Shown here: piece after piece, positions 1 to 64,000 of the stretch | How positions within the stretch are numbered: the stretch's first letter is position 1 | How the letters are laid out: each line of letters opens with the position of its first letter | Assembly (NCBI GenBank): GCA_946699065.1 | Contig: CAMPDV010000303.1 | Location: forward strand, 124,001 to 188,000 | Source of the DNA: Loxodes magnus | Taxonomy: Eukaryota; Ciliophora; Karyorelictea; Loxodida; Loxodidae | DNA length: 64,000 nt | Reading direction: 5' to 3' | The notes under the pieces: model-generated | The model's input: the letters and a program-made list of their open reading frames with translations, nothing else | Database searches by the model: none | What the model was told of the DNA's origin: nothing | Translations under genes and position numbers: made by a program

Positions 1-105
1 ACCACTCATGGTCTTACAGGTACCTGTCTTGACGTCCCATAGTCTCACCGTATAATCATAACTTCCCGATACGATGAACTCTGAATAACTGGATATAGCC
101 ACAGA
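1..105 (-). CDS. WD40 repeat fragment running off the left edge
   Basis: This is the continuation of the array frame downstream of the TGA at 106-108. It has no stop as far as the window edge and covers most of one repeat, with Y14 replacing D14 and a Y-D-Y motif at 23-25. The true C-terminus of the gene lies to the left of the window. Confidence 0.5.
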
Positions 106-1455
106 TCATACATAAAATGTGTGACCACTCATGGTCTTACAGGTACCTGTCTTGACGTCCCATAGTCTCACCGTATAATCATAACTTCCCGATACGATGA
201 ACTCTGAATCACTGGATATAGCCACAGCATATACAGAACTAGTGTGACCACTCATGGTCTTACAGGTACCTGTCTTGACGTCCCATAGTCTCACCGTATA
301 ATCATGACTTCCCGATACGATGAACTCTGAATCACTGGATATAGCCACAGCATATACAGAACTAGTGTGACCACTCATGGTCTTACAGGTACCTGTCTTG
401 ACGTCCCATAGTCTCACCGTATAATCTGCACTTCCCGATACGATGAACTCTGAATCACTGGATATAGCCACAGCAGATACATAACTAGTGTGACCACTCA
501 TGGTCTTACAGGTACCTGTCTTGACGTCCCATAGTCTCACCGTATAATCTGCACTTCCCGATACGATGAACTCTGAATAACTGGATATAGCCACAGATGA
601 TACATAATTAGTGTGACCACTCATGGTCTTACAGGTACCTGTCTTGACGTCCCATAGTCTCACCGTATAATCTGCACTTCCCGATACGATGAACTCTGAA
701 TCACTGGATATAGCCCCAGCATATACAGAACTAGTGTGACCACTCATGGTCTTACAGGTACCTGTCTTGACGTCCCATAGTCTCACCGTATAATCATTAC
801 TTCCCGATACGATGAACTCTGAATCATTCGATATAGCCACAGCACATACATAATGTGTGTGACCACTCATGGTCTTACAGGTACCTGTCTTGACGTCCCA
901 TAGTCTCACCGTATTATCTCCACTTCCCGATACGATGAACTCTGAATCACTGGATATAGCCACAGCATATACATAATGTGTGTGACCACTCATGGTCTTA
1001 CAGGTACCTGTCTTGACGTCCCATAGTCTCACCGTATAATCATAACTTCCCGATACGATGAACTCTGAATCACTGGATATATCCACAGCATATACATAAC
1101 TAGTGTGACCACTCATGGTCTTACAGGTACCTGTCTTGACGTCCCATAGTCTCACCGTATAATCATAACTTCCCGATACGATGAACTCTGAATCATTCGA
1201 TATAGCCACAGCATATACAGAACTAGTGTGACCACTCATGGTCTTACAGGTACCTGTCTTGACGTCCCATAGTCTCACCGTATTATCTCCACTTCCCGAT
1301 ACGATGAACTCTGAATCACTGGATATAGCCCCAGCATATACAACATTAGTGTGACCACTCATGGTCTTACAGGTACCTGTCTTGACGTCCCATAGTCTCA
1401 CCGTATAATCATAACTTCCCGATACGATGAACTCTGAATCATTCGATATAGCCAC
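106..1455 (-). CDS. WD40 open segment, about 11 repeats (449 codons)
   Basis: Eleven near-identical repeats follow each other without a stop and would be enough for one seven-bladed propeller plus four blades. The contact positions are diverse: residue 23 is Y, G, N, A or H, and residue pair 4-5 is N-V, S-S, S-Y, H-Y, N-Y or F-Y. One repeat has D10 (A-V-D-I) and two have G9 (A-G-A-I). The segment ends at a TGA at codon 7 following F4-Y5-V6. The upstream limit is another TGA at 1459-1461, and the apparent start is a GTG Val codon in mid-repeat, so it is not a real initiation site. It is in the same frame as its neighbours on both sides. Confidence 0.6.
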   Translation of the reverse strand: MAISNDSEFIVSGSYDYTVRLWDVKTGTCKTMSGHTNVVYAGAISSDSEFIVSGSGDNTVRLWDVKTGTCKTMSGHTSSVYAVAISNDSEFIVSGSYDYTVRLWDVKTGTCKTMSGHTSYVYAVDISSDSEFIVSGSYDYTVRLWDVKTGTCKTMSGHTHYVYAVAISSDSEFIVSGSGDNTVRLWDVKTGTCKTMSGHTHYVCAVAISNDSEFIVSGSNDYTVRLWDVKTGTCKTMSGHTSSVYAGAISSDSEFIVSGSADYTVRLWDVKTGTCKTMSGHTNYVSSVAISSYSEFIVSGSADYTVRLWDVKTGTCKTMSGHTSYVSAVAISSDSEFIVSGSADYTVRLWDVKTGTCKTMSGHTSSVYAVAISSDSEFIVSGSHDYTVRLWDVKTGTCKTMSGHTSSVYAVAISSDSEFIVSGSYDYTVRLWDVKTGTCKTMSGHTFYV

Positions 1456-1458
1456 AGA

Positions 1459-1893
1459 TCATACAGAACTAGTGTGACCACTCATGGTCTTACAGGTACC
1501 TGTCTTGACGTCCCATAGTCTCACCGTATAATCATTACTTCCCGATACGATGAACTCTGAATCATTCGATATAGCCACAGCACATACATAATGTGTGTGA
1601 CCACTCATGGTCTTACAGGTACCTGTCTTGACGTCCCATAGTCTCACCGTATTATCTCCACTTCCCGATACGATGAACTCTGAATCACTGGATATAGCCA
1701 CAGCATATACATAATGTGTGTGACCACTCATGGTCTTACAGGTACCTGTCTTGACGTCCCATAGTCTCACCGTATAATCATAACTTCCCGATACGATGAA
1801 CTCTGAATCACTGGATATATCCACAGCATATACATAACTAGTGTGACCACTCATGGTCTTACAGGTACCTGTCTTGACGTCCCATAGTCTCAC
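1459..1893 (-). CDS. WD40 open segment, 3.5 repeats (144 codons)
   Basis: This segment lies between a TAG at codon 25 of the upstream repeat (1897-1899) and a TGA at codon 7 (1459-1461). Its three-repeat module (D10 repeat, G-D-N repeat, N13 repeat with C7) is also found at about 780-1215 and 4340-4720. The displacements are 6 and 23 units, so it was copied as a block. The apparent start is a GTG in V27. It continues the frame of the 106-1455 segment and is probably the same gene interrupted by a single stop. Confidence 0.5.
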   Translation of the reverse strand: MRLWDVKTGTCKTMSGHTSYVYAVDISSDSEFIVSGSYDYTVRLWDVKTGTCKTMSGHTHYVYAVAISSDSEFIVSGSGDNTVRLWDVKTGTCKTMSGHTHYVCAVAISNDSEFIVSGSNDYTVRLWDVKTGTCKTMSGHTSSV

Positions 1894-2442
1894 CGTCTAA
1901 TCTGCACTTCCCGATACGATGAACTCTGAATCACTGGATATAGCCACAGCAGATACCTAATTTGTGTGACCACTCATGGTCTTACAGGTACCTGTCTTGA
2001 CGTCCCATAGTCTCACCGTATAATCATAACTTCCCGATACGATGAACTCTGAATCACTGGATATAGCCACAGATTATACAACACTAGTGTGACCACTCAT
2101 GGTCTTACAGGTACCTGTCTTGACGTCCCATAGTCTCACCGTCTAATCTGCACTTCCCGATACGATGAACTCTGAATCACTGGATATAGCCACAGCAGAT
2201 ACACAACTAGTGTGACCACTCATGGTCTTACAGGTACCTGTCTTGACGTCCCATAGTCTCACCGTATAATCTGCACTTCCCGATACGATGAACTCTGAAT
2301 CACTGGATATAGCCACAGCAGATACCTAATTTGTGTGACCACTCATGGTCTTACAGGTACCTGTCTTGACGTCCCATAGTCTCACCGTATAATCATAACT
2401 TCCCGATACGATGAACTCTGAATCACTGGATATAGCCACATA
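1894..2442 (-). pseudogene. Stop-rich WD40 patch in the otherwise open left part
   Basis: Five in-frame stops fall in about 4.5 units: TAG at 1897-1899 (codon 25), TAG at 1957-1959 (codon 5, after N4), TAA at 2074-2076 (codon 7), TAG at 2143-2145 (codon 25) and TAG at 2326-2328 (codon 5). The reading frame itself is not shifted. The rare TAG at codon 5 reappears at about 26813 and 62337, which suggests these units are related by block copying. Confidence 0.65.
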
Positions 2443-2931
2443 TCATACAGAACTAGTGTGACCACTCATGGTCTTACAGGTACCTGTCTTGACGTCCCAT
2501 AGTCTCACCGTATAATCATAACTTCCCGATACGATGAACTCTGAATCACTGGATATAGCCACAGCAGATACACAACTAGTGTGACCACTCATGGTCTTAC
2601 AGGTACCTGTCTTGACGTCCCATAGTCTCACCGTATAATCATAACTTCCCGATACGATGAACTCTGAATCACTGGATATAGCCACAGCATATACAGAACT
2701 AGTGTGACCACTCATGGTCTTACAGGTACCTGTCTTGACGTCCCATAGTCTCACCGTATAATCATAACTTCCCGATACGATGAACTCTGAATCACTGGAT
2801 ATGGCCACAGCAGATACATAACTAGTGTGACCACTCATGGTCTTACAGGTACCTGTCTTGACGTCCCATAGTCTCACCGTATAATCATAACTTCCCGATA
2901 CGATGAACTCTGAATAACTGGATATAGCCAC
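2443..2931 (-). CDS. WD40 open segment, 4 repeats (162 codons)
   Basis: Four repeats all have Y23-D24-Y25. They differ only at residues 4-8 (S-Y-V-S-A, S-S-V-Y-A, S-C-V-S-A, S-S-V) and at Y14 in the first. The segment is closed by a TGA at codon 7 (2443-2445), and the upstream stop is the TGA at 2935-2937. One repeat uses a synonymous GCC for A10, seen on the plus strand as atatggcc. The apparent start is a mid-repeat GTG. Confidence 0.5.
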   Translation of the reverse strand: MAISSYSEFIVSGSYDYTVRLWDVKTGTCKTMSGHTSYVSAVAISSDSEFIVSGSYDYTVRLWDVKTGTCKTMSGHTSSVYAVAISSDSEFIVSGSYDYTVRLWDVKTGTCKTMSGHTSCVSAVAISSDSEFIVSGSYDYTVRLWDVKTGTCKTMSGHTSSV

Positions 2932-2934
2932 AGA

Positions 2935-3369
2935 TCATACATAAAATGTGTGACCACTCATGGTCTTACAGGTACCTGTCTTGACGTCCCATAGTCTCAC
3001 CGTATAATCTGCACTTCCCGATACGATGAACTCTGAATCACTGGATATAGCCACAGCATATACAGAACTAGTGTGACCACTCATGGTCTTACAGGTACCT
3101 GTCTTGACGTCCCATAGTCTCACCGTATAATCATAACTTCCCGATACGATGAACTCTGAATCACTGGATATAGCCACAGCATATACAGAACTAGTGTGAC
3201 CACTCATGGTCTTACAGGTACCTGTCTTGACGTCCCATAGTCTCACCGTATAATCTGCACTTCCCGATACGATGAACTCTGAATCACTGGATATAGCCAC
3301 AGCAGATACAGAACTAGTGTGACCACTCATGGTCTTACAGGTACCTGTCTTGAAGTCCCATAGTCTCAC
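2935..3369 (-). CDS. WD40 open segment, 3.5 repeats (144 codons)
   Basis: This segment begins just after a TAG at codon 25 (about 3373) and ends at a TGA at codon 7 preceded by F4-Y5-V6. The first repeat carries F32 in place of V32 (aagtcc instead of cgtcc on the plus strand), a variant that is rare here but common right of 22 kb. Residue 23 alternates A and Y. It is in frame with both neighbours. Confidence 0.5.
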   Translation of the reverse strand: MRLWDFKTGTCKTMSGHTSSVSAVAISSDSEFIVSGSADYTVRLWDVKTGTCKTMSGHTSSVYAVAISSDSEFIVSGSYDYTVRLWDVKTGTCKTMSGHTSSVYAVAISSDSEFIVSGSADYTVRLWDVKTGTCKTMSGHTFYV

Positions 3370-3426
3370 CGTCTAATCTGCACTTCCCGATACGATGAAC
3401 TCTGAATCACTGGATATAGCCACAGA

Positions 3427-4107
3427 TCATACATAACTAGTGTGACCACTCATGGTCTTACAGGTACCTGTCTTGACGTCCCATAGTCTCACTGTATAAT
3501 CATTACTTCCCGATACGATGAACTCTGAATCACTGGATATAGCCACAGATGATACAACATTAGTGTGACCACTCATGGTCTTACAGGTACCTGTCTTGAC
3601 GTCCCATAGTCTCACCGAATAATCATTACTTCCCGATACGATGAACTCTGAATCACTGGATATAGCCACAGCATATACAGAACTAGTGTGACCACTCATG
3701 GTCTTACAGGTACCTGTCTTGACGTCCCATAGTCTCACCGTATAATCATAACTTCCCGATACGATGAACTCTGAATCACTGGATATAGCCACAGCATATA
3801 CATAATGTGTGTGACCACTTATGGTCTTACAGGTACCTGTCTTGACGTCCCATAGTCTCACCGTATAATCTGCACTTCCCGATACGATGAACTCTGAATC
3901 ACTGGATATAGCCACAGCACATACATAATGTGTGTGACCACTCATGGTCTTACAGGTACCTGTCTTGACGTCCCATAGTCTCACCGTATAATCATAACTT
4001 CCCGATACGATGAACTCTGAATCACTGGATATAGACACAGCATATACATAATGTGTGTGACCACTCATGGTCTTACAGGTACCTGTCTTGACGTCCCATA
4101 GTCTCAC
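3427..4107 (-). CDS. WD40 open segment, 5.5 repeats (226 codons)
   Basis: The repeats include the N4-V5 variant with S7-S8, the canonical WD40 form of strand a, and one with I40 instead of M40. One repeat has S25 (N-D-S-T context), a rare variant. The segment is limited by a TGA at codon 7 (3427-3429) and a TAG at codon 25 (4111-4113). The apparent start is a GTG in V27, one codon from that TAG, so only a single stop separates it from the 1492-codon segment. Confidence 0.5.
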   Translation of the reverse strand: MRLWDVKTGTCKTMSGHTHYVYAVSISSDSEFIVSGSYDYTVRLWDVKTGTCKTMSGHTHYVCAVAISSDSEFIVSGSADYTVRLWDVKTGTCKTISGHTHYVYAVAISSDSEFIVSGSYDYTVRLWDVKTGTCKTMSGHTSSVYAVAISSDSEFIVSGSNDYSVRLWDVKTGTCKTMSGHTNVVSSVAISSDSEFIVSGSNDYTVRLWDVKTGTCKTMSGHTSYV

Positions 4108-4110
4108 CGT

Positions 4111-7100
4111 CTAATCTGCACTTCCCGATACGATGAACTCTGAATCACTGGATATAGCCACAGCAGATACACAACTAGTGTGACCACTCATGGTCTTACA
4201 GGTACCTGTCTTGACGTCCCATAGTCTCACTGTATAATCATTACTTCCCGATACGATGAACTCTGAATAACTGGATATAGCCACAGCATATACAGAACTA
4301 GTGTGACCACTCATGGTCTTACAGGTACCTGTCTTGACGTCCCATAGTCTCACCGTATAATCATTACTTCCCGATACGATGAACTCTGAATCATTCGATA
4401 TAGCCACAGCACATACATAATGTGTGTGACCACTCATGGTCTTACAGGTACCTGTCTTGACGTCCCATAGTCTCACCGTATTATCTCCACTTCCCGATAC
4501 GATGAACTCTGAATCACTGGATATAGCCACAGCATATACATAATGTGTGTGACCACTCATGGTCTTACAGGTACCTGTCTTGACGTCCCATAGTCTCACC
4601 GTATAATCATAACTTCCCGATACGATGAACTCTGAATCACTGGATATATCCACAGCATATACATAACTAGTGTGACCACTCATGGTCTTACAGGTACCTG
4701 TCTTGACGTCCCATAGTCTCACCGTATAATCATGACTTCCCGATACGATGAACTCTGAATCACTGGATATAGCCACAGCACATACATAATGTGTGTGACC
4801 ACTCATGGTCTTACAGGTACCTGTCTTGACGTCCCATAGTCTCACCGTATTATCTCCACTTCCCGATACGATGAACTCTGAATCACTGGATATAGCCACA
4901 GCATATACATAATGTGTGTGACCACTCATGGTCTTACAGGTACCTGTCTTGACGTCCCATAGTCTCACCGTATAATCATTACTTCCCGATACGATGAACT
5001 CTGAATCATTCGATATAGCCACAGCATATACATAATTAGTGTGACCACTCATGGTCTTACAGGTACCTGTCTTGACGTCCCATAGTCTCACCGTATAATC
5101 ATAACTTCCCGATACGATGAACTCTGAATCACTGGATATATCCACAGCATATACATAACTAGTGTGACCACTCATGGTCTTACAGGTACCTGTCTTGACG
5201 TCCCATAGTCTCACCGTATAATCATTACTTCCCGATACGATGAACTCTGAATCATTCGATATAGCCACAGCATATACATAATGTGTGTGACCACTCATGG
5301 TCTTACAGGTACCTGTCTTGACGTCCCATAGTCTCACCGTATAATCATAACTTCCCGATACGATGAACTCTGAATCACTGGATATAGCCCCAGCATATAC
5401 AACATTAGTGTGACCACTCATGGTCTTACAGGTACCTGTCTTGACGTCCCATAGTCTCACTGTATAATCATTACTTCCCGATACGATGAACTCTGAATCA
5501 CTGGATATAGCCACAGCATATACAGAACTAGTGTGACCACTCATGGTCTTACAGGTACCTGTCTTGACGTCCCATAGTCTCACCGTATAATCATAACTTC
5601 CCGATACGATGAACTCTGAATCACTGGATATAGACACAGCATATACATAATGTGTGTGACCACTCATGGTCTTACAGGTACCTGTCTTGACGTCCCATAG
5701 TCTCACCGTATAATCATTACTTCCCGATACGATGAACTCTGAATCACTGGATATAGCCACAGCATATACAGAACTAGTGTGACCACTCATGGTCTTACAG
5801 GTACCTGTCTTGACGTCCCATAGTCTCACCGTATAATCATTACTTCCCGATACGATGAACTCTGAATAACTGGATATAGCCACAGCATATACAGAACTAG
5901 TGTGACCACTCATGGTCTTACAGGTACCTGTCTTGACGTCCCATAGTCTCACCGTATAATCATAACTTCCCGATACGATGAACTCTGAATCACTGGATAT
6001 AGACACAGCATATACATAATGTGTGTGACCACTCATGGTCTTACAGGTACCTGTCTTGACGTCCCATAGTCTCACCGTATAATCTGCACTTCCCGATACG
6101 ATGAACTCTGAATCACTGGATATAGCCACAGCATATACAGAACTAGTGTGACCACTCATGGTCTTACAGGTACCTGTCTTGACGTCCCATAGTCTCACCG
6201 TATAATCATTACTTCCCGATACGATGAACTCTGAATCACTGGATATATCCACAGCATATACATAACTAGTGTGACCACTCATGGTCTTACAGGTACCTGT
6301 CTTGACGTCCCATAGTCTCACCGTATAATCATAACTTCCCGATACGATGAACTCTGAATCACTGGATATAGCCACAGCATATACATAATGTGTGTGACCA
6401 CTCATGGTCTTACAGGTACCTGTCTTGACGTCCCATAGTCTCACCGTATAATCATAACTTCCCGATACGATGAACTCTGAATCACTGGATATATCCACAG
6501 CATATACATAACTAGTGTGACCACTCATGGTCTTACAGGTACCTGTCTTGACGTCCCATAGTCTCACCGTATAATCATGACTTCCCGATACGATGAACTC
6601 TGAATCACTGGATATAGCCACAGCACATACATAATGTGTGTGACCACTCATGGTCTTACAGGTACCTGTCTTGACGTCCCATAGTCTCACCGTATTATCT
6701 CCACTTCCCGATACGATGAACTCTGAATCACTGGATATAGCCACAGCATATACATAATGTGTGTGACCACTCATGGTCTTACAGGTACCTGTCTTGACGT
6801 CCCATAGTCTCACCGTATAATCATAACTTCCCGATACGATGAACTCTGAATCACTGGATATATCCACAGCATATACATAACTAGTGTGACCACTCATGGT
6901 CTTACAGGTACCTGTCTTGACGTCCCATAGTCTCACCGTATAATCATGACTTCCCGATACGATGAACTCTGAATCACTGGATATAGCCACAGCACATACA
7001 TAATGTGTGTGACCACTCATGGTCTTACAGGTACCTGTCTTGACGTCCCATAGTCTCACCGTATAATCATTACTTCCCGATACGATGAACTCTGAATCAT

Positions 7101-8589
7101 TCGATATAGCCACAGCATATACATAATTAGTGTGACCACTCATGGTCTTACAGGTACCTGTCTTGACGTCCCATAGTCTCACCGTATAATCATAACTTCC
7201 CGATACGATGAACTCTGAATCACTGGATATATCCACAGCATATACATAACTAGTGTGACCACTCATGGTCTTACAGGTACCTGTCTTGACGTCCCATAGT
7301 CTCACCGTATAATCATTACTTCCCGATACGATGAACTCTGAATCATTCGATATAGCCACAGCATATACATAATGTGTGTGACCACTCATGGTCTTACAGG
7401 TACCTGTCTTGACGTCCCATAGTCTCACCGTATAATCATAACTTCCCGATACGATGAACTCTGAATCACTGGATATAGCCCCAGCATATACAACATTAGT
7501 GTGACCACTCATGGTCTTACAGGTACCTGTCTTGACGTCCCATAGTCTCACTGTATAATCATTACTTTCCGATACGATGAACTCTGAATAACTGGATATA
7601 GCCACAGCATATACAGAACTAGTGTGACCACTCATGGTCTTACAGGTACCTGTCTTGACGTCCCATAGTCTCACCGTATAATCATAACTTCCCGATACGA
7701 TGAACTCTGAATCACTGGATATAGACACAGCATATACATAATGTGTGTGACCACTCATGGTCTTACAGGTACCTGTCTTGACGTCCCATAGTCTCACCGT
7801 ATAATCATTACTTCCCGATACGATGAACTCTGAATCATTCGATATAGCCACAGCATATACATAATTAGTGTGACCACTCATGGTCTTACAGGTACCTGTC
7901 TTGACGTCCCATAGTCTCACCGTATTATCTCCACTTCCCGATACGATGAACTCTGAATCACTGGATATAGCCACAGCATATACATAATGTGTGTGACCAC
8001 TCATGGTCTTACAGGTACCTGTCTTGACGTCCCATAGTCTCACCGTATAATCATAACTTCCCGATACGATGAACTCTGAATCACTGGATATATCCACAGC
8101 ATATACATAACTAGTGTGACCACTCATGGTCTTACAGGTACCTGTCTTGACGTCCCATAGTCTCACCGTATAATCATAACTTCCCGATACGATGAACTCT
8201 GAATCACTGGATATAGCCACAGCATATACAGAACTAGTGTGACCACTCATGGTCTTACAGGTACCTGTCTTGACGTCCCATAGTCTCACCGTATTATCTC
8301 CACTTCCCGATACGATGAACTCTGAATCATTCGATATAGCCACAGCATATACATAATGTGTGTGACCACTCATGGTCTTACAGGTACCTGTCTTGACGTC
8401 CCATAGTCTCACCGTATAATCATAACTTCCCGATACGATGAACTCTGAATCACTGGATATAGCCCCAGCATATACAACATTAGTGTGACCACTCATGGTC
8501 TTACAGGTACCTGTCTTGACGTCCCATAGTCTCACCGTATAATCATTACTTCCCGATACGATGAACTCTGAATCACTGGATATAGCCAC
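4111..8589 (-). CDS. Longest WD40 open segment, 36 repeats (1492 codons)
   Basis: Thirty-six consecutive repeats have no stop and no indel, enough for about five seven-bladed propellers. The tetrad residues H2, D24 and W30 are kept throughout. Diversity sits at residue 23 (Y, N, G, H, A), residue 25 (Y or N), 4-5 (H-Y, S-Y, S-S, N-Y, N-V, S-C), 7 (Y, C or S), 10 (A, D or S), 13 (S or N) and 14 (D or Y). One repeat has E21. Internal blocks recur at displacements of 8 and 17 units. The segment ends at TAG 4111-4113 (codon 25), and its upstream limit is TGA 8593-8595. The apparent start is a mid-repeat GTG, so the real N-terminus lies further right. Of everything here this is the best candidate for translated sequence. 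Confidence 0.7.
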   Translation of the reverse strand: MAISSDSEFIVSGSNDYTVRLWDVKTGTCKTMSGHTNVVYAGAISSDSEFIVSGSYDYTVRLWDVKTGTCKTMSGHTHYVYAVAISNDSEFIVSGSGDNTVRLWDVKTGTCKTMSGHTSSVYAVAISSDSEFIVSGSYDYTVRLWDVKTGTCKTMSGHTSYVYAVDISSDSEFIVSGSYDYTVRLWDVKTGTCKTMSGHTHYVYAVAISSDSEFIVSGSGDNTVRLWDVKTGTCKTMSGHTNYVYAVAISNDSEFIVSGSNDYTVRLWDVKTGTCKTMSGHTHYVYAVSISSDSEFIVSGSYDYTVRLWDVKTGTCKTMSGHTSSVYAVAISSYSEFIVSESNDYTVRLWDVKTGTCKTMSGHTNVVYAGAISSDSEFIVSGSYDYTVRLWDVKTGTCKTMSGHTHYVYAVAISNDSEFIVSGSNDYTVRLWDVKTGTCKTMSGHTSYVYAVDISSDSEFIVSGSYDYTVRLWDVKTGTCKTMSGHTNYVYAVAISNDSEFIVSGSNDYTVRLWDVKTGTCKTMSGHTHYVCAVAISSDSEFIVSGSHDYTVRLWDVKTGTCKTMSGHTSYVYAVDISSDSEFIVSGSYDYTVRLWDVKTGTCKTMSGHTHYVYAVAISSDSEFIVSGSGDNTVRLWDVKTGTCKTMSGHTHYVCAVAISSDSEFIVSGSHDYTVRLWDVKTGTCKTMSGHTSYVYAVDISSDSEFIVSGSYDYTVRLWDVKTGTCKTMSGHTHYVYAVAISSDSEFIVSGSYDYTVRLWDVKTGTCKTMSGHTSYVYAVDISSDSEFIVSGSNDYTVRLWDVKTGTCKTMSGHTSSVYAVAISSDSEFIVSGSADYTVRLWDVKTGTCKTMSGHTHYVYAVSISSDSEFIVSGSYDYTVRLWDVKTGTCKTMSGHTSSVYAVAISSYSEFIVSGSNDYTVRLWDVKTGTCKTMSGHTSSVYAVAISSDSEFIVSGSNDYTVRLWDVKTGTCKTMSGHTHYVYAVSISSDSEFIVSGSYDYTVRLWDVKTGTCKTMSGHTSSVYAVAISSDSEFIVSGSNDYTVRLWDVKTGTCKTMSGHTNVVYAGAISSDSEFIVSGSYDYTVRLWDVKTGTCKTMSGHTHYVYAVAISNDSEFIVSGSNDYTVRLWDVKTGTCKTMSGHTSYVYAVDISSDSEFIVSGSYDYTVRLWDVKTGTCKTMSGHTNYVYAVAISNDSEFIVSGSNDYTVRLWDVKTGTCKTMSGHTHYVYAVAISSDSEFIVSGSGDNTVRLWDVKTGTCKTMSGHTHYVCAVAISSDSEFIVSGSHDYTVRLWDVKTGTCKTMSGHTSYVYAVDISSDSEFIVSGSYDYTVRLWDVKTGTCKTMSGHTHYVYAVAISSDSEFIVSGSGDNTVRLWDVKTGTCKTMSGHTHYVCAVAISNDSEFIVSGSNDYTVRLWDVKTGTCKTMSGHTSSVYAVAISSYSEFIVSGSNDYTVRLWDVKTGTCKTMSGHTSCVSAVAISSDSEFIVSGSAD
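4960..7760 (-). repeat. Duplicated 6-unit block: about 4960-5670 and 7050-7760
   Basis: The displacement is 2091 bp (17 units). Both copies run through the same series of variants: N13 with N-Y, D10, N13 with H-Y, G9 with N-V, a cactgta repeat and an S10 repeat. The right copy has gained Y14 and E21. Both lie inside the 1492-codon open segment, so duplication here kept the frame and gained no stop. Confidence 0.75.
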
Positions 8590-8592
8590 AGA

Positions 8593-9204
8593 TCATACAT
8601 AATGTGTGTGACCACTCATGGTCTTACAGGTACCTGTCTTGACGTCCCATAGTCTCACCGTATAATCATAACTTCCCGATACGATGAACTCTGAATCACT
8701 GGATATAGCCACAGCACATACATAATGTGTGTGACCACTCATGGTCTTACAGGTACCTGTCTTGACGTCCCATAGTCTCACCGTATTATCTCCACTTCCC
8801 GATACGATGAACTCTGAATCACTGGATATAGCCACAGCATATACATAATGTGTGTGACCACTCATGGTCTTACAGGTACCTGTCTTGACGTCCCATAGTC
8901 TCACCGTATAATCATTACTTCCCGATACGATGAACTCTAAATCATTCGATATAGCCACAGCATATACATAATTAGTGTGACCACTCATGGTCTTACAGGT
9001 ACCTGTCTTGACGTCCCATAGTCTCACCGTATAATCATAACTTCCCGATACGATGAACTCTGAATCACTGGATATAGCCACAGCATATACAGAACTAGTG
9101 TGACCACTCATGGTCTTACAGGTACCTGTCTTGACGTCCCATAGTCTCACCGTATAATCATAACTTCCCGATACGATGAACTCTGAATCACTGGATATAG
9201 CCAC
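8593..9204 (-). CDS. WD40 open segment, 5 repeats (203 codons)
   Basis: Five repeats lie in the same frame as the 1492-codon segment and are separated from it by one TGA (8593-8595, codon 7). One repeat has L15 instead of S15 (aactctaaatc on the plus strand), a change almost unique in the array. It contains the G-D-N and C7 variants typical of the left part. The upstream limit is the TGA at 9208-9210. Confidence 0.55.
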   Translation of the reverse strand: MAISSDSEFIVSGSYDYTVRLWDVKTGTCKTMSGHTSSVYAVAISSDSEFIVSGSYDYTVRLWDVKTGTCKTMSGHTNYVYAVAISNDLEFIVSGSNDYTVRLWDVKTGTCKTMSGHTHYVYAVAISSDSEFIVSGSGDNTVRLWDVKTGTCKTMSGHTHYVCAVAISSDSEFIVSGSYDYTVRLWDVKTGTCKTMSGHTHYV

Positions 9205-9207
9205 AGA

Positions 9208-12033
9208 TCATACATAATGTGTGTGACCACTCATGGTCTTACAGGTACCTGTCTTGACGTCCCATAGTCTCACCGTATAATCATGACTTCCCGATACGAT
9301 GAACTCTGAATCACTGGATATAGCCACAGCATATACATAACTAGTGTGACCACTCATGGTCTTACAGGTACCTGTCTTGACGTCCCATAGTCTCACCGTA
9401 TAATCATTACTTCCCGATACGATGAACTCTGAATCACTTGATATAGCCACAGCATATACAACATTAGTGTGACCACTCATGGTCTTACAGGTACCTGTCT
9501 TTACGTTCCATTGTCTCACCGTATAATCTGCACTTCCCGATACGATGAACTCTGAATAACTGGATATAGCCACAGCATATACAACATTAGTGTGACCACT
9601 CATGGTCTTACAGGTACCTGTCTTGACGTCACATAGTCTCACCGTATAATCATGACTTCCCGATACGATGAACTCTGAATCACTGGATATATCCACAGCA
9701 TATACATAACTAGTGTGACCACTCATGGTCTTACAGGTACCTGTCTTGACGTCCCATAGTCTCACCGTATAATCATAACTTCCCGATACGTTGAACTCTG
9801 AATCACTGGATATAGCCACAGATGATACAACATTAGTGTGACCACTCATGGTCTTACAGGTACCTGTCTTGACGTCCCATAGTCTCACCGTATAATCATT
9901 ACTTCCCGATACGATGAACTCTGAATCATTCGATATAGCCACAGCATATACATAATGTGTGTGACCACTCATGGTCTTACAGGTACCTGTCTTGACGTCC
10001 CATAGTCTCACCGTATAATCATAACTTCCCGATACGATGAACTCTGAATCACTGGATATAGCCACAGCATATACATAATGTGTGTGACCACTTATGGTCT
10101 TACAGGTACCTGTCTTGACGTCCCATAGTCTCACCGTATAATCTGCACTTCCCGATACGATGAACTCTGAATCACTGGATATAGCCACAGCACATACATA
10201 ATGTGTGTGACCACTCATGGTCTTACAGGTACCTGTCTTGACGTCCCATAGTCTCACCGTATAATCATAACTTCCCGATACGATGAACTCTGAATCACTG
10301 GATATAGCCACAGCATATACAGAACTAGTGTGACCACTCATGGTCTTACAGGTACCTGTCTTGACGTCCCATAGTCTCACCGTATAATCATTACTTCCCG
10401 ATACGATGAACTCTGAATCACTGGATATAGCCACAGATGATACAACATTAGTGTGACCACTCATGGTCTTACAGGTACCTGTCTTGACGTCCCATAGTCT
10501 CACCGTATAATCATAACTTCCCGATACGTTGAACTCTGAATCACTGGATATATCCACAGCATATACATAACTAGTGTGACCACTCATGGTCTTACAGGTA
10601 CCTGTCTTGACGTCCCATAGTCTCACCGTATAATCATAACTTCCCGATACGTTGAACTCTGAATCACTGGATATATCCACAGCATATACATAACTAGTGT
10701 GACCACTCATGGTCTTACAGGTACCTGTCTTGACGTCCCATAGTCTCACCGTATAATCATAACTTCCCGATACGTTGAACTCTGAATCACTGGATATAGC
10801 CACAGATGATACAACATTAGTGTGACCACTCATGGTCTTACAGGTACCTGTCTTGACGTCCCATAGTCTCACCGTATAATCATTACTTCCCGATACGATG
10901 AACTCTGAATCATTCGATATAGCCACAGCATATACATAATGTGTGTGACCACTCATGGTCTTACAGGTACCTGTCTTGACGTCCCATAGTCTCACCGTAT
11001 AATCATAACTTCCCGATACGATGAACTCTGAATCACTGGATATAGCCACAGCATATACATAATGTGTGTGACCACTTATGGTCTTACAGGTACCTGTCTT
11101 GACGTCCCATAGTCTCACCGTATAATCTGCACTTCCCGATACGATGAACTCTGAATCACTGGATATAGCCACAGCACATACATAATGTGTGTGACCACTC
11201 ATGGTCTTACAGGTACCTGTCTTGACGTCCCATAGTCTCACCGTATAATCATAACTTCCCGATACGATGAACTCTGAATCACTGGATATAGCCACAGCAT
11301 ATACAGAACTAGTGTGACCACTCATGGTCTTACAGGTACCTGTCTTGACGTCCCATAGTCTCACCGTATAATCATTACTTCCCGATACGATGAACTCTGA
11401 ATCACTGGATATAGCCACAGATGATACAACATTAGTGTGACCACTCATGGTCTTACAGGTACCTGTCTTGACGTCCCATAGTCTCACCGTATAATCATTA
11501 CTTCCCGATACGATGAACTCTGAATCACTGGATATAGCCACAGCATATACATAATGTGTGTGACCACTCATGGTCTTACAGGTACCTGTCTTGACGTCCC
11601 ATAGTCTCACCGTATAATCATTACTTCCCGATACGATGAACTCTGAATCATTCGATATAGCCACAGCATATACATAATTAGTGTGACCACTCATGGTCTT
11701 ACAGGTACCTGTCTTGACGTCCCATAGTCTCACCGTATAATCATAACTTCCCGATACGATGAACTCTGAATCACTGGATATATCCACAGCATATACATAA
11801 CTAGTGTGACCACTCATGGTCTTACAGGTACCTGTCTTGACGTCCCATAGTCTCACCGTATAATCATTACTTCCCGATACGATGAACTCTGAATCATTCG
11901 ATATAGCCACAGCATATACATAATGTGTGTGACCACTCATGGTCTTACAGGTACCTGTCTTGACGTCCCATAGTCTCACCGTATTATCTCCACTTCCCGA
12001 TACGATGAACTCTGAATCACTGGATATAGCCAC
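9208..12033 (-). CDS. Second longest WD40 open segment, 23 repeats (941 codons)
   Basis: Twenty-three repeats are uninterrupted. An 8-unit (984-bp) displacement relates about 9770-10490 to 10754-11474, with identical order of variants including I40, A-D and C7 repeats. Four repeats carry N18 in place of I18 (gttgaactc on the plus strand), found only in this segment. Near the C-terminal end one repeat has C30 instead of the tetrad Trp, and one has the Q29-W30-N31 variant. The limits are TGA codons at codon 7 on both sides (9208-9210 and 12037-12039), and the start is a mid-repeat GTG. Confidence 0.65.
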   Translation of the reverse strand: MAISSDSEFIVSGSGDNTVRLWDVKTGTCKTMSGHTHYVYAVAISNDSEFIVSGSNDYTVRLWDVKTGTCKTMSGHTSYVYAVDISSDSEFIVSGSYDYTVRLWDVKTGTCKTMSGHTNYVYAVAISNDSEFIVSGSNDYTVRLWDVKTGTCKTMSGHTHYVYAVAISSDSEFIVSGSNDYTVRLWDVKTGTCKTMSGHTNVVSSVAISSDSEFIVSGSNDYTVRLWDVKTGTCKTMSGHTSSVYAVAISSDSEFIVSGSYDYTVRLWDVKTGTCKTMSGHTHYVCAVAISSDSEFIVSGSADYTVRLWDVKTGTCKTISGHTHYVYAVAISSDSEFIVSGSYDYTVRLWDVKTGTCKTMSGHTHYVYAVAISNDSEFIVSGSNDYTVRLWDVKTGTCKTMSGHTNVVSSVAISSDSEFNVSGSYDYTVRLWDVKTGTCKTMSGHTSYVYAVDISSDSEFNVSGSYDYTVRLWDVKTGTCKTMSGHTSYVYAVDISSDSEFNVSGSYDYTVRLWDVKTGTCKTMSGHTNVVSSVAISSDSEFIVSGSNDYTVRLWDVKTGTCKTMSGHTSSVYAVAISSDSEFIVSGSYDYTVRLWDVKTGTCKTMSGHTHYVCAVAISSDSEFIVSGSADYTVRLWDVKTGTCKTISGHTHYVYAVAISSDSEFIVSGSYDYTVRLWDVKTGTCKTMSGHTHYVYAVAISNDSEFIVSGSNDYTVRLWDVKTGTCKTMSGHTNVVSSVAISSDSEFNVSGSYDYTVRLWDVKTGTCKTMSGHTSYVYAVDISSDSEFIVSGSHDYTVRLCDVKTGTCKTMSGHTNVVYAVAISSYSEFIVSGSADYTVRQWNVKTGTCKTMSGHTNVVYAVAISSDSEFIVSGSNDYTVRLWDVKTGTCKTMSGHTSYVYAVAISSDSEFIVSGSHDYTVRLWDVKTGTCKTMSGHTHYV
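9770..11474 (-). repeat. Duplicated 6-unit block: about 9770-10490 and 10754-11474
   Basis: The displacement is 984 bp (8 units). Shared markers are gttgaac (N18), gatgatacaacattag, an I40 repeat (cacttatgg) and a C7 A-D repeat in the same order. Two additional N18 repeats lie between the copies. Confidence 0.75.
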
Positions 12034-12036
12034 AGA

Positions 12037-12279
12037 TCATACATAATTAGTGTGACCACTCATGGTCTTACAGGTACCTGTCTTGACGTCCCATAGTCTC
12101 ACCGTATAATCATTACTTCCCGATACGATGAACTCTGAATCACTGGATATAGACACAGCACATACATAATGTGTGTGACCACTCATGGTCTTACAGGTAC
12201 CTGTCTTGACGTCCCATAGTCTCACCGTATTATCATTACTTCCCGATACGATGAACTCTGAATCACTGGATATAGACAC
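12037..12279 (-). CDS. WD40 open segment, 2 repeats (80 codons)
   Basis: Both repeats have S10 (atagacac on the plus strand). They read N-D-N and N-D-Y at 23-25. The segment ends at a TGA after N4-Y5-V6. The upstream stop is the TAA of codon 5 at 12289-12291. Frame is shared with its neighbours. Confidence 0.45.
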   Translation of the reverse strand: MSISSDSEFIVSGSNDNTVRLWDVKTGTCKTMSGHTHYVCAVSISSDSEFIVSGSNDYTVRLWDVKTGTCKTMSGHTNYV

Positions 12280-12288
12280 AGCATATAC

Positions 12289-12894
12289 TTAACTAGTGTG
12301 ACCACTCATGGTCTTACAGGTACCTGTCTTGACGTCCCATAGTCTCACCGTATAATCATGACTTCCCGATACGATGAACTCTGAATCATTGGATAAAGCC
12401 ACAGATGATGCATAACTAGTGTGACCACTCATGGTCTTACAGGTACCTGTCTTGACGTCCCATAGTCTCACCGTATTATCTCCACTTCCCGATACGATGA
12501 ACTCTGAATCACTGGATATAGCCACAGCACATACATAATGTGTGTGACCACTCATGGTCTTACAGGTACCTGTCTTGACGTCCCATAGTCTCACCGTATT
12601 ATCTCCACTTCCCGATACGATGAACTCTGAATCACTGGATATAGCCACAGCACATACATAATGTGTGTGACCACTCATGGTCTTACAGGTACCTGTCTTG
12701 ACGTCCCATAGTCTCACCGTATAATCTGCACTTCCCGATACGATGAACTCTGAATCACTGGATATAGCCACAGCACATACATAATGTGTGTGACCACTCA
12801 TGGTCTTACAGGTACCTGTCTTGACGTCCCATAGTCTCACCGTATAATCATAACTTCCCGATACGATGAACTCTGAATCACTGGATATAGCCAC
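12289..12894 (-). CDS. WD40 open segment, 5 repeats (201 codons)
   Basis: Three successive repeats carry H4-Y5-V6-C7, two of them with G23-D24-N25. The last repeat is unusual: A6 instead of V6 and L11 instead of I11 (ggataaagcc and gatgatgcat on the plus strand). It ends at TAA 12289-12291 at codon 5, and the upstream stop is the TGA at 12898-12900. Confidence 0.5.
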   Translation of the reverse strand: MAISSDSEFIVSGSYDYTVRLWDVKTGTCKTMSGHTHYVCAVAISSDSEFIVSGSADYTVRLWDVKTGTCKTMSGHTHYVCAVAISSDSEFIVSGSGDNTVRLWDVKTGTCKTMSGHTHYVCAVAISSDSEFIVSGSGDNTVRLWDVKTGTCKTMSGHTSYASSVALSNDSEFIVSGSHDYTVRLWDVKTGTCKTMSGHTS

Positions 12895-12897
12895 AGA

Positions 12898-13386
12898 TCA
12901 TACATAATGTGTGTGACCACTCATGGTCTTACAGGTACCTGTCTTGACGTCCCATAGTCTCACCGTATAATCATGACTTCCCGATACGATGAACTCTGAA
13001 TCACTGGATATAGCCACAGCACATACATAATGTGTGTGACCACTCATGGTCTTACAGGTACCTGTCTTGACGTCCCATAGTCTCACCGTATAATCATTAC
13101 TTCCCGATACGATGAACTCTGAATCACTGGATATAGCCACAGCATATACAGAACTAGTGTGACCACTCATGGTCTTACAGGTACCTGTCTTTACGTTCCA
13201 TTGTCTCACCGTATAATCTGCACTTCCCGATACGATGAACTCTGAATCACTGGATATAGCCACAGCATATACAGAACTAGTGTGACCACTCATGGTCTTA
13301 CAGGTACCTGTCTTGACGTCCCATAGTCTCACCGTCTTATCTGCACTTCCCGATACGATGAACTCTGAATCACTGGATATAGCCAC
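12898..13386 (-). CDS. WD40 open segment, 4 repeats (162 codons) with the A-D-K form
   Basis: The first repeat has A23-D24-K25, with AAG at codon 25. This matches the canonical WD40 D-K-T-V motif and is the likely parent of the very common A-D-TAG stop allele (AAG to TAG, one change). Another repeat carries Q29-W30-N31. It ends at TGA 12898-12900. Upstream, a TAA at codon 5 lies at about 13396 and a TGA at codon 7 at 13513-13515. Confidence 0.5.
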   Translation of the reverse strand: MAISSDSEFIVSGSADKTVRLWDVKTGTCKTMSGHTSSVYAVAISSDSEFIVSGSADYTVRQWNVKTGTCKTMSGHTSSVYAVAISSDSEFIVSGSNDYTVRLWDVKTGTCKTMSGHTHYVCAVAISSDSEFIVSGSHDYTVRLWDVKTGTCKTMSGHTHYV

Positions 13387-13512
13387 GGCATATACTTAAC
13401 TAGTGTGACCACTCATGGTCTTACAGGTACCTGTCTTGACGTCCCATAGTCTCACCGTATAATCATAACTTCCCGATACGATGAACTCTGAATCACTGGA
13501 TATAGCCACAGA

Positions 13513-14370
13513 TCATACATAATGTGTGTGACCACTCATGGTCTTACAGGTACCTGTCTTGACGTCACATAGTCTCACCGTATAATCATGACTTCCCGAT
13601 ACGATGAACTCTGAATCACTGGATATAGCCACAGCATATACATAACTAGTGTGACCACTCATGGTCTTACAGGTACCTGTCTTGACGTCCCATAGTCTCA
13701 CCGTATTATCATTACTTCCCGATACGATGAACTCTGAATCACTTGATATAGCCACAGCATATACAACATTAGTGTGACCACTCATGGTCTTACAGGTACC
13801 TGTCTTGACGTCACATAGTCTCACCGTATAATCTGCACTTCCCGATACGATGAACTCTGAATAACTGGATATAGCCACAGCATATACAACATTAGTGTGA
13901 CCACTCATGGTCTTACAGGTACCTGTCTTGACGTCACATAGTCTCACCGTATAATCATGACTTCCCGATACGATGAACTCTGAATCACTGGATATATCCA
14001 CAGCATATACATAACTAGTGTGACCACTCATGGTCTTACAGGTACCTGTCTTGACGTCCCATAGTCTCACCGTATAATCTGCACTTCCCGATACGATGAA
14101 CTCTGAATCACTGGATATAGCCACAGCATATACATAACTAGTGTGACCACTCATGGTCTTACAGGTACCTGTCTTGACGTCACATAGTCTCACCGTATAA
14201 TCTGCACTTCCCGATACGATGAACTCTGAATAACTGGATATAGCCACAGCATATACAACATTAGTGTGACCACTCATGGTCTTACAGGTACCTGTCTTGA
14301 CGTCACATAGTCTCACCGTATAATCATGACTTCCCGATACGATGAACTCTGAATCACTGGATATAGCCAC
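13513..14370 (-). CDS. WD40 open segment, 7 repeats (285 codons), several with Cys for the tetrad Trp
   Basis: Seven repeats would make one seven-bladed propeller by count. Most read R28-L29-C30-D31 (TGT in place of TGG; gtcacatag on the plus strand), which removes the tetrad Trp and should weaken blade packing. Y14 and D10 variants alternate with them. The block from about 13600 to 14350 is repeated at 14460-15210. The limits are TGA codons at codon 7 on both sides. Confidence 0.5.
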   Translation of the reverse strand: MAISSDSEFIVSGSHDYTVRLCDVKTGTCKTMSGHTNVVYAVAISSYSEFIVSGSADYTVRLCDVKTGTCKTMSGHTSYVYAVAISSDSEFIVSGSADYTVRLWDVKTGTCKTMSGHTSYVYAVDISSDSEFIVSGSHDYTVRLCDVKTGTCKTMSGHTNVVYAVAISSYSEFIVSGSADYTVRLCDVKTGTCKTMSGHTNVVYAVAISSDSEFIVSGSNDNTVRLWDVKTGTCKTMSGHTSYVYAVAISSDSEFIVSGSHDYTVRLCDVKTGTCKTMSGHTHYV

Positions 14371-15210
14371 AGATCATACATAAAATGTGTGACCACTCAT
14401 GGTCTTACAGGTACCTGTCTTGACGTCCCATAGTCTCACCGTATAATCATAACTTCCCGATACGATGAACTCTGAATCACTGGATATAGCCACAGCATAT
14501 ACATAACTAGTGTGACCACTCATGGTCTTACAGGTACCTGTCTTGACGTCCCATAGTCTCACCGTATTATCATTACTTCCCGATACGATGAACTCTGAAT
14601 CACTTGATATAGCCACAGCATATACAACATTAGTGTGACCACTCATGGTCTTACAGGTACCTGTCTTGACGTCACATAGTCTCACCGTATAATCTGCACT
14701 TCCCGATACGATGAACTCTGAATAACTGGATATAGCCACAGCATATACAACATTAGTGTGACCACTCATGGTCTTACAGGTACCTGTCTTGACGTCACAT
14801 AGTCTCACCGTATAATCATGACTTCCCGATACGATGAACTCTGAATCACTGGATATATCCACAGCATATACATAACTAGTGTGACCACTCATGGTCTTAC
14901 AGGTACCTGTCTTGACGTCCCATAGTCTCACCGTATAATCTGCACTTCCCGATACGATGAACTCTGAATCACTGGATATAGCCACAGCATATACATAACT
15001 AGTGTGACCACTCATGGTCTTACAGGTACCTGTCTTGACGTCACATAGTCTCACCGTATAATCTGCACTTCCCGATACGATGAACTCTGAATAACTGGAT
15101 ATAGCCACAGCATATACAACATTAGTGTGACCACTCATGGTCTTACAGGTACCTGTCTTGACGTCACATAGTCTCACCGTATAATCATGACTTCCCGATA
15201 CGATGAACTC
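13600..15210 (-). repeat. Duplicated block with 7-unit displacement: about 13600-14350 and 14460-15210
   Basis: The displacement is 861 bp, exactly seven WD40 units and so equal to one propeller. The copies share the order N-D-N, C30 with Y14, C30 with D10, A-D with W30, and C30 with Y14. They diverge at the left copy's right end, where a TGA replaces the D10 repeat. Confidence 0.75.
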
Positions 15211-15600
15211 TGAATCACTGGATATATCCACAGCATATACATAACTAGTGTGACCACTCATGGTCTTACAGGTACCTGTCTTGACGTCCCATAGTCTCAC
15301 CGTATAATCATAACTTCCCGATACGATGAACTCTGAATCACTGGATATAGCCACAGCATATACAACATTAGTGTGACCACTCATGGTCTTACAGGTACCT
15401 GTCTTGACGTTCCATTGTCTCACCGTATAATCATTACTTCCCGATACGATGAACTCTGAATCACTGGATATAGCCACAGCATATACAGAACTAGTGTGAC
15501 CACTCATGGTCTTACAGGTACCTGTCTTGACGTCCCATAGTCTCACCGTATAATCATAACTTCCCGATACGATGAACTCTGAATCACTGGATATGGCCAC
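14374..15600 (-). CDS. WD40 open segment, 10 repeats (408 codons)
   Basis: This segment contains the second copy of the C30-rich block (displacement 861 bp, exactly seven units). At its right end are ordinary Y-D-Y and N-D-Y repeats, one with Q29-W30-N31 spelled with gacgttccattg rather than the ttacgttcc seen at 13190. It ends at a TGA after H4-Y5-V6 or F4-Y5-V6 type residues, and the upstream stop is a TGA just right of 15600. The start is a mid-repeat GTG. Confidence 0.55.
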   Translation of the reverse strand: MAISSDSEFIVSGSYDYTVRLWDVKTGTCKTMSGHTSSVYAVAISSDSEFIVSGSNDYTVRQWNVKTGTCKTMSGHTNVVYAVAISSDSEFIVSGSYDYTVRLWDVKTGTCKTMSGHTSYVYAVDISSDSEFIVSGSHDYTVRLCDVKTGTCKTMSGHTNVVYAVAISSYSEFIVSGSADYTVRLCDVKTGTCKTMSGHTSYVYAVAISSDSEFIVSGSADYTVRLWDVKTGTCKTMSGHTSYVYAVDISSDSEFIVSGSHDYTVRLCDVKTGTCKTMSGHTNVVYAVAISSYSEFIVSGSADYTVRLCDVKTGTCKTMSGHTNVVYAVAISSDSEFIVSGSNDNTVRLWDVKTGTCKTMSGHTSYVYAVAISSDSEFIVSGSYDYTVRLWDVKTGTCKTMSGHTFYV

Positions 15601-15726
15601 AGATCATACAGAACTAGTGTGACCACTCATGGTCTTACAGGTACCTGTCTTGACGTCCCATAGTCTCACCGTATAATCTGCACTTCCCGATACGATGAAC
15701 TCTGAATCACTGGATATAGCCACATA

Positions 15727-16092
15727 TCATACATGACTAGTGTGACCACTCATGGTCTTACAGGTACCTGTCTTTACGTTCCATTGTCTCACCGTATAAT
15801 CTGCACTTCCCGATACGATGAACTCTGAATCACTGGATATAGCCACAGCATATACAGAACTAGTGTGACCACTCATGGTCTTACAGGTACCTGTCTTGAC
15901 GTCCCATAGTCTCACCGTATAATCATGACTTCCCGATACGATGAACTCTGAATCACTGGATATAGCCACAGCATATACAGAACTAGTGTGACCACTCATG
16001 GTCTTACAGGTACCTGTCTTGACGTCCCATAGTCTCACCGTATAATCATAACTTCCCGATACGATGAACTCTGAATCACTGGATATAGCCAC
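15727..16092 (-). CDS. WD40 open segment, 3 repeats (121 codons)
   Basis: Three repeats are followed by S4-H5-V6 and a TGA. H5 (atgactag on the plus strand) first becomes frequent here and is typical of the decayed right part. One repeat has Q29-W30-N31. This is the transition zone from the open left part to the stop-rich remainder. Confidence 0.4.
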   Translation of the reverse strand: MAISSDSEFIVSGSYDYTVRLWDVKTGTCKTMSGHTSSVYAVAISSDSEFIVSGSHDYTVRLWDVKTGTCKTMSGHTSSVYAVAISSDSEFIVSGSADYTVRQWNVKTGTCKTMSGHTSHV

Positions 16093-16218
16093 ATATCATA
16101 CAGAACTAGTGTGACCACTCATGGTCTTACAGGTACCTGTCTTGACGTCCCATAGTCTCACCGTATAATCTGCACTTCCCGATACGATGAACTCTGAATC
16201 ACTGGATATAGCCACATA

Positions 16219-16653
16219 TCATACATGACTAGTGTGACCACTCATGGTCTTACAGGTACCTGTCTTGACGTCCCATAGTCTCACCGTATAATCATAACTT
16301 CCCGATACGATGAACTCTGAATCACTGGATATAGCCACAGCATATACATAATGTGTGTGACCACTTATGGTCTTACAGGTACCTGTCTTGACGTCCCATA
16401 GTCTCACCGTATAATCTGCACTTCCCGATACGATGAACTCTGAATCATTCGATATAGCCACAGCATATACAGAACTAGTGTGACCACTCATGGTCTTACA
16501 GGTACCTGTCTTGACGTCCCATAGTCTCACCGTATAATCATAACTTCCCGATACGATGAACTCTGAATCACTGGATATAGCCACAGCAGATACACAACTA
16601 GTGTGACCACTCATGGTCTTACAGGTACCTGTCTTGACGTCCCATAGTCTCAC
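16219..16653 (-). pseudogene. WD40 open segment, 3.5 repeats (144 codons), copy of 20647-21081
   Basis: The translation matches that of 20647-21081 for nearly its full length; the displacement is 4428 bp or 36 units. It includes an N13 repeat, an A-D repeat with I40, and S-C-V-S-A. It starts at a GTG in V27 just after a TAG at codon 25 and ends at a TGA after S4-H5-V6 or S4-S5-V6. Because it is one of several short islands between stops, I call it a pseudogene fragment. Confidence 0.5.
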
Positions 16654-16656
16654 CGT

Positions 16657-17568
16657 CTAATCATGACTTCCCGATACGATGAACTCTGAATAATTGGATA
16701 TAGCCACAGCATATACATAATGTGTGTGACCACTCATGGTCTTACAGGTACCTGTCTTGACGTCCCATAGTCTCACCGTATAATCATAACTTCCCGATAC
16801 GATGAACTCTGAATCACTGGATATATCCACAGCATATACATAACTAGTGTGACCACTCATGGTCTTACAGGTACCTGTCTTGACGTCCCATAGTCTCACC
16901 GTCTAATCATAACTTCCCGATACGATGAACTCTGAATCACTGGATATAGCCACAGATGATACATAATTAGTGTGACCACTCATGGTCTTACAGGTACCTG
17001 TCTTGACGTCCCATAGTCTCACCGTATAATCATGACTTCCCGATACGATGAACTCTGAATCACTGGATATAGCCACAGATGATACATAATTAGTGTGACC
17101 ACTCATGGTCTTACAGGTACCTGTCTTGACGTTCCATTGTCTCACCGTATAATCATTACTTCCCGATACGATGAACTCTGAATCACTGGATATAGACACA
17201 GCATATACTTAACTAGTGTGACCACTCATGGTCTTACAGGTACCTGTCTTGACGTCCCATAGTCTCACCGTCTAATCTGCACTTCCCGATACGATGAACT
17301 CTGAATCACTGGATATAGCCACAGCATATACAGAACTAGTGTGACCACTCATGGTCTTACAGGTACCTGTCTTGACGTCCCATAGTCTCACCGTATAATC
17401 ATAACTTCCCGATACGATGAACTCTGAATCACTGGATATAGCCACAGCATATACAGAACTAGTGTGACCACTCATGGTCTTACAGGTACCTGTCTTGACG
17501 TCCCATAGTCTCACCGTATAATCATAACTTCCCGATACGATGAACTCTGAATCACTGGATATAGCCAC
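16657..17568 (-). pseudogene. WD40 islands 16657-16899, 16903-17199 and 17272-17568 separated by single stops
   Basis: Three islands of 80-98 codons are separated by TAG at codon 25, or by TAG plus TAA. The middle island (S10, N-D-Y, Q29-W30-N31, then an H-D repeat) matches the first 98 codons of the 262-codon segments at 21085-21873 and 25563. It is displaced by 38 and 68 units, and here it is cut short by a TAG. The right island recurs at 25636-25932. These are therefore versions of one copied block that differ by which stops they carry. Confidence 0.55.
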
Positions 17569-20500
17569 AGATCATACATAACTAGTGTGACCACTCATGG
17601 TCTTACAGGTACCTGTCTTGACGTCCCATAGTCTCACCGTATAATCATAACTTCCCGATACGATGAACTCTGAATCACTGGATATAGCCACAGATCATAC
17701 ACAACTAGTGTGACCACTCATGGTCTTACAGGTACCTGTCTTGACGTCCCATAGTCTCACCGTATAATCATAACTTCCCGATACGATGAACTCTGAATCA
17801 CTGGATATAGCCACAGATGATACTCAACTAGTGTGACCACTCATGGTCTTACAGGTACCTGTCTTGACGTCCCATAGTCTCACCGTCTAATCTGCACTTC
17901 CCGATACGATGAACTCTGAATCACTGGATATAGCCACATATCATACATGACTAGTGTGACCACTCATGGTCTTACAGGTACCTGTCTTGACGTCCCATAG
18001 TCTCACCGTATAATCATAACTTCCCGATACGATGAACTCTGAATCACTGGATATAGCCACAGCATATACAGAACTAGTGTGACCACTCATGGTCTTACAG
18101 GTACCTGTCTTGACGTCCCATAGTCTCACCGTATAATCATAACTTCCCGATACGATGAACTCTGAATCACTGGATATAGCCACAGATCATACATAACTAG
18201 TGTGACCACTCATGGTCTTACAGGTACCTGTCTTGACGTCCCATAGTCTCACCGTATAATCATAACTTCCCGATACGATGAACTCTGAATCACTGGATAT
18301 AGCCACAGATCATACACAACTAGTGTGACCACTCATGGTCTTACAGGTACCTGTCTTGACGTCCCATAGTCTCACCGTATAATCATAACTTCCCGATACG
18401 ATGAACTCTGAATCACTGGATATAGCCACAGATGATACTCAACTAGTGTGACCACTCATGGTCTTACAGGTACCTGTCTTGACGTCCCATAGTCTCACCG
18501 TCTAATCTGCACTTCCCGATACGATGAACTCTGAATCACTGGATATAGCCACATATCATACATGACTAGTGTGACCACTCATGGTCTTACAGGTACCTGT
18601 CTTGACGTCCCATAGTCTCACCGTATAATCATAACTTCCCGATACGATGAACTCTGAATCACTGGATATAGCCACATATCATACATGACTAGTGTGACCA
18701 CTCATGGTCTTACAGGTACCTGTCTTGAAGTCCCATAGTCTCACCGTCTAATCTGCACTTCCCGATACGATGAACTCTGAATCACTGGATATGGCCACAG
18801 ATCATACAGAACTAGTGTGACCACTCATGGTCTTACAGGTACCTGTCTTGACGTCCCATAGTCTCACCGTCTAATCTGCACTTCCCGATACGATGAACTC
18901 TGAATCACTGGATATAGCCACAGCAGATACACAACTAGTGTGACCACTCATGGTCTTACAGGTACCTGTCTTGACGTCCCATAGTCTCACCGTATAATCA
19001 TAACTTCCCGATACGATGAACTCTGAATCACTGGATATAGCCACAGATCATACAGAACTAGTGTGACCACTCATGGTCTTACAGGTACCTGTCTTGACGT
19101 CCCATAGTCTCACCGTATAATCATAACTTCCCGATACGATGAACTCTGAATCACTGGATATAGCCACAGCATATACATAATTAGTGTGACCACTCATGGT
19201 CTTACAGGTACCTGTCTTGACGTCCCATAGTCTCACCGTATAATCATAACTTCCCGATACGATGAACTCTGAATCACTGGATATAGCCACAGCATATACA
19301 TAATGTGTGTGACCACTCATGGTCTTACAGGTACCTGTCTTGACGTCCCATAGTCTCACCGTATAATCATAACTTCCCGATACGATGAACTCTGAATCAC
19401 TGGATATAGCCACATATCATACATGACTAGTGTGACCACTCATGGTCTTACAGGTACCTGTCTTGACGTCCCATAGTCTCACCGTATAATCATAACTTCA
19501 CGATACGATGAACTCTGAATCACTGGATATAGCCACATATCATACATGACTAGTGTGACCACTCATGGTCTTACAGGTACCTGTCTTGACGTCCCATAGT
19601 CTCACCGTATAATCATAACTTCCCGATACGATGAACTCTGAATCACTGGATATAGCCACAGATCATACACAACTAGTGTGACCACTCATGGTCTTACAGG
19701 TACCTGTCTTGACGTCCCATAGTCTCACCGTATAATCTGCACTTCCCGATACGATGAACTCTGAATCACTGGATATAGCCACATATCATACATGACTAGT
19801 GTGACCACTCATGGTCTTACAGGTACCTGTCTTGACGTCCCATAGTCTCACCGTATAATCATAACTTCCCGATACGATGAACTCTGAATCACTGGATATA
19901 GCCACAGATCATACACAACTAGTGTGACCACTCATGGTCTTACAGGTACCTGTCTTGACGTCCCATAGTCTCACCGTATAATCATAACTTCCCGATACGA
20001 TGAACTCTGAATCACTGGATATAGCCACATATCATACACAACTAGTGTGACCACTCATGGTCTTACAGGTACCTGTCTTGACGTCCCATAGTCTCACCGT
20101 ATAATCATAACTTCCCGATACGATGAACTCTGAATCACTGGATATAGCCACAGCAGATACACAACTAGTGTGACCACTCATGGTCTTACAGGTACCTGTC
20201 TTGACGTCCCATAGTCTCACCGTATAATCATAACTTCCCGATACGATGAACTCTGAATCACTGGATATAGCCACAGATCATACAGAACTAGTGTGACCAC
20301 TCATGGTCTTACAGGTACCTGTCTTGACGTCCCATAGTCTCACCGTATAATCATAACTTCCCGATACGATGAACTCTGAATCACTGGATATAGCCACAGC
20401 AGATACACAACTAGTGTGACCACTCATGGTCTTACAGGTACCTGTCTTGACGTCCCATAGTCTCACCGTATAATCATAACTTCCCGATACGATGAACTCT

Positions 20501-20646
20501 GAATCACTGGATATGGCCACAGATCATACAGAACTAGTGTGACCACTCATGGTCTTACAGGTACCTGTCTTGACGTCCCATAGTCTCACCGTATAATCTG
20601 CACTTCCCGATACGATGAACTCTGAATCACTGGATATGGCCACAGA
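17569..20646 (-). pseudogene. Stop-dense WD40 block with short islands
   Basis: Nearly every unit has a stop. The main alleles are TGA-TCT and TGA-TAT at codons 7-8, TAG at codon 25, and TGA at codon 5 (tactcaactag). A rare TGA replaces G21 at 19498-19500 (cttcacg). Islands open for two or more repeats are 17941-18183, 19048-19413 (3 repeats), 20032-20274 and 20278-20520, mostly Y-D-Y repeats with S5, Y5, C5 or H5. The part from about 18740 to 19410 recurs near 22800-23470 and 27600-28270. No indel breaks the frame here, so stops alone interrupt it. Confidence 0.65.
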
Positions 20647-21081
20647 TCATACAGAACTAGTGTGACCACTCATGGTCTTACAGGTACCTGTCTTGACGTC
20701 CCATAGTCTCACCGTATAATCATAACTTCCCGATACGATGAACTCTGAATCACTGGATATAGCCACAGCATATACATAATGTGTGTGACCACTTATGGTC
20801 TTACAGGTACCTGTCTTGACGTCCCATAGTCTCACCGTATAATCTGCACTTCCCGATACGATGAACTCTGAATCATTCGATATAGCCACAGCATATACAG
20901 AACTAGTGTGACCACTCATGGTCTTACAGGTACCTGTCTTGACGTCCCATAGTCTCACCGTATAATCATAACTTCCCGATACGATGAACTCTGAATCACT
21001 GGATATAGCCACAGCAGATACACAACTAGTGTGACCACTCATGGTCTTACAGGTACCTGTCTTGACGTCCCATAGTCTCAC
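20647..21081 (-). pseudogene. WD40 open segment, 3.5 repeats (144 codons), copy of 16219-16653
   Basis: Variant order is the same as in 16219-16653, including the I40 and N13 repeats, which shows block duplication over 36 units. It ends at a TGA following S4-S5-V6 or S4-C5-V6. A TAG at codon 25 separates it from the 262-codon segment that begins at 21085. Confidence 0.5.
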
Positions 21082-21084
21082 CGT

Positions 21085-21873
21085 CTAATCATGACTTCCC
21101 GATACGATGAACTCTGAATAATTGGATATAGCCACAGATGATACATAATTAGTGTGACCACTTATGGTCTTACAGGTACCTGTCTTGACGTCCCATAGTC
21201 TCACCGTATAATCATAACTTCCCGATACGATGAACTCTGAATCACTGGATATAGCCACAGCATATACATAACTAGTGTGACCACTCATGGTCTTACAGGT
21301 ACCTGTCTTGACGTCCCATAGTCTCACCGTATTATCTCCACTTCCCGATACGATGAACTCTGAATCACTGGATATAGCCACAGCATATACATAATGTGTG
21401 TGACCACTCATGGTCTTACAGGTACCTGTCTTGACGTCCCATAGTCTCACCGTATAATCATAACTTCCCGATACGATGAACTCTGAATCACTGGATATAT
21501 CCACAGCATATACATAACTAGTGTGACCACTCATGGTCTTACAGGTACCTGTCTTGACGTCCCATAGTCTCACCGTATAATCATAACTTCCCGATACGAT
21601 GAACTCTGAATCACTGGATATAGCCACAGATGATACATAATTAGTGTGACCACTCATGGTCTTACAGGTACCTGTCTTGACGTCCCATAGTCTCACCGTA
21701 TAATCATGACTTCCCGATACGATGAACTCTGAATCACTGGATATAGCCACAGATGATACATAATTAGTGTGACCACTCATGGTCTTACAGGTACCTGTCT
21801 TGACGTTCCATTGTCTCACCGTATAATCATTACTTCCCGATACGATGAACTCTGAATCACTGGATATAGACAC
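21085..21873 (-). CDS. WD40 open segment, 6.5 repeats (262 codons), twin of 24775-25563
   Basis: Together with 24775-25563 this is one of the two longest open islands between 16 and 62 kb. It contains S10, Q29-W30-N31, two N-Y-V-S-S repeats, a D10 repeat, a G-D-N repeat, an I40 repeat and a final Y14 repeat with H-D before TAG at codon 25. The mixture is typical of the left part of the array, so it may be a block transferred from there. The twin is displaced by 3690 bp (30 units) with the same translated sequence. Confidence 0.5.
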   Translation of the reverse strand: MSISSDSEFIVSGSNDYTVRQWNVKTGTCKTMSGHTNYVSSVAISSDSEFIVSGSHDYTVRLWDVKTGTCKTMSGHTNYVSSVAISSDSEFIVSGSYDYTVRLWDVKTGTCKTMSGHTSYVYAVDISSDSEFIVSGSYDYTVRLWDVKTGTCKTMSGHTHYVYAVAISSDSEFIVSGSGDNTVRLWDVKTGTCKTMSGHTSYVYAVAISSDSEFIVSGSYDYTVRLWDVKTGTCKTISGHTNYVSSVAISNYSEFIVSGSHD

Positions 21874-24774
21874 AGCATATACTTAACTAGTGTGACCACT
21901 CATGGTCTTACAGGTACCTGTCTTGACGTCCCATAGTCTCACCGTCTAATCTGCACTTCCCGATACGATGAACTCTGAATCACTGGATATAGCCACAGAT
22001 CATACAGAACTAGTGTGACCACTCATGGTCTTACAGGTACCTGTCTTGACGTCCCATAGTCTCACCGTATAATCATAACTTCCCGATACGATGAACTCTG
22101 AATCACTGGATATAGCCACAGCATATACAGAACTAGTGTGACCACTCATGGTCTTACAGGTACCTGTCTTGACGTCCCATAGTCTCACCGTATAATCATA
22201 ACTTCCCGATACGATGAACTCTGAATCACTGGATATAGCCACAGATCATACATAACTAGTGTGACCACTCATGGTCTTACAGGTACCTGTCTTGAAGTCC
22301 CATAGTCTCACCGTATAATCATAACTTCCCGATACGATGAACTCTGAATCACTGGATATAGCCACAGATCATACACAACTAGTGTGACCACTCATGGTCT
22401 TACAGGTACCTGTCTTGACGTCCCATAGTCTCACCGTATAATCATAACTTCCCGATACGATGAACTCTGAATCACTGGATATAGCCACATATCATACATG
22501 ACTAGTGTGACCACTCATGGTCTTACAGGTACCTGTCTTGACGTCCCATAGTCTCACCGTATAATCATAACTTCCCGATACGATGAACTCTGAATCACTG
22601 GATATGGCCACAGATCATACAGAACTAGTGTGACCACTCATGGTCTTACAGGTACCTGTCTTGACGTCCCATAGTCTCACCGTATAATCATAACTTCCCG
22701 ATACGATGAACTCTGAATCACTGGATATAGCCACATATCATACATGACTAGTGTGACCACTCATGGTCTTACAGGTACCTGTCTTGAAGTCCCATAGTCT
22801 CACCGTATAATCATAACTTCCCGATACGATGAACTCTGAATCACTGGATATGGCCACAGATCATACAGAACTAGTGTGACCACTCATGGTCTTACAGGTA
22901 CCTGTCTTGACGTCCCATAGTCTCACCGTCTAATCTGCACTTCCCGATACGATGAACTCTGAATCACTGGATATAGCCACAGCAGATACACAACTAGTGT
23001 GACCACTCATGGTCTTACAGGTACCTGTCTTGACGTCCCATAGTCTCACCGTATAATCATAACTTCCCGATACGATGAACTCTGCATCACTGGATATAGC
23101 CACAGATCATACAGAACTAGTGTGACCACTCATGGTCTTACAGGTACCTGTCTTGACGTCCCATAGTCTCACCGTATAATCATAACTTCCCGATACGATG
23201 AACTCTGAATCACTGGATATAGCCACAGCATATACATAATTAGTGTGACCACTCATGGTCTTACAGGTACCTGTCTTGACGTCCCATAGTCTCACCGTAT
23301 AATCATAACTTCCCGATACGATGAACTCTGAATCACTGGATATAGCCACAGCATATACATAATGTGTGTGACCACTTATGGTCTTACAGGTACCTGTCTT
23401 GACGTCCCATAGTCTCACCGTATAATCATAACTTCCCGATACGATGAACTCTGAATCACTGGATATAGCCACAGCAGATACTTAACTAGTGTGACCACTC
23501 ATGGTCTTACAGGTACCTGTCTTGACGTCCCATAGTCTCACCGTATAATCATAACTTCCCGATACGATGAACTCTGAATCACTGGATATAGCCACAGCAT
23601 ATACAGAACTAGTGTGACCACTCATGGTCTTACAGGTACCTGTCTTGAAGTCCCATAGTCTCACCGTATAATCATAACTTCCCGATACGATGAACTCTGA
23701 ATCACTGGATATAGCCACAGATCATACACAACTAGTGTGACCACTCATGGTCTTACAGGTACCTGTCTTGACGTCCCATAGTCTCACCGTATAATCATAA
23801 CTTCCCGATACGATGAACTCTGAATCACTGGATATGGCCACAGATCATACAGAACTAGTGTGACCACTCATGGTCTTACAGGTACCTGTCTTGACGTCCC
23901 ATAGTCTCACCGTCTAATCTGCACTTCCCGATACGATGAACTCTGAATCACTGGATATAGCCACAGCAGATACACAACTAGTGTGACCACTCATGGTCTT
24001 ACAGGTACCTGTCTTGACGTCCCATAGTCTCACCGTATAATCATAACTTCCCGATACGATGAACTCTGAATCACTGGATATAGCCACAGATCATACAGAA
24101 CTAGTGTGACCACTCATGGTCTTACAGGTACCTGTCTTGACGTCCCATAGTCTCACCGTATAATCATAACTTCCCGATACGATGAACTCTGAATCACTGG
24201 ATATAGCCACAGATGATACATAATTAGTGTGACCACTCATGGTCTTACAGGTACCTGTCTTGACGTCCCATAGTCTCACCGTATAATCATAACTTCCCGA
24301 TACGATGAACTCTGAATCACTGGATATAGCCACATATCATACATGACTAGTGTGACCACTCATGGTCTTACAGGTACCTGTCTTGACGTCCCATAGTCTC
24401 ACCGTATAATCATAACTTCCCGATACGATGAACTCTGAATCACTGGATATAGCCACATATCATACATGACTAGTGTGACCACTCATGGTCTTACAGGTAC
24501 CTGTCTTGACGTCCCATAGTCTCACCGTATAATCATAACTTCCCGATACGATGAACTCTGAATCACTGGATATAGCCACAGATGATACTCAACTAGTGTG
24601 ACCACTCATGGTCTTACAGGTACCTGTCTTGACGTCCCATAGTCTCACCGTCTAATCTGCACTTCCCGATACGATGAACTCTGAATCACTGGATATAGCC
24701 ACATATCATACATGACTAGTGTGACCACTCATGGTCTTACAGGTACCTGTCTTGACGTCCCATAGTCTCACCGT
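21874..24774 (-). pseudogene. Stop-dense WD40 block with F32 variants
   Basis: Open islands are 22000-22242, 23107-23472, 23482-23718 and 24091-24333. F32 (gaagtcc on the plus strand) becomes common here, at about 22294, 22794 and 23647. The part up to about 23050 is the left copy of a roughly 2-kb duplication whose right copy is at 24720-26740. One unit at about 23085 has gcatcac in place of gaatcac, changing S15 to A15, a private mutation that distinguishes it from the copy near 27885. The frame is continuous and only stops interrupt it. Confidence 0.6.
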
Positions 24775-25563
24775 CTAATCATGACTTCCCGATACGATGA
24801 ACTCTGAATAATTGGATATAGCCACAGATGATACATAATTAGTGTGACCACTTATGGTCTTACAGGTACCTGTCTTGACGTCCCATAGTCTCACCGTATA
24901 ATCATAACTTCCCGATACGATGAACTCTGAATCACTGGATATAGCCACAGCATATACATAACTAGTGTGACCACTCATGGTCTTACAGGTACCTGTCTTG
25001 ACGTCCCATAGTCTCACCGTATTATCTCCACTTCCCGATACGATGAACTCTGAATCACTGGATATAGCCACAGCATATACATAATGTGTGTGACCACTCA
25101 TGGTCTTACAGGTACCTGTCTTGACGTCCCATAGTCTCACCGTATAATCATAACTTCCCGATACGATGAACTCTGAATCACTGGATATATCCACAGCATA
25201 TACATAACTAGTGTGACCACTCATGGTCTTACAGGTACCTGTCTTGACGTCCCATAGTCTCACCGTATAATCATAACTTCCCGATACGATGAACTCTGAA
25301 TCACTGGATATAGCCACAGATGATACATAATTAGTGTGACCACTCATGGTCTTACAGGTACCTGTCTTGACGTCCCATAGTCTCACCGTATAATCATGAC
25401 TTCCCGATACGATGAACTCTGAATCACTGGATATAGCCACAGATGATACATAATTAGTGTGACCACTCATGGTCTTACAGGTACCTGTCTTGACGTTCCA
25501 TTGTCTCACCGTATAATCATTACTTCCCGATACGATGAACTCTGAATCACTGGATATAGACAC
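24775..25563 (-). CDS. WD40 open segment, 6.5 repeats (262 codons), twin of 21085-21873
   Basis: The translation is identical to that of 21085-21873, displaced 30 units. It retains the D10, G-D-N and I40 repeats in the same order and the same TAG at codon 25 as its end. It forms the start of a copied block of about 2 kb that also includes downstream stop-bearing units, so intact and broken repeats were copied together. Confidence 0.5.
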   Translation of the reverse strand: MSISSDSEFIVSGSNDYTVRQWNVKTGTCKTMSGHTNYVSSVAISSDSEFIVSGSHDYTVRLWDVKTGTCKTMSGHTNYVSSVAISSDSEFIVSGSYDYTVRLWDVKTGTCKTMSGHTSYVYAVDISSDSEFIVSGSYDYTVRLWDVKTGTCKTMSGHTHYVYAVAISSDSEFIVSGSGDNTVRLWDVKTGTCKTMSGHTSYVYAVAISSDSEFIVSGSYDYTVRLWDVKTGTCKTISGHTNYVSSVAISNYSEFIVSGSHD

Positions 25564-28500
25564 AGCATATACTTAACTAGTGTGACCACTCATGGTCTTA
25601 CAGGTACCTGTCTTGACGTCCCATAGTCTCACCGTCTAATCTGCACTTCCCGATACGATGAACTCTGAATCACTGGATATAGCCACAGCATATACAGAAC
25701 TAGTGTGACCACTCATGGTCTTACAGGTACCTGTCTTGACGTCCCATAGTCTCACCGTATAATCATAACTTCCCGATACGATGAACTCTGAATCACTGGA
25801 TATAGCCACAGCATATACAGAACTAGTGTGACCACTCATGGTCTTACAGGTACCTGTCTTGACGTCCCATAGTCTCACCGTATAATCATAACTTCCCGAT
25901 ACGATGAACTCTGAATCACTGGATATAGCCACAGATCATACATAACTAGTGTGACCACTCATGGTCTTACAGGTACCTGTCTTGAAGTCCCATAGTCTCA
26001 CCGTATAATCATAACTTCCCGATACGATGAACTCTGAATCACTGGATATAGCCACAGATCATACACAACTAGTGTGACCACTCATGGTCTTACAGGTACC
26101 TGTCTTGACGTCCCATAGTCTCACCGTATAATCATAACTTCCCGATACGATGAACTCTGAATCACTGGATATAGCCACATATCATACATGACTAGTGTGA
26201 CCACTCATGGTCTTACAGGTACCTGTCTTGACGTCCCATAGTCTCACCGTATAATCATAACTTCCCGATACGATGAACTCTGAATCACTGGATATGGCCA
26301 CAGATCATACAGAACTAGTGTGACCACTCATGGTCTTACAGGTACCTGTCTTGACGTCCCATAGTCTCACCGTATAATCATAACTTCCCGATACGATGAA
26401 CTCTGAATCACTGGATATAGCCACATATCATACATGACTAGTGTGACCACTCATGGTCTTACAGGTACCTGTCTTGAAGTCCCATAGTCTCACCGTATAA
26501 TCATAACTTCCCGATACGATGAACTCTGAATCACTGGATATGGCCACAGATCATACAGAACTAGTGTGACCACTCATGGTCTTACAGGTACCTGTCTTGA
26601 CGTCCCATAGTCTCACCGTCTAATCTGCACTTCCCGATACGATGAACTCTGAATCACTGGATATAGCCACAGCAGATACACAACTAGTGTGACCACTCAT
26701 GGTCTTACAGGTACCTGTCTTGACGTCCCATAGTCTCACCGTATAATCTGCACTTCCCGATACGATGAACTCTGAATCACTGGATATAGCCACAGCAGAT
26801 ACCTAATTTGTGTGACCACTCATGGTCTTACAGGTACCTGTCTTGACGTCCCATAGTCTCACCGTATAATCATAACTTCCCGATACGATGAACTCTGAAT
26901 CACTGGATATAGCCACAGATGATACTCAACTAGTGTGACCACTCATGGTCTTACAGGTACCTGTCTTGACGTCCCATAGTCTCACCGTCTAATCTGCACT
27001 TCCCGATACGATGAACTCTGAATCACTGGATATAGCCACATATCATACATGACTAGTGTGACCACTCATGGTCTTACAGGTACCTGTCTTGACGTCCCAT
27101 AGTCTCACCGTATAATCGTAACTTCCCGATACGATGAACTCTGAATCACTGGATATAGCCACAGATCATACATAACTAGTGTGACCACTCATGGTCTTAC
27201 AGGTACCTGTCTTGAAGTCCCATAGTCTCACCGTATAATCATAACTTCCCGATACGATGAACTCTGAATCACTGGATATATCCACAGATCATACACAACT
27301 AGTGTGACCACTCATGGTCTTACAGGTACCTGTCTTGACGTCCCATAGTCTCACCGTATAATCATAACTTCCCGATACGATGAACTCTGAATCACTGGAT
27401 ATGGCCACAGATCATACAGAACTAGTGTGACCACTCATGGTCTTACAGGTACCTGTCTTGACGTCCCATAGTCTCACCGTATAATCATAACTTCCCGATA
27501 CGATGAACTCTGAATCACTGGATATAGCCACATATCATACATGACTAGTGTGACCACTCATGGTCTTACAGGTACCTGTCTTGAAGTCCCATAGTCTCAC
27601 CGTCTAATCATAACTTCCCGATACGATGAACTCTGAATCACTGGATATGGCCACAGATCATACAGAACTAGTGTGACCACTCATGGTCTTACAGGTACCT
27701 GTCTTGACGTCCCATAGTCTCACCGTCTAATCTGCACTTCCCGATACGATGAACTCTGAATCACTGGATATAGCCACAGCAGATACACAACTAGTGTGAC
27801 CACTCATGGTCTTACAGGTACCTGTCTTGACGTCCCATAGTCTCACCGTATAATCATAACTTCCCGATACGATGAACTCTGAATCACTGGATATAGCCAC
27901 AGATCATACAGAACTAGTGTGACCACTCATGGTCTTACAGGTACCTGTCTTGACGTCCCATAGTCTCACCGTATAATCATAACTTCCCGATACGATGAAC
28001 TCTGAATCACTGGATATAGCCACAGCATATACATAATTAGTGTGACCACTCATGGTCTTACAGGTACCTGTCTTGACGTCCCATAGTCTCACCGTATAAT
28101 CATAACTTCCCGATACGATGAACTCTGAATCACTGGATATAGCCACAGCATATACATAATGTGTGTGACCACTTATGGTCTTACAGGTACCTGTCTTGAC
28201 GTCCCATAGTCTCACCGTATAATCATAACTTCCCGATACGATGAACTCTGAATCACTGGATATAGCCACAGATCATACAGAACTAGTGTGACCACTCATG
28301 GTCTTACAGGTACCTGTCTTGACGTCCCATAGTCTCACCGTATAATCATAACTTCCCGATACGATGAACTCTGAATCACTGGATATAGCCACATATCATA
28401 CAGAACTAGTGTGACCACTCATGGTCTTACAGGTACCTGTCTTGAAGTCCCATAGTCTCACCGTATAATCATAACTTCCCGATACGATGAACTCTGAATC

Positions 28501-28995
28501 ACTGGATATAGCCACAGATCATACACAACTAGTGTGACCACTCATGGTCTTACAGGTACCTGTCTTGACGTCCCATAGTCTCACCGTATAATCATAACTT
28601 CCCGATACGATGAACTCTGAATCACTGGATATAGCCACAGCATATACATAATGTGTGTGACCACTTATGGTCTTACAGGTACCTGTCTTGACGTCCCATA
28701 GTCTCACCGTATAATCATAACTTCCCGATACGATGAACTCTGAATCACTGGATATAGCCACAGATCATACAGAACTAGTGTGACCACTCATGGTCTTACA
28801 GGTACCTGTCTTGACGTCCCATAGTCTCACCGTATAATCATAACTTCCCGATACGATGAACTCTGAATCACTGGATATAGCCACATATCATACAGAACTA
28901 GTGTGACCACTCATGGTCTTACAGGTACCTGTCTTGAAGTCCCATAGTCTCACCGTATAATCATAACTTCCCGATACGATGAACTCTGAATCACT
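25564..28995 (-). pseudogene. Stop-dense WD40 block, last part still in the left-hand frame
   Basis: Open islands are 25636-25932 (98 codons), 27904-28269 (121 codons) and 28519-28761. A TAG at codon 5 after N4 (acctaattt) occurs at about 26813. A rare gtataatcgtaac spelling (C23 for Y23) occurs at about 27118 and 29455. The right end shows a four-unit local duplication (28130-28500 and 28622-28980). The first frame-changing deletion of the array lies at 28996. Confidence 0.6.
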
Positions 28996-29610
28996 GATAT
29001 AGCCACAGATCATACAGAACTAGTGTGACCACTCATGGTCTTACAGGTACCTGTCTTGACGTCCCATAGTCTCACCGTATAATCATAACTTCCCGATACG
29101 ATGAACTCTGAATCACTGGATATAGCCACAGATTATACAACACTAGTGTGACCACTCATGGTCTTACAGGTACCTGTCTTGACGTCCCATAGTCTCACCG
29201 TATAATCATAACTTCCCGATACGATGAACTCTGAATCACTGGATATAGCCACAGATGATACTCAACTAGTGTGACCACTCATGGTCTTACAGGTACCTGT
29301 CTTGACGTCCCATAGTCTCACCGTCTAATCTGCACTTCCCGATACGATGAACTCTGAATCACTGGATATAGCCACATATCATACATGACTAGTGTGACCA
29401 CTCATGGTCTTACAGGTACCTGTCTTGACGTCCCATAGTCTCACCGTATAATCGTAACTTCCCGATACGATGAACTCTGAATCACTGGATATAGCCACAG
29501 CATATACTTAACTAGTGTGACCACTCATGGTCTTACAGGTACCTGTCTTGACGTCCCATAGTCTCACCGTATAATCATAACTTCCCGATACGATGAACTC
29601 TGAATCACTG
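28996..29610 (-). other. Paired 1-bp deletions (28996 and 29610)
   Basis: At both sites actggatat has become actgatat, losing one G of codons 12-13 (TCC AGT) and shifting frame. Both are followed on the left-to-right strand by the same gatcatacagaactag unit, which indicates one deletion copied once (displacement 614 bp, five units minus one). Between them are TAA and TGA stops in the shifted register and no useful open island. These are the first indels when scanning from the left. Confidence 0.85.
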
Positions 29611-31345
29611 ATATAGCCACAGATCATACAGAACTAGTGTGACCACTCATGGTCTTACAGGTACCTGTCTTGACGTCCCATAGTCTCACCGTATAATCAT
29701 AACTTCCCGATACGATGAACTCTGAATCACTGGATATAGCCACAGCATATACTTAACTAGTGTGACCACTCATGGTCTTACAGGTACCTGTCTTGACGTC
29801 CCATAGTCTCACCGTATAATCATAACTTCCCGATACGATGAACTCTGAATCACTGGATATAGCCACATATCATACATGACTAGTGTGACCACTCATGGTC
29901 TTACAGGTACCTGTCTTGACGTCCCATAGTCTCACCGTATAATCATAACTTCCCGATACGATGAACTCTGAATCACTGGATATAGCCACATATCATACAT
30001 GACTAGTGTGACCACTCATGGTCTTACAGGTACCTGTCTTGACGTCCCATAGTCTCACCGTATAATCATAACTTCCCGATACGATGAACTCTGAATCACT
30101 GGATATAGCCACGGCATATACTTAACTAGTGTGACCACTCATGGTCTTACAGGTACCTGTCTTGACGTCCCATAGTCTCACCGTATAATCATAACTTCCC
30201 GATACGATGAACTCTGAATCACTGGATATAGCCACAGATCATACAGAACTAGTGTGACCACTCATGGTCTTACAGGTACCTGTCTTGAAGTCCCATAGTC
30301 TCACCGTATAATCATAACTTCCCGATACGATGAACTCTGAATCACTGGATATGGCCACAGATCATACAGAACTAGTGTGACCACTCATGGTCTTACAGGT
30401 ACCTGTCTTGACGTCCCATAGTCTCACCGTATAATCATAACTTCCCGATACGATGAACTCTAAATCACTGGATATAGCCACAGATCATACAGAACTAGTG
30501 TGACCACTCATGGTCTTACAGGTACCTGTCTTGACGTCCCATAGTCTCACCGTATAATCATAACTTCCCGATACGATGAACTCTGAATCACTGGATATAG
30601 CCACAGATTATACAACACTAGTGTGACCACTCATGGTCTTACAGGTACCTGTCTTGACGTCCCATAGTCTCACCGTATAATCATAACTTCCCGATACGAT
30701 GAACTCTGAATCACTGGATATAGCCACAGATCATACAGAACTAGTGTGACCACTCATGGTCTTACAGGTACCTGTCTTGACGTCCCATAGTCTCACCGTA
30801 TAATCATAACTTCCCGATACGATGAACTCTGAATCACTGGATATGGCCACAGATCATACACAACTAGTGTGACCACTCATGGTCTTACAGGTACCTGTCT
30901 TGACGTCCCATAGTCTCACCGTATAATCATAACTTCCCGATACGATGAACTCTGAATCACTGGATATAGCCACAGCATATACATAATTAGTGTGACCACT
31001 CATGGTCTTACAGGTACCTGTCTTGACGTCCCATAGTCTCACCGTATAATCATAACTTCCCGATACGATGAACTCTGAATCACTGGATATAGCCACAGAT
31101 CATACAGAACTAGTGTGACCACTCATGGTCTTACAGGTACCTGTCTTGACGTCCCATAGTCTCACCGTATAATCATAACTTCCCGATACGATGAACTCTG
31201 AATCACTGGATATAGCCACATATCATACTGAACTAGTGTGACCACTCATGGTCTTACAGGTACCTGTCTTGACGTCCCATAGTCTCACCGTATAATCTGC
31301 ACTTCCCGATACGATGAACTCTGAATCACTGGATATAGCCACATA

Positions 31346-31834
31346 TCATACATGACTAGTGTGACCACTCATGGTCTTACAGGTACCTGTCTTGACGTCC
31401 CATAGTCTCACCGTATAATCATAACTTCCCGATACGATGAACTCTGAATAACTGGATATAGCCACAGCAGATACACAACTAGTGTGACCACTCATGGTCT
31501 TACAGGTACCTGTCTTGACGTCCCATAGTCTCACCGTATAATCATAACTTCCCGATACGATGAACTCTGAATCACTGGATATGGCAACAGCAGATACACA
31601 ACTAGTGTGACCACTCATGGTCTTACAGGTACCTGTCTTGACGTCCCATAGTCTCACCGTCTTATCTGCACTTCCCGATACGATGAACTCTGAATCACTG
31701 GATATAGCCACAGCATATACAACACTAGTGTGACCACTCATGGTCTTACAGGTACCTGTCTTGACGTCCCATAGTCTCACCGTATAATCATAACTTCCCG
31801 ATACGATGAACTCTGAATCACTGGATATAGCCAC
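31346..31834 (-). pseudogene. WD40 open segment, 4 repeats (162 codons)
   Basis: Four repeats include a second A23-D24-K25 copy with AAG at codon 25 (gtcttatctgc on the plus strand at about 31666), the probable parent state of the A-D-TAG allele. One repeat uses gcaacagc, changing V9 codon use from GTG to GTT. It ends at a TGA after S4-H5-V6. It is an island between stops; its start is a mid-repeat GTG. Confidence 0.45.
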
Positions 31835-32944
31835 AGATCATACAGAACTAGTGTGACCACTCATGGTCTTACAGGTACCTGTCTTGACGTCCCATAGTCT
31901 CACCGTATAATCATAACTTCCCGATACGATGAACTCTGAATCACTGGATATAGCCACATATCATACAGAACTAGTGTGACCACTCATGGTCTTACAGGTA
32001 CCTGTCTTGACGTCCCATAGTCTCACCGTCTAATCTGCACTTCCCGATACGATGAACTCTGAATCACTGGATATAGCCACAGATCATACATAACTAGTGT
32101 GACCACTCATGGTCTTACAGGTACCTGTCTTGACGTCCCATAGTCTCACCGTCTAATCTGCACTTCCCGATACGATGAACTCTGAATCACTGGATATAGC
32201 CACAGCATATACATAATGTGTGTGACCACTCATGGTCTTACAGGTACCTGTCTTGACGTCCCATAGTCTCACCGTATAATCTGCACTTCCCGATACGATG
32301 AACTCTGAATCACTGGATATAGCCACATATCATACATGACTAGTGTGACCACTCATGGTCTTACAGGTACCTGTCTTGACGTCCCATAGTCTCACCGTAT
32401 AATCATAACTTCCCGATACGATGAACTCTGAATCACTGGATATAGCCACAGCATATACATAATGTATGTGACCACTTATGGTCTTACAGGTACCTGTCTT
32501 GACGTCCCATAGTCTCACCGTATAATCATAACTTCCCGATACGATGAACTCTGAATCACTGGATATAGCCACAGATCATACAGAACTAGTGTGACCACTC
32601 ATGGTCTTACAGGTACCTGTCTTGACGTCCCATAGTCTCACCGTATAATCATAACTTCCCGATACGATGAACTCTGAATCACTGGATATAGCCACATATC
32701 ATACAGAACTAGTGTGACCACTCATGGTCTTACAGGTACCTGTCTTGAAGTCCCATAGTCTCACCGTCTAATCTGCACTTCCCGATACGATGAACTCTGA
32801 ATCACTGGATATAGCCACAGATCATACAGAACTAGTGTGACCACTCATGGTCTTACAGGTACCTGTCTTGACGTCCCATAGTCTCACCGTCTAATCTGCA
32901 CTTCCCGATACGATGAACTCTGAATCACTGGATATAGCCACAGA

Positions 32945-33379
32945 TCATACATAACTAGTGTGACCACTTATGGTCTTACAGGTACCTGTCTTGACGTCCC
33001 ATAGTCTCACCGTATAATCATAACTTCCCGATACGATGAACTCTGAATCACTGGATATAGCCACAGCATATACAACACTAGTGTGACCACTCATGGTCTT
33101 ACAGGTACCTGTCTTGACGTCCCATAGTCTCACCGTATAATCATGACTTCCCGATACGATGAACTCTGAATCACTGGATATAGCCACAGCAGATACACAA
33201 CTAGTGTGACCACTCATGGTCTTACAGGTACCTGTCTTGACGTCCCATAGTCTCACTGTATAATCATTACTTCCCGATACGATGAACTCTGAATCACTGG
33301 ATATAGCCACAGCAGATACAACACTAGTGTGACCACTCATGGTCTTACAGGTACCTGTCTTGACGTCCCATAGTCTCAC
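32945..33379 (-). pseudogene. WD40 open segment, 3.5 repeats (144 codons)
   Basis: Repeats have S4-V5 (acaacactag on the plus strand), C5 and V5 with N23, H23 and Y23. The last has I40. It begins just after a TAG at codon 25 and ends at a TGA at codon 7. The N-D-Y repeat uses cactgta, a synonymous ACA for T26 that marks a sublineage also seen near 39400, 40750, 41370, 43700 and 54160. Confidence 0.45.
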
Positions 33380-35880
33380 CGTCTAATCTGCACTTCCCGA
33401 TACGATGAACTCTGAATCACTGGATATAGCCACAGCAGATACACAACTAGTGTGACCACTCATGGTCTTACAGGTACCTGTCTTGACGTCCCATAGTCTC
33501 ACCGTATAATCATGACTTCCCGATACGATGAACTCTGAATCACTGGATATAGCCACATATCATACAGAACTAGTGTGACCACTCATGGTCTTACAGGTAC
33601 CTGTCTTGACGTCCCATAGTCTCACCGTATAATCATAACTTCCCGATACGATGAACTCTGAATCACTGGATATAGCCACAGCATATACTTAACTAGTGTG
33701 ACCACTCATGGTCTTACAGGTACCTGTCTTGACGTCCCATAGTCTCACCGTATAATCATAACTTCCCGATACGATGAACTCTGAATCACTGGATATAGCC
33801 ACATATCATACATGACTAGTGTGACCACTCATGGTCTTACAGGTACCTGTCTTGACGTCCCATAGTCTCACCGTATAATCATAACTTCCCGATACGATGA
33901 ACTCTGAATCACTGGATATAGCCACAGCATATACAACACTAGTGTGACCACTCATGGTCTTACAGGTACCTGTCTTGACGTCCCATAGTCTCACCGTATA
34001 ATCATAACTTCCCGATACGATGAACTCTGAATCACTGGATATAGCCACATATCATACATGACTAGTGTGACCACTCATGGTCTTACAGGTACCTGTCTTG
34101 ACGTCCCATAGTCTCACCGTATAATCATAACTTCCCGATACGATGAACTCTGAATCACTGGATATACCCACATATCATACATGACTAGTGTGACCACTCA
34201 TGGTCTTACAGGTACCTGTCTTGACGTCCCATAGTCTCACCGTATAATCATAACTTCCCGATACGATGAACTCTGAATCACTGGATATAGCCACAGCATA
34301 TACATAATGTGTGTGACCACTTATGGTCTTACAGGTACCTGTCTTGACGTCCCATAGTCTCACCGTATAATCATAACTTCCCGATACGATGAACTCTGAA
34401 TCACTGGATATAGCCACAGATCATACAGAACTAGTGTGACCACTCATGGTCTTACAGGTACCTGTCTTGACGTCCCATAGTCTCACCGTATAATCATAAC
34501 TTCCCGATACGATGAACTCTGAATCACTGGATATAGCCACAGCATATACATAATGTGTGTGACCACTTATGGTCTTACAGGTACCTGTCTTGACGTCCCA
34601 TAGTCTCACCGTATAATCATAACTTCCCGATACGATGAACTCTGAATCACTGGATATAGCCACATATCATACAGAACTAGTGTGACCACTCATGGTCTTA
34701 CAGGTACCTGTCTTGACGTCCCATAGTCTCACCGTATAATCATAACTTCCCGATACGATGAACTCTGAATCACTGGATATAGCCACAGCATATACTTAAC
34801 TAGTGTGACCACTCATGGTCTTACAGGTACCTGTCTTGACGTCCCATAGTCTCACCGTATAATCATAACTTCCCGATACGATGAACTCTGAATCACTGGA
34901 TATAGCCACATATCATACATGACTAGTGTGACCACTCATGGTCTTACAGGTACCTGTCTTGACGTCCCATAGTCTCACCGTATAATCATAACTTCCCGAT
35001 ACGATGAACTCTGAATCACTGGATATAGCCACAGCATATACAACACTAGTGTGACCACTCATGGTCTTACAGGTACCTGTCTTGACGTCCCATAGTCTCA
35101 CCGTATAATCTGCACTTCCCGATACGATGAACTCTGAATCACTGGATATAGCCACATATCATACATGACTAGTGTGACCACTCATGGTCTTACAGGTACC
35201 TGTCTTGACGTCCCATAGTCTCACCGTATAATCATAACTTCCCGATACGATGAACTCTGAATCACTGGATATACCCACATATCATACATGACTAGTGTGA
35301 CCACTCATGGTCTTACAGGTACCTGTCTTGACGTCCCATAGTCTCACCGTATAATCATAACTTCCCGATACGATGAACTCTGAATCACTGGATATAGCCA
35401 CAGCATATACATAATGTGTGTGACAACTTATGGTCTTACAGGTACCTGTCTTGACGTCCCATAGTCTCACCGTATAATCATAACTTCCCGATACGATGAA
35501 CTCTGAATCACTGGATATAGCCACAGATCATACAGAACTAGTGTGACCACTCATGGTCTTACAGGTACCTGTCTTGACGTCCCATAGTCTCACCGTATAA
35601 TCATAACTTCCCGATACGATGAACTCTGAATCACTGGATATAGCCACATATCATACAGAACTAGTGTGACCACTCATGGTCTTACAGGTACCTGTCTTGA
35701 CGTCCCATAGTCTCACCGTCTAATCTGCACTTCCCGATACGATGAACTCTGAATCACTGGATATAGCCACAGATCATACATAACTAGTGTGACCACTCAT
35801 GGTCTTACAGGTACCTGTCTTGACGTCCCATAGTCTCACCGTCTAATCTGCACTTCCCGATACGATGAACTCTGAATCAC

Positions 35881-36250
35881 TGATATAGCCACAGATCATA
35901 CATGACTAGTGTGACCACTCATGGTCTTACAGGTACCTGTCTTGACGTCCCATAGTCTCACCGTATAATCATAACTTCCCGATACGATGAACTCTGAATC
36001 ACTGGATATAGCCACAGCATATACATAATGTGTGTGACCACTTATGGTCTTACAGGTACCTGTCTTGACGTCCCATAGTCTCACCGTATAATCATAACTT
36101 CCCGATACGATGAACTCTGAATCACTGGATATAGCCACAGATCATACATAACTAGTGTGACCACTCATGGTCTTACAGGTACCTGTCTTGACGTCCCATA
36201 GTCTCACCGTCTAATCTGCACTTCCCGATACGATGAACTCTGAATCACTG
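35881..36250 (-). other. Second pair of 1-bp deletions (35881 and 36250)
   Basis: Again actggatat has lost one G, at 35881 and 36250, three units apart less one base. Both lie next to a gtctaatctgc unit (A-D-TAG) and a gatcatac (TGA) unit, so the deletion arose in an already stop-bearing unit and was then copied. The two-repeat islands 35896-36138 and 36264-36506 next to them are near-identical copies in different frames of the window. Confidence 0.85.
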
Positions 36251-38955
36251 ATATAGCCACAGATCATACATAACTAGTGTGACCACTCATGGTCTTACAG
36301 GTACCTGTCTTGACGTCCCATAGTCTCACCGTATAATCATAACTTCCCGATACGATGAACTCTGAATCACTGGATATAGCCACAGCATATACATAATGTG
36401 TGTGACCACTTATGGTCTTACAGGTACCTGTCTTGACGTCCCATAGTCTCACCGTATAATCATAACTTCCCGATACGATGAACTCTGAATCACTGGATAT
36501 AGCCACATATCATACATGACTAGTGTGACCACTCATGGTCTTACAGGTACCTGTCTTGACGTCCCATAGTCTCACCGTATAATCATAACTTCCCGATACG
36601 ATGAACTCTGAATCACTGGATATAGCCACGGCATATACTTAACTAGTGTGACCACTTATGGTCTTACAGGTACCTGTCTTGACGTCCCATAGTCTCACCG
36701 TATAATCATAACTTCCCGATACGATGAACTCTGAATCACTGGATATAGCCACATATCATACATGACTAGTGTGACCACTCATGGTCTTACAGGTACCTGT
36801 CTTGACGTCCCATAGTCTCACCGTATAATCATAACTTCCCGATACGATGAACTCTGAATCACTGGATATAGCCACGGCATATACTTAACTAGTGTGACCA
36901 CTCATGGTCTTACAGGTACCTGTCTTGACGTCCCATAGTCTCACCGTATAATCATAACTTTCCGATACGATGAACTCTGAATCACTGGATATAGCCACAG
37001 ATCATACAGAACTAGTGTGACCACTCATGGTCTTACAGGTACCTGTCTTGACGTCCCATAGTCTCACCGTATAATCATAACTTCCCGATACGATGAACTC
37101 TGAATCACTGGATATAGCCACAGCATATACATAATGTGTGTGACCACTTATGGTCTTACAGGTACCTGTCTTGACGTCCCATAGTCTCACCGTATAATCA
37201 TAACTTCCCGATACGATGAACTCTGAATCACTGGATATAGCCACATATCATACAACACTAGTGTGACCACTCATGGTCTTACAGGTACCTGTCTTGACGT
37301 CCCATAGTCTCACCGTATAATCATAACTTCCCGATACGATGAACTCTGAATCACTGGATATAGCCACAGATGATACTCAACTAGTGTGACCACTCATGGT
37401 CTTACAGGTACCTGTCTTGACGTCCCATAGTCTCACCGTATAATCATAACTTCCCGATACGATGAACTCTGAATCACTGGATATAGCCACATATCATACA
37501 TGACTAGTGTGACCACTCATGGTCTTACAGGTACCTGTCTTGACGTCCCATAGTCTCACCGTATAATCATAACTTCCCGATACGATGAACTCTGAATCAC
37601 TGGATATAGCCACGGCATATACTTAACTAGTGTGACCACTCATGGTCTTACAGGTACCTGTCTTGACGTCCCATAGTCTCACCGTATAATCATAACTTTC
37701 CGATACGATGAACTCTGAATCACTGGATATAGCCACAGCATATACATAATGTGTGTGACCACTCATGGTCTTACAGGTACCTGTCTTGACGTCCCATAGT
37801 CTCACCGTATAATCATAACTTCCCGATACGATGAACTCTGAATCACTGGATATAGCCACATATCATACAGAACTAGTGTGACCACTCATGGTCTTACAGG
37901 TACCTGTCTTGACGTCCCATAGTCTCACCGTATAATCATAACTTCCCGATACGATGAACTCTGAATCACTGGATATAGCCACAGATCATACAGAACTAGT
38001 GTGACCACTCATGGTCTTACAGGTACCTGTCTTGAAGTCCCATAGTCTCACCGTATAATCATAACTTCCCGATACGATGAACTCTGAATCACTGGATATA
38101 GCCACAGCATATACTTAACTAGTGTGACCACTCATGGTCTTACAGGTACCTGTCTTGACGTCCCATAGTCTCACCGTATAATCATAACTTCCCGATACGA
38201 TGAACTCTGAATCACTGGATATAGCCACAGCAGATACACAACTAGTGTGACCACTCATGGTCTTACAGGTACCTGTCTTGACGTCCCATAGTCTCACCGT
38301 ATAATCATAACTTCCCGATACGATGAACTCTGAATCACTGGATATAGCCACAGATCATACATAACTAGTGTGACCACTCATGGTCTTACAGGTACCTGTC
38401 TTGACGTCCCATAGTCTCACCGTATTATCATAACTTCCCGATACGATGAACTCTGAATCACTGGATATAGCCACATATCATACAGAACTAGTGTGACCAC
38501 TCATGGTCTTACAGGTACCTGTCTTGAAGTCCCATAGTCTCACCGTATAATCATAACTTCCCGATACGATGAACTCTGAATCACTGGATATAGCCACAGC
38601 AGATACAACACTAGTGTGACCACTTATGGTCTTACAGGTACCTGTCTTGACGTCCCATAGTCTCACCGTATAATCATAACTTCCCGATACGATGAACTCT
38701 GAATCACTGGATATAGCCACAGATCATACAGAACTAGTGTGACCACTCATGGTCTTACAGGTACCTGTCTTGACGTCCCATAGTCTCACCGTATAATCAT
38801 AACTTCCCGATACGATGAACTCTGAATCACTGGATATAGCCACAGCATATACATAACTAGTGTGACCACTTATGGTCTTACAGGTACCTGTCTTGACGTC
38901 CCATAGTCTCACCGTATAATCATAACTTCCCGATACGATGAACTCTGAATCACTG
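36251..38955 (-). pseudogene. Decayed WD40 block with TAA at codon 5
   Basis: Islands are 36264-36506, 37002-37244, 37623-37859, 38115-38351, 38478-38720 and 38724-38972. A module made of tatcatacatgac followed by cggcatatacttaac (TGA then TAA, with a synonymous GCC for A8) recurs at about 36510-36640, 36760-36890 and 37490-37630. The 38724-38972 island begins with an out-of-frame ATG made by the deletion at 38955 and then reads into the normal repeat, so its first seven residues are not WD40 sequence. An E21 variant (ctttccg) occurs at about 36960 and 37696. Confidence 0.6.
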
Positions 38956-40921
38956 ATATAGCCACATATCATACATAATTAGTGTGACCACTCATGGTCT
39001 TACAGGTACCTGTCTTGACGTCCCATAGTCTTACCGTATAATCATTACTTCCCGATACGATGAACTCTGAATCACTGGATATAGCCACAGATGATACATA
39101 ATTAGTGTGACCACTCATGGTCTTACAGGTACCTGTCTTGACGTCCCATAGTCTCACCGTATAATCATAACTTCCCGATACGATGAACTCTGAATCACTG
39201 GATATAGCCACAGCATATACAACACTAGTGTGACCACTCATGGTCTTACAGGTACCTGTCTTGACGTCCCATAGTCTCACCGTCTAATCTGCACTTCCCG
39301 ATACGATGAACTCTGAATCACTGGATATAGCCACAGCAGATACACAACTAGTGTGACCACTCATGGTCTTACAGGTACCTGTCTTGACGTCCCATAGTCT
39401 CACTGTATAATCATTACTTCCCGATACGATGAACTCTGAATCACTGGATATAGCCACAGCAGATACAACACTAGTGTGACCACTTATGGTCTTACAGGTA
39501 CCTGTCTTGACGTCCCATAGTCTCACCGTATAATCATAACTTCCCGATACGATGAACTCTGAATCACTGATATAGCCACATATCATACATAATTAGTGTG
39601 ACCACTCATGGTCTTACAGGTACCTGTCTTGACGTCCCATAGTCTTACCGTATAATCATTACTTCCCGATACGATGAACTCTGAATCACTGGATATAGCC
39701 ACAGATGATACATAATTAGTGTGACCACTCATGGTCTTACAGGTACATGTCTTTACGTCCCATAGTCTCACCGTATAATCATAACTTCCCGATACGATGA
39801 ACTCTGAATCACTGGATATAGCCACATATCATACAGAACTAGTGTGACCACTCATGGTCTTACAGGTACCTGTCTTGAAGTCCCATAGTCTCACCGTCTA
39901 ATCTGCACTTCCCGATACGATGAACTCTGAATCACTGGATATAGCCACAGCAGATACATAACTAGTGTGACCACTCATGGTCTTACAGGTACCTGTCTTG
40001 ACGTCCCATAGTCTCACCGTATAATCATAACTTCCCGATACGATGAACTCTGAATCACTGGATATAGCCACATATCATACAGAACTAGTGTGACCACTCA
40101 TGGTCTTACAGGTACCTGTCTTGACGTCCCATAGTCTCACCGTATAATCATAACTTCCCGATACGATGAACTCTGAATCACTGGATATAGCCACAGCATA
40201 TACATAACTAGTGTGACCACTCATGGTCTTACAGCTACCTGTCTTGACGTCCCATAGTCTCACCGTATAATCATAACTTTCCGATACGATGAACTTTGAA
40301 TCACTGGATATAGCCACGGCATATACTTAACTAGTGTGACCACTCATGGTCTTACAGGTACCTGTCTCTACGTCCCATAGTCTCACCGTATAATCATAAC
40401 TTCCCGATACGATGAACTCTGAATCACTGGATATAGCCACAGCAGATACACAACTAGTGTGACCACTCATGGTCTTACAGGTACCTGTCTTGACGTCCCA
40501 TAGTCTCACCGTATAATCATAACTTCCCGATACGATGAACTCTGAATCACTGGATATAGCCACAGATCATACAGAACTAGTGTGACCACTCATGGTCTTA
40601 CAGGTACCTGTCTTGAAGTCCCATAGTCTCACCGTCTAATCTGCACTTCCCGATACGATGAACTCTGAATCACTGGATATAGCCACAGATCATACATAAC
40701 TAGTGTGACCACTCATGGTCTTACAGGTACCTGTCTTGACGTCCCATAGTCTCACTGTATAATCATTACTTCCCGATACGATGAACTCTGAATCACTGGA
40801 TATAGCCACAGCAGATACAACACTAGTGTGACCACTTATGGTCTTACAGGTACCTGTCTTGACGTCCCATAGTCTCACCGTATAATCATAACTTCCCGAT
40901 ACGATGAACTCTGAATCACTG
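38955..40921 (-). other. Three copies of one deletion-bearing unit (38955, 39569, 40921)
   Basis: Each has actgatatagcc, then the tatcatac TGA allele, then N4-Y5 (ataattag) and a synonymous cttaccgta (GTA for V27). This long shared haplotype shows a single deletion event multiplied by block copying. The neighbouring unit with cactgta, gcagatacaacactag and cacttatgg also travels with it. Islands affected are 38969-39280, 39284-39586, 39583-39825 and 40690-40938; two of them begin with the frameshifted peptide M-I-C-G-Y-I-S. Confidence 0.85.
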
Positions 40922-41303
40922 ATATAGCCACATATCATACATAATTAGTGTGACCACTCATGGTCTTACAGGTACCTGTCTTGACGTCCCATAGTCTTAC
41001 CGTATAATCATTACTTCCCGATACGATGAACTCTGAATCACTGGATATAGCCACAGATGATACATAATTAGTGTGACCACTCATGGTCTTACAGGTACAT
41101 GTCTTTACGTCCCATAGTCTCACCGTATAATCATAACTTCCCGATACGATGAACTCTGAATCACTGGATATAGCCACATATCATACAGAACTAGTGTGAC
41201 CACTCATGGTCTTACAGGTACCTGTCTTGAAGTCCCATAGTCTCACCGTCTATTCTGCACTTCCCGATACGATGAACTCTGAATCACTGGATATAGCCAC
41301 AGA
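38956..41303 (-). pseudogene. Frameshift-rich WD40 block
   Basis: Islands are 38969-39280 (103 codons), 39284-39586 (100), 39583-39825, 40075-40317, 40327-40563, 40690-40938 and 40935-41177. Neighbouring islands overlap by a few bases because a deletion moves the frame between them. Private variants include C35 (acatgtctttacg, T34-C35-T36-C37) at about 39747 and 41097, S36 with loss of the GGTACC site (cagctacc) at about 40233, K16 (gaactttg) at about 40296, and a TAG with E24 (gtctattctgc) at about 41250. Confidence 0.6.
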
Positions 41304-44300
41304 TCATACATAACTAGTGTGACCACTCATGGTCTTACAGGTACCTGTCTTGACGTCCCATAGTCTCACTGTATAATCATTACTTCCCGATACGATGAAC
41401 TCTGAATCACTGGATATAGCCACAGCAGATACAACACTAGTGTGACCACTTATGGTCTTACAGGTACCTGTCTTGACGTCCCATAGTCTCACCGTATAAT
41501 CATAACTTCCCGATACGATGAACTCTGAATCACTGGATATAGCCACAGCATATACTTAACTAGTGTGACCACTCATGGTCTTACAGGTACCTGTCTTGAC
41601 GTCCCATAGTCTCACCGTATAATCTGCACTTCCCGATACGATGAACTCTGAATCACTGGATATAGCCACAGCATATACAGAACTAGTGTGACCACTCATG
41701 GTCTTACAGGTACCTGTCTTGACGTCCCATAGTCTCACCGTATAATCATAACTTCCCGATACGATGAACTCTGAATAACTGGATATAGCCACAGCAGATA
41801 CACAACTAGTGTGACCACTCATGGTCTTACAGGTACCTGTCTTGACGTCCCATAGTCTCACCGTATAATCATAACTTCCCGATACGATGAACTCTGAATC
41901 ACTGGATATAGCCACAGATGATACATAATTAGTGTGACCACTCATGGTCTTACAGGTACATGTCTTTACGTCCCATAGTCTCACCGTATAATCATAACTT
42001 CCCGATACGATGAACTCTGAATCACTGGATATAGCCACATATCATACAGAACTAGTGTGACCACTCATGGTCTTACAGGTACCTGTCTTGAAGTCCCATA
42101 GTCTCACCGTATAATCATAACTTCCCGATACGATGAACTCTGAATCACTGGATATAGCCACAGATCATACAGAACTAGTGTGACCACTCATGGTCTTACA
42201 GGTACCTGTCTTGACGTCCCATAGTCTCACCGTATAATCATAACTTCCCGATACGATGAACTTTGAATCACTGGATATAGCCACATATCATACAGAACTA
42301 GTGTGACCACTCATGGTCTTACAGGTACCTGTCTTTACGTCCCATAGTCTCACCGTATAATCATAACTTCCCGATACGATGAACTCTGAATCACTGGATA
42401 TAGCCACATATCATACAGAACTAGTGTGACCACTCATGGTCTTACAGGTACCTGTCTTGAAGTCCCATAGTCTCACCGTCTAATCTGCACTTCCCGATAC
42501 GATGAACTCTGAATCACTGGATATAGCCACAGATCATACATAACTAGTGTGACCACTCATGGTCTTACAGGTACCTGTCTTGACGTCCCATAGTCTCACT
42601 GTATAATCATAAATTCCCGATACGATGAACTCTGAATCACTGGATATAGCCACAGATCATACAGAACTAGTGTGACCACTCATGGTCTTACAGGTACCTG
42701 TCTTGACGTCCCATAGTCTCACCGTATAATCATAACTTCCCGATACGATGAACTCTGAATCACTGGATATAGCCACATATCATACAGAACTAGTGTGACC
42801 ACTCATGGTCTTACAGGTACCTGTCTTGACGTCCCATAGTCTTACCGTATAATCATTACTTCCCGATACGATGAACTCTGAATCACTGGATATAGCCACA
42901 GCATATACAGAACTAGTGTGACCACTCATGGTCTTACAGGTACCTGTCTTGACGTCCCATAGTCTCACCGTATAATCATAACTTCCCGATACGATGAACT
43001 CTGAATCACTGGATATAGCCACATATCATACATGACTAGTGTGACCACTCATGGTCTTACAGGTACCTGTCTTGACGTCCCATAGTCTCACCGTATAATC
43101 ATAACTTCCCGATACGATGAACTCTGAATCACTGGATATAGCCACATATCATACAGAACTAGTGTGACCACTCATGGTCTTACAGGTACCTGTCTTGAAG
43201 TCCCATAGTCTCACCGTATAATCATAACTTCCCGATACGATGAACTCTGAATCACTGGATATAGCCACAGATCATACAGAACTAGTGTGACCACTCATGG
43301 TCTTACAGGTACATGTCTTTACGTCCCATAGTCTCACCGTATAATCATAACTTCCCGATACGATGAACTCTGAATCACTGGATATAGCCACATATCATAC
43401 AGAACTAGTGTGACCACTCATGGTCTTACAGGTACCTGTCTTTACGTCCCATAGTCTCACCGTATAATCATAACTTCCCGATACGATGAACTCTGAATCA
43501 CTGGATATAGCCACATATCATACAGAACTAGTGTGACCACTCATGGTCTTACAGGTACCTGTCTTGAAGTCCCATAGTCTCACCGTCTAATCTGCACTTC
43601 CCGATACGATGAACTCTGAATCACTGGATATAGCCACAGATCATACATAACTAGTGTGACCACTCATGGTCTTACAGGTACCTGTCTTGACGTCCCATAG
43701 TCTCACTGTATAATCATTACTTCCCGATACGATGAACTCTGAATCACTGGATATAGCCACAGCAGATACAACACTAGTGTGACCACTTATGGTCTTACAG
43801 GTACCTGTCTTGACGTCCCATAGTCTCACCGTATAATCATAACTTCCCGATACGATGAACTCTGAATCACTGGATATAGCCACAGCATATACTTAACTAG
43901 TGTGACCACTCATGGTCTTACAGGTACCTGTCTTGACGTCCCATAGTCTCACCGTATAATCTGCACTTCCCGATACGATGAACTCTGAATCACTGGATAT
44001 AGCCACAGCATATACAGAACTAGTGTGACCACTCATGGTCTTACAGGTACCTGTCTTGACGTCCCATAGTCTCACCGTATAATCATAACTTCCCGATACG
44101 ATGAACTCTGAATAACTGGATATAGCCACAGCAGATACACAACTAGTGTGACCACTCATGGTCTTACAGGTACCTGTCTTGACGTCCCATAGTCTCACCG
44201 TATAATCTGCACTTCCCGATACGATGAACTCTGAATCACTGGATATAGCCACATATCATACAGAACTAGTGTGACCACTCATGGTCTTACAGCTACCTGT

Positions 44301-44993
44301 CTTGACGTCCCATAGTCTCACCGTATAATCATAACTTCCCGATACGATGAACTTTGAATCACTGGATATAGCCACAGATCATACAGAACTAGTGTGGCCA
44401 CTCATGGTCTTACAGGTACCTGTCTTGACGTCCCATAGTCTCACCGTATAATCATAACTTCCCGATACGATGAACTCTGAATCACTGGATATAGCCACAT
44501 ATCATACAGAACTAGTGTGACCACTCATGGTCTTACAGGTACCTGTCTTGACGTCCCATAGTCTCACCGTATAATCATAACTTCCCGATACGATGAACTC
44601 TGAATCACTGGATATAGCCACATATCATACAGAACTAGTGTGACCACTCATGGTCTTACAGCTACCTGTCTTGACGTCCCATAGTCTCACCGTATAATCA
44701 TAACTTCCCGATACGATGAACTCTGAATCACTGGATATAGCCACAGATCATACACAACTAGTGTGACCACTCATGGTCTTACAGGTACCTGTCTTGACGT
44801 CCCATAGTCTCACCGTATAATCATAACTTCCCGATACGATGAACTCTGAATCACTGGATATAGCCACATATCATACACAACTAGTGTGACCACTCATGGT
44901 CTTACAGGTACCTGTCTTGACGTCCCATAGTCTCACCGTATAATCATAACTTCCCGATACGATGAACTCTGAATCACTGGATATAGCCACATA
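41304..44993 (-). pseudogene. Decayed WD40 block, one frame, with a 19-unit duplication
   Basis: Islands are 41304-41546, 41556-42038 (160 codons, 4 repeats), 42780-43022, 43641-43883 and 43893-44252 (119 codons, 3 repeats). Segments 41304-41546 and 41556 onward recur at 43641 and 43893 with a displacement of 2337 bp (19 units). Between them, 42040-42780 and 43023-43640 have at least one TGA or TAG in nearly every unit and no useful open run. TCT in place of TTC next to K33 (gtctttacg) is a local marker. Confidence 0.6.
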
Positions 44994-47900
44994 TCATACA
45001 TGACTAGTGTGACCACTCATGGTCTTACAGGTACCTGTCTTGACGTCCCATAGTCTCACCGTATAATCATAACTTCCCGATACGATGAACTCTGAATCAC
45101 TGGATATAGCCACAGATGATACAGAACTAGTGTGACCACTCATGGTCTTACAGGTACCTGTCTTGACGTCCCATAGTCTCACCGTATAATCATAACTTCC
45201 CGATACGATGAACTCTGAATCACTGGATATAGCCACAGCAGATACACAACTAGTGTGACCACTCATGGTCTTACAGGTACCTGTCTTGACGTCCCATAGT
45301 CTCACCGTATAATCATAACTTCCCGATACGATGAACTCTGAATCACTGGATATAGCCACATATCATACATGACTAGTGTGACCACTCATGGTCTTACAGG
45401 TACCTGTCTTGACGTCCCATAGTCTCACCGTATAATCATAACTTCCCGATACGATGAACTCTGAATCACTGGATATAGCCACAGCAGATACACAACTAGT
45501 GTGACCACTCATGGTCTTACAGGTACCTGTCTTGACGTCCCATAGTCTCACCGTATAATCTGCACTTCCCGATACGATGAACTCTGAATCACTGGATATA
45601 GCCACATATCATACATGACTAGTGTGACCACTCATGGTCTTACAGGTACCTTTCTTGACGTCCCATAGTCTCACCGTATAATCATAACTTCCCGATACGA
45701 TGAACTCTGAATCACTGGATATAGCCACATATCATACATGACTAGTGTGACCACTCATGGTCTTACAGGTACCTTTCTTGACGTCCCATAGTCTCACCGT
45801 ATAATCATAACTTCCCGATACGATGAACTCTGAATCACTGGATATAGCCACAGCATATACATAATGTGTGTGACCACTCATGGTCTTACAGGTACCTGTC
45901 TTGACGTCCCATAGTCTCACCGTATAATCATAACTTCCCGATACGATGAACTCTGAATCACTGGATATAGCCACAGATGATACAGAACTAGTGTGACCAC
46001 TCATGGTCTTACAGGTACCTGTCTTGACGTCCCATAGTCTCACCGTATAATCATAACTTTCCGATACGATGAACTCTGAATCACTGGATATAGCCACATA
46101 TCATACATGACTAGTGTGACCACTCATGGTCTTACAGGTACCTGTCTTGACGTCCCATAGTCTCACCGTATAATCATAACTTCCCGATACGATGAACTCT
46201 GAATCACTGGATATAGCCACGGCATATACTTAACTAGTGTGACCACTCATGGTCTTACAGGTACCTGTCTTGACGTCCCATAGTCTCACCGTATAATCAT
46301 AACTTCCCGATACGATGAACTCTGAATCACTGGATATAGCCACAGATCATACACAACTAGTGTGACCACTCATGGTCTTACAGGTACCTGTCTTGACGTC
46401 CCATAGTCTCACCGTATAATCATAACTTCCCGATACGATGAACTCTGAATCACTGGATATAGCCACATATCATACATGACTAGTGTGACCACTCATGGTC
46501 TTACAGGTACCTGTCTTGACGTCCCATAGTCTCACCGTATAATCATAACTTCCCGATACGATGAACTCTGAATCACTGGATATAGCCACGGCATATACTT
46601 AACTAGTGTGACCACTCATGGTCTTACAGGTACCTGTCTTGACGTCCCATAGTCTCACCGTATAATCATAACTTCCCGATACGATGAACTCTGAATCACT
46701 GGATATAGCCACAGATCATACACAACTAGTGTGACCACTCATGGTCTTACAGGTACCTGTCTTGACGTCCCATAGTCTCACCGTATAATCATAACTTCCC
46801 GATACGATGAACTCTGAATCACTGGATATAGCCACAGATCATACATAACTAGTGTGACCACTCATGGTCTTACAGGTACCTGTCTTGAAGTCCCATAGTC
46901 TCACCGTATAATCATAACTTCCCGATACGATGAACTCTGAATCACTGGATATAGCCACATATCATACAGAACTAGTGTGACCACTCATGGTCTTACAGGT
47001 ACCTGTCTTGACGTCCCATAGTCTCACCGTATAATCATAACTTCCCGATACGATGAACTCTGAATCACTGGATATAGCCACAGATCATACACAACTAGTG
47101 TGACCACTCATGGTCTTACAGGTACCTGTCTTGACGTCCCATAGTCTCACCGTATAATCATAACTTCCCGATACGATGAACTCTGAATCACTGGATATAG
47201 CCACAGCAGATACACAACTAGTGTGACCACTCATGGTCTTACAGGTACCTGTCTTGACGTCCCATAGTCTCACCGTATAATCATAACTTCCCGATACGAT
47301 GAACTCTGAATCACTGGATATAGCCACAGATTATACAACACTAGTGTGACCACTTATGGTCTTACAGGTACCTGTCTTGACGTCCCATAGTCTCACCGTA
47401 TAATCATAACTTCCCGATACGATGAACTCTGAATCACTGGATATAGCCACAGCAGATACACAACTAGTGTGACCACTCATGGTCTTACAGGTACCTGTCT
47501 TGACGTCCCATAGTCTCACCGTATAATCATAACTTCCCGATACGATGAACTCTGAATCACTGGATATAGCCACATATCATACACAACTAGTGTGACCACT
47601 CATGGTCTTACAGGTACCTGTCTTGACGTCCCATAGTCTCACCGTATAATCATAACTTCCCGATACGATGAACTCTGAATCACTGGATATAGCCACATAT
47701 CATACATGACTAGTGTGACCACTCATGGTCTTACAGGTACCTGTCTTGACGTCCCATAGTCTCACCGTATAATCATAACTTCCCGATACGATGAACTCTG
47801 AATCACTGGATATAGCCACAGCAGATACACAACTAGTGTGACCACTCATGGTCTTACAGGTACCTGTCTTGACGTCCCATAGTCTCACCGTATAATCATA

Positions 47901-48683
47901 ACTTCCCGATACGATGAACTCTGAATCACTGGATATAGCCACATATCATACAGAACTAGTGTGACCACTCATGGTCTTACAGGTACCTGTCTTGACGTCC
48001 CATAGTCTCACCGTATAATCTGCACTTCCCGATACGATGAACTCTGAATCACTGGATATAGCCACAGCAGATACACAACTAGTGTGACCACTCATGGTCT
48101 TACAGGTACCTGTCTTGACGTCCCATAGTCTCACCGTATAATCATAACTTCCCGATACGATGAACTCTGAATCACTGGATATAGCCACAGCATATACATA
48201 ATGTATGTGACCACTTATGGTCTTACAGGTACCTGTCTTGACGTCCCATAGTCTCACCGTATAATCATAACTTCCCGATACGATGAACTCTGAATCACTG
48301 GATATAGCCACAGATCATACAGAACTAGTGTGACCACTCATGGTCTTACAGGTACCTGTCTTGACGTCCCATAGTCTCACCGTATAATCATAACTTCCCG
48401 ATACGATGAACTCTGAATCACTGGATATAGCCACATATCATACAGAACTAGTGTGACCACTCATGGTCTTACAGGTACCTGTCTTGAAGTCCCATAGTCT
48501 CACCGTCTAATCTGCACTTCCCGATACGATGAACTCTGAATCACTGGATATAGCCACAGATCATACAGAACTAGTGTGACCACTCATGGTCTTACAGGTA
48601 CCTGTCTTGACGTCCCATAGTCTCACCGTCTAATCTGCACTTCCCGATACGATGAACTCTGAATCACTGGATATAGCCACAGA
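44253..48683 (-). pseudogene. Decayed WD40 block with Y-D-Y repeats only
   Basis: Islands are 44994-45359 (121 codons), 45363-45605, 45732-46097 (121 codons), 47085-47327, 47331-47573, 47700-47942 and 47946-48311 (121 codons). Almost every repeat has Y23-D24-Y25, and diversity is limited to codons 5, 7 and 8 (S-C-V-S-A is dominant). K34 (acctttcttg, K33-K34-G35) occurs at about 45652 and 45775 in adjacent units, a recent single-unit duplication. From 46100 to 47080 every unit has a stop. Confidence 0.6.
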
Positions 48684-51600
48684 TCATACATAACTAGTGT
48701 GACCACTCATGGTCTTACAGGTACCTGTCTTGAAGTCCCATAGTCTCACCGTATAATCATAACTTCCCAATACGATGAACTCTGAATCACTGGATATAGC
48801 CACAGCAGATACACAACTAGTGTGACCACTCATGGTCTTACAGGTACCTGTCTTGACGTCCCATAGTCTCACCGTATAATCATAACTTCCCGATACGATG
48901 AACTCTGAATCACTGGATATAGCCACAGATCATACAGAACTAGTGTGACCACTCATGGTCTTACAGGTACCTGTCTTGACGTCCCATAGTCTCACCGTAT
49001 AATCATTACTTCCCGATACGATGAACTCTGAATCACTGGATATAGCCACATATCATACATGACTAGTGTGACCACTCATGGTCTTACAGGTACCTGTCTT
49101 GACGTCCCATAGTCTCACCGTATAATCATAACTTCACGATACGATGAACTCTGAATCACTGGATATAGCCACAGCAGATACAGAACTAGTGTGACCACTC
49201 ATGGTCTTACAGGTACCTGTCTTGACGTCCCATAGTCTCACCGTATAATCTGCACTTCCCGATACGATGAACTCTGAATCACTGGATATAGCCACAGATC
49301 ATACAGAACTAGTGTGACCACTCATGGTCTTACAGGTACCTGTCTTGACGTCCCATAGTCTCACCGTATAATCATAACTTCCCGATACGATGAACTCTGA
49401 ATCACTGGATATAGCCACAGATGATACATAATTAGTGTGACCACTCATGGTCTTACAGGTACCTGTCTTGACGTCCCATAGTCTCACCGTATAATCATAA
49501 CTTCCCGATACGATGAACTCTGAATCACTGGATATAGCCACATATCATACATGACTAGTGTGACCACTCATGGTCTTACAGGTACCTGTCTTGACGTCCC
49601 ATAGTCTCACCGTATAATCATAACTTCCCGATACGATGAACTCTGAATCACTGGATATAGCCACATATCATACAGAACTAGTGTGACCACTCATGGTCTT
49701 ACAGGTACCTGTCTTGACGTCCCATAGTCTCACCGTATAATCATAACTTCCCGATACGATGAACTCTGAATCACTGGATATAGCCACAGATCATACAGAA
49801 CTAGTGTGACCACTCATGGTCTTACAGGTACCTGTCTTGACGTCCCATAGTCTCACCGTATAATCATAACTTCCCGATACGATGAACTCTGAATCACTGG
49901 ATATAGCCACATATCATACATAATGTGTGTGACCACTTATGGTCTTACAGGTACCTGTCTTGACGTCCCATAGTCTCACCGTATAATCATAACTTCCCGA
50001 TACGATGAACTCTGAATCACTGGATATAGCCACAGCATATACATAACTAGTGTGACCACTCATGGTCTTACAGCTACCTGTCTTGACGTCCCATAGTCTC
50101 ACCGTATAATCTGCACTTCCCGAGACGATGAACTTTGAATCACTGGATATAGCCACGGCATATACTTAACTAGTGTGACCACTCATGGTCTTACAGCTAC
50201 CTGTCTTGACGTCCCATAGTCTCACCGTATAATCTGCACTTCCCGAGACGATGAACTTTGAATCACTGGATATAGCCACGGCATATACTTAACTAGTGTG
50301 ACCACTTATGGTCTTACAGGTACCTGTCTTGACGTCCCATAGTCTCACCGTATAATCATAACTTCCCGATACGATGAACTCTGAATCACTGGATATAGCC
50401 ACAGATTATACATAATGTGTGTGACCACTCATGGTCTTACAGGTACCTGTCTTGACGTCCCATAGTCTCACCGTATAATCATAACTTCCCGATACGATGA
50501 ACTCTGAATCACTGGATATAGCCACAGATCATACACAACTAGTGTGACCACTCATGGTCTTACAGGTACCTGTCTTGAAGTCCCATAGTCTCACCGTATA
50601 ATCATAACTTCCCGATACGATGAACTCTGAATCACTGGATATAGCCACAGATCATACAGAACTAGTGTGACCACTTATGGTCTTACAGGTACCTGTCTTG
50701 ACGTCCCATAGTCTCACCGTATAATCATAACTTCCCGATACGATGAACTCTGAATCACTGGATATAGCCACAGCATATACATAACTAGTGTGACCACTCA
50801 TGGTCTTACAGCTACCTGTCTTGACGTCCCATAGTCTCACCGTATAATCTGCACTTCCCGAGACGATGAACTTTGAATCACTGGATATAGCCACGGCATA
50901 TACTTAACTAGTGTGACCACTCATGGTCTTACAGCTACCTGTCTTGACGTCCCATAGTCTCACCGTATAATCATTACTTCCCGATACGATGAACTCTGAA
51001 TCACTGGATATAGCCACAGATGATACATAATTAGTGTGACCACTCATGGTCTTACAGGTACCTGTCTTGACGTCCCATAGTCTTACCGTATAATCATTAC
51101 TTCCCGATACGATGAACTCTGAATCACTGGATATAGCCACAGATGATACATAATTAGTGTGACCACTCATGGTCTTACAGGTACATGTCTTTACGTTCCA
51201 TTGTCTCACCGTATAATCATAAATTCCCGATACGATGAACTCTGAATCACTGGATATAGCCACAGCATATACATAACTAGTGTGACCACTCATGGTCTTA
51301 CAGGTACCTGTCTTGACGTCCCATAGTCTCACCGTATAATCTGCACTTCCCGATACGATGAACTCTGAATCACTGGATATAGCCACAGCAGATACACAAC
51401 TAGTGTGACCACTCATGGTCTTACAGGTACCTGTCTTGACGTCCCATAGTCTCACCGTATAATCATAACTTCCCGATACGATGAACTCTGAATCACTGGA
51501 TATAGCCACATATCATACAGAACTAGTGTGACCACTCATGGTCTTACAGGTACCTGTCTTGACGTCCCATAGTCTCACCGTATAATCTGCACTTCCCGAT

Positions 51601-53470
51601 ACGATGAACTCTGAATCACTGGATATAGCCACAGCAGATACACAACTAGTGTGACCACTCATGGTCTTACAGGTACCTGTCTTGACGTCCCATAGTCTCA
51701 CCGTATAATCATAACTTCCCGATACGATGAACTCTGAATCACTGGATATAGCCACAGATCATACATAACTAGTGTGACCACTCATGGTCTTACAGGTACC
51801 TGTCTTGACGTCCCATAGTCTCACCGTATAATCATTACTTCCCGATACGATGAACTCTGAATAACTGGATATAGCCACAGCATATACAACATTAGTGTGA
51901 CCACTCATGGTCTTACAGGTACCTGTCTTGACGTCCCATAGTCTCACCGTATAATCATAACTTCCCGATACGATGAACTCTGAATCACTGGATATAGCCA
52001 CATATCATACAGAACTAGTGTGACCACTCATGGTCTTACAGGTACCTGTCTTGAAGTCCCATAGTCTCACCGTCTAATCTGCACTTCCCGATACGATGAA
52101 CTCTGAATCACTGGATATAGCCACAGATCATACAGAACTAGTGTGACCACTCATGGTCTTACAGGTACCTGTCTTGACGTCCCATAGTCTCACCGTCTAA
52201 TCTGCACTTCCCGATACGATGAACTCTGAATCACTGGATATAGCCACAGATCATACATAACTAGTGTGACCACTCATGGTCTTACAGGTACCTGTCTTGA
52301 AGTCCCATAGTCTCACCGTATAATCATAACTTCCCAATACGATGAACTCTGAATCACTGGATATAGCCACAGCAGATACACAACTAGTGTGACCACTCAT
52401 GGTCTTACAGGTACCTGTCTTGACGTCCCATAGTCTCACCGTATAATCATAACTTCCCGATACGATGAACTCTGAATCACTGGATATAGCCACAGATCAT
52501 ACAGAACTAGTGTGACCACTCATGGTCTTACAGGTACCTGTCTTGACGTCCCATAGTCTCACCGTATAATCATTACTTCCCGATACGATGAACTCTGAAT
52601 CACTGGATATAGCCACATATCATACATGACTAGTGTGACCACTCATGGTCTTACAGGTACCTGTCTTGACGTCCCATAGTCTCACCGTATAATCATAACT
52701 TCACGATACGATGAACTCTGAATCACTGGATATAGCCACAGCAGATACAGAACTAGTGTGACCACTCATGGTCTTACAGGTACCTGTCTTGACGTCCCAT
52801 AGTCTCACCGTATAATCTGCACTTCCCGATACGATGAACTCTGAATCACTGGATATAGCCACAGATCATACAGAACTAGTGTGACCACTCATGGTCTTAC
52901 AGGTACCTGTCTTGACGTCCCATAGTCTCACCGTATAATCATAACTTCCCGATACGATGAACTCTGAATCACTGGATATAGCCACAGATGATACATAATT
53001 AGTGTGACCACTCATGGTCTTACAGGTACCTGTCTTGACGTCCCATAGTCTTACCGTATAATCATAACTTCCCGATACGATGAACTCTGAATCACTGGAT
53101 ATAGCCACATATCATACATGACTAGTGTGACCACTCATGGTCTTACAGGTACCTGTCTTGACGTCCCATAGTCTCACCGTATAATCATAACTTCCCGATA
53201 CGATGAACTCTGAATCACTGGATATAGCCACATATCATACAGAACTAGTGTGACCACTCATGGTCTTACAGGTACCTGTCTTGACGTCCCATAGTCTCAC
53301 CGTATAATCATAACTTCCCGATACGATGAACTCTGAATCACTGGATATAGCCACAGATCATACAGAACTAGTGTGACCACTCATGGTCTTACAGGTACCT
53401 GTCTTGACGTCCCATAGTCTCACCGTATAATCATAACTTCCCGATACGATGAACTCTGAATCACTGGATA
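48430..53470 (-). repeat. Duplicated 12-unit block: 48430-49900 and 51990-53470
   Basis: The two copies are displaced by 3567 bp (29 units). They share rare private changes: L20 (cttcccaata) at 48770 and 52337, TGA at codon 21 (cttcacg) at 49134 and 52701, F32 units, and the same order of TAG and TGA alleles. The only difference I noticed is synonymous, cttaccg for ctcaccg near 53050. The copy includes at least seven in-frame stops, so it was duplicated after decay. Confidence 0.8.
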
Positions 53471-53957
53471 TAGCCACAGATGATACATAATTAGTGTGAC
53501 CACTCATGGTCTTACAGGTACCTGTCTTGACGTCCCATAGTCTTACCGTATAATCATTACTTCCCGATACGATGAACTCTGAATCACTGGATATAGCCAC
53601 AGATGATACATAATTAGTGTGACCACTCATGGTCTTACAGGTACATGTCTTTACGTTCCATTGTCTCACCGTATAATCATAAATTCCCGATACGATGAAC
53701 TCTGAATCACTGGATATAGCCACAGCATATACATAACTAGTGTGACCACTCATGGTCTTACAGGTACCTGTCTTGACGTCCCATAGTCTCACCGTATAAT
53801 CTGCACTTCCCGATACGATGAACTCTGAATCACTGGATATAGCCACAGATGATACATAATCTATATGGCCACTCATGGTCTTACAGCTACCTGTCTTGAC
53901 GTCCCATAGTCTCACCGTATAATCATTACTTCCCGATACGATGAACTCTGAATCACT
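48684..53957 (-). pseudogene. WD40 block with duplicated islands
   Basis: Islands are 48684-48926 and its copy 52251-52493, 49299-49541 and its copy 52866-53108, 49914-50156 and 50652-50894 (near-identical, with K16, S36 and a synonymous GTC for V19 seen as cccgagacg), 51513-51755 and 51759-52001. The K16-S36 unit occurs three times, at about 50080, 50200 and 50820, two of them adjacent. The units between these islands carry TGA, TAA or TAG. Confidence 0.6.
50904..51509 (-). CDS. WD40 open segment, 5 repeats (201 codons) with I22-Y-D and T-C-T-C
   Basis: Five repeats are open between a TGA and a TAA at codon 5. The middle repeat is highly marked: I22 in place of S22 (aaattccc), Q29-W30-N31, and C35 (acatgtctttacg). 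I22 lies beside the tetrad Asp. It is flanked by N-D-Y repeats with N-Y-V-S-S, the canonical WD40 strand. The same haplotype is in 53358-53975 (20 units away) and in 62337-63311 (76 units further). Confidence 0.45.
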   Translation of the reverse strand: MAISSDSEFIVSGSYDYTVRLWDVKTGTCKTMSGHTSCVSAVAISSDSEFIVSGSADYTVRLWDVKTGTCKTMSGHTSYVYAVAISSDSEFIVSGIYDYTVRQWNVKTCTCKTMSGHTNYVSSVAISSDSEFIVSGSNDYTVRLWDVKTGTCKTMSGHTNYVSSVAISSDSEFIVSGSNDYTVRLWDVKTGSCKTMSGHTS

Positions 53958-53975
53958 GATATAGCCACATATCAT
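53358..53975 (-). CDS. WD40 open segment, 5 repeats (205 codons), frameshifted start
   Basis: It shares the I22, Q29-N31 and C35 repeat with 50904-51509. One repeat reads G1-H2-I3-D4-Y5 (ctatatggcc on the plus strand at about 53863), the only one of its kind I saw. The first residues come from the other frame because of the 1-bp deletion at 53958, so the real chain does not start here. It ends at a TGA after S4-S5-V6. Confidence 0.45.
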   Translation of the reverse strand: MICGYISDSEFIVSGSNDYTVRLWDVKTGSCKTMSGHIDYVSSVAISSDSEFIVSGSADYTVRLWDVKTGTCKTMSGHTSYVYAVAISSDSEFIVSGIYDYTVRQWNVKTCTCKTMSGHTNYVSSVAISSDSEFIVSGSNDYTVRLWDVKTGTCKTMSGHTNYVSSVAISSDSEFIVSGSYDYTVRLWDVKTGTCKTMSGHTSSV

Positions 53976-54326
53976 ACATGACTAGTGTGACCACTCATGG
54001 TCTTACAGGTACCTGTCTTGAAGTCCCATAGTCTCACCGTATAATCATAACTTCCCGATACGATGAACTCTGAATCACTGGATATAGCCACAGCATATAC
54101 AGAACTAGTGTGACCACTTATGGTCTTACAGGTACCTGTCTTGACGTCCCATAGTCTCACTGTATAATCATTACTTCCCGATACGATGAACTCTGAATCA
54201 CTGGATATAGCCACATATCATACAGAACTAGTGTGACCACTCATGGTCTTACAGGTACCTGTCTTGAAGTCCCATAGTCTCACCGTATAATCATAACTTC
54301 CCGATACGATGAACTCTGAATCACTG
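53958..54326 (-). other. Pair of 1-bp deletions (53958 and 54326)
   Basis: Both read actgatatagcc followed by tatcatacatgactag, three units apart less one base, so one event was copied. Between them is the island 53972-54214 with N-D-Y, I40 and F32 repeats. Confidence 0.85.
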
Positions 54327-57300
54327 ATATAGCCACATATCATACATGACTAGTGTGACCACTCATGGTCTTACAGGTACCTGTCTTGACGTCCCATAGT
54401 CTCACCGTATAATCATAACTTCCCGATACGATGAACTCTGAATAACTGGATATAGCCACAGCAGATACACAACTAGTGTGACCACTCATGGTCTTACAGG
54501 TACCTGTCTTGACGTCCCATAGTCTCACCGTATAATCTGCACTTCCCGATACGATGAACTCTGAATCACTGGATATAGCCACAGATTATACATTACTAGT
54601 GTGACCACTCATGGTCTTACAGGTACCTGTCTTGACGTCCCATAGTCTCACCGTATAATCATAACTTCCCGATACGATGAACTCTGAATAACTGGATATA
54701 GCCACAGCAGATACACAACTAGTGTGACCACTCATGGTCTTACAGGTACCTGTCTTGACGTCCCATAGTCTCACCGTATAATCTGCACTTCCCGATACGA
54801 TGAACTCTGAATCACTGGATATAGCCACAGATTATACATTACTAGTGTGACCACTCATGGTCTTACAGGTACCTGTCTTGACGTCCCATAGTCTCACCGT
54901 ATAATCATAACTTCCCGATACGATGAACTCTGAATCACTGGATATAGCCACATATCATACAGAACTAGTGTGACCACTCATGGTCTTACAGGTACCTGTC
55001 TTGACGTCCCATAGTCTCACCGTATAATCATAACTTCCCGATACGATGAACTCTGAATCACTGGATATAGCCACAGATCATACACAACTAGTGTGACCAC
55101 TCATGGTCTTACAGGTACCTGTCTTGACGTCCCATAGTCTCACCGTATAATCATAACTTCCCGATACGATGAACTCTGAATCACTGGATATAGCCACAGA
55201 TCATACAGAACTAGTGTGACCACTCATGGTCTTACAGGTACCTGTCTTGAAGTCCCATAGTCTCACCGTATAATCATAACTTCCCGATACGATGAACTCT
55301 GAATCACTGGATATAGCCACAGCAGATACAACACTAGTGTGACCACTTATGGTCTTACAGGTACCTGTCTTGACGTCCCATAGTCTCACCGTATAATCAT
55401 AACTTCCCGATACGATGAACTCTGAATCACTGGATATAGCCACAGATGATACATAATTAGTGTGACCACTCATGGTCTTACAGGTACCTGTCTTGACGTC
55501 CCATAGTCTTACCGTATAATCATAACTTCCCGATACGATGAACTCTGAATCACTGGATATAGCCACAGATCATACACAACTAGTGTGACCACTCATGGTC
55601 TTACAGGTACCTGTCTTGAAGTCCCATAGTCTCACCGTATTATCATAACTTCCCGATACGATGAACTCTGAATCACTGGATATAGCCACAGATCATACAG
55701 AACTAGTGTGACCACTCATGGTCTTACAGGTACCTGTCTTGACGTCCCATAGTCTCACCGTATAATCATAACTTCCCGATACGATGAACTCTGAATCACT
55801 GGATATAGCCACAGCAGATACAACACTAGTGTGACCACTTATGGTCTTACAGGTACCTGTCTTGAAGTCCCATAGTCTCACCGTATAATCATAACTTCCC
55901 GATACGATGAACTCTGAATCACTGGATATAGCCACAGATTATACAACACTAGTGTGACCACTCATGGTCTTACAGGTACCTGTCTTGACGTCCCATAGTC
56001 TCACCGTATAATCATAACTTCCCGATACGATGAACTCTGAATCACTGGATATAGCCACAGATCATACACAACTAGTGTGACCACTCATGGTCTTACAGGT
56101 ACCTGTCTTGAAGTCCCATAGTCTCACCGTATTATCATAACTTCCCGATACGATGAACTCTGAATCACTGGATATAGCCACAGATCATACAGAATCTGTG
56201 TGACCACTCATGGTCTTACAGGTACCTGTCTTGAAGTCCCATAGTCTCACCGTATAATCATAACTTCCCGATACGATGAACTCTGAATCACTGGATATAG
56301 CCACAGCAGATACAACACTAGTGTGACCACTTATGGTCTTACAGGTACCTGTCTTGACGTCCCATAGTCTCACCGTATAATCATAACTTCCCGATACGAT
56401 GAACTCTGAATCACTGGATATAGCCACAGCATATACATAATGTGTGTGACCACTTATGGTCTTACAGGTACCTGTCTTGACGTCCCATAGTCTCACCGTA
56501 TAATCATAACTTCCCGATACGATGAACTCTGAATCACTGGATATAGCCACAGATCATACAGAACTAGTGTGACCACTCATGGTCTTACAGGTACCTGTCT
56601 TGACGTCCCATAGTCTCACCGTATAATCATAACTTCCCGATACGATGAACTCTGAATCACTGGATATAGCCACATATCATACAGAACTAGTGTGACCACT
56701 CATGGTCTTACAGGTACCTGTCTTGACGTCCCATAGTCTTACCGTATAATCATTACTTCCCGATACGATGAACTCTGAATCACTGGATATAGCCACAGCA
56801 TATACAGAACTAGTGTGACCACTCATGGTCTTACAGGTACCTGTCTTGACGTCCCATAGTCTCACCGTATAATCATAACTTCCCGATACGATGAACTCTG
56901 AATCACTGGATATAGCCACATATCATACATGACTAGTGTGACCACTCATGGTCTTACAGGTACCTGTCTTGACGTCCCATAGTCTCACCGTATAATCATA
57001 ACTTCCCGATACGATGAACTCTGAATCACTGGATATAGCCACATATCATACATGACTAGTGTGACCACTCATGGTCTTACAGGTACCTGTCTTGACGTCC
57101 CATAGTCTCACCGTATAATCATAACTTCCCGATACGATGAACTCTGAATCACTGGATATAGCCACGGCATATACTTAACTAGTGTGACCACTCATGGTCT
57201 TACAGGTACCTGTCTTGACGTCCCATAGTCTCACCGTATAATCATAACTTCCCGATACGATGAACTCTGAATCACTGGATATAGCCACAGCAGATACACA

Positions 57301-58403
57301 ACTAGTGTGACCACTCATGGTCTTACAGGTACCTGTCTTGACGTCCCATAGTCTCACCGTATAATCATAACTTCCCGATACGATGAACTCTGAATCACTG
57401 GATATTGCCACATATCATACACAACTAGTGTGACCACTCATGGTCTTACAGGTACCTGTCTTGACGTCCCATAGTCTCACCGTATAATCATAACTTCCCG
57501 ATACGATGAACTCTGAATCACTGGATATAGCCACAGATCATACACAACTAGTGTGACCACTCATGGTCTTACAGGTACCTGTCTTGACGTCCCATAGTCT
57601 CACCGTATAATCATAACTTCCCGATACGATGAACTCTGAATCACTGGATATAGCCACAGCATATACAACACTAGTGTGACCACTCATGGTCTTACAGGTA
57701 CCTGTCTTGACGTCCCATAGTCTCACCGTCTAATCTGCACTTCCCGATACGATGAACTCTGAATCACTGGATATAGCCACAGCATATACAACACTAGTGT
57801 GACCACTCATGGTCTTACAGGTACCTGTCTTGACGTCCCATAGTCTCACCGTATAATCATAACTTCCCGATACGATGAACTCTGAATCACTGGATATAGC
57901 CACAGATCATACAGAACTAGTGTGACCACTCATGGTCTTACAGGTACCTGTCTTGACGTCCCATAGTCTCACCGTATAATCTGCACTTCCCGATACGATG
58001 AACTCTGAATCACTGGATATAGCCACAGATGATACATAACTAGTGTGACCACTCATGGTCTTACAGGTACCTGTCTTGACGTCCCATAGTCTCACCGTAT
58101 AATCTGCACTTCCCGATACGATGAACTCTGAATCACTGGATATAGCCACAGATCATACATAATGTGTGTGACCACTCATGGTCTTACAGGTACCTGTCTT
58201 GACGTCCCATAGTCTCACCGTATAATCATAACTTCCCGATACGATGAACTCTGAATCACTGGATATAGCCACATATCATACAGAACTAGTGTGACCACTC
58301 ATGGTCTTACAGGTACCTGTCTTGAAGTCCCATAGTCTCACCGTATAATCATAACTTCCCGATACGATGAACTCTGAATCACTGGATATAGCCACAGCAT
58401 ATA
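54327..58403 (-). pseudogene. Decayed WD40 block
   Basis: Islands are 54340-54582 and 54586-54828 (a perfect two-unit duplication except for the last residues), 55201-55566 (121 codons), 55693-55935, 56185-56550 (121 codons), 56677-56919, 57175-57411, 57538-57726 and 57907-58149. D4 (agaatctgtg on the plus strand) at about 56192 is the only D4 seen. Y14 occurs in the 54.4-54.7 kb pair. TAA at codon 7 (agattatac) is common. The block ends at a 2-bp deletion near 58403. Confidence 0.6.
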
Positions 58404-61400
58404 CAACTAGTGTGACCACTCATGGTCTTACAGGTACCTGTCTTGACGTCCCATAGTCTCACCGTATAATCATAACTTCCCGATACGATGAACTCTGAAT
58501 CACTGGATATAGCCACAGCAGATACACAACTAGTGTGACCACTCATGGTCTTACAGGTACCTGTCTTGACGTCCCATAGTCTCACCGTATAATCATAACT
58601 TCCCGATACGATGAACTCTGAATCACTGGATATAGCCACAGCAGATACACAACTAGTGTGACCACTCATGGTCTTACAGGTACCTGTCTTGACGTCCCAT
58701 AGTCTCACCGTATAATCATAACTTCCCGATACGATGAACTCTGAATCACTGGATATAGCCACAGATTATACAACACTAGTGTGACCACTCATGGTCTTAC
58801 AGGTACCTGTCTTGAAGTCCCATAGTCTCACCGTCTAATCTGCACTTCCCGATACGATGAACTCTGAATCACTGGATATAGCCACAGATCATACAGAACT
58901 AGTGTGACCACTCATGGTCTTACAGGTACCTGTCTTGACGTCCCATAGTCTCACCGTATAATCATAACTTCCCGATACGATGAACTCTGAATCACTGGAT
59001 ATTGCCACATATCATACACAACTAGTGTGACCACTCATGGTCTTACAGGTACCTGTCTTGACGTCCCATAGTCTCACCGTATAATCATAACTTCCCGATA
59101 CGATGAACTCTGAATCACTGGATATAGCCACAGATCATACACAACTAGTGTGACCACTCATGGTCTTACAGGTACCTGTCTTGACGTCCCATAGTCTCAC
59201 CGTATAATCATAACTTCCCGATACGATGAACTCTGAATCACTGGATATAGCCACAGCAGATACACAACTAGTGTGACCACTCATGGTCTTACAGGTACCT
59301 GTCTTGACGTCCCATAGTCTCACCGTATAATCATAACTTCCCGATACGATGAACTCTGAATCACTGGATATTGCCACATATCATACACAACTAGTGTGAC
59401 CACTCATGGTCTTACAGGTACCTGTCTTGACGTCCCATAGTCTCACCGTATAATCATAACTTCCCGATACGATGAACTCTGAATCACTGGATATAGCCAC
59501 AGATCATACACAACTAGTGTGACCACTCATGGTCTTACAGGTACCTGTCTTGACGTCCCATAGTCTCACCGTATAATCATAACTTCCCGATACGATGAAC
59601 TCTGAATCACTGGATATAGCCACAGCATATACAACACTAGTGTGACCACTCATGGTCTTACAGGTACCTGTCTTGACGTCCCATAGTCTCACCGTCTAAT
59701 CTGCACTTCCCGATACGATGAACTCTGAATCACTGGATATAGCCACAGCATATACAACACTAGTGTGACCACTCATGGTCTTACAGGTACCTGTCTTGAC
59801 GTCCCATAGTCTCACCGTATAATCATAACTTCCCGATACGATGAACTCTGAATCACTGGATATAGCCACAGATCATACAGAACTAGTGTGACCACTCATG
59901 GTCTTACAGGTACCTGTCTTGACGTCCCATAGTCTCACCGTATAATCTGCACTTCCCGATACGATGAACTCTGAATCACTGGATATAGCCACAGATGATA
60001 CATAACTAGTGTGACCACTCATGGTCTTACAGGTACCTGTCTTGACGTCCCATAGTCTCACCGTATAATCTGCACTTCCCGATACGATGAACTCTGAATC
60101 ACTGGATATAGCCACAGATCATACATAATGTGTGTGACCACTCATGGTCTTACAGGTACCTGTCTTGACGTCCCATAGTCTCACCGTATAATCATAACTT
60201 CCCGATACGATGAACTCTGAATCACTGGATATAGCCACAGATCATACACAACTAGTGTGACCACTCATGGTCTTACAGGTACCTGTCTTGACGTCCCATA
60301 GTCTCACCGTATAATCATAACTTCCCGATACGATGAACTCTGAATCACTGGATATAGCCACAGCATATACAACACTAGTGTGACCACTCATGGTCTTACA
60401 GGTACCTGTCTTGACGTCCCATAGTCTCACCGTCTAATCTGCACTTCCCGATACGATGAACTCTGAATCACTGGATATAGCCACAGCATATACAACACTA
60501 GTGTGACCACTCATGGTCTTACAGGTACCTGTCTTGACGTCCCATAGTCTCACCGTATAATCATAACTTCCCGATACGATGAACTCTGAATCACTGGATA
60601 TAGCCACAGATCATACAGAACTAGTGTGACCACTCATGGTCTTACAGGTACCTGTCTTGACGTCCCATAGTCTCACCGTATAATCTGCACTTCCCGATAC
60701 GATGAACTCTGAATCACTGGATATAGCCACAGATGATACATAACTAGTGTGACCACTCATGGTCTTACAGGTACCTGTCTTGACGTCCCATAGTCTCACC
60801 GTATAATCTGCACTTCCCGATACGATGAACTCTGAATCACTGGATATAGCCACAGATCATACATAATGTGTGTGACCACTCATGGTCTTACAGGTACCTG
60901 TCTTGACGTCCCATAGTCTCACCGTATAATCATAACTTCCCGATACGATGAACTCTGAATCACTGGATATAGCCACATATCATACAGAACTAGTGTGACC
61001 ACTCATGGTCTTACAGGTACCTGTCTTGAAGTCCCATAGTCTCACCGTATAATCATAACTTCCCGATACGATGAACTCTGAATCACTGGATATAGCCACA
61101 GCATATACAACTAGTGTGACCACTCATGGTCTTACAGGTACCTGTCTTGACGTCCCATAGTCTCACCGTATAATCATAACTTCCCGATACGATGAACTCT
61201 GAATCACTGGATATAGCCACAGCAGATACACAACTAGTGTGACCACTCATGGTCTTACAGGTACCTGTCTTGACGTCCCATAGTCTCACCGTATAATCAT
61301 AACTTCCCGATACGATGAACTCTGAATCACTGGATATAGCCACAGCAGATACACAACTAGTGTGACCACTCATGGTCTTACAGGTACCTGTCTTGACGTC

Positions 61401-61480
61401 CCATAGTCTCACCGTATAATCATAACTTCCCGATACGATGAACTCTGAATCACTGGATATAGCCACAGATTATACAACAC
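57410..61480 (-). repeat. Nested higher-order duplications of 6, 16 and 22 units
   Basis: 57538-58149 recurs at 59504-60115 and 60242-60853. The last two are in tandem at 738 bp (6 units). 58379-58762 recurs at 61083-61466 with a displacement of 2704 bp, which is 22 units minus the 2-bp deletion at 61107. The 2-bp deletion itself (gcatatacaactag in place of gcatatacaacactag) is present in both copies at about 58403 and 61107. A rare synonymous GCA for A10 (atattgcc) marks units at 57403, 59001 and 59370. Confidence 0.8.
58395..61115 (-). other. Pair of 2-bp deletions (near 58403 and 61107)
   Basis: gcatatacaactag occurs twice where other units have two more bases (gcatatacaacactag or gcatatacataactag). 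It removes two bases of codons 5-6 and shifts the frame. Both copies lie in the 22-unit duplication. Together with nine 1-bp losses these give the 13-bp deficit of the whole array. Confidence 0.85.
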
Positions 61481-62336
61481 TAGTGTGACCACTCATGGTC
61501 TTACAGGTACCTGTCTTGAAGTCCCATAGTCTCACCGTCTAATCTGCACTTCCCGATACGATGAACTCTGAATCACTGGATATAGCCACAGATCATACAG
61601 AACTAGTGTGACCACTCATGGTCTTACAGGTACCTGTCTTGACGTCCCATAGTCTCACCGTCTAATCTGCACTTCCCGATACGATGAACTCTGAATCACT
61701 GGATATAGCCACAGATCATACATAACTAGTGTGACCACTCATGGTCTTACAGGTACCTGTCTTGAAGTCCCATAGTCTCACCGTATAATCATAACTTCCC
61801 GATACGATGAACTCTGAATCACTGGATATAGCCACATATCATACAGAACTAGTGTGACCACTCATGGTCTTACAGGTACCTGTCTTGAAGTCCCATAGTC
61901 TCACCGTATAATCATAACTTCCCGATACGATGAACTCTGAATCACTGGATATAGCCACAGATTATACATTACTAGTGTGACCACTCATGGTCTTACAGGT
62001 ACCTGTCTTGACGTCCCATAGTCTCACCGTATAATCATAACTTCCCGATACGATGAACTCTGAATCACTGGATATAGCCACAGCAGATACACAACTAGTG
62101 TGACCACTCATGGTCTTACAGGTACCTGTCTTGACGTCCCATAGTCTCACCGTATAATCATAACTTCCCGATACGATGAACTCTGAATCACTGGATATAG
62201 CCACAGATTATACAACACTAGTGTGACCACTCATGGTCTTACAGGTACCTGTCTTGACGTCCCATAGTCTCACCGTATAATCTGCACTTCCCGATACGAT
62301 GAACTCTGAATCACTGGATATAGCCACAGCAGATAC
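58404..62336 (-). pseudogene. Decayed WD40 block near the right edge
   Basis: Islands are 58379-58762 (127 codons, ending in a frameshifted tail C-I-C-C-G-Y-I-Q only because of the upstream TAA position and register), 59135-59377, 59504-59692, 59873-60115, 60242-60430, 60611-60853, 61083-61466 (same 127-codon translation) and 61962-62204. Two-repeat modules with A-D and S-Y-V-S-S alternate with Y-D-Y modules. The 2-bp deletions at about 58403 and 61107 move the frame. Confidence 0.55.
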
Positions 62337-63311
62337 CTAATTTGTGTGACCACTCATGGTCTTACAGGTACCTGTCTTGACGTCCCATAGTCTCACCGTA
62401 TAATCATAACTTCCCGATACGATGAACTCTGAATCACTGGATATAGCCACAGCAGATACACAACTAGTGTGACCACTCATGGTCTTACAGGTACCTGTCT
62501 TGACGTCCCATAGTCTCACCGTATAATCATAACTTCCCGATACGATGAACTCTGAATCACTGGATATAGCCACAGCATATACATAACTAGTGTGACCACT
62601 CATGGTCTTACAGGTACCTGTCTTGACGTCCCATAGTCTCACCGTATAATCATAACTTCCCGATACGATGAACTCTGAATCACTGGATATAGCCACAGCA
62701 TATACATAACTAGTGTGACCACTCATGGTCTTACAGGTACCTGTCTTGACGTCCCATAGTCTCACCGTATAATCATTACTTCCCGATACGATGAACTCTG
62801 AATCACTGGATATAGCCACAGATGATACATAATTAGTGTGACCACTCATGGTCTTACAGGTACCTGTCTTGACGTCCCATAGTCTTACCGTATAATCATT
62901 ACTTCCCGATACGATGAACTCTGAATCACTGGATATAGCCACAGATGATACATAATTAGTGTGACCACTCATGGTCTTACAGGTACATGTCTTTACGTTC
63001 CATTGTCTCACCGTATAATCATAAATTCCCGATACGATGAACTCTGAATCACTGGATATAGCCACAGATGATACATAATTAGTGTGACCACTCATGGTCT
63101 TACAGGTACCTGTCTTGACGTCCCATAGTCTCACCGTATAATCATTACTTCCCGATACGATGAACTCTGAATCACTGGATATAGCCACAGATGATACATA
63201 ATTAGTGTGACCACTCATGGTCTTACAGGTACCTGTCTTGACGTCCCATAGTCTCACCGTATAATCATAACTTCCCGATACGATGAACTCTGAATCACTG
63301 GATATAGCCAC
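62337..63311 (-). CDS. WD40 open segment, 8 repeats (324 codons)
   Basis: This is the longest open run in the right three quarters of the window and is enough repeats for one propeller. It contains the marked I22, Q29-W30-N31, C35 repeat (about 63020) in the context of N-Y-V-S-S repeats, then S-Y-V-Y-A and S-C-V-S-A repeats. It ends at a TAG at codon 5 (cta, 62337-62339) after N4. The upstream stop is a TGA at codon 7. The N-terminal GTG is mid-repeat. Confidence 0.5.
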   Translation of the reverse strand: MAISSDSEFIVSGSYDYTVRLWDVKTGTCKTMSGHTNYVSSVAISSDSEFIVSGSNDYTVRLWDVKTGTCKTMSGHTNYVSSVAISSDSEFIVSGIYDYTVRQWNVKTCTCKTMSGHTNYVSSVAISSDSEFIVSGSNDYTVRLWDVKTGTCKTMSGHTNYVSSVAISSDSEFIVSGSNDYTVRLWDVKTGTCKTMSGHTSYVYAVAISSDSEFIVSGSYDYTVRLWDVKTGTCKTMSGHTSYVYAVAISSDSEFIVSGSYDYTVRLWDVKTGTCKTMSGHTSCVSAVAISSDSEFIVSGSYDYTVRLWDVKTGTCKTMSGHTN

Positions 63312-64000
63312 ATATCATACAGAACTAGTGTGACCACTCATGGTCTTACAGGTACCTGTCTTGAAGTCCCATAGTCTCACCGTATAATCATAACTTCACG
63401 ATACGATGAACTCTGAATCACTGGATATAGCCACAGCAGATACATAACTAGTGTGACCACTCATGGTCTTACAGCTACCTGTCTTGACGTCCCATAGTCT
63501 TACCGTATAATCATTACTTCCCGATACGATGAACTCTGAATCACTGGATATAGCCACAGCATATACAACACTAGTGTGACCACTCATGGTCTTACAGGTA
63601 CCTGTCTTGACGTCCCATAGTCTCACCGTATAATCATAACTTCCCGATACGATGAACTCTGAATCACTGGATATAGCCACAGATCATACATAACTAGTGT
63701 GACCACTCATGGTCTTACAGGTACCTGTCTTGAAGTCCCATAGTCTCACCGTATAATCATAACTTCCCGATACGATGAACTCTGAATCACTGGATATAGC
63801 CACATATCATACAGAACTAGTGTGACCACTCATGGTCTTACAGCTACCTGTCTTGACGTCCCATAGTCTTACCGTATAATCATTACTTCCCGATACGATG
63901 AACTCTGAATCACTGGATATAGCCACAGATCATACAGAACTAGTGTGACCACTCATGGTCTTACAGGTACCTGTCTTGACGTCCCATAGTCTCACCGTCT
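63312..64000 (-). pseudogene. Right-edge WD40 units with stops
   Basis: The island 63396-63680 (94 codons) ends at TGA 63396-63398, where G21 (GGA) has become TGA. To the right, TGA codons at codon 7 lie at 63684-63686, about 63804 and about 63930. The window ends inside a unit reading caccgtct, which probably continues as the A-D-TAG allele. Two units carry S36 (cagctacc) with cttaccg, another local haplotype. Confidence 0.55.

Follow-up and report, generated by a model that had tools for sequence, protein, structure and literature searches.

A WD40-blade satellite of the ciliate Loxodes magnus whose unit is shared with a large family of RING-like/pentapeptide/WD40 genes

Among the closest described systems are the HNWD proteins (het-d/het-e/het-r) of Podospora anserina, whose WD40 repeats show high internal conservation and, in the available part of the published account, are hypervariable at positions 10, 11, 12, 14, 30, 32, and 39 (PMC12222747). 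Near-identical WD40 repeats, concerted evolution, and few hypervariable codons are likewise found in the blades of Loxodes considered here. According to the same partial account, however, HNWD repeats usually number 11, lie inside a fungal NACHT protein, and show length polymorphism (PMC12222747). In Loxodes, the number of blades per gene is near-fixed (about seven), no NACHT domain was detected by Pfam in the 513-aa N-terminal part of the gene neighbouring the array on contig C303, and satellite arrays lie outside genes. An HNWD-type NLR with a repeat number varying between alleles was not found among the Loxodes genes, in which the spacer length was 462 bp in 24 of 28 cases, 463–465 bp in three, and 342 bp in one.

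In the vls system of Borrelia, an intact gene lies near a contiguous array of silent sequences related to its variable region (PMC11499132, available part). The arrangement in Loxodes is similar, with the silence of the arrays predicted. As far as that part of the paper goes, vls has a single expression site, with few cassettes arranged head to head with it, and its recombination was shown to be unidirectional (PMC11499132), whereas Loxodes has hundreds of genes, and its arrays comprise single-blade units in the hundreds to thousands, for which donation is predicted. The head-to-head arrangement was not found in Loxodes, array and gene being on the same strand. The LRR arrays of Tetrahymena also represent a large, young family of recognition-type repeats with identical units in a ciliate; the genes are enriched in subtelomeric and pericentromeric regions, and unequal exchange was proposed (PMC6564038). 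In the available sections of that paper, the LRR exons are split by introns within genes, approximately ten per gene, and there is no satellite with a unit repeated hundreds of thousands of times (PMC6564038). LRR-coding 90-bp exons were not found in Loxodes, in which the units are 123 bp long and match WD40. The best PDB match by sequence was 2YMU (E 1.2e-137), a solved, highly repetitive WD40 propeller with near-identical repeats; unlike the Loxodes arrays, it is one protein without a satellite.

The window, i.e., the whole stretch of 64,000 nucleotides that was analysed, was made up of WD40 units arranged head-to-tail, with the blade coding frame on the minus strand (Table 1). TRF returned a single row (positions 1–63998, period 123, 520.4 copies, 94% matches). 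Wrap-around alignment resolved 522 units, two end pieces included, with 12 deletions totaling 14 letters and one insertion, so that 64,000 + 13 = 520 x 123 + 53; the 520 units of 123 bp plus 53 bp given in the original prediction proved exact. Deletions of 1 nt were located at positions 28995, 29609, 35881, 36249, 38954, 39568, 40920, 53957, and 54325 and deletions of 2 nt at 58405 and 61109, while a deletion/insertion pair at 53860–53863 cancels out. The units contained 311 in-frame TGA, TAG, or TAA codons; neither these nor the 11 net frameshifts had been mentioned in the original prediction.

Table 1. Features of the window and of its neighbourhood (window positions unless a contig is named)
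Feature	Position	Strand	Remarks
WD40-blade satellite slice	1..64000	minus	TRF and wrap-around alignment; = G000:C303:124001-188000, inside the ~336.6-kb array
Frame segment without net frameshift	1..28995	minus	Within the frame-continuous 36.6 kb, C303:116,423-152,995
Span with all 11 net frameshifts of the window	28995..61109	minus	Wrap-around alignment
P0001, longest frame open even in the standard code	4111..8589	minus	1492 aa
300-aa piece for structure prediction	7690..8589	minus	All-beta, WD40 propeller
Intact gene	C303:24,358-26,907	same strand as array	Downstream of array; 849 codons

Pfam recognized 36 WD40 stretches in P0001. The fold predicted for the 300-aa piece had a pLDDT of 90.1 and a pTM of 0.87, and the PDB structures closest to it were WD40 propellers. 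Two protein searches with the frames of the window yielded distant WD40 proteins, with identities of 23–51% among the 120 matches listed of 7,896 and of 26–56% among the 120 listed of 7,286. Neither blastn of 1.2 kb of the array against phages and plasmids nor a search of viral and prokaryote contigs for exact copies of one 33-mer gave a match. With these scans empty and only distant WD40s among the matches listed, a fungal or bacterial origin of the array was set aside.

Both ends of the window lay inside the array, as had been predicted. On C303, the array extended over ~336.6 kb, from position ~37,150 (the TRF row starts at 37,151) to position 373,736, where the contig ends; the sequence was examined up to position 258,000, and further on all 20 probes of ~300 bp fell in the array. 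No 5′ effector was found past the right edge of the window, where the original prediction had suggested looking for one, since the array continues up to the end of the contig. The gene in question is situated on the other side, left of the window and downstream of the array. At its 3′ end, the array switched abruptly to AT-rich DNA without the C-terminal blades of the gene (read by eye), and Rfam gave no match on the flanks L011 and L012.

Genome-wide, a 36-mer of the unit occurred in 346,109 exact copies, against none for the reversed control. The unit DNA amounted to at least 42.6 Mb, i.e., at least 6% of the 705.73-Mb assembly. Long head-to-tail arrays, a homogenised unit, and a very high copy number in many places are properties of satellite DNA; thus, the satellite proposed in the original prediction was borne out and is larger than thought. 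It could be argued that the true arrays are short and that contigs were falsely extended or joined. In the available part of their paper, the authors of the assembly suspected misassembly of low-complexity tandem repeats, by more than 100 Mbp of which the MIC and MAC assemblies differ, and the identity threshold for overlaps was 96% (PMC11441545). Against such an artefact stand the number of exact 36-mers, the presence on C303 of 418 distinct units in a set of 1,759 ungapped ones, and the allele mixes, which differed between arrays of different contigs, although the assembled length of any one array may still be wrong. We regard this as the least probable of the alternatives.

The intact gene on C303 encodes a RING-like part, pentapeptides, and a seven-blade WD40 propeller; the architecture of the family also includes a coiled-coil. 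Its start was matched at 371 sites of the genome (control, 0). In the 513-aa N-terminal part, Pfam found pentapeptides and a weak RING (E 0.46). The motif C-x2-C-x14-C-x-C-x2-C-x2-C-x11-C-x2-H was retained in all nine genes compared and may supply the eight zinc ligands, in RING spacing, of a putative RING-type ubiquitin ligase. In a search for relatives of the N-terminus (440 aa), none of the 2,982 candidates reached E <= 1e-3. Across genes, N-terminal DNA was 82–88% identical (12–18% different).

The usage of codons inside genes corresponded to table 27, with TAA and TAG read as Q and TGA as W. Eighty-four copies of the gene start carried 11–21 TAG and 39–59 TAA in frame, and TGA occupied the W position of a WD motif as well as codons of the blades. 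Under this code, the 311 in-frame "stops" of the window are sense codons, and a pseudogene array full of stops was rejected once the neighbouring gene had shown these assignments. Code 27 has no unconditional stop, so an open frame in the array is no proof of coding.

This bears on the suggestion of the original prediction that the array is also a gene, and on the reading that it is translated into a protein of thousands of blades. Such a giant gene would agree with the missing unconditional stops, with frame-continuous stretches of up to 49.0 kb (C303:66,906–115,932), with the array on contig C74, open over 5,903 codons even by the standard code, and with a piN/piS of ~0.5 in the array framework, which speaks for some constraint. 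Openness is uninformative in this code, however, and C303 carried 29 net frameshifts in 221 kb of array. The array ended bare in AT-rich DNA, intact genes keep to about seven blades, and by count the framework variants of the array showed no shortage of amino-acid changes (47:15 vs. 241:74 expected). A giant gene is therefore very improbable, and the frameshifts, the bare 3′ end, and the genome-wide copy number identify the array as a satellite. The piN/piS value, being near that of the genes (0.45), indicates that the arrays may be under some constraint.

Blades 2–4 of the genes matched the array with a framework DNA identity of 0.949–1.00 in 11 of 13 genes. One framework was common to the nine sampled arrays and to the middle blades of sampled genes with diverged N-termini, and the same six codons were variable in arrays and in genes. 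Common variants of the array were concentrated in these codons, and rare ones were distributed as by chance. Targeted hypermutation of the array was rejected, as the rare variants (5 of 38 in the variable codons) showed no enrichment there.

All seven contigs known to hold both an array and a gene had the array upstream of the gene on the same strand. The same order was found in five of seven further contigs probed; no array was present upstream of the gene at the probes on C19 (two) and C307 (one). The true pairing of seven genes with their arrays gave the best fit of 5,040 permutations (p 2e-4), and gene and own array shared haplotypes (p 0.0012). The own array ranked first for two of seven genes, second for four, and fifth for one (C1478), and no own-array haplotype was found for the genes on C1478, C1076, and C5059. 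The variant library of the original prediction is thus partly upheld by the common framework and variable codons and by the pairing; the ranks, the presence of only 12 of 45 gene-blade haplotypes in any sampled array, and the fact that no donation event was observed tell against it.

The satellite may also be passive, i.e., seeded from gene blades, spreading and homogenising without returning anything, while exchange between the genes themselves maintains the likeness of their blades. The 33 haplotypes not found in sampled arrays agree with this, as do the higher number of alleles per unit in genes than in sampled arrays, some gene alleles being missing from the array samples, and the amino-acid-change count given above. 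A passive satellite is, however, somewhat unlikely. Genes as a whole resembled their own array more than other arrays, and the upstream same-strand order recurred across loci. Furthermore, the first blade was of the array type in 4 of 17 genes, whereas none of 2,269 array units had more than two of the 14 letters typical of the first blade of genes. Array-type first blades could also be explained by conversion from another gene. On these sequence comparisons, donation of blades from array to gene is likely.

We rather favour the reading that the window belongs to a satellite in which a single sensor blade of an extensive RING-like/coiled-coil/pentapeptide/WD40 gene family serves as the monomer, the arrays donating blades to the genes. 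Unequal exchange would drive the growth and turnover of the arrays, which would not be translated as such. By gene conversion, mainly in the direction from array to gene, blades would pass between the array and the propeller of constant size encoded by the gene downstream. In this way, an otherwise stable receptor would acquire new sets of variable surface residues. More tentatively, Loxodes may possess a cis-linked cassette system of satellite scale, in which receptor genes number in the hundreds and many have, upstream, a reserve of interchangeable hypervariable blades tens to hundreds of kb long, from which gene conversion rewrites the recognition surface at a fixed blade number and framework.

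If the favoured reading is true, a satellite of this share of the assembly would hold a stock of coding cassettes linked to an intact receptor-like gene family and, with the cassette system, would supply a recognition system with its working diversity. Such a connection of satellite turnover with receptor diversity was not found in the literature searched by title. The role that satellites can play for genes and the existence of a diversifying recognition system in ciliates are now testable questions. Masking of tandem repeats can hide coding-derived arrays, and open frames under code 27 call for equal caution.

By analogy with the fungal HNWD proteins, the best guess for the function of the receptor is recognition of self/non-self or of intruders. 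The comparison with fungal NLRs made in the original prediction held for the variable positions and failed for the protein, with the NACHT domain missing from the part searched, and for the ciliate code. At the best of 41 offsets, five of the six variable codons (codon 3 weakly too) fell on HNWD hypervariable positions in arrays and genes, and five of the seven most variable codons coincided with the HNWD list (p 5e-4). Codon 20, variable in Loxodes blades, is absent from that list, and the variation at codon 15 was mostly silent.

The window was occupied from position 1 to 63998 by a single tandem repeat with a period of 123 bp (TRF; 520.4 copies, 94% matches). Wrap-around alignment resolved 522 units, the two end pieces included, with 12 deletions and one insertion; one deletion/insertion pair cancels, leaving 11 net frameshifts, all within 28,995–61,109. 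The minus strand carries the coding frame, in which each unit of 41 codons encodes a WD40 blade. Single-sequence structure prediction for a 300-aa piece of this frame gave an all-beta fold with mean pLDDT 90.1 and pTM 0.87 (five models, range 36 to 90), and the best PDB matches of the predicted structure were WD40 propellers. When read by the standard code, the units contained 311 stops (224 TGA, 51 TAG, and 36 TAA), 307 of them at codons 17, 19, and 37 and four at codon 33. According to the genome paper, the nuclear code of karyorelicts is code 27; its sole stop, TGA, also encodes tryptophan within genes (PMC11441545). Codon use in an intact gene near the array (the C303 gene) agreed exactly with this code. 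Read by code 27, the "stops" of the array are sense codons. TGA at codon 19 reads as W ('GHTSYVWSVAIS') and was also present at this codon in 5 of 39 gene units.

The window occupies positions 124,001–188,000 of contig C303. The array continued through this contig (TRF row from 37,151; start taken as 37,141 in the extent analysis), unbroken in sequence to 258,000 and detected beyond that at 20 of 20 probes. In the assembly (GCA_946699065.1; 705,730,643 bases, 7,843 contigs), an exact 36-mer of the unit occurred 346,109 times and its reversed control 0 times, which corresponds to at least 42.6 Mb of array DNA, or 6.0% of the assembly. As only 1,405 of 1,797 C303 units carry the exact 36-mer, a total of ~54 Mb is a fair estimate. 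The macronuclear assembly is described as 706 Mbp in size, with abundant tandem repeats and retrotransposons. Its authors suspected misassembly of tandem repeats, so the lengths of single arrays are uncertain (PMC11441545). An array on contig C74, probed to 70 kb, was open over 5,903 codons even by the standard code and had a different allele mix, in which TGA was scarce and codon 37 often encoded N or K.

Coordinates of the arrays, genes, and neighboring features
Feature	Contig	Position	Strand	Remarks
Array	C303	~37,150–373,736 (contig end)	minus	336.6 kb, ~2,737 units
C303 gene	C303	24,358–26,907	minus	849 codons before TGA, code 27; 10.2 kb from array
98-bp satellite	C303	1–20460		downstream of the gene, to contig end
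gag-like frame	C303	~28,000–28,900		
Array	C74	9,001–33,000 (part examined)		
C295 gene	C295	2723–3184 (blades 1–4)		
C2306 gene	C2306	4442–4903 (blades 1–4)		

The start codon of the C303 gene was assigned from its reading frame. The gene opens with a RING-like region followed by a long stretch that looks coiled-coil-like by eye; pentapeptide repeats come next and WD40 blades last. The RING match was weak (Pfam E 0.46), and its eight C/H positions were kept in nine of nine genes. The best pentapeptide match (E 7e-7) was under the cut-off of its model, and PF00805 (22.6 bits) passed its own. Pfam detected WD40 in six stretches; by eye, there were seven blades, one gene-specific, four of array type, and two divergent. 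A 35-nt motif from the gene start had 371 matches in the assembly (≤3 mismatches), some of them presumably haplotype duplicates, and the control had 0. All 84 copies scored out of 3,369 candidates aligned over nearly the full 513-aa C303 query, with a printed identity of 61–71%, TAA and TAG being counted as mismatches (self 87%). None of 2,982 candidates proved to be a relative of the 440-aa N-terminus at E ≤ 1e-3. Of 28 genes (contigs among the matches listed for both termini), 24 had a spacer of 462 bp between the N- and C-terminal matches, three had one of 463–465 bp, and one had a spacer of 342 bp. On all seven contigs known with both elements (C303, C1478, C417, C1076, C1235, C5059, and C724), array and gene shared a strand, with the array upstream. 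Upstream probing of seven further gene contigs detected a same-strand array in five (C142, C43, C295, C400, and C528) and none on C19 (two probes) or C307 (one probe).

Blades 1–4 (462–465 bp) were taken from 17 genes, and the framework (all codons except 15, 16, 17, 19, 20, 22, 35, and 37) was measured in 13. Blades 2, 3, and 4 matched the C303 array consensus at 0.949–1.00, with the exceptions of C295 (blade 2, out of frame, 0.222; blade 3, 0.919) and C1814 (blade 4, 0.855). The second blade of the C295 gene was partly out of frame and the third back in frame, the total length being the same. Among 40 copies scored out of 550 candidates, the N-terminal DNA of the C303 gene differed by 12–18% from that of the other 39. 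Framework likeness that includes silent positions, despite this N-terminal divergence, is hard to fit with plain descent and points to ongoing exchange. The nine sampled arrays also carried this framework (0.992–0.998).

Gene blades differed mainly at codons 16, 17, 19, 20, 35, and 37, with piN of 0.436 at these six codons vs. piS of 0.060 in the framework (48 units from 16 genes, C295 dropped); variation at codon 15 was mostly silent. Three of the four fetched blades of the C2306 gene had identical residues at the six variable codons (NQSAVQ), which would fit the copying of one blade inside the gene. In the HNWD receptors of Podospora anserina, diversifying selection is reported at repeat positions 10, 11, 12, 14, 30, 32, and 39, on which five of our six variable codons and, weakly, codon 3 of the array fall, whereas codon 20 is absent from that list (PMC12222747). 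This fit was the best of 41 offsets (array, 2.795 vs. 1.844; genes, 3.938 vs. 2.588). The likeness to HNWD concerns variable positions; in contrast, Pfam found no NACHT in the 513-aa N-terminal part of the C303 gene, and the blade number is near-fixed.

For seven loci with both elements, three blades per gene were compared with samples of each array (1,759 units for C303, 40–60 for the others, cut to 40 per array for tests; second samples kept only units with framework identity >0.9). After centring, none of the other pairings among all 5,040 permutations reached the allele likelihood of the true gene–array pairing (p 2e-4), and shared six-codon haplotypes gave p 0.0012. The own array ranked first for two genes, second for four, and fifth for one (C1478). 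The own array contained the haplotype of seven of 21 gene blades (two each for C303, C417, and C724 and one for C1235), and the own-array samples contained none for C1478, C1076, and C5059. The own-array haplotypes of C417 and C1235 were absent from all other sampled arrays. With C417 excluded, just 12 of the 45 blades from 15 genes had their haplotype in any sampled array, and some gene alleles were absent from the samples, which counts against a simple own-array reading.

The direction of exchange is suggested by blade 1, whose gene-specific form is set apart from the array by 14 framework positions. This blade was gene-type (10–14 of 14) in 13 of 17 genes and array-type (13–14 of 14) in four; more than two gene-type letters were found in none of 2,269 array units, a number in which some C623 units from overlapping loci are counted more than once. 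The asymmetry favours transfer from array to gene, although gene-to-gene conversion could also have produced the four array-type first blades. Gene conversion would be the route between array and gene, mainly in the array-to-gene direction.

Selection within the C303 array was assessed on 1,759 ungapped units (38 of 1,797 dropped). Framework variants were 47 amino-acid-changing to 15 silent, vs. 241:74 expected (p 0.88). Rare variants (1–5 units) were in variable codons in 5 of 38 cases, matching chance, and common ones (>50 units) in 19 of 30, far above the rare (Fisher p 3e-5). New mutations therefore look unselected and the hypervariability inherited. The frequency-weighted framework piN/piS of the C303 array (0.51) and of other arrays (0.44) was near that of genes (0.45), which leaves room for some constraint or for selected variation that was inherited. 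Association was weak between the two codon clusters (Cramer V 0.07–0.32) and stronger within a cluster (0.25–0.72).

In our reading, the array is a receptor-blade satellite that exchanges sequence with the genes downstream, whose propellers are fixed. The array itself is probably not translated, and the blade receptors may serve in recognition. By analogy, it may work like the silent-cassette archive of Borrelia vls as described, but it differs in scale, orientation, and locus number and is not classed here as a vls-type archive (PMC11499132). The closest ciliate precedent found was the LRR exon arrays reported for Tetrahymena (PMC6564038). A literature search that covered few subscription papers yielded no publication on Loxodes together with WD40, nor did the titles retrieved (short lists out of larger sets) mention such arrays; the main text of the Loxodes genome paper contains neither "WD40" nor "satellite" (PMC11441545).

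On 25 contigs of known extent, 25 of 27 genes were oriented toward whichever contig end was closer (p 3e-6), at a median distance of 10.1 kb; these ends may reflect breaks in the assembly and not telomeres. Since the genes point endward and, according to the genome paper, Loxodes telomeres have not been identified to date (PMC11441545), the gene-family loci could give a handle on chromosome ends. The satellite beyond the C303 gene was AT-rich (~25% GC), and the first 40 bases of C528, C2777, and C5064 resembled it at 32, 36, and 32 letters, respectively. In the gag-like frame of C303, TAA and TAG were apparently sense, and a zinc-knuckle-like stretch was seen by eye at its end.
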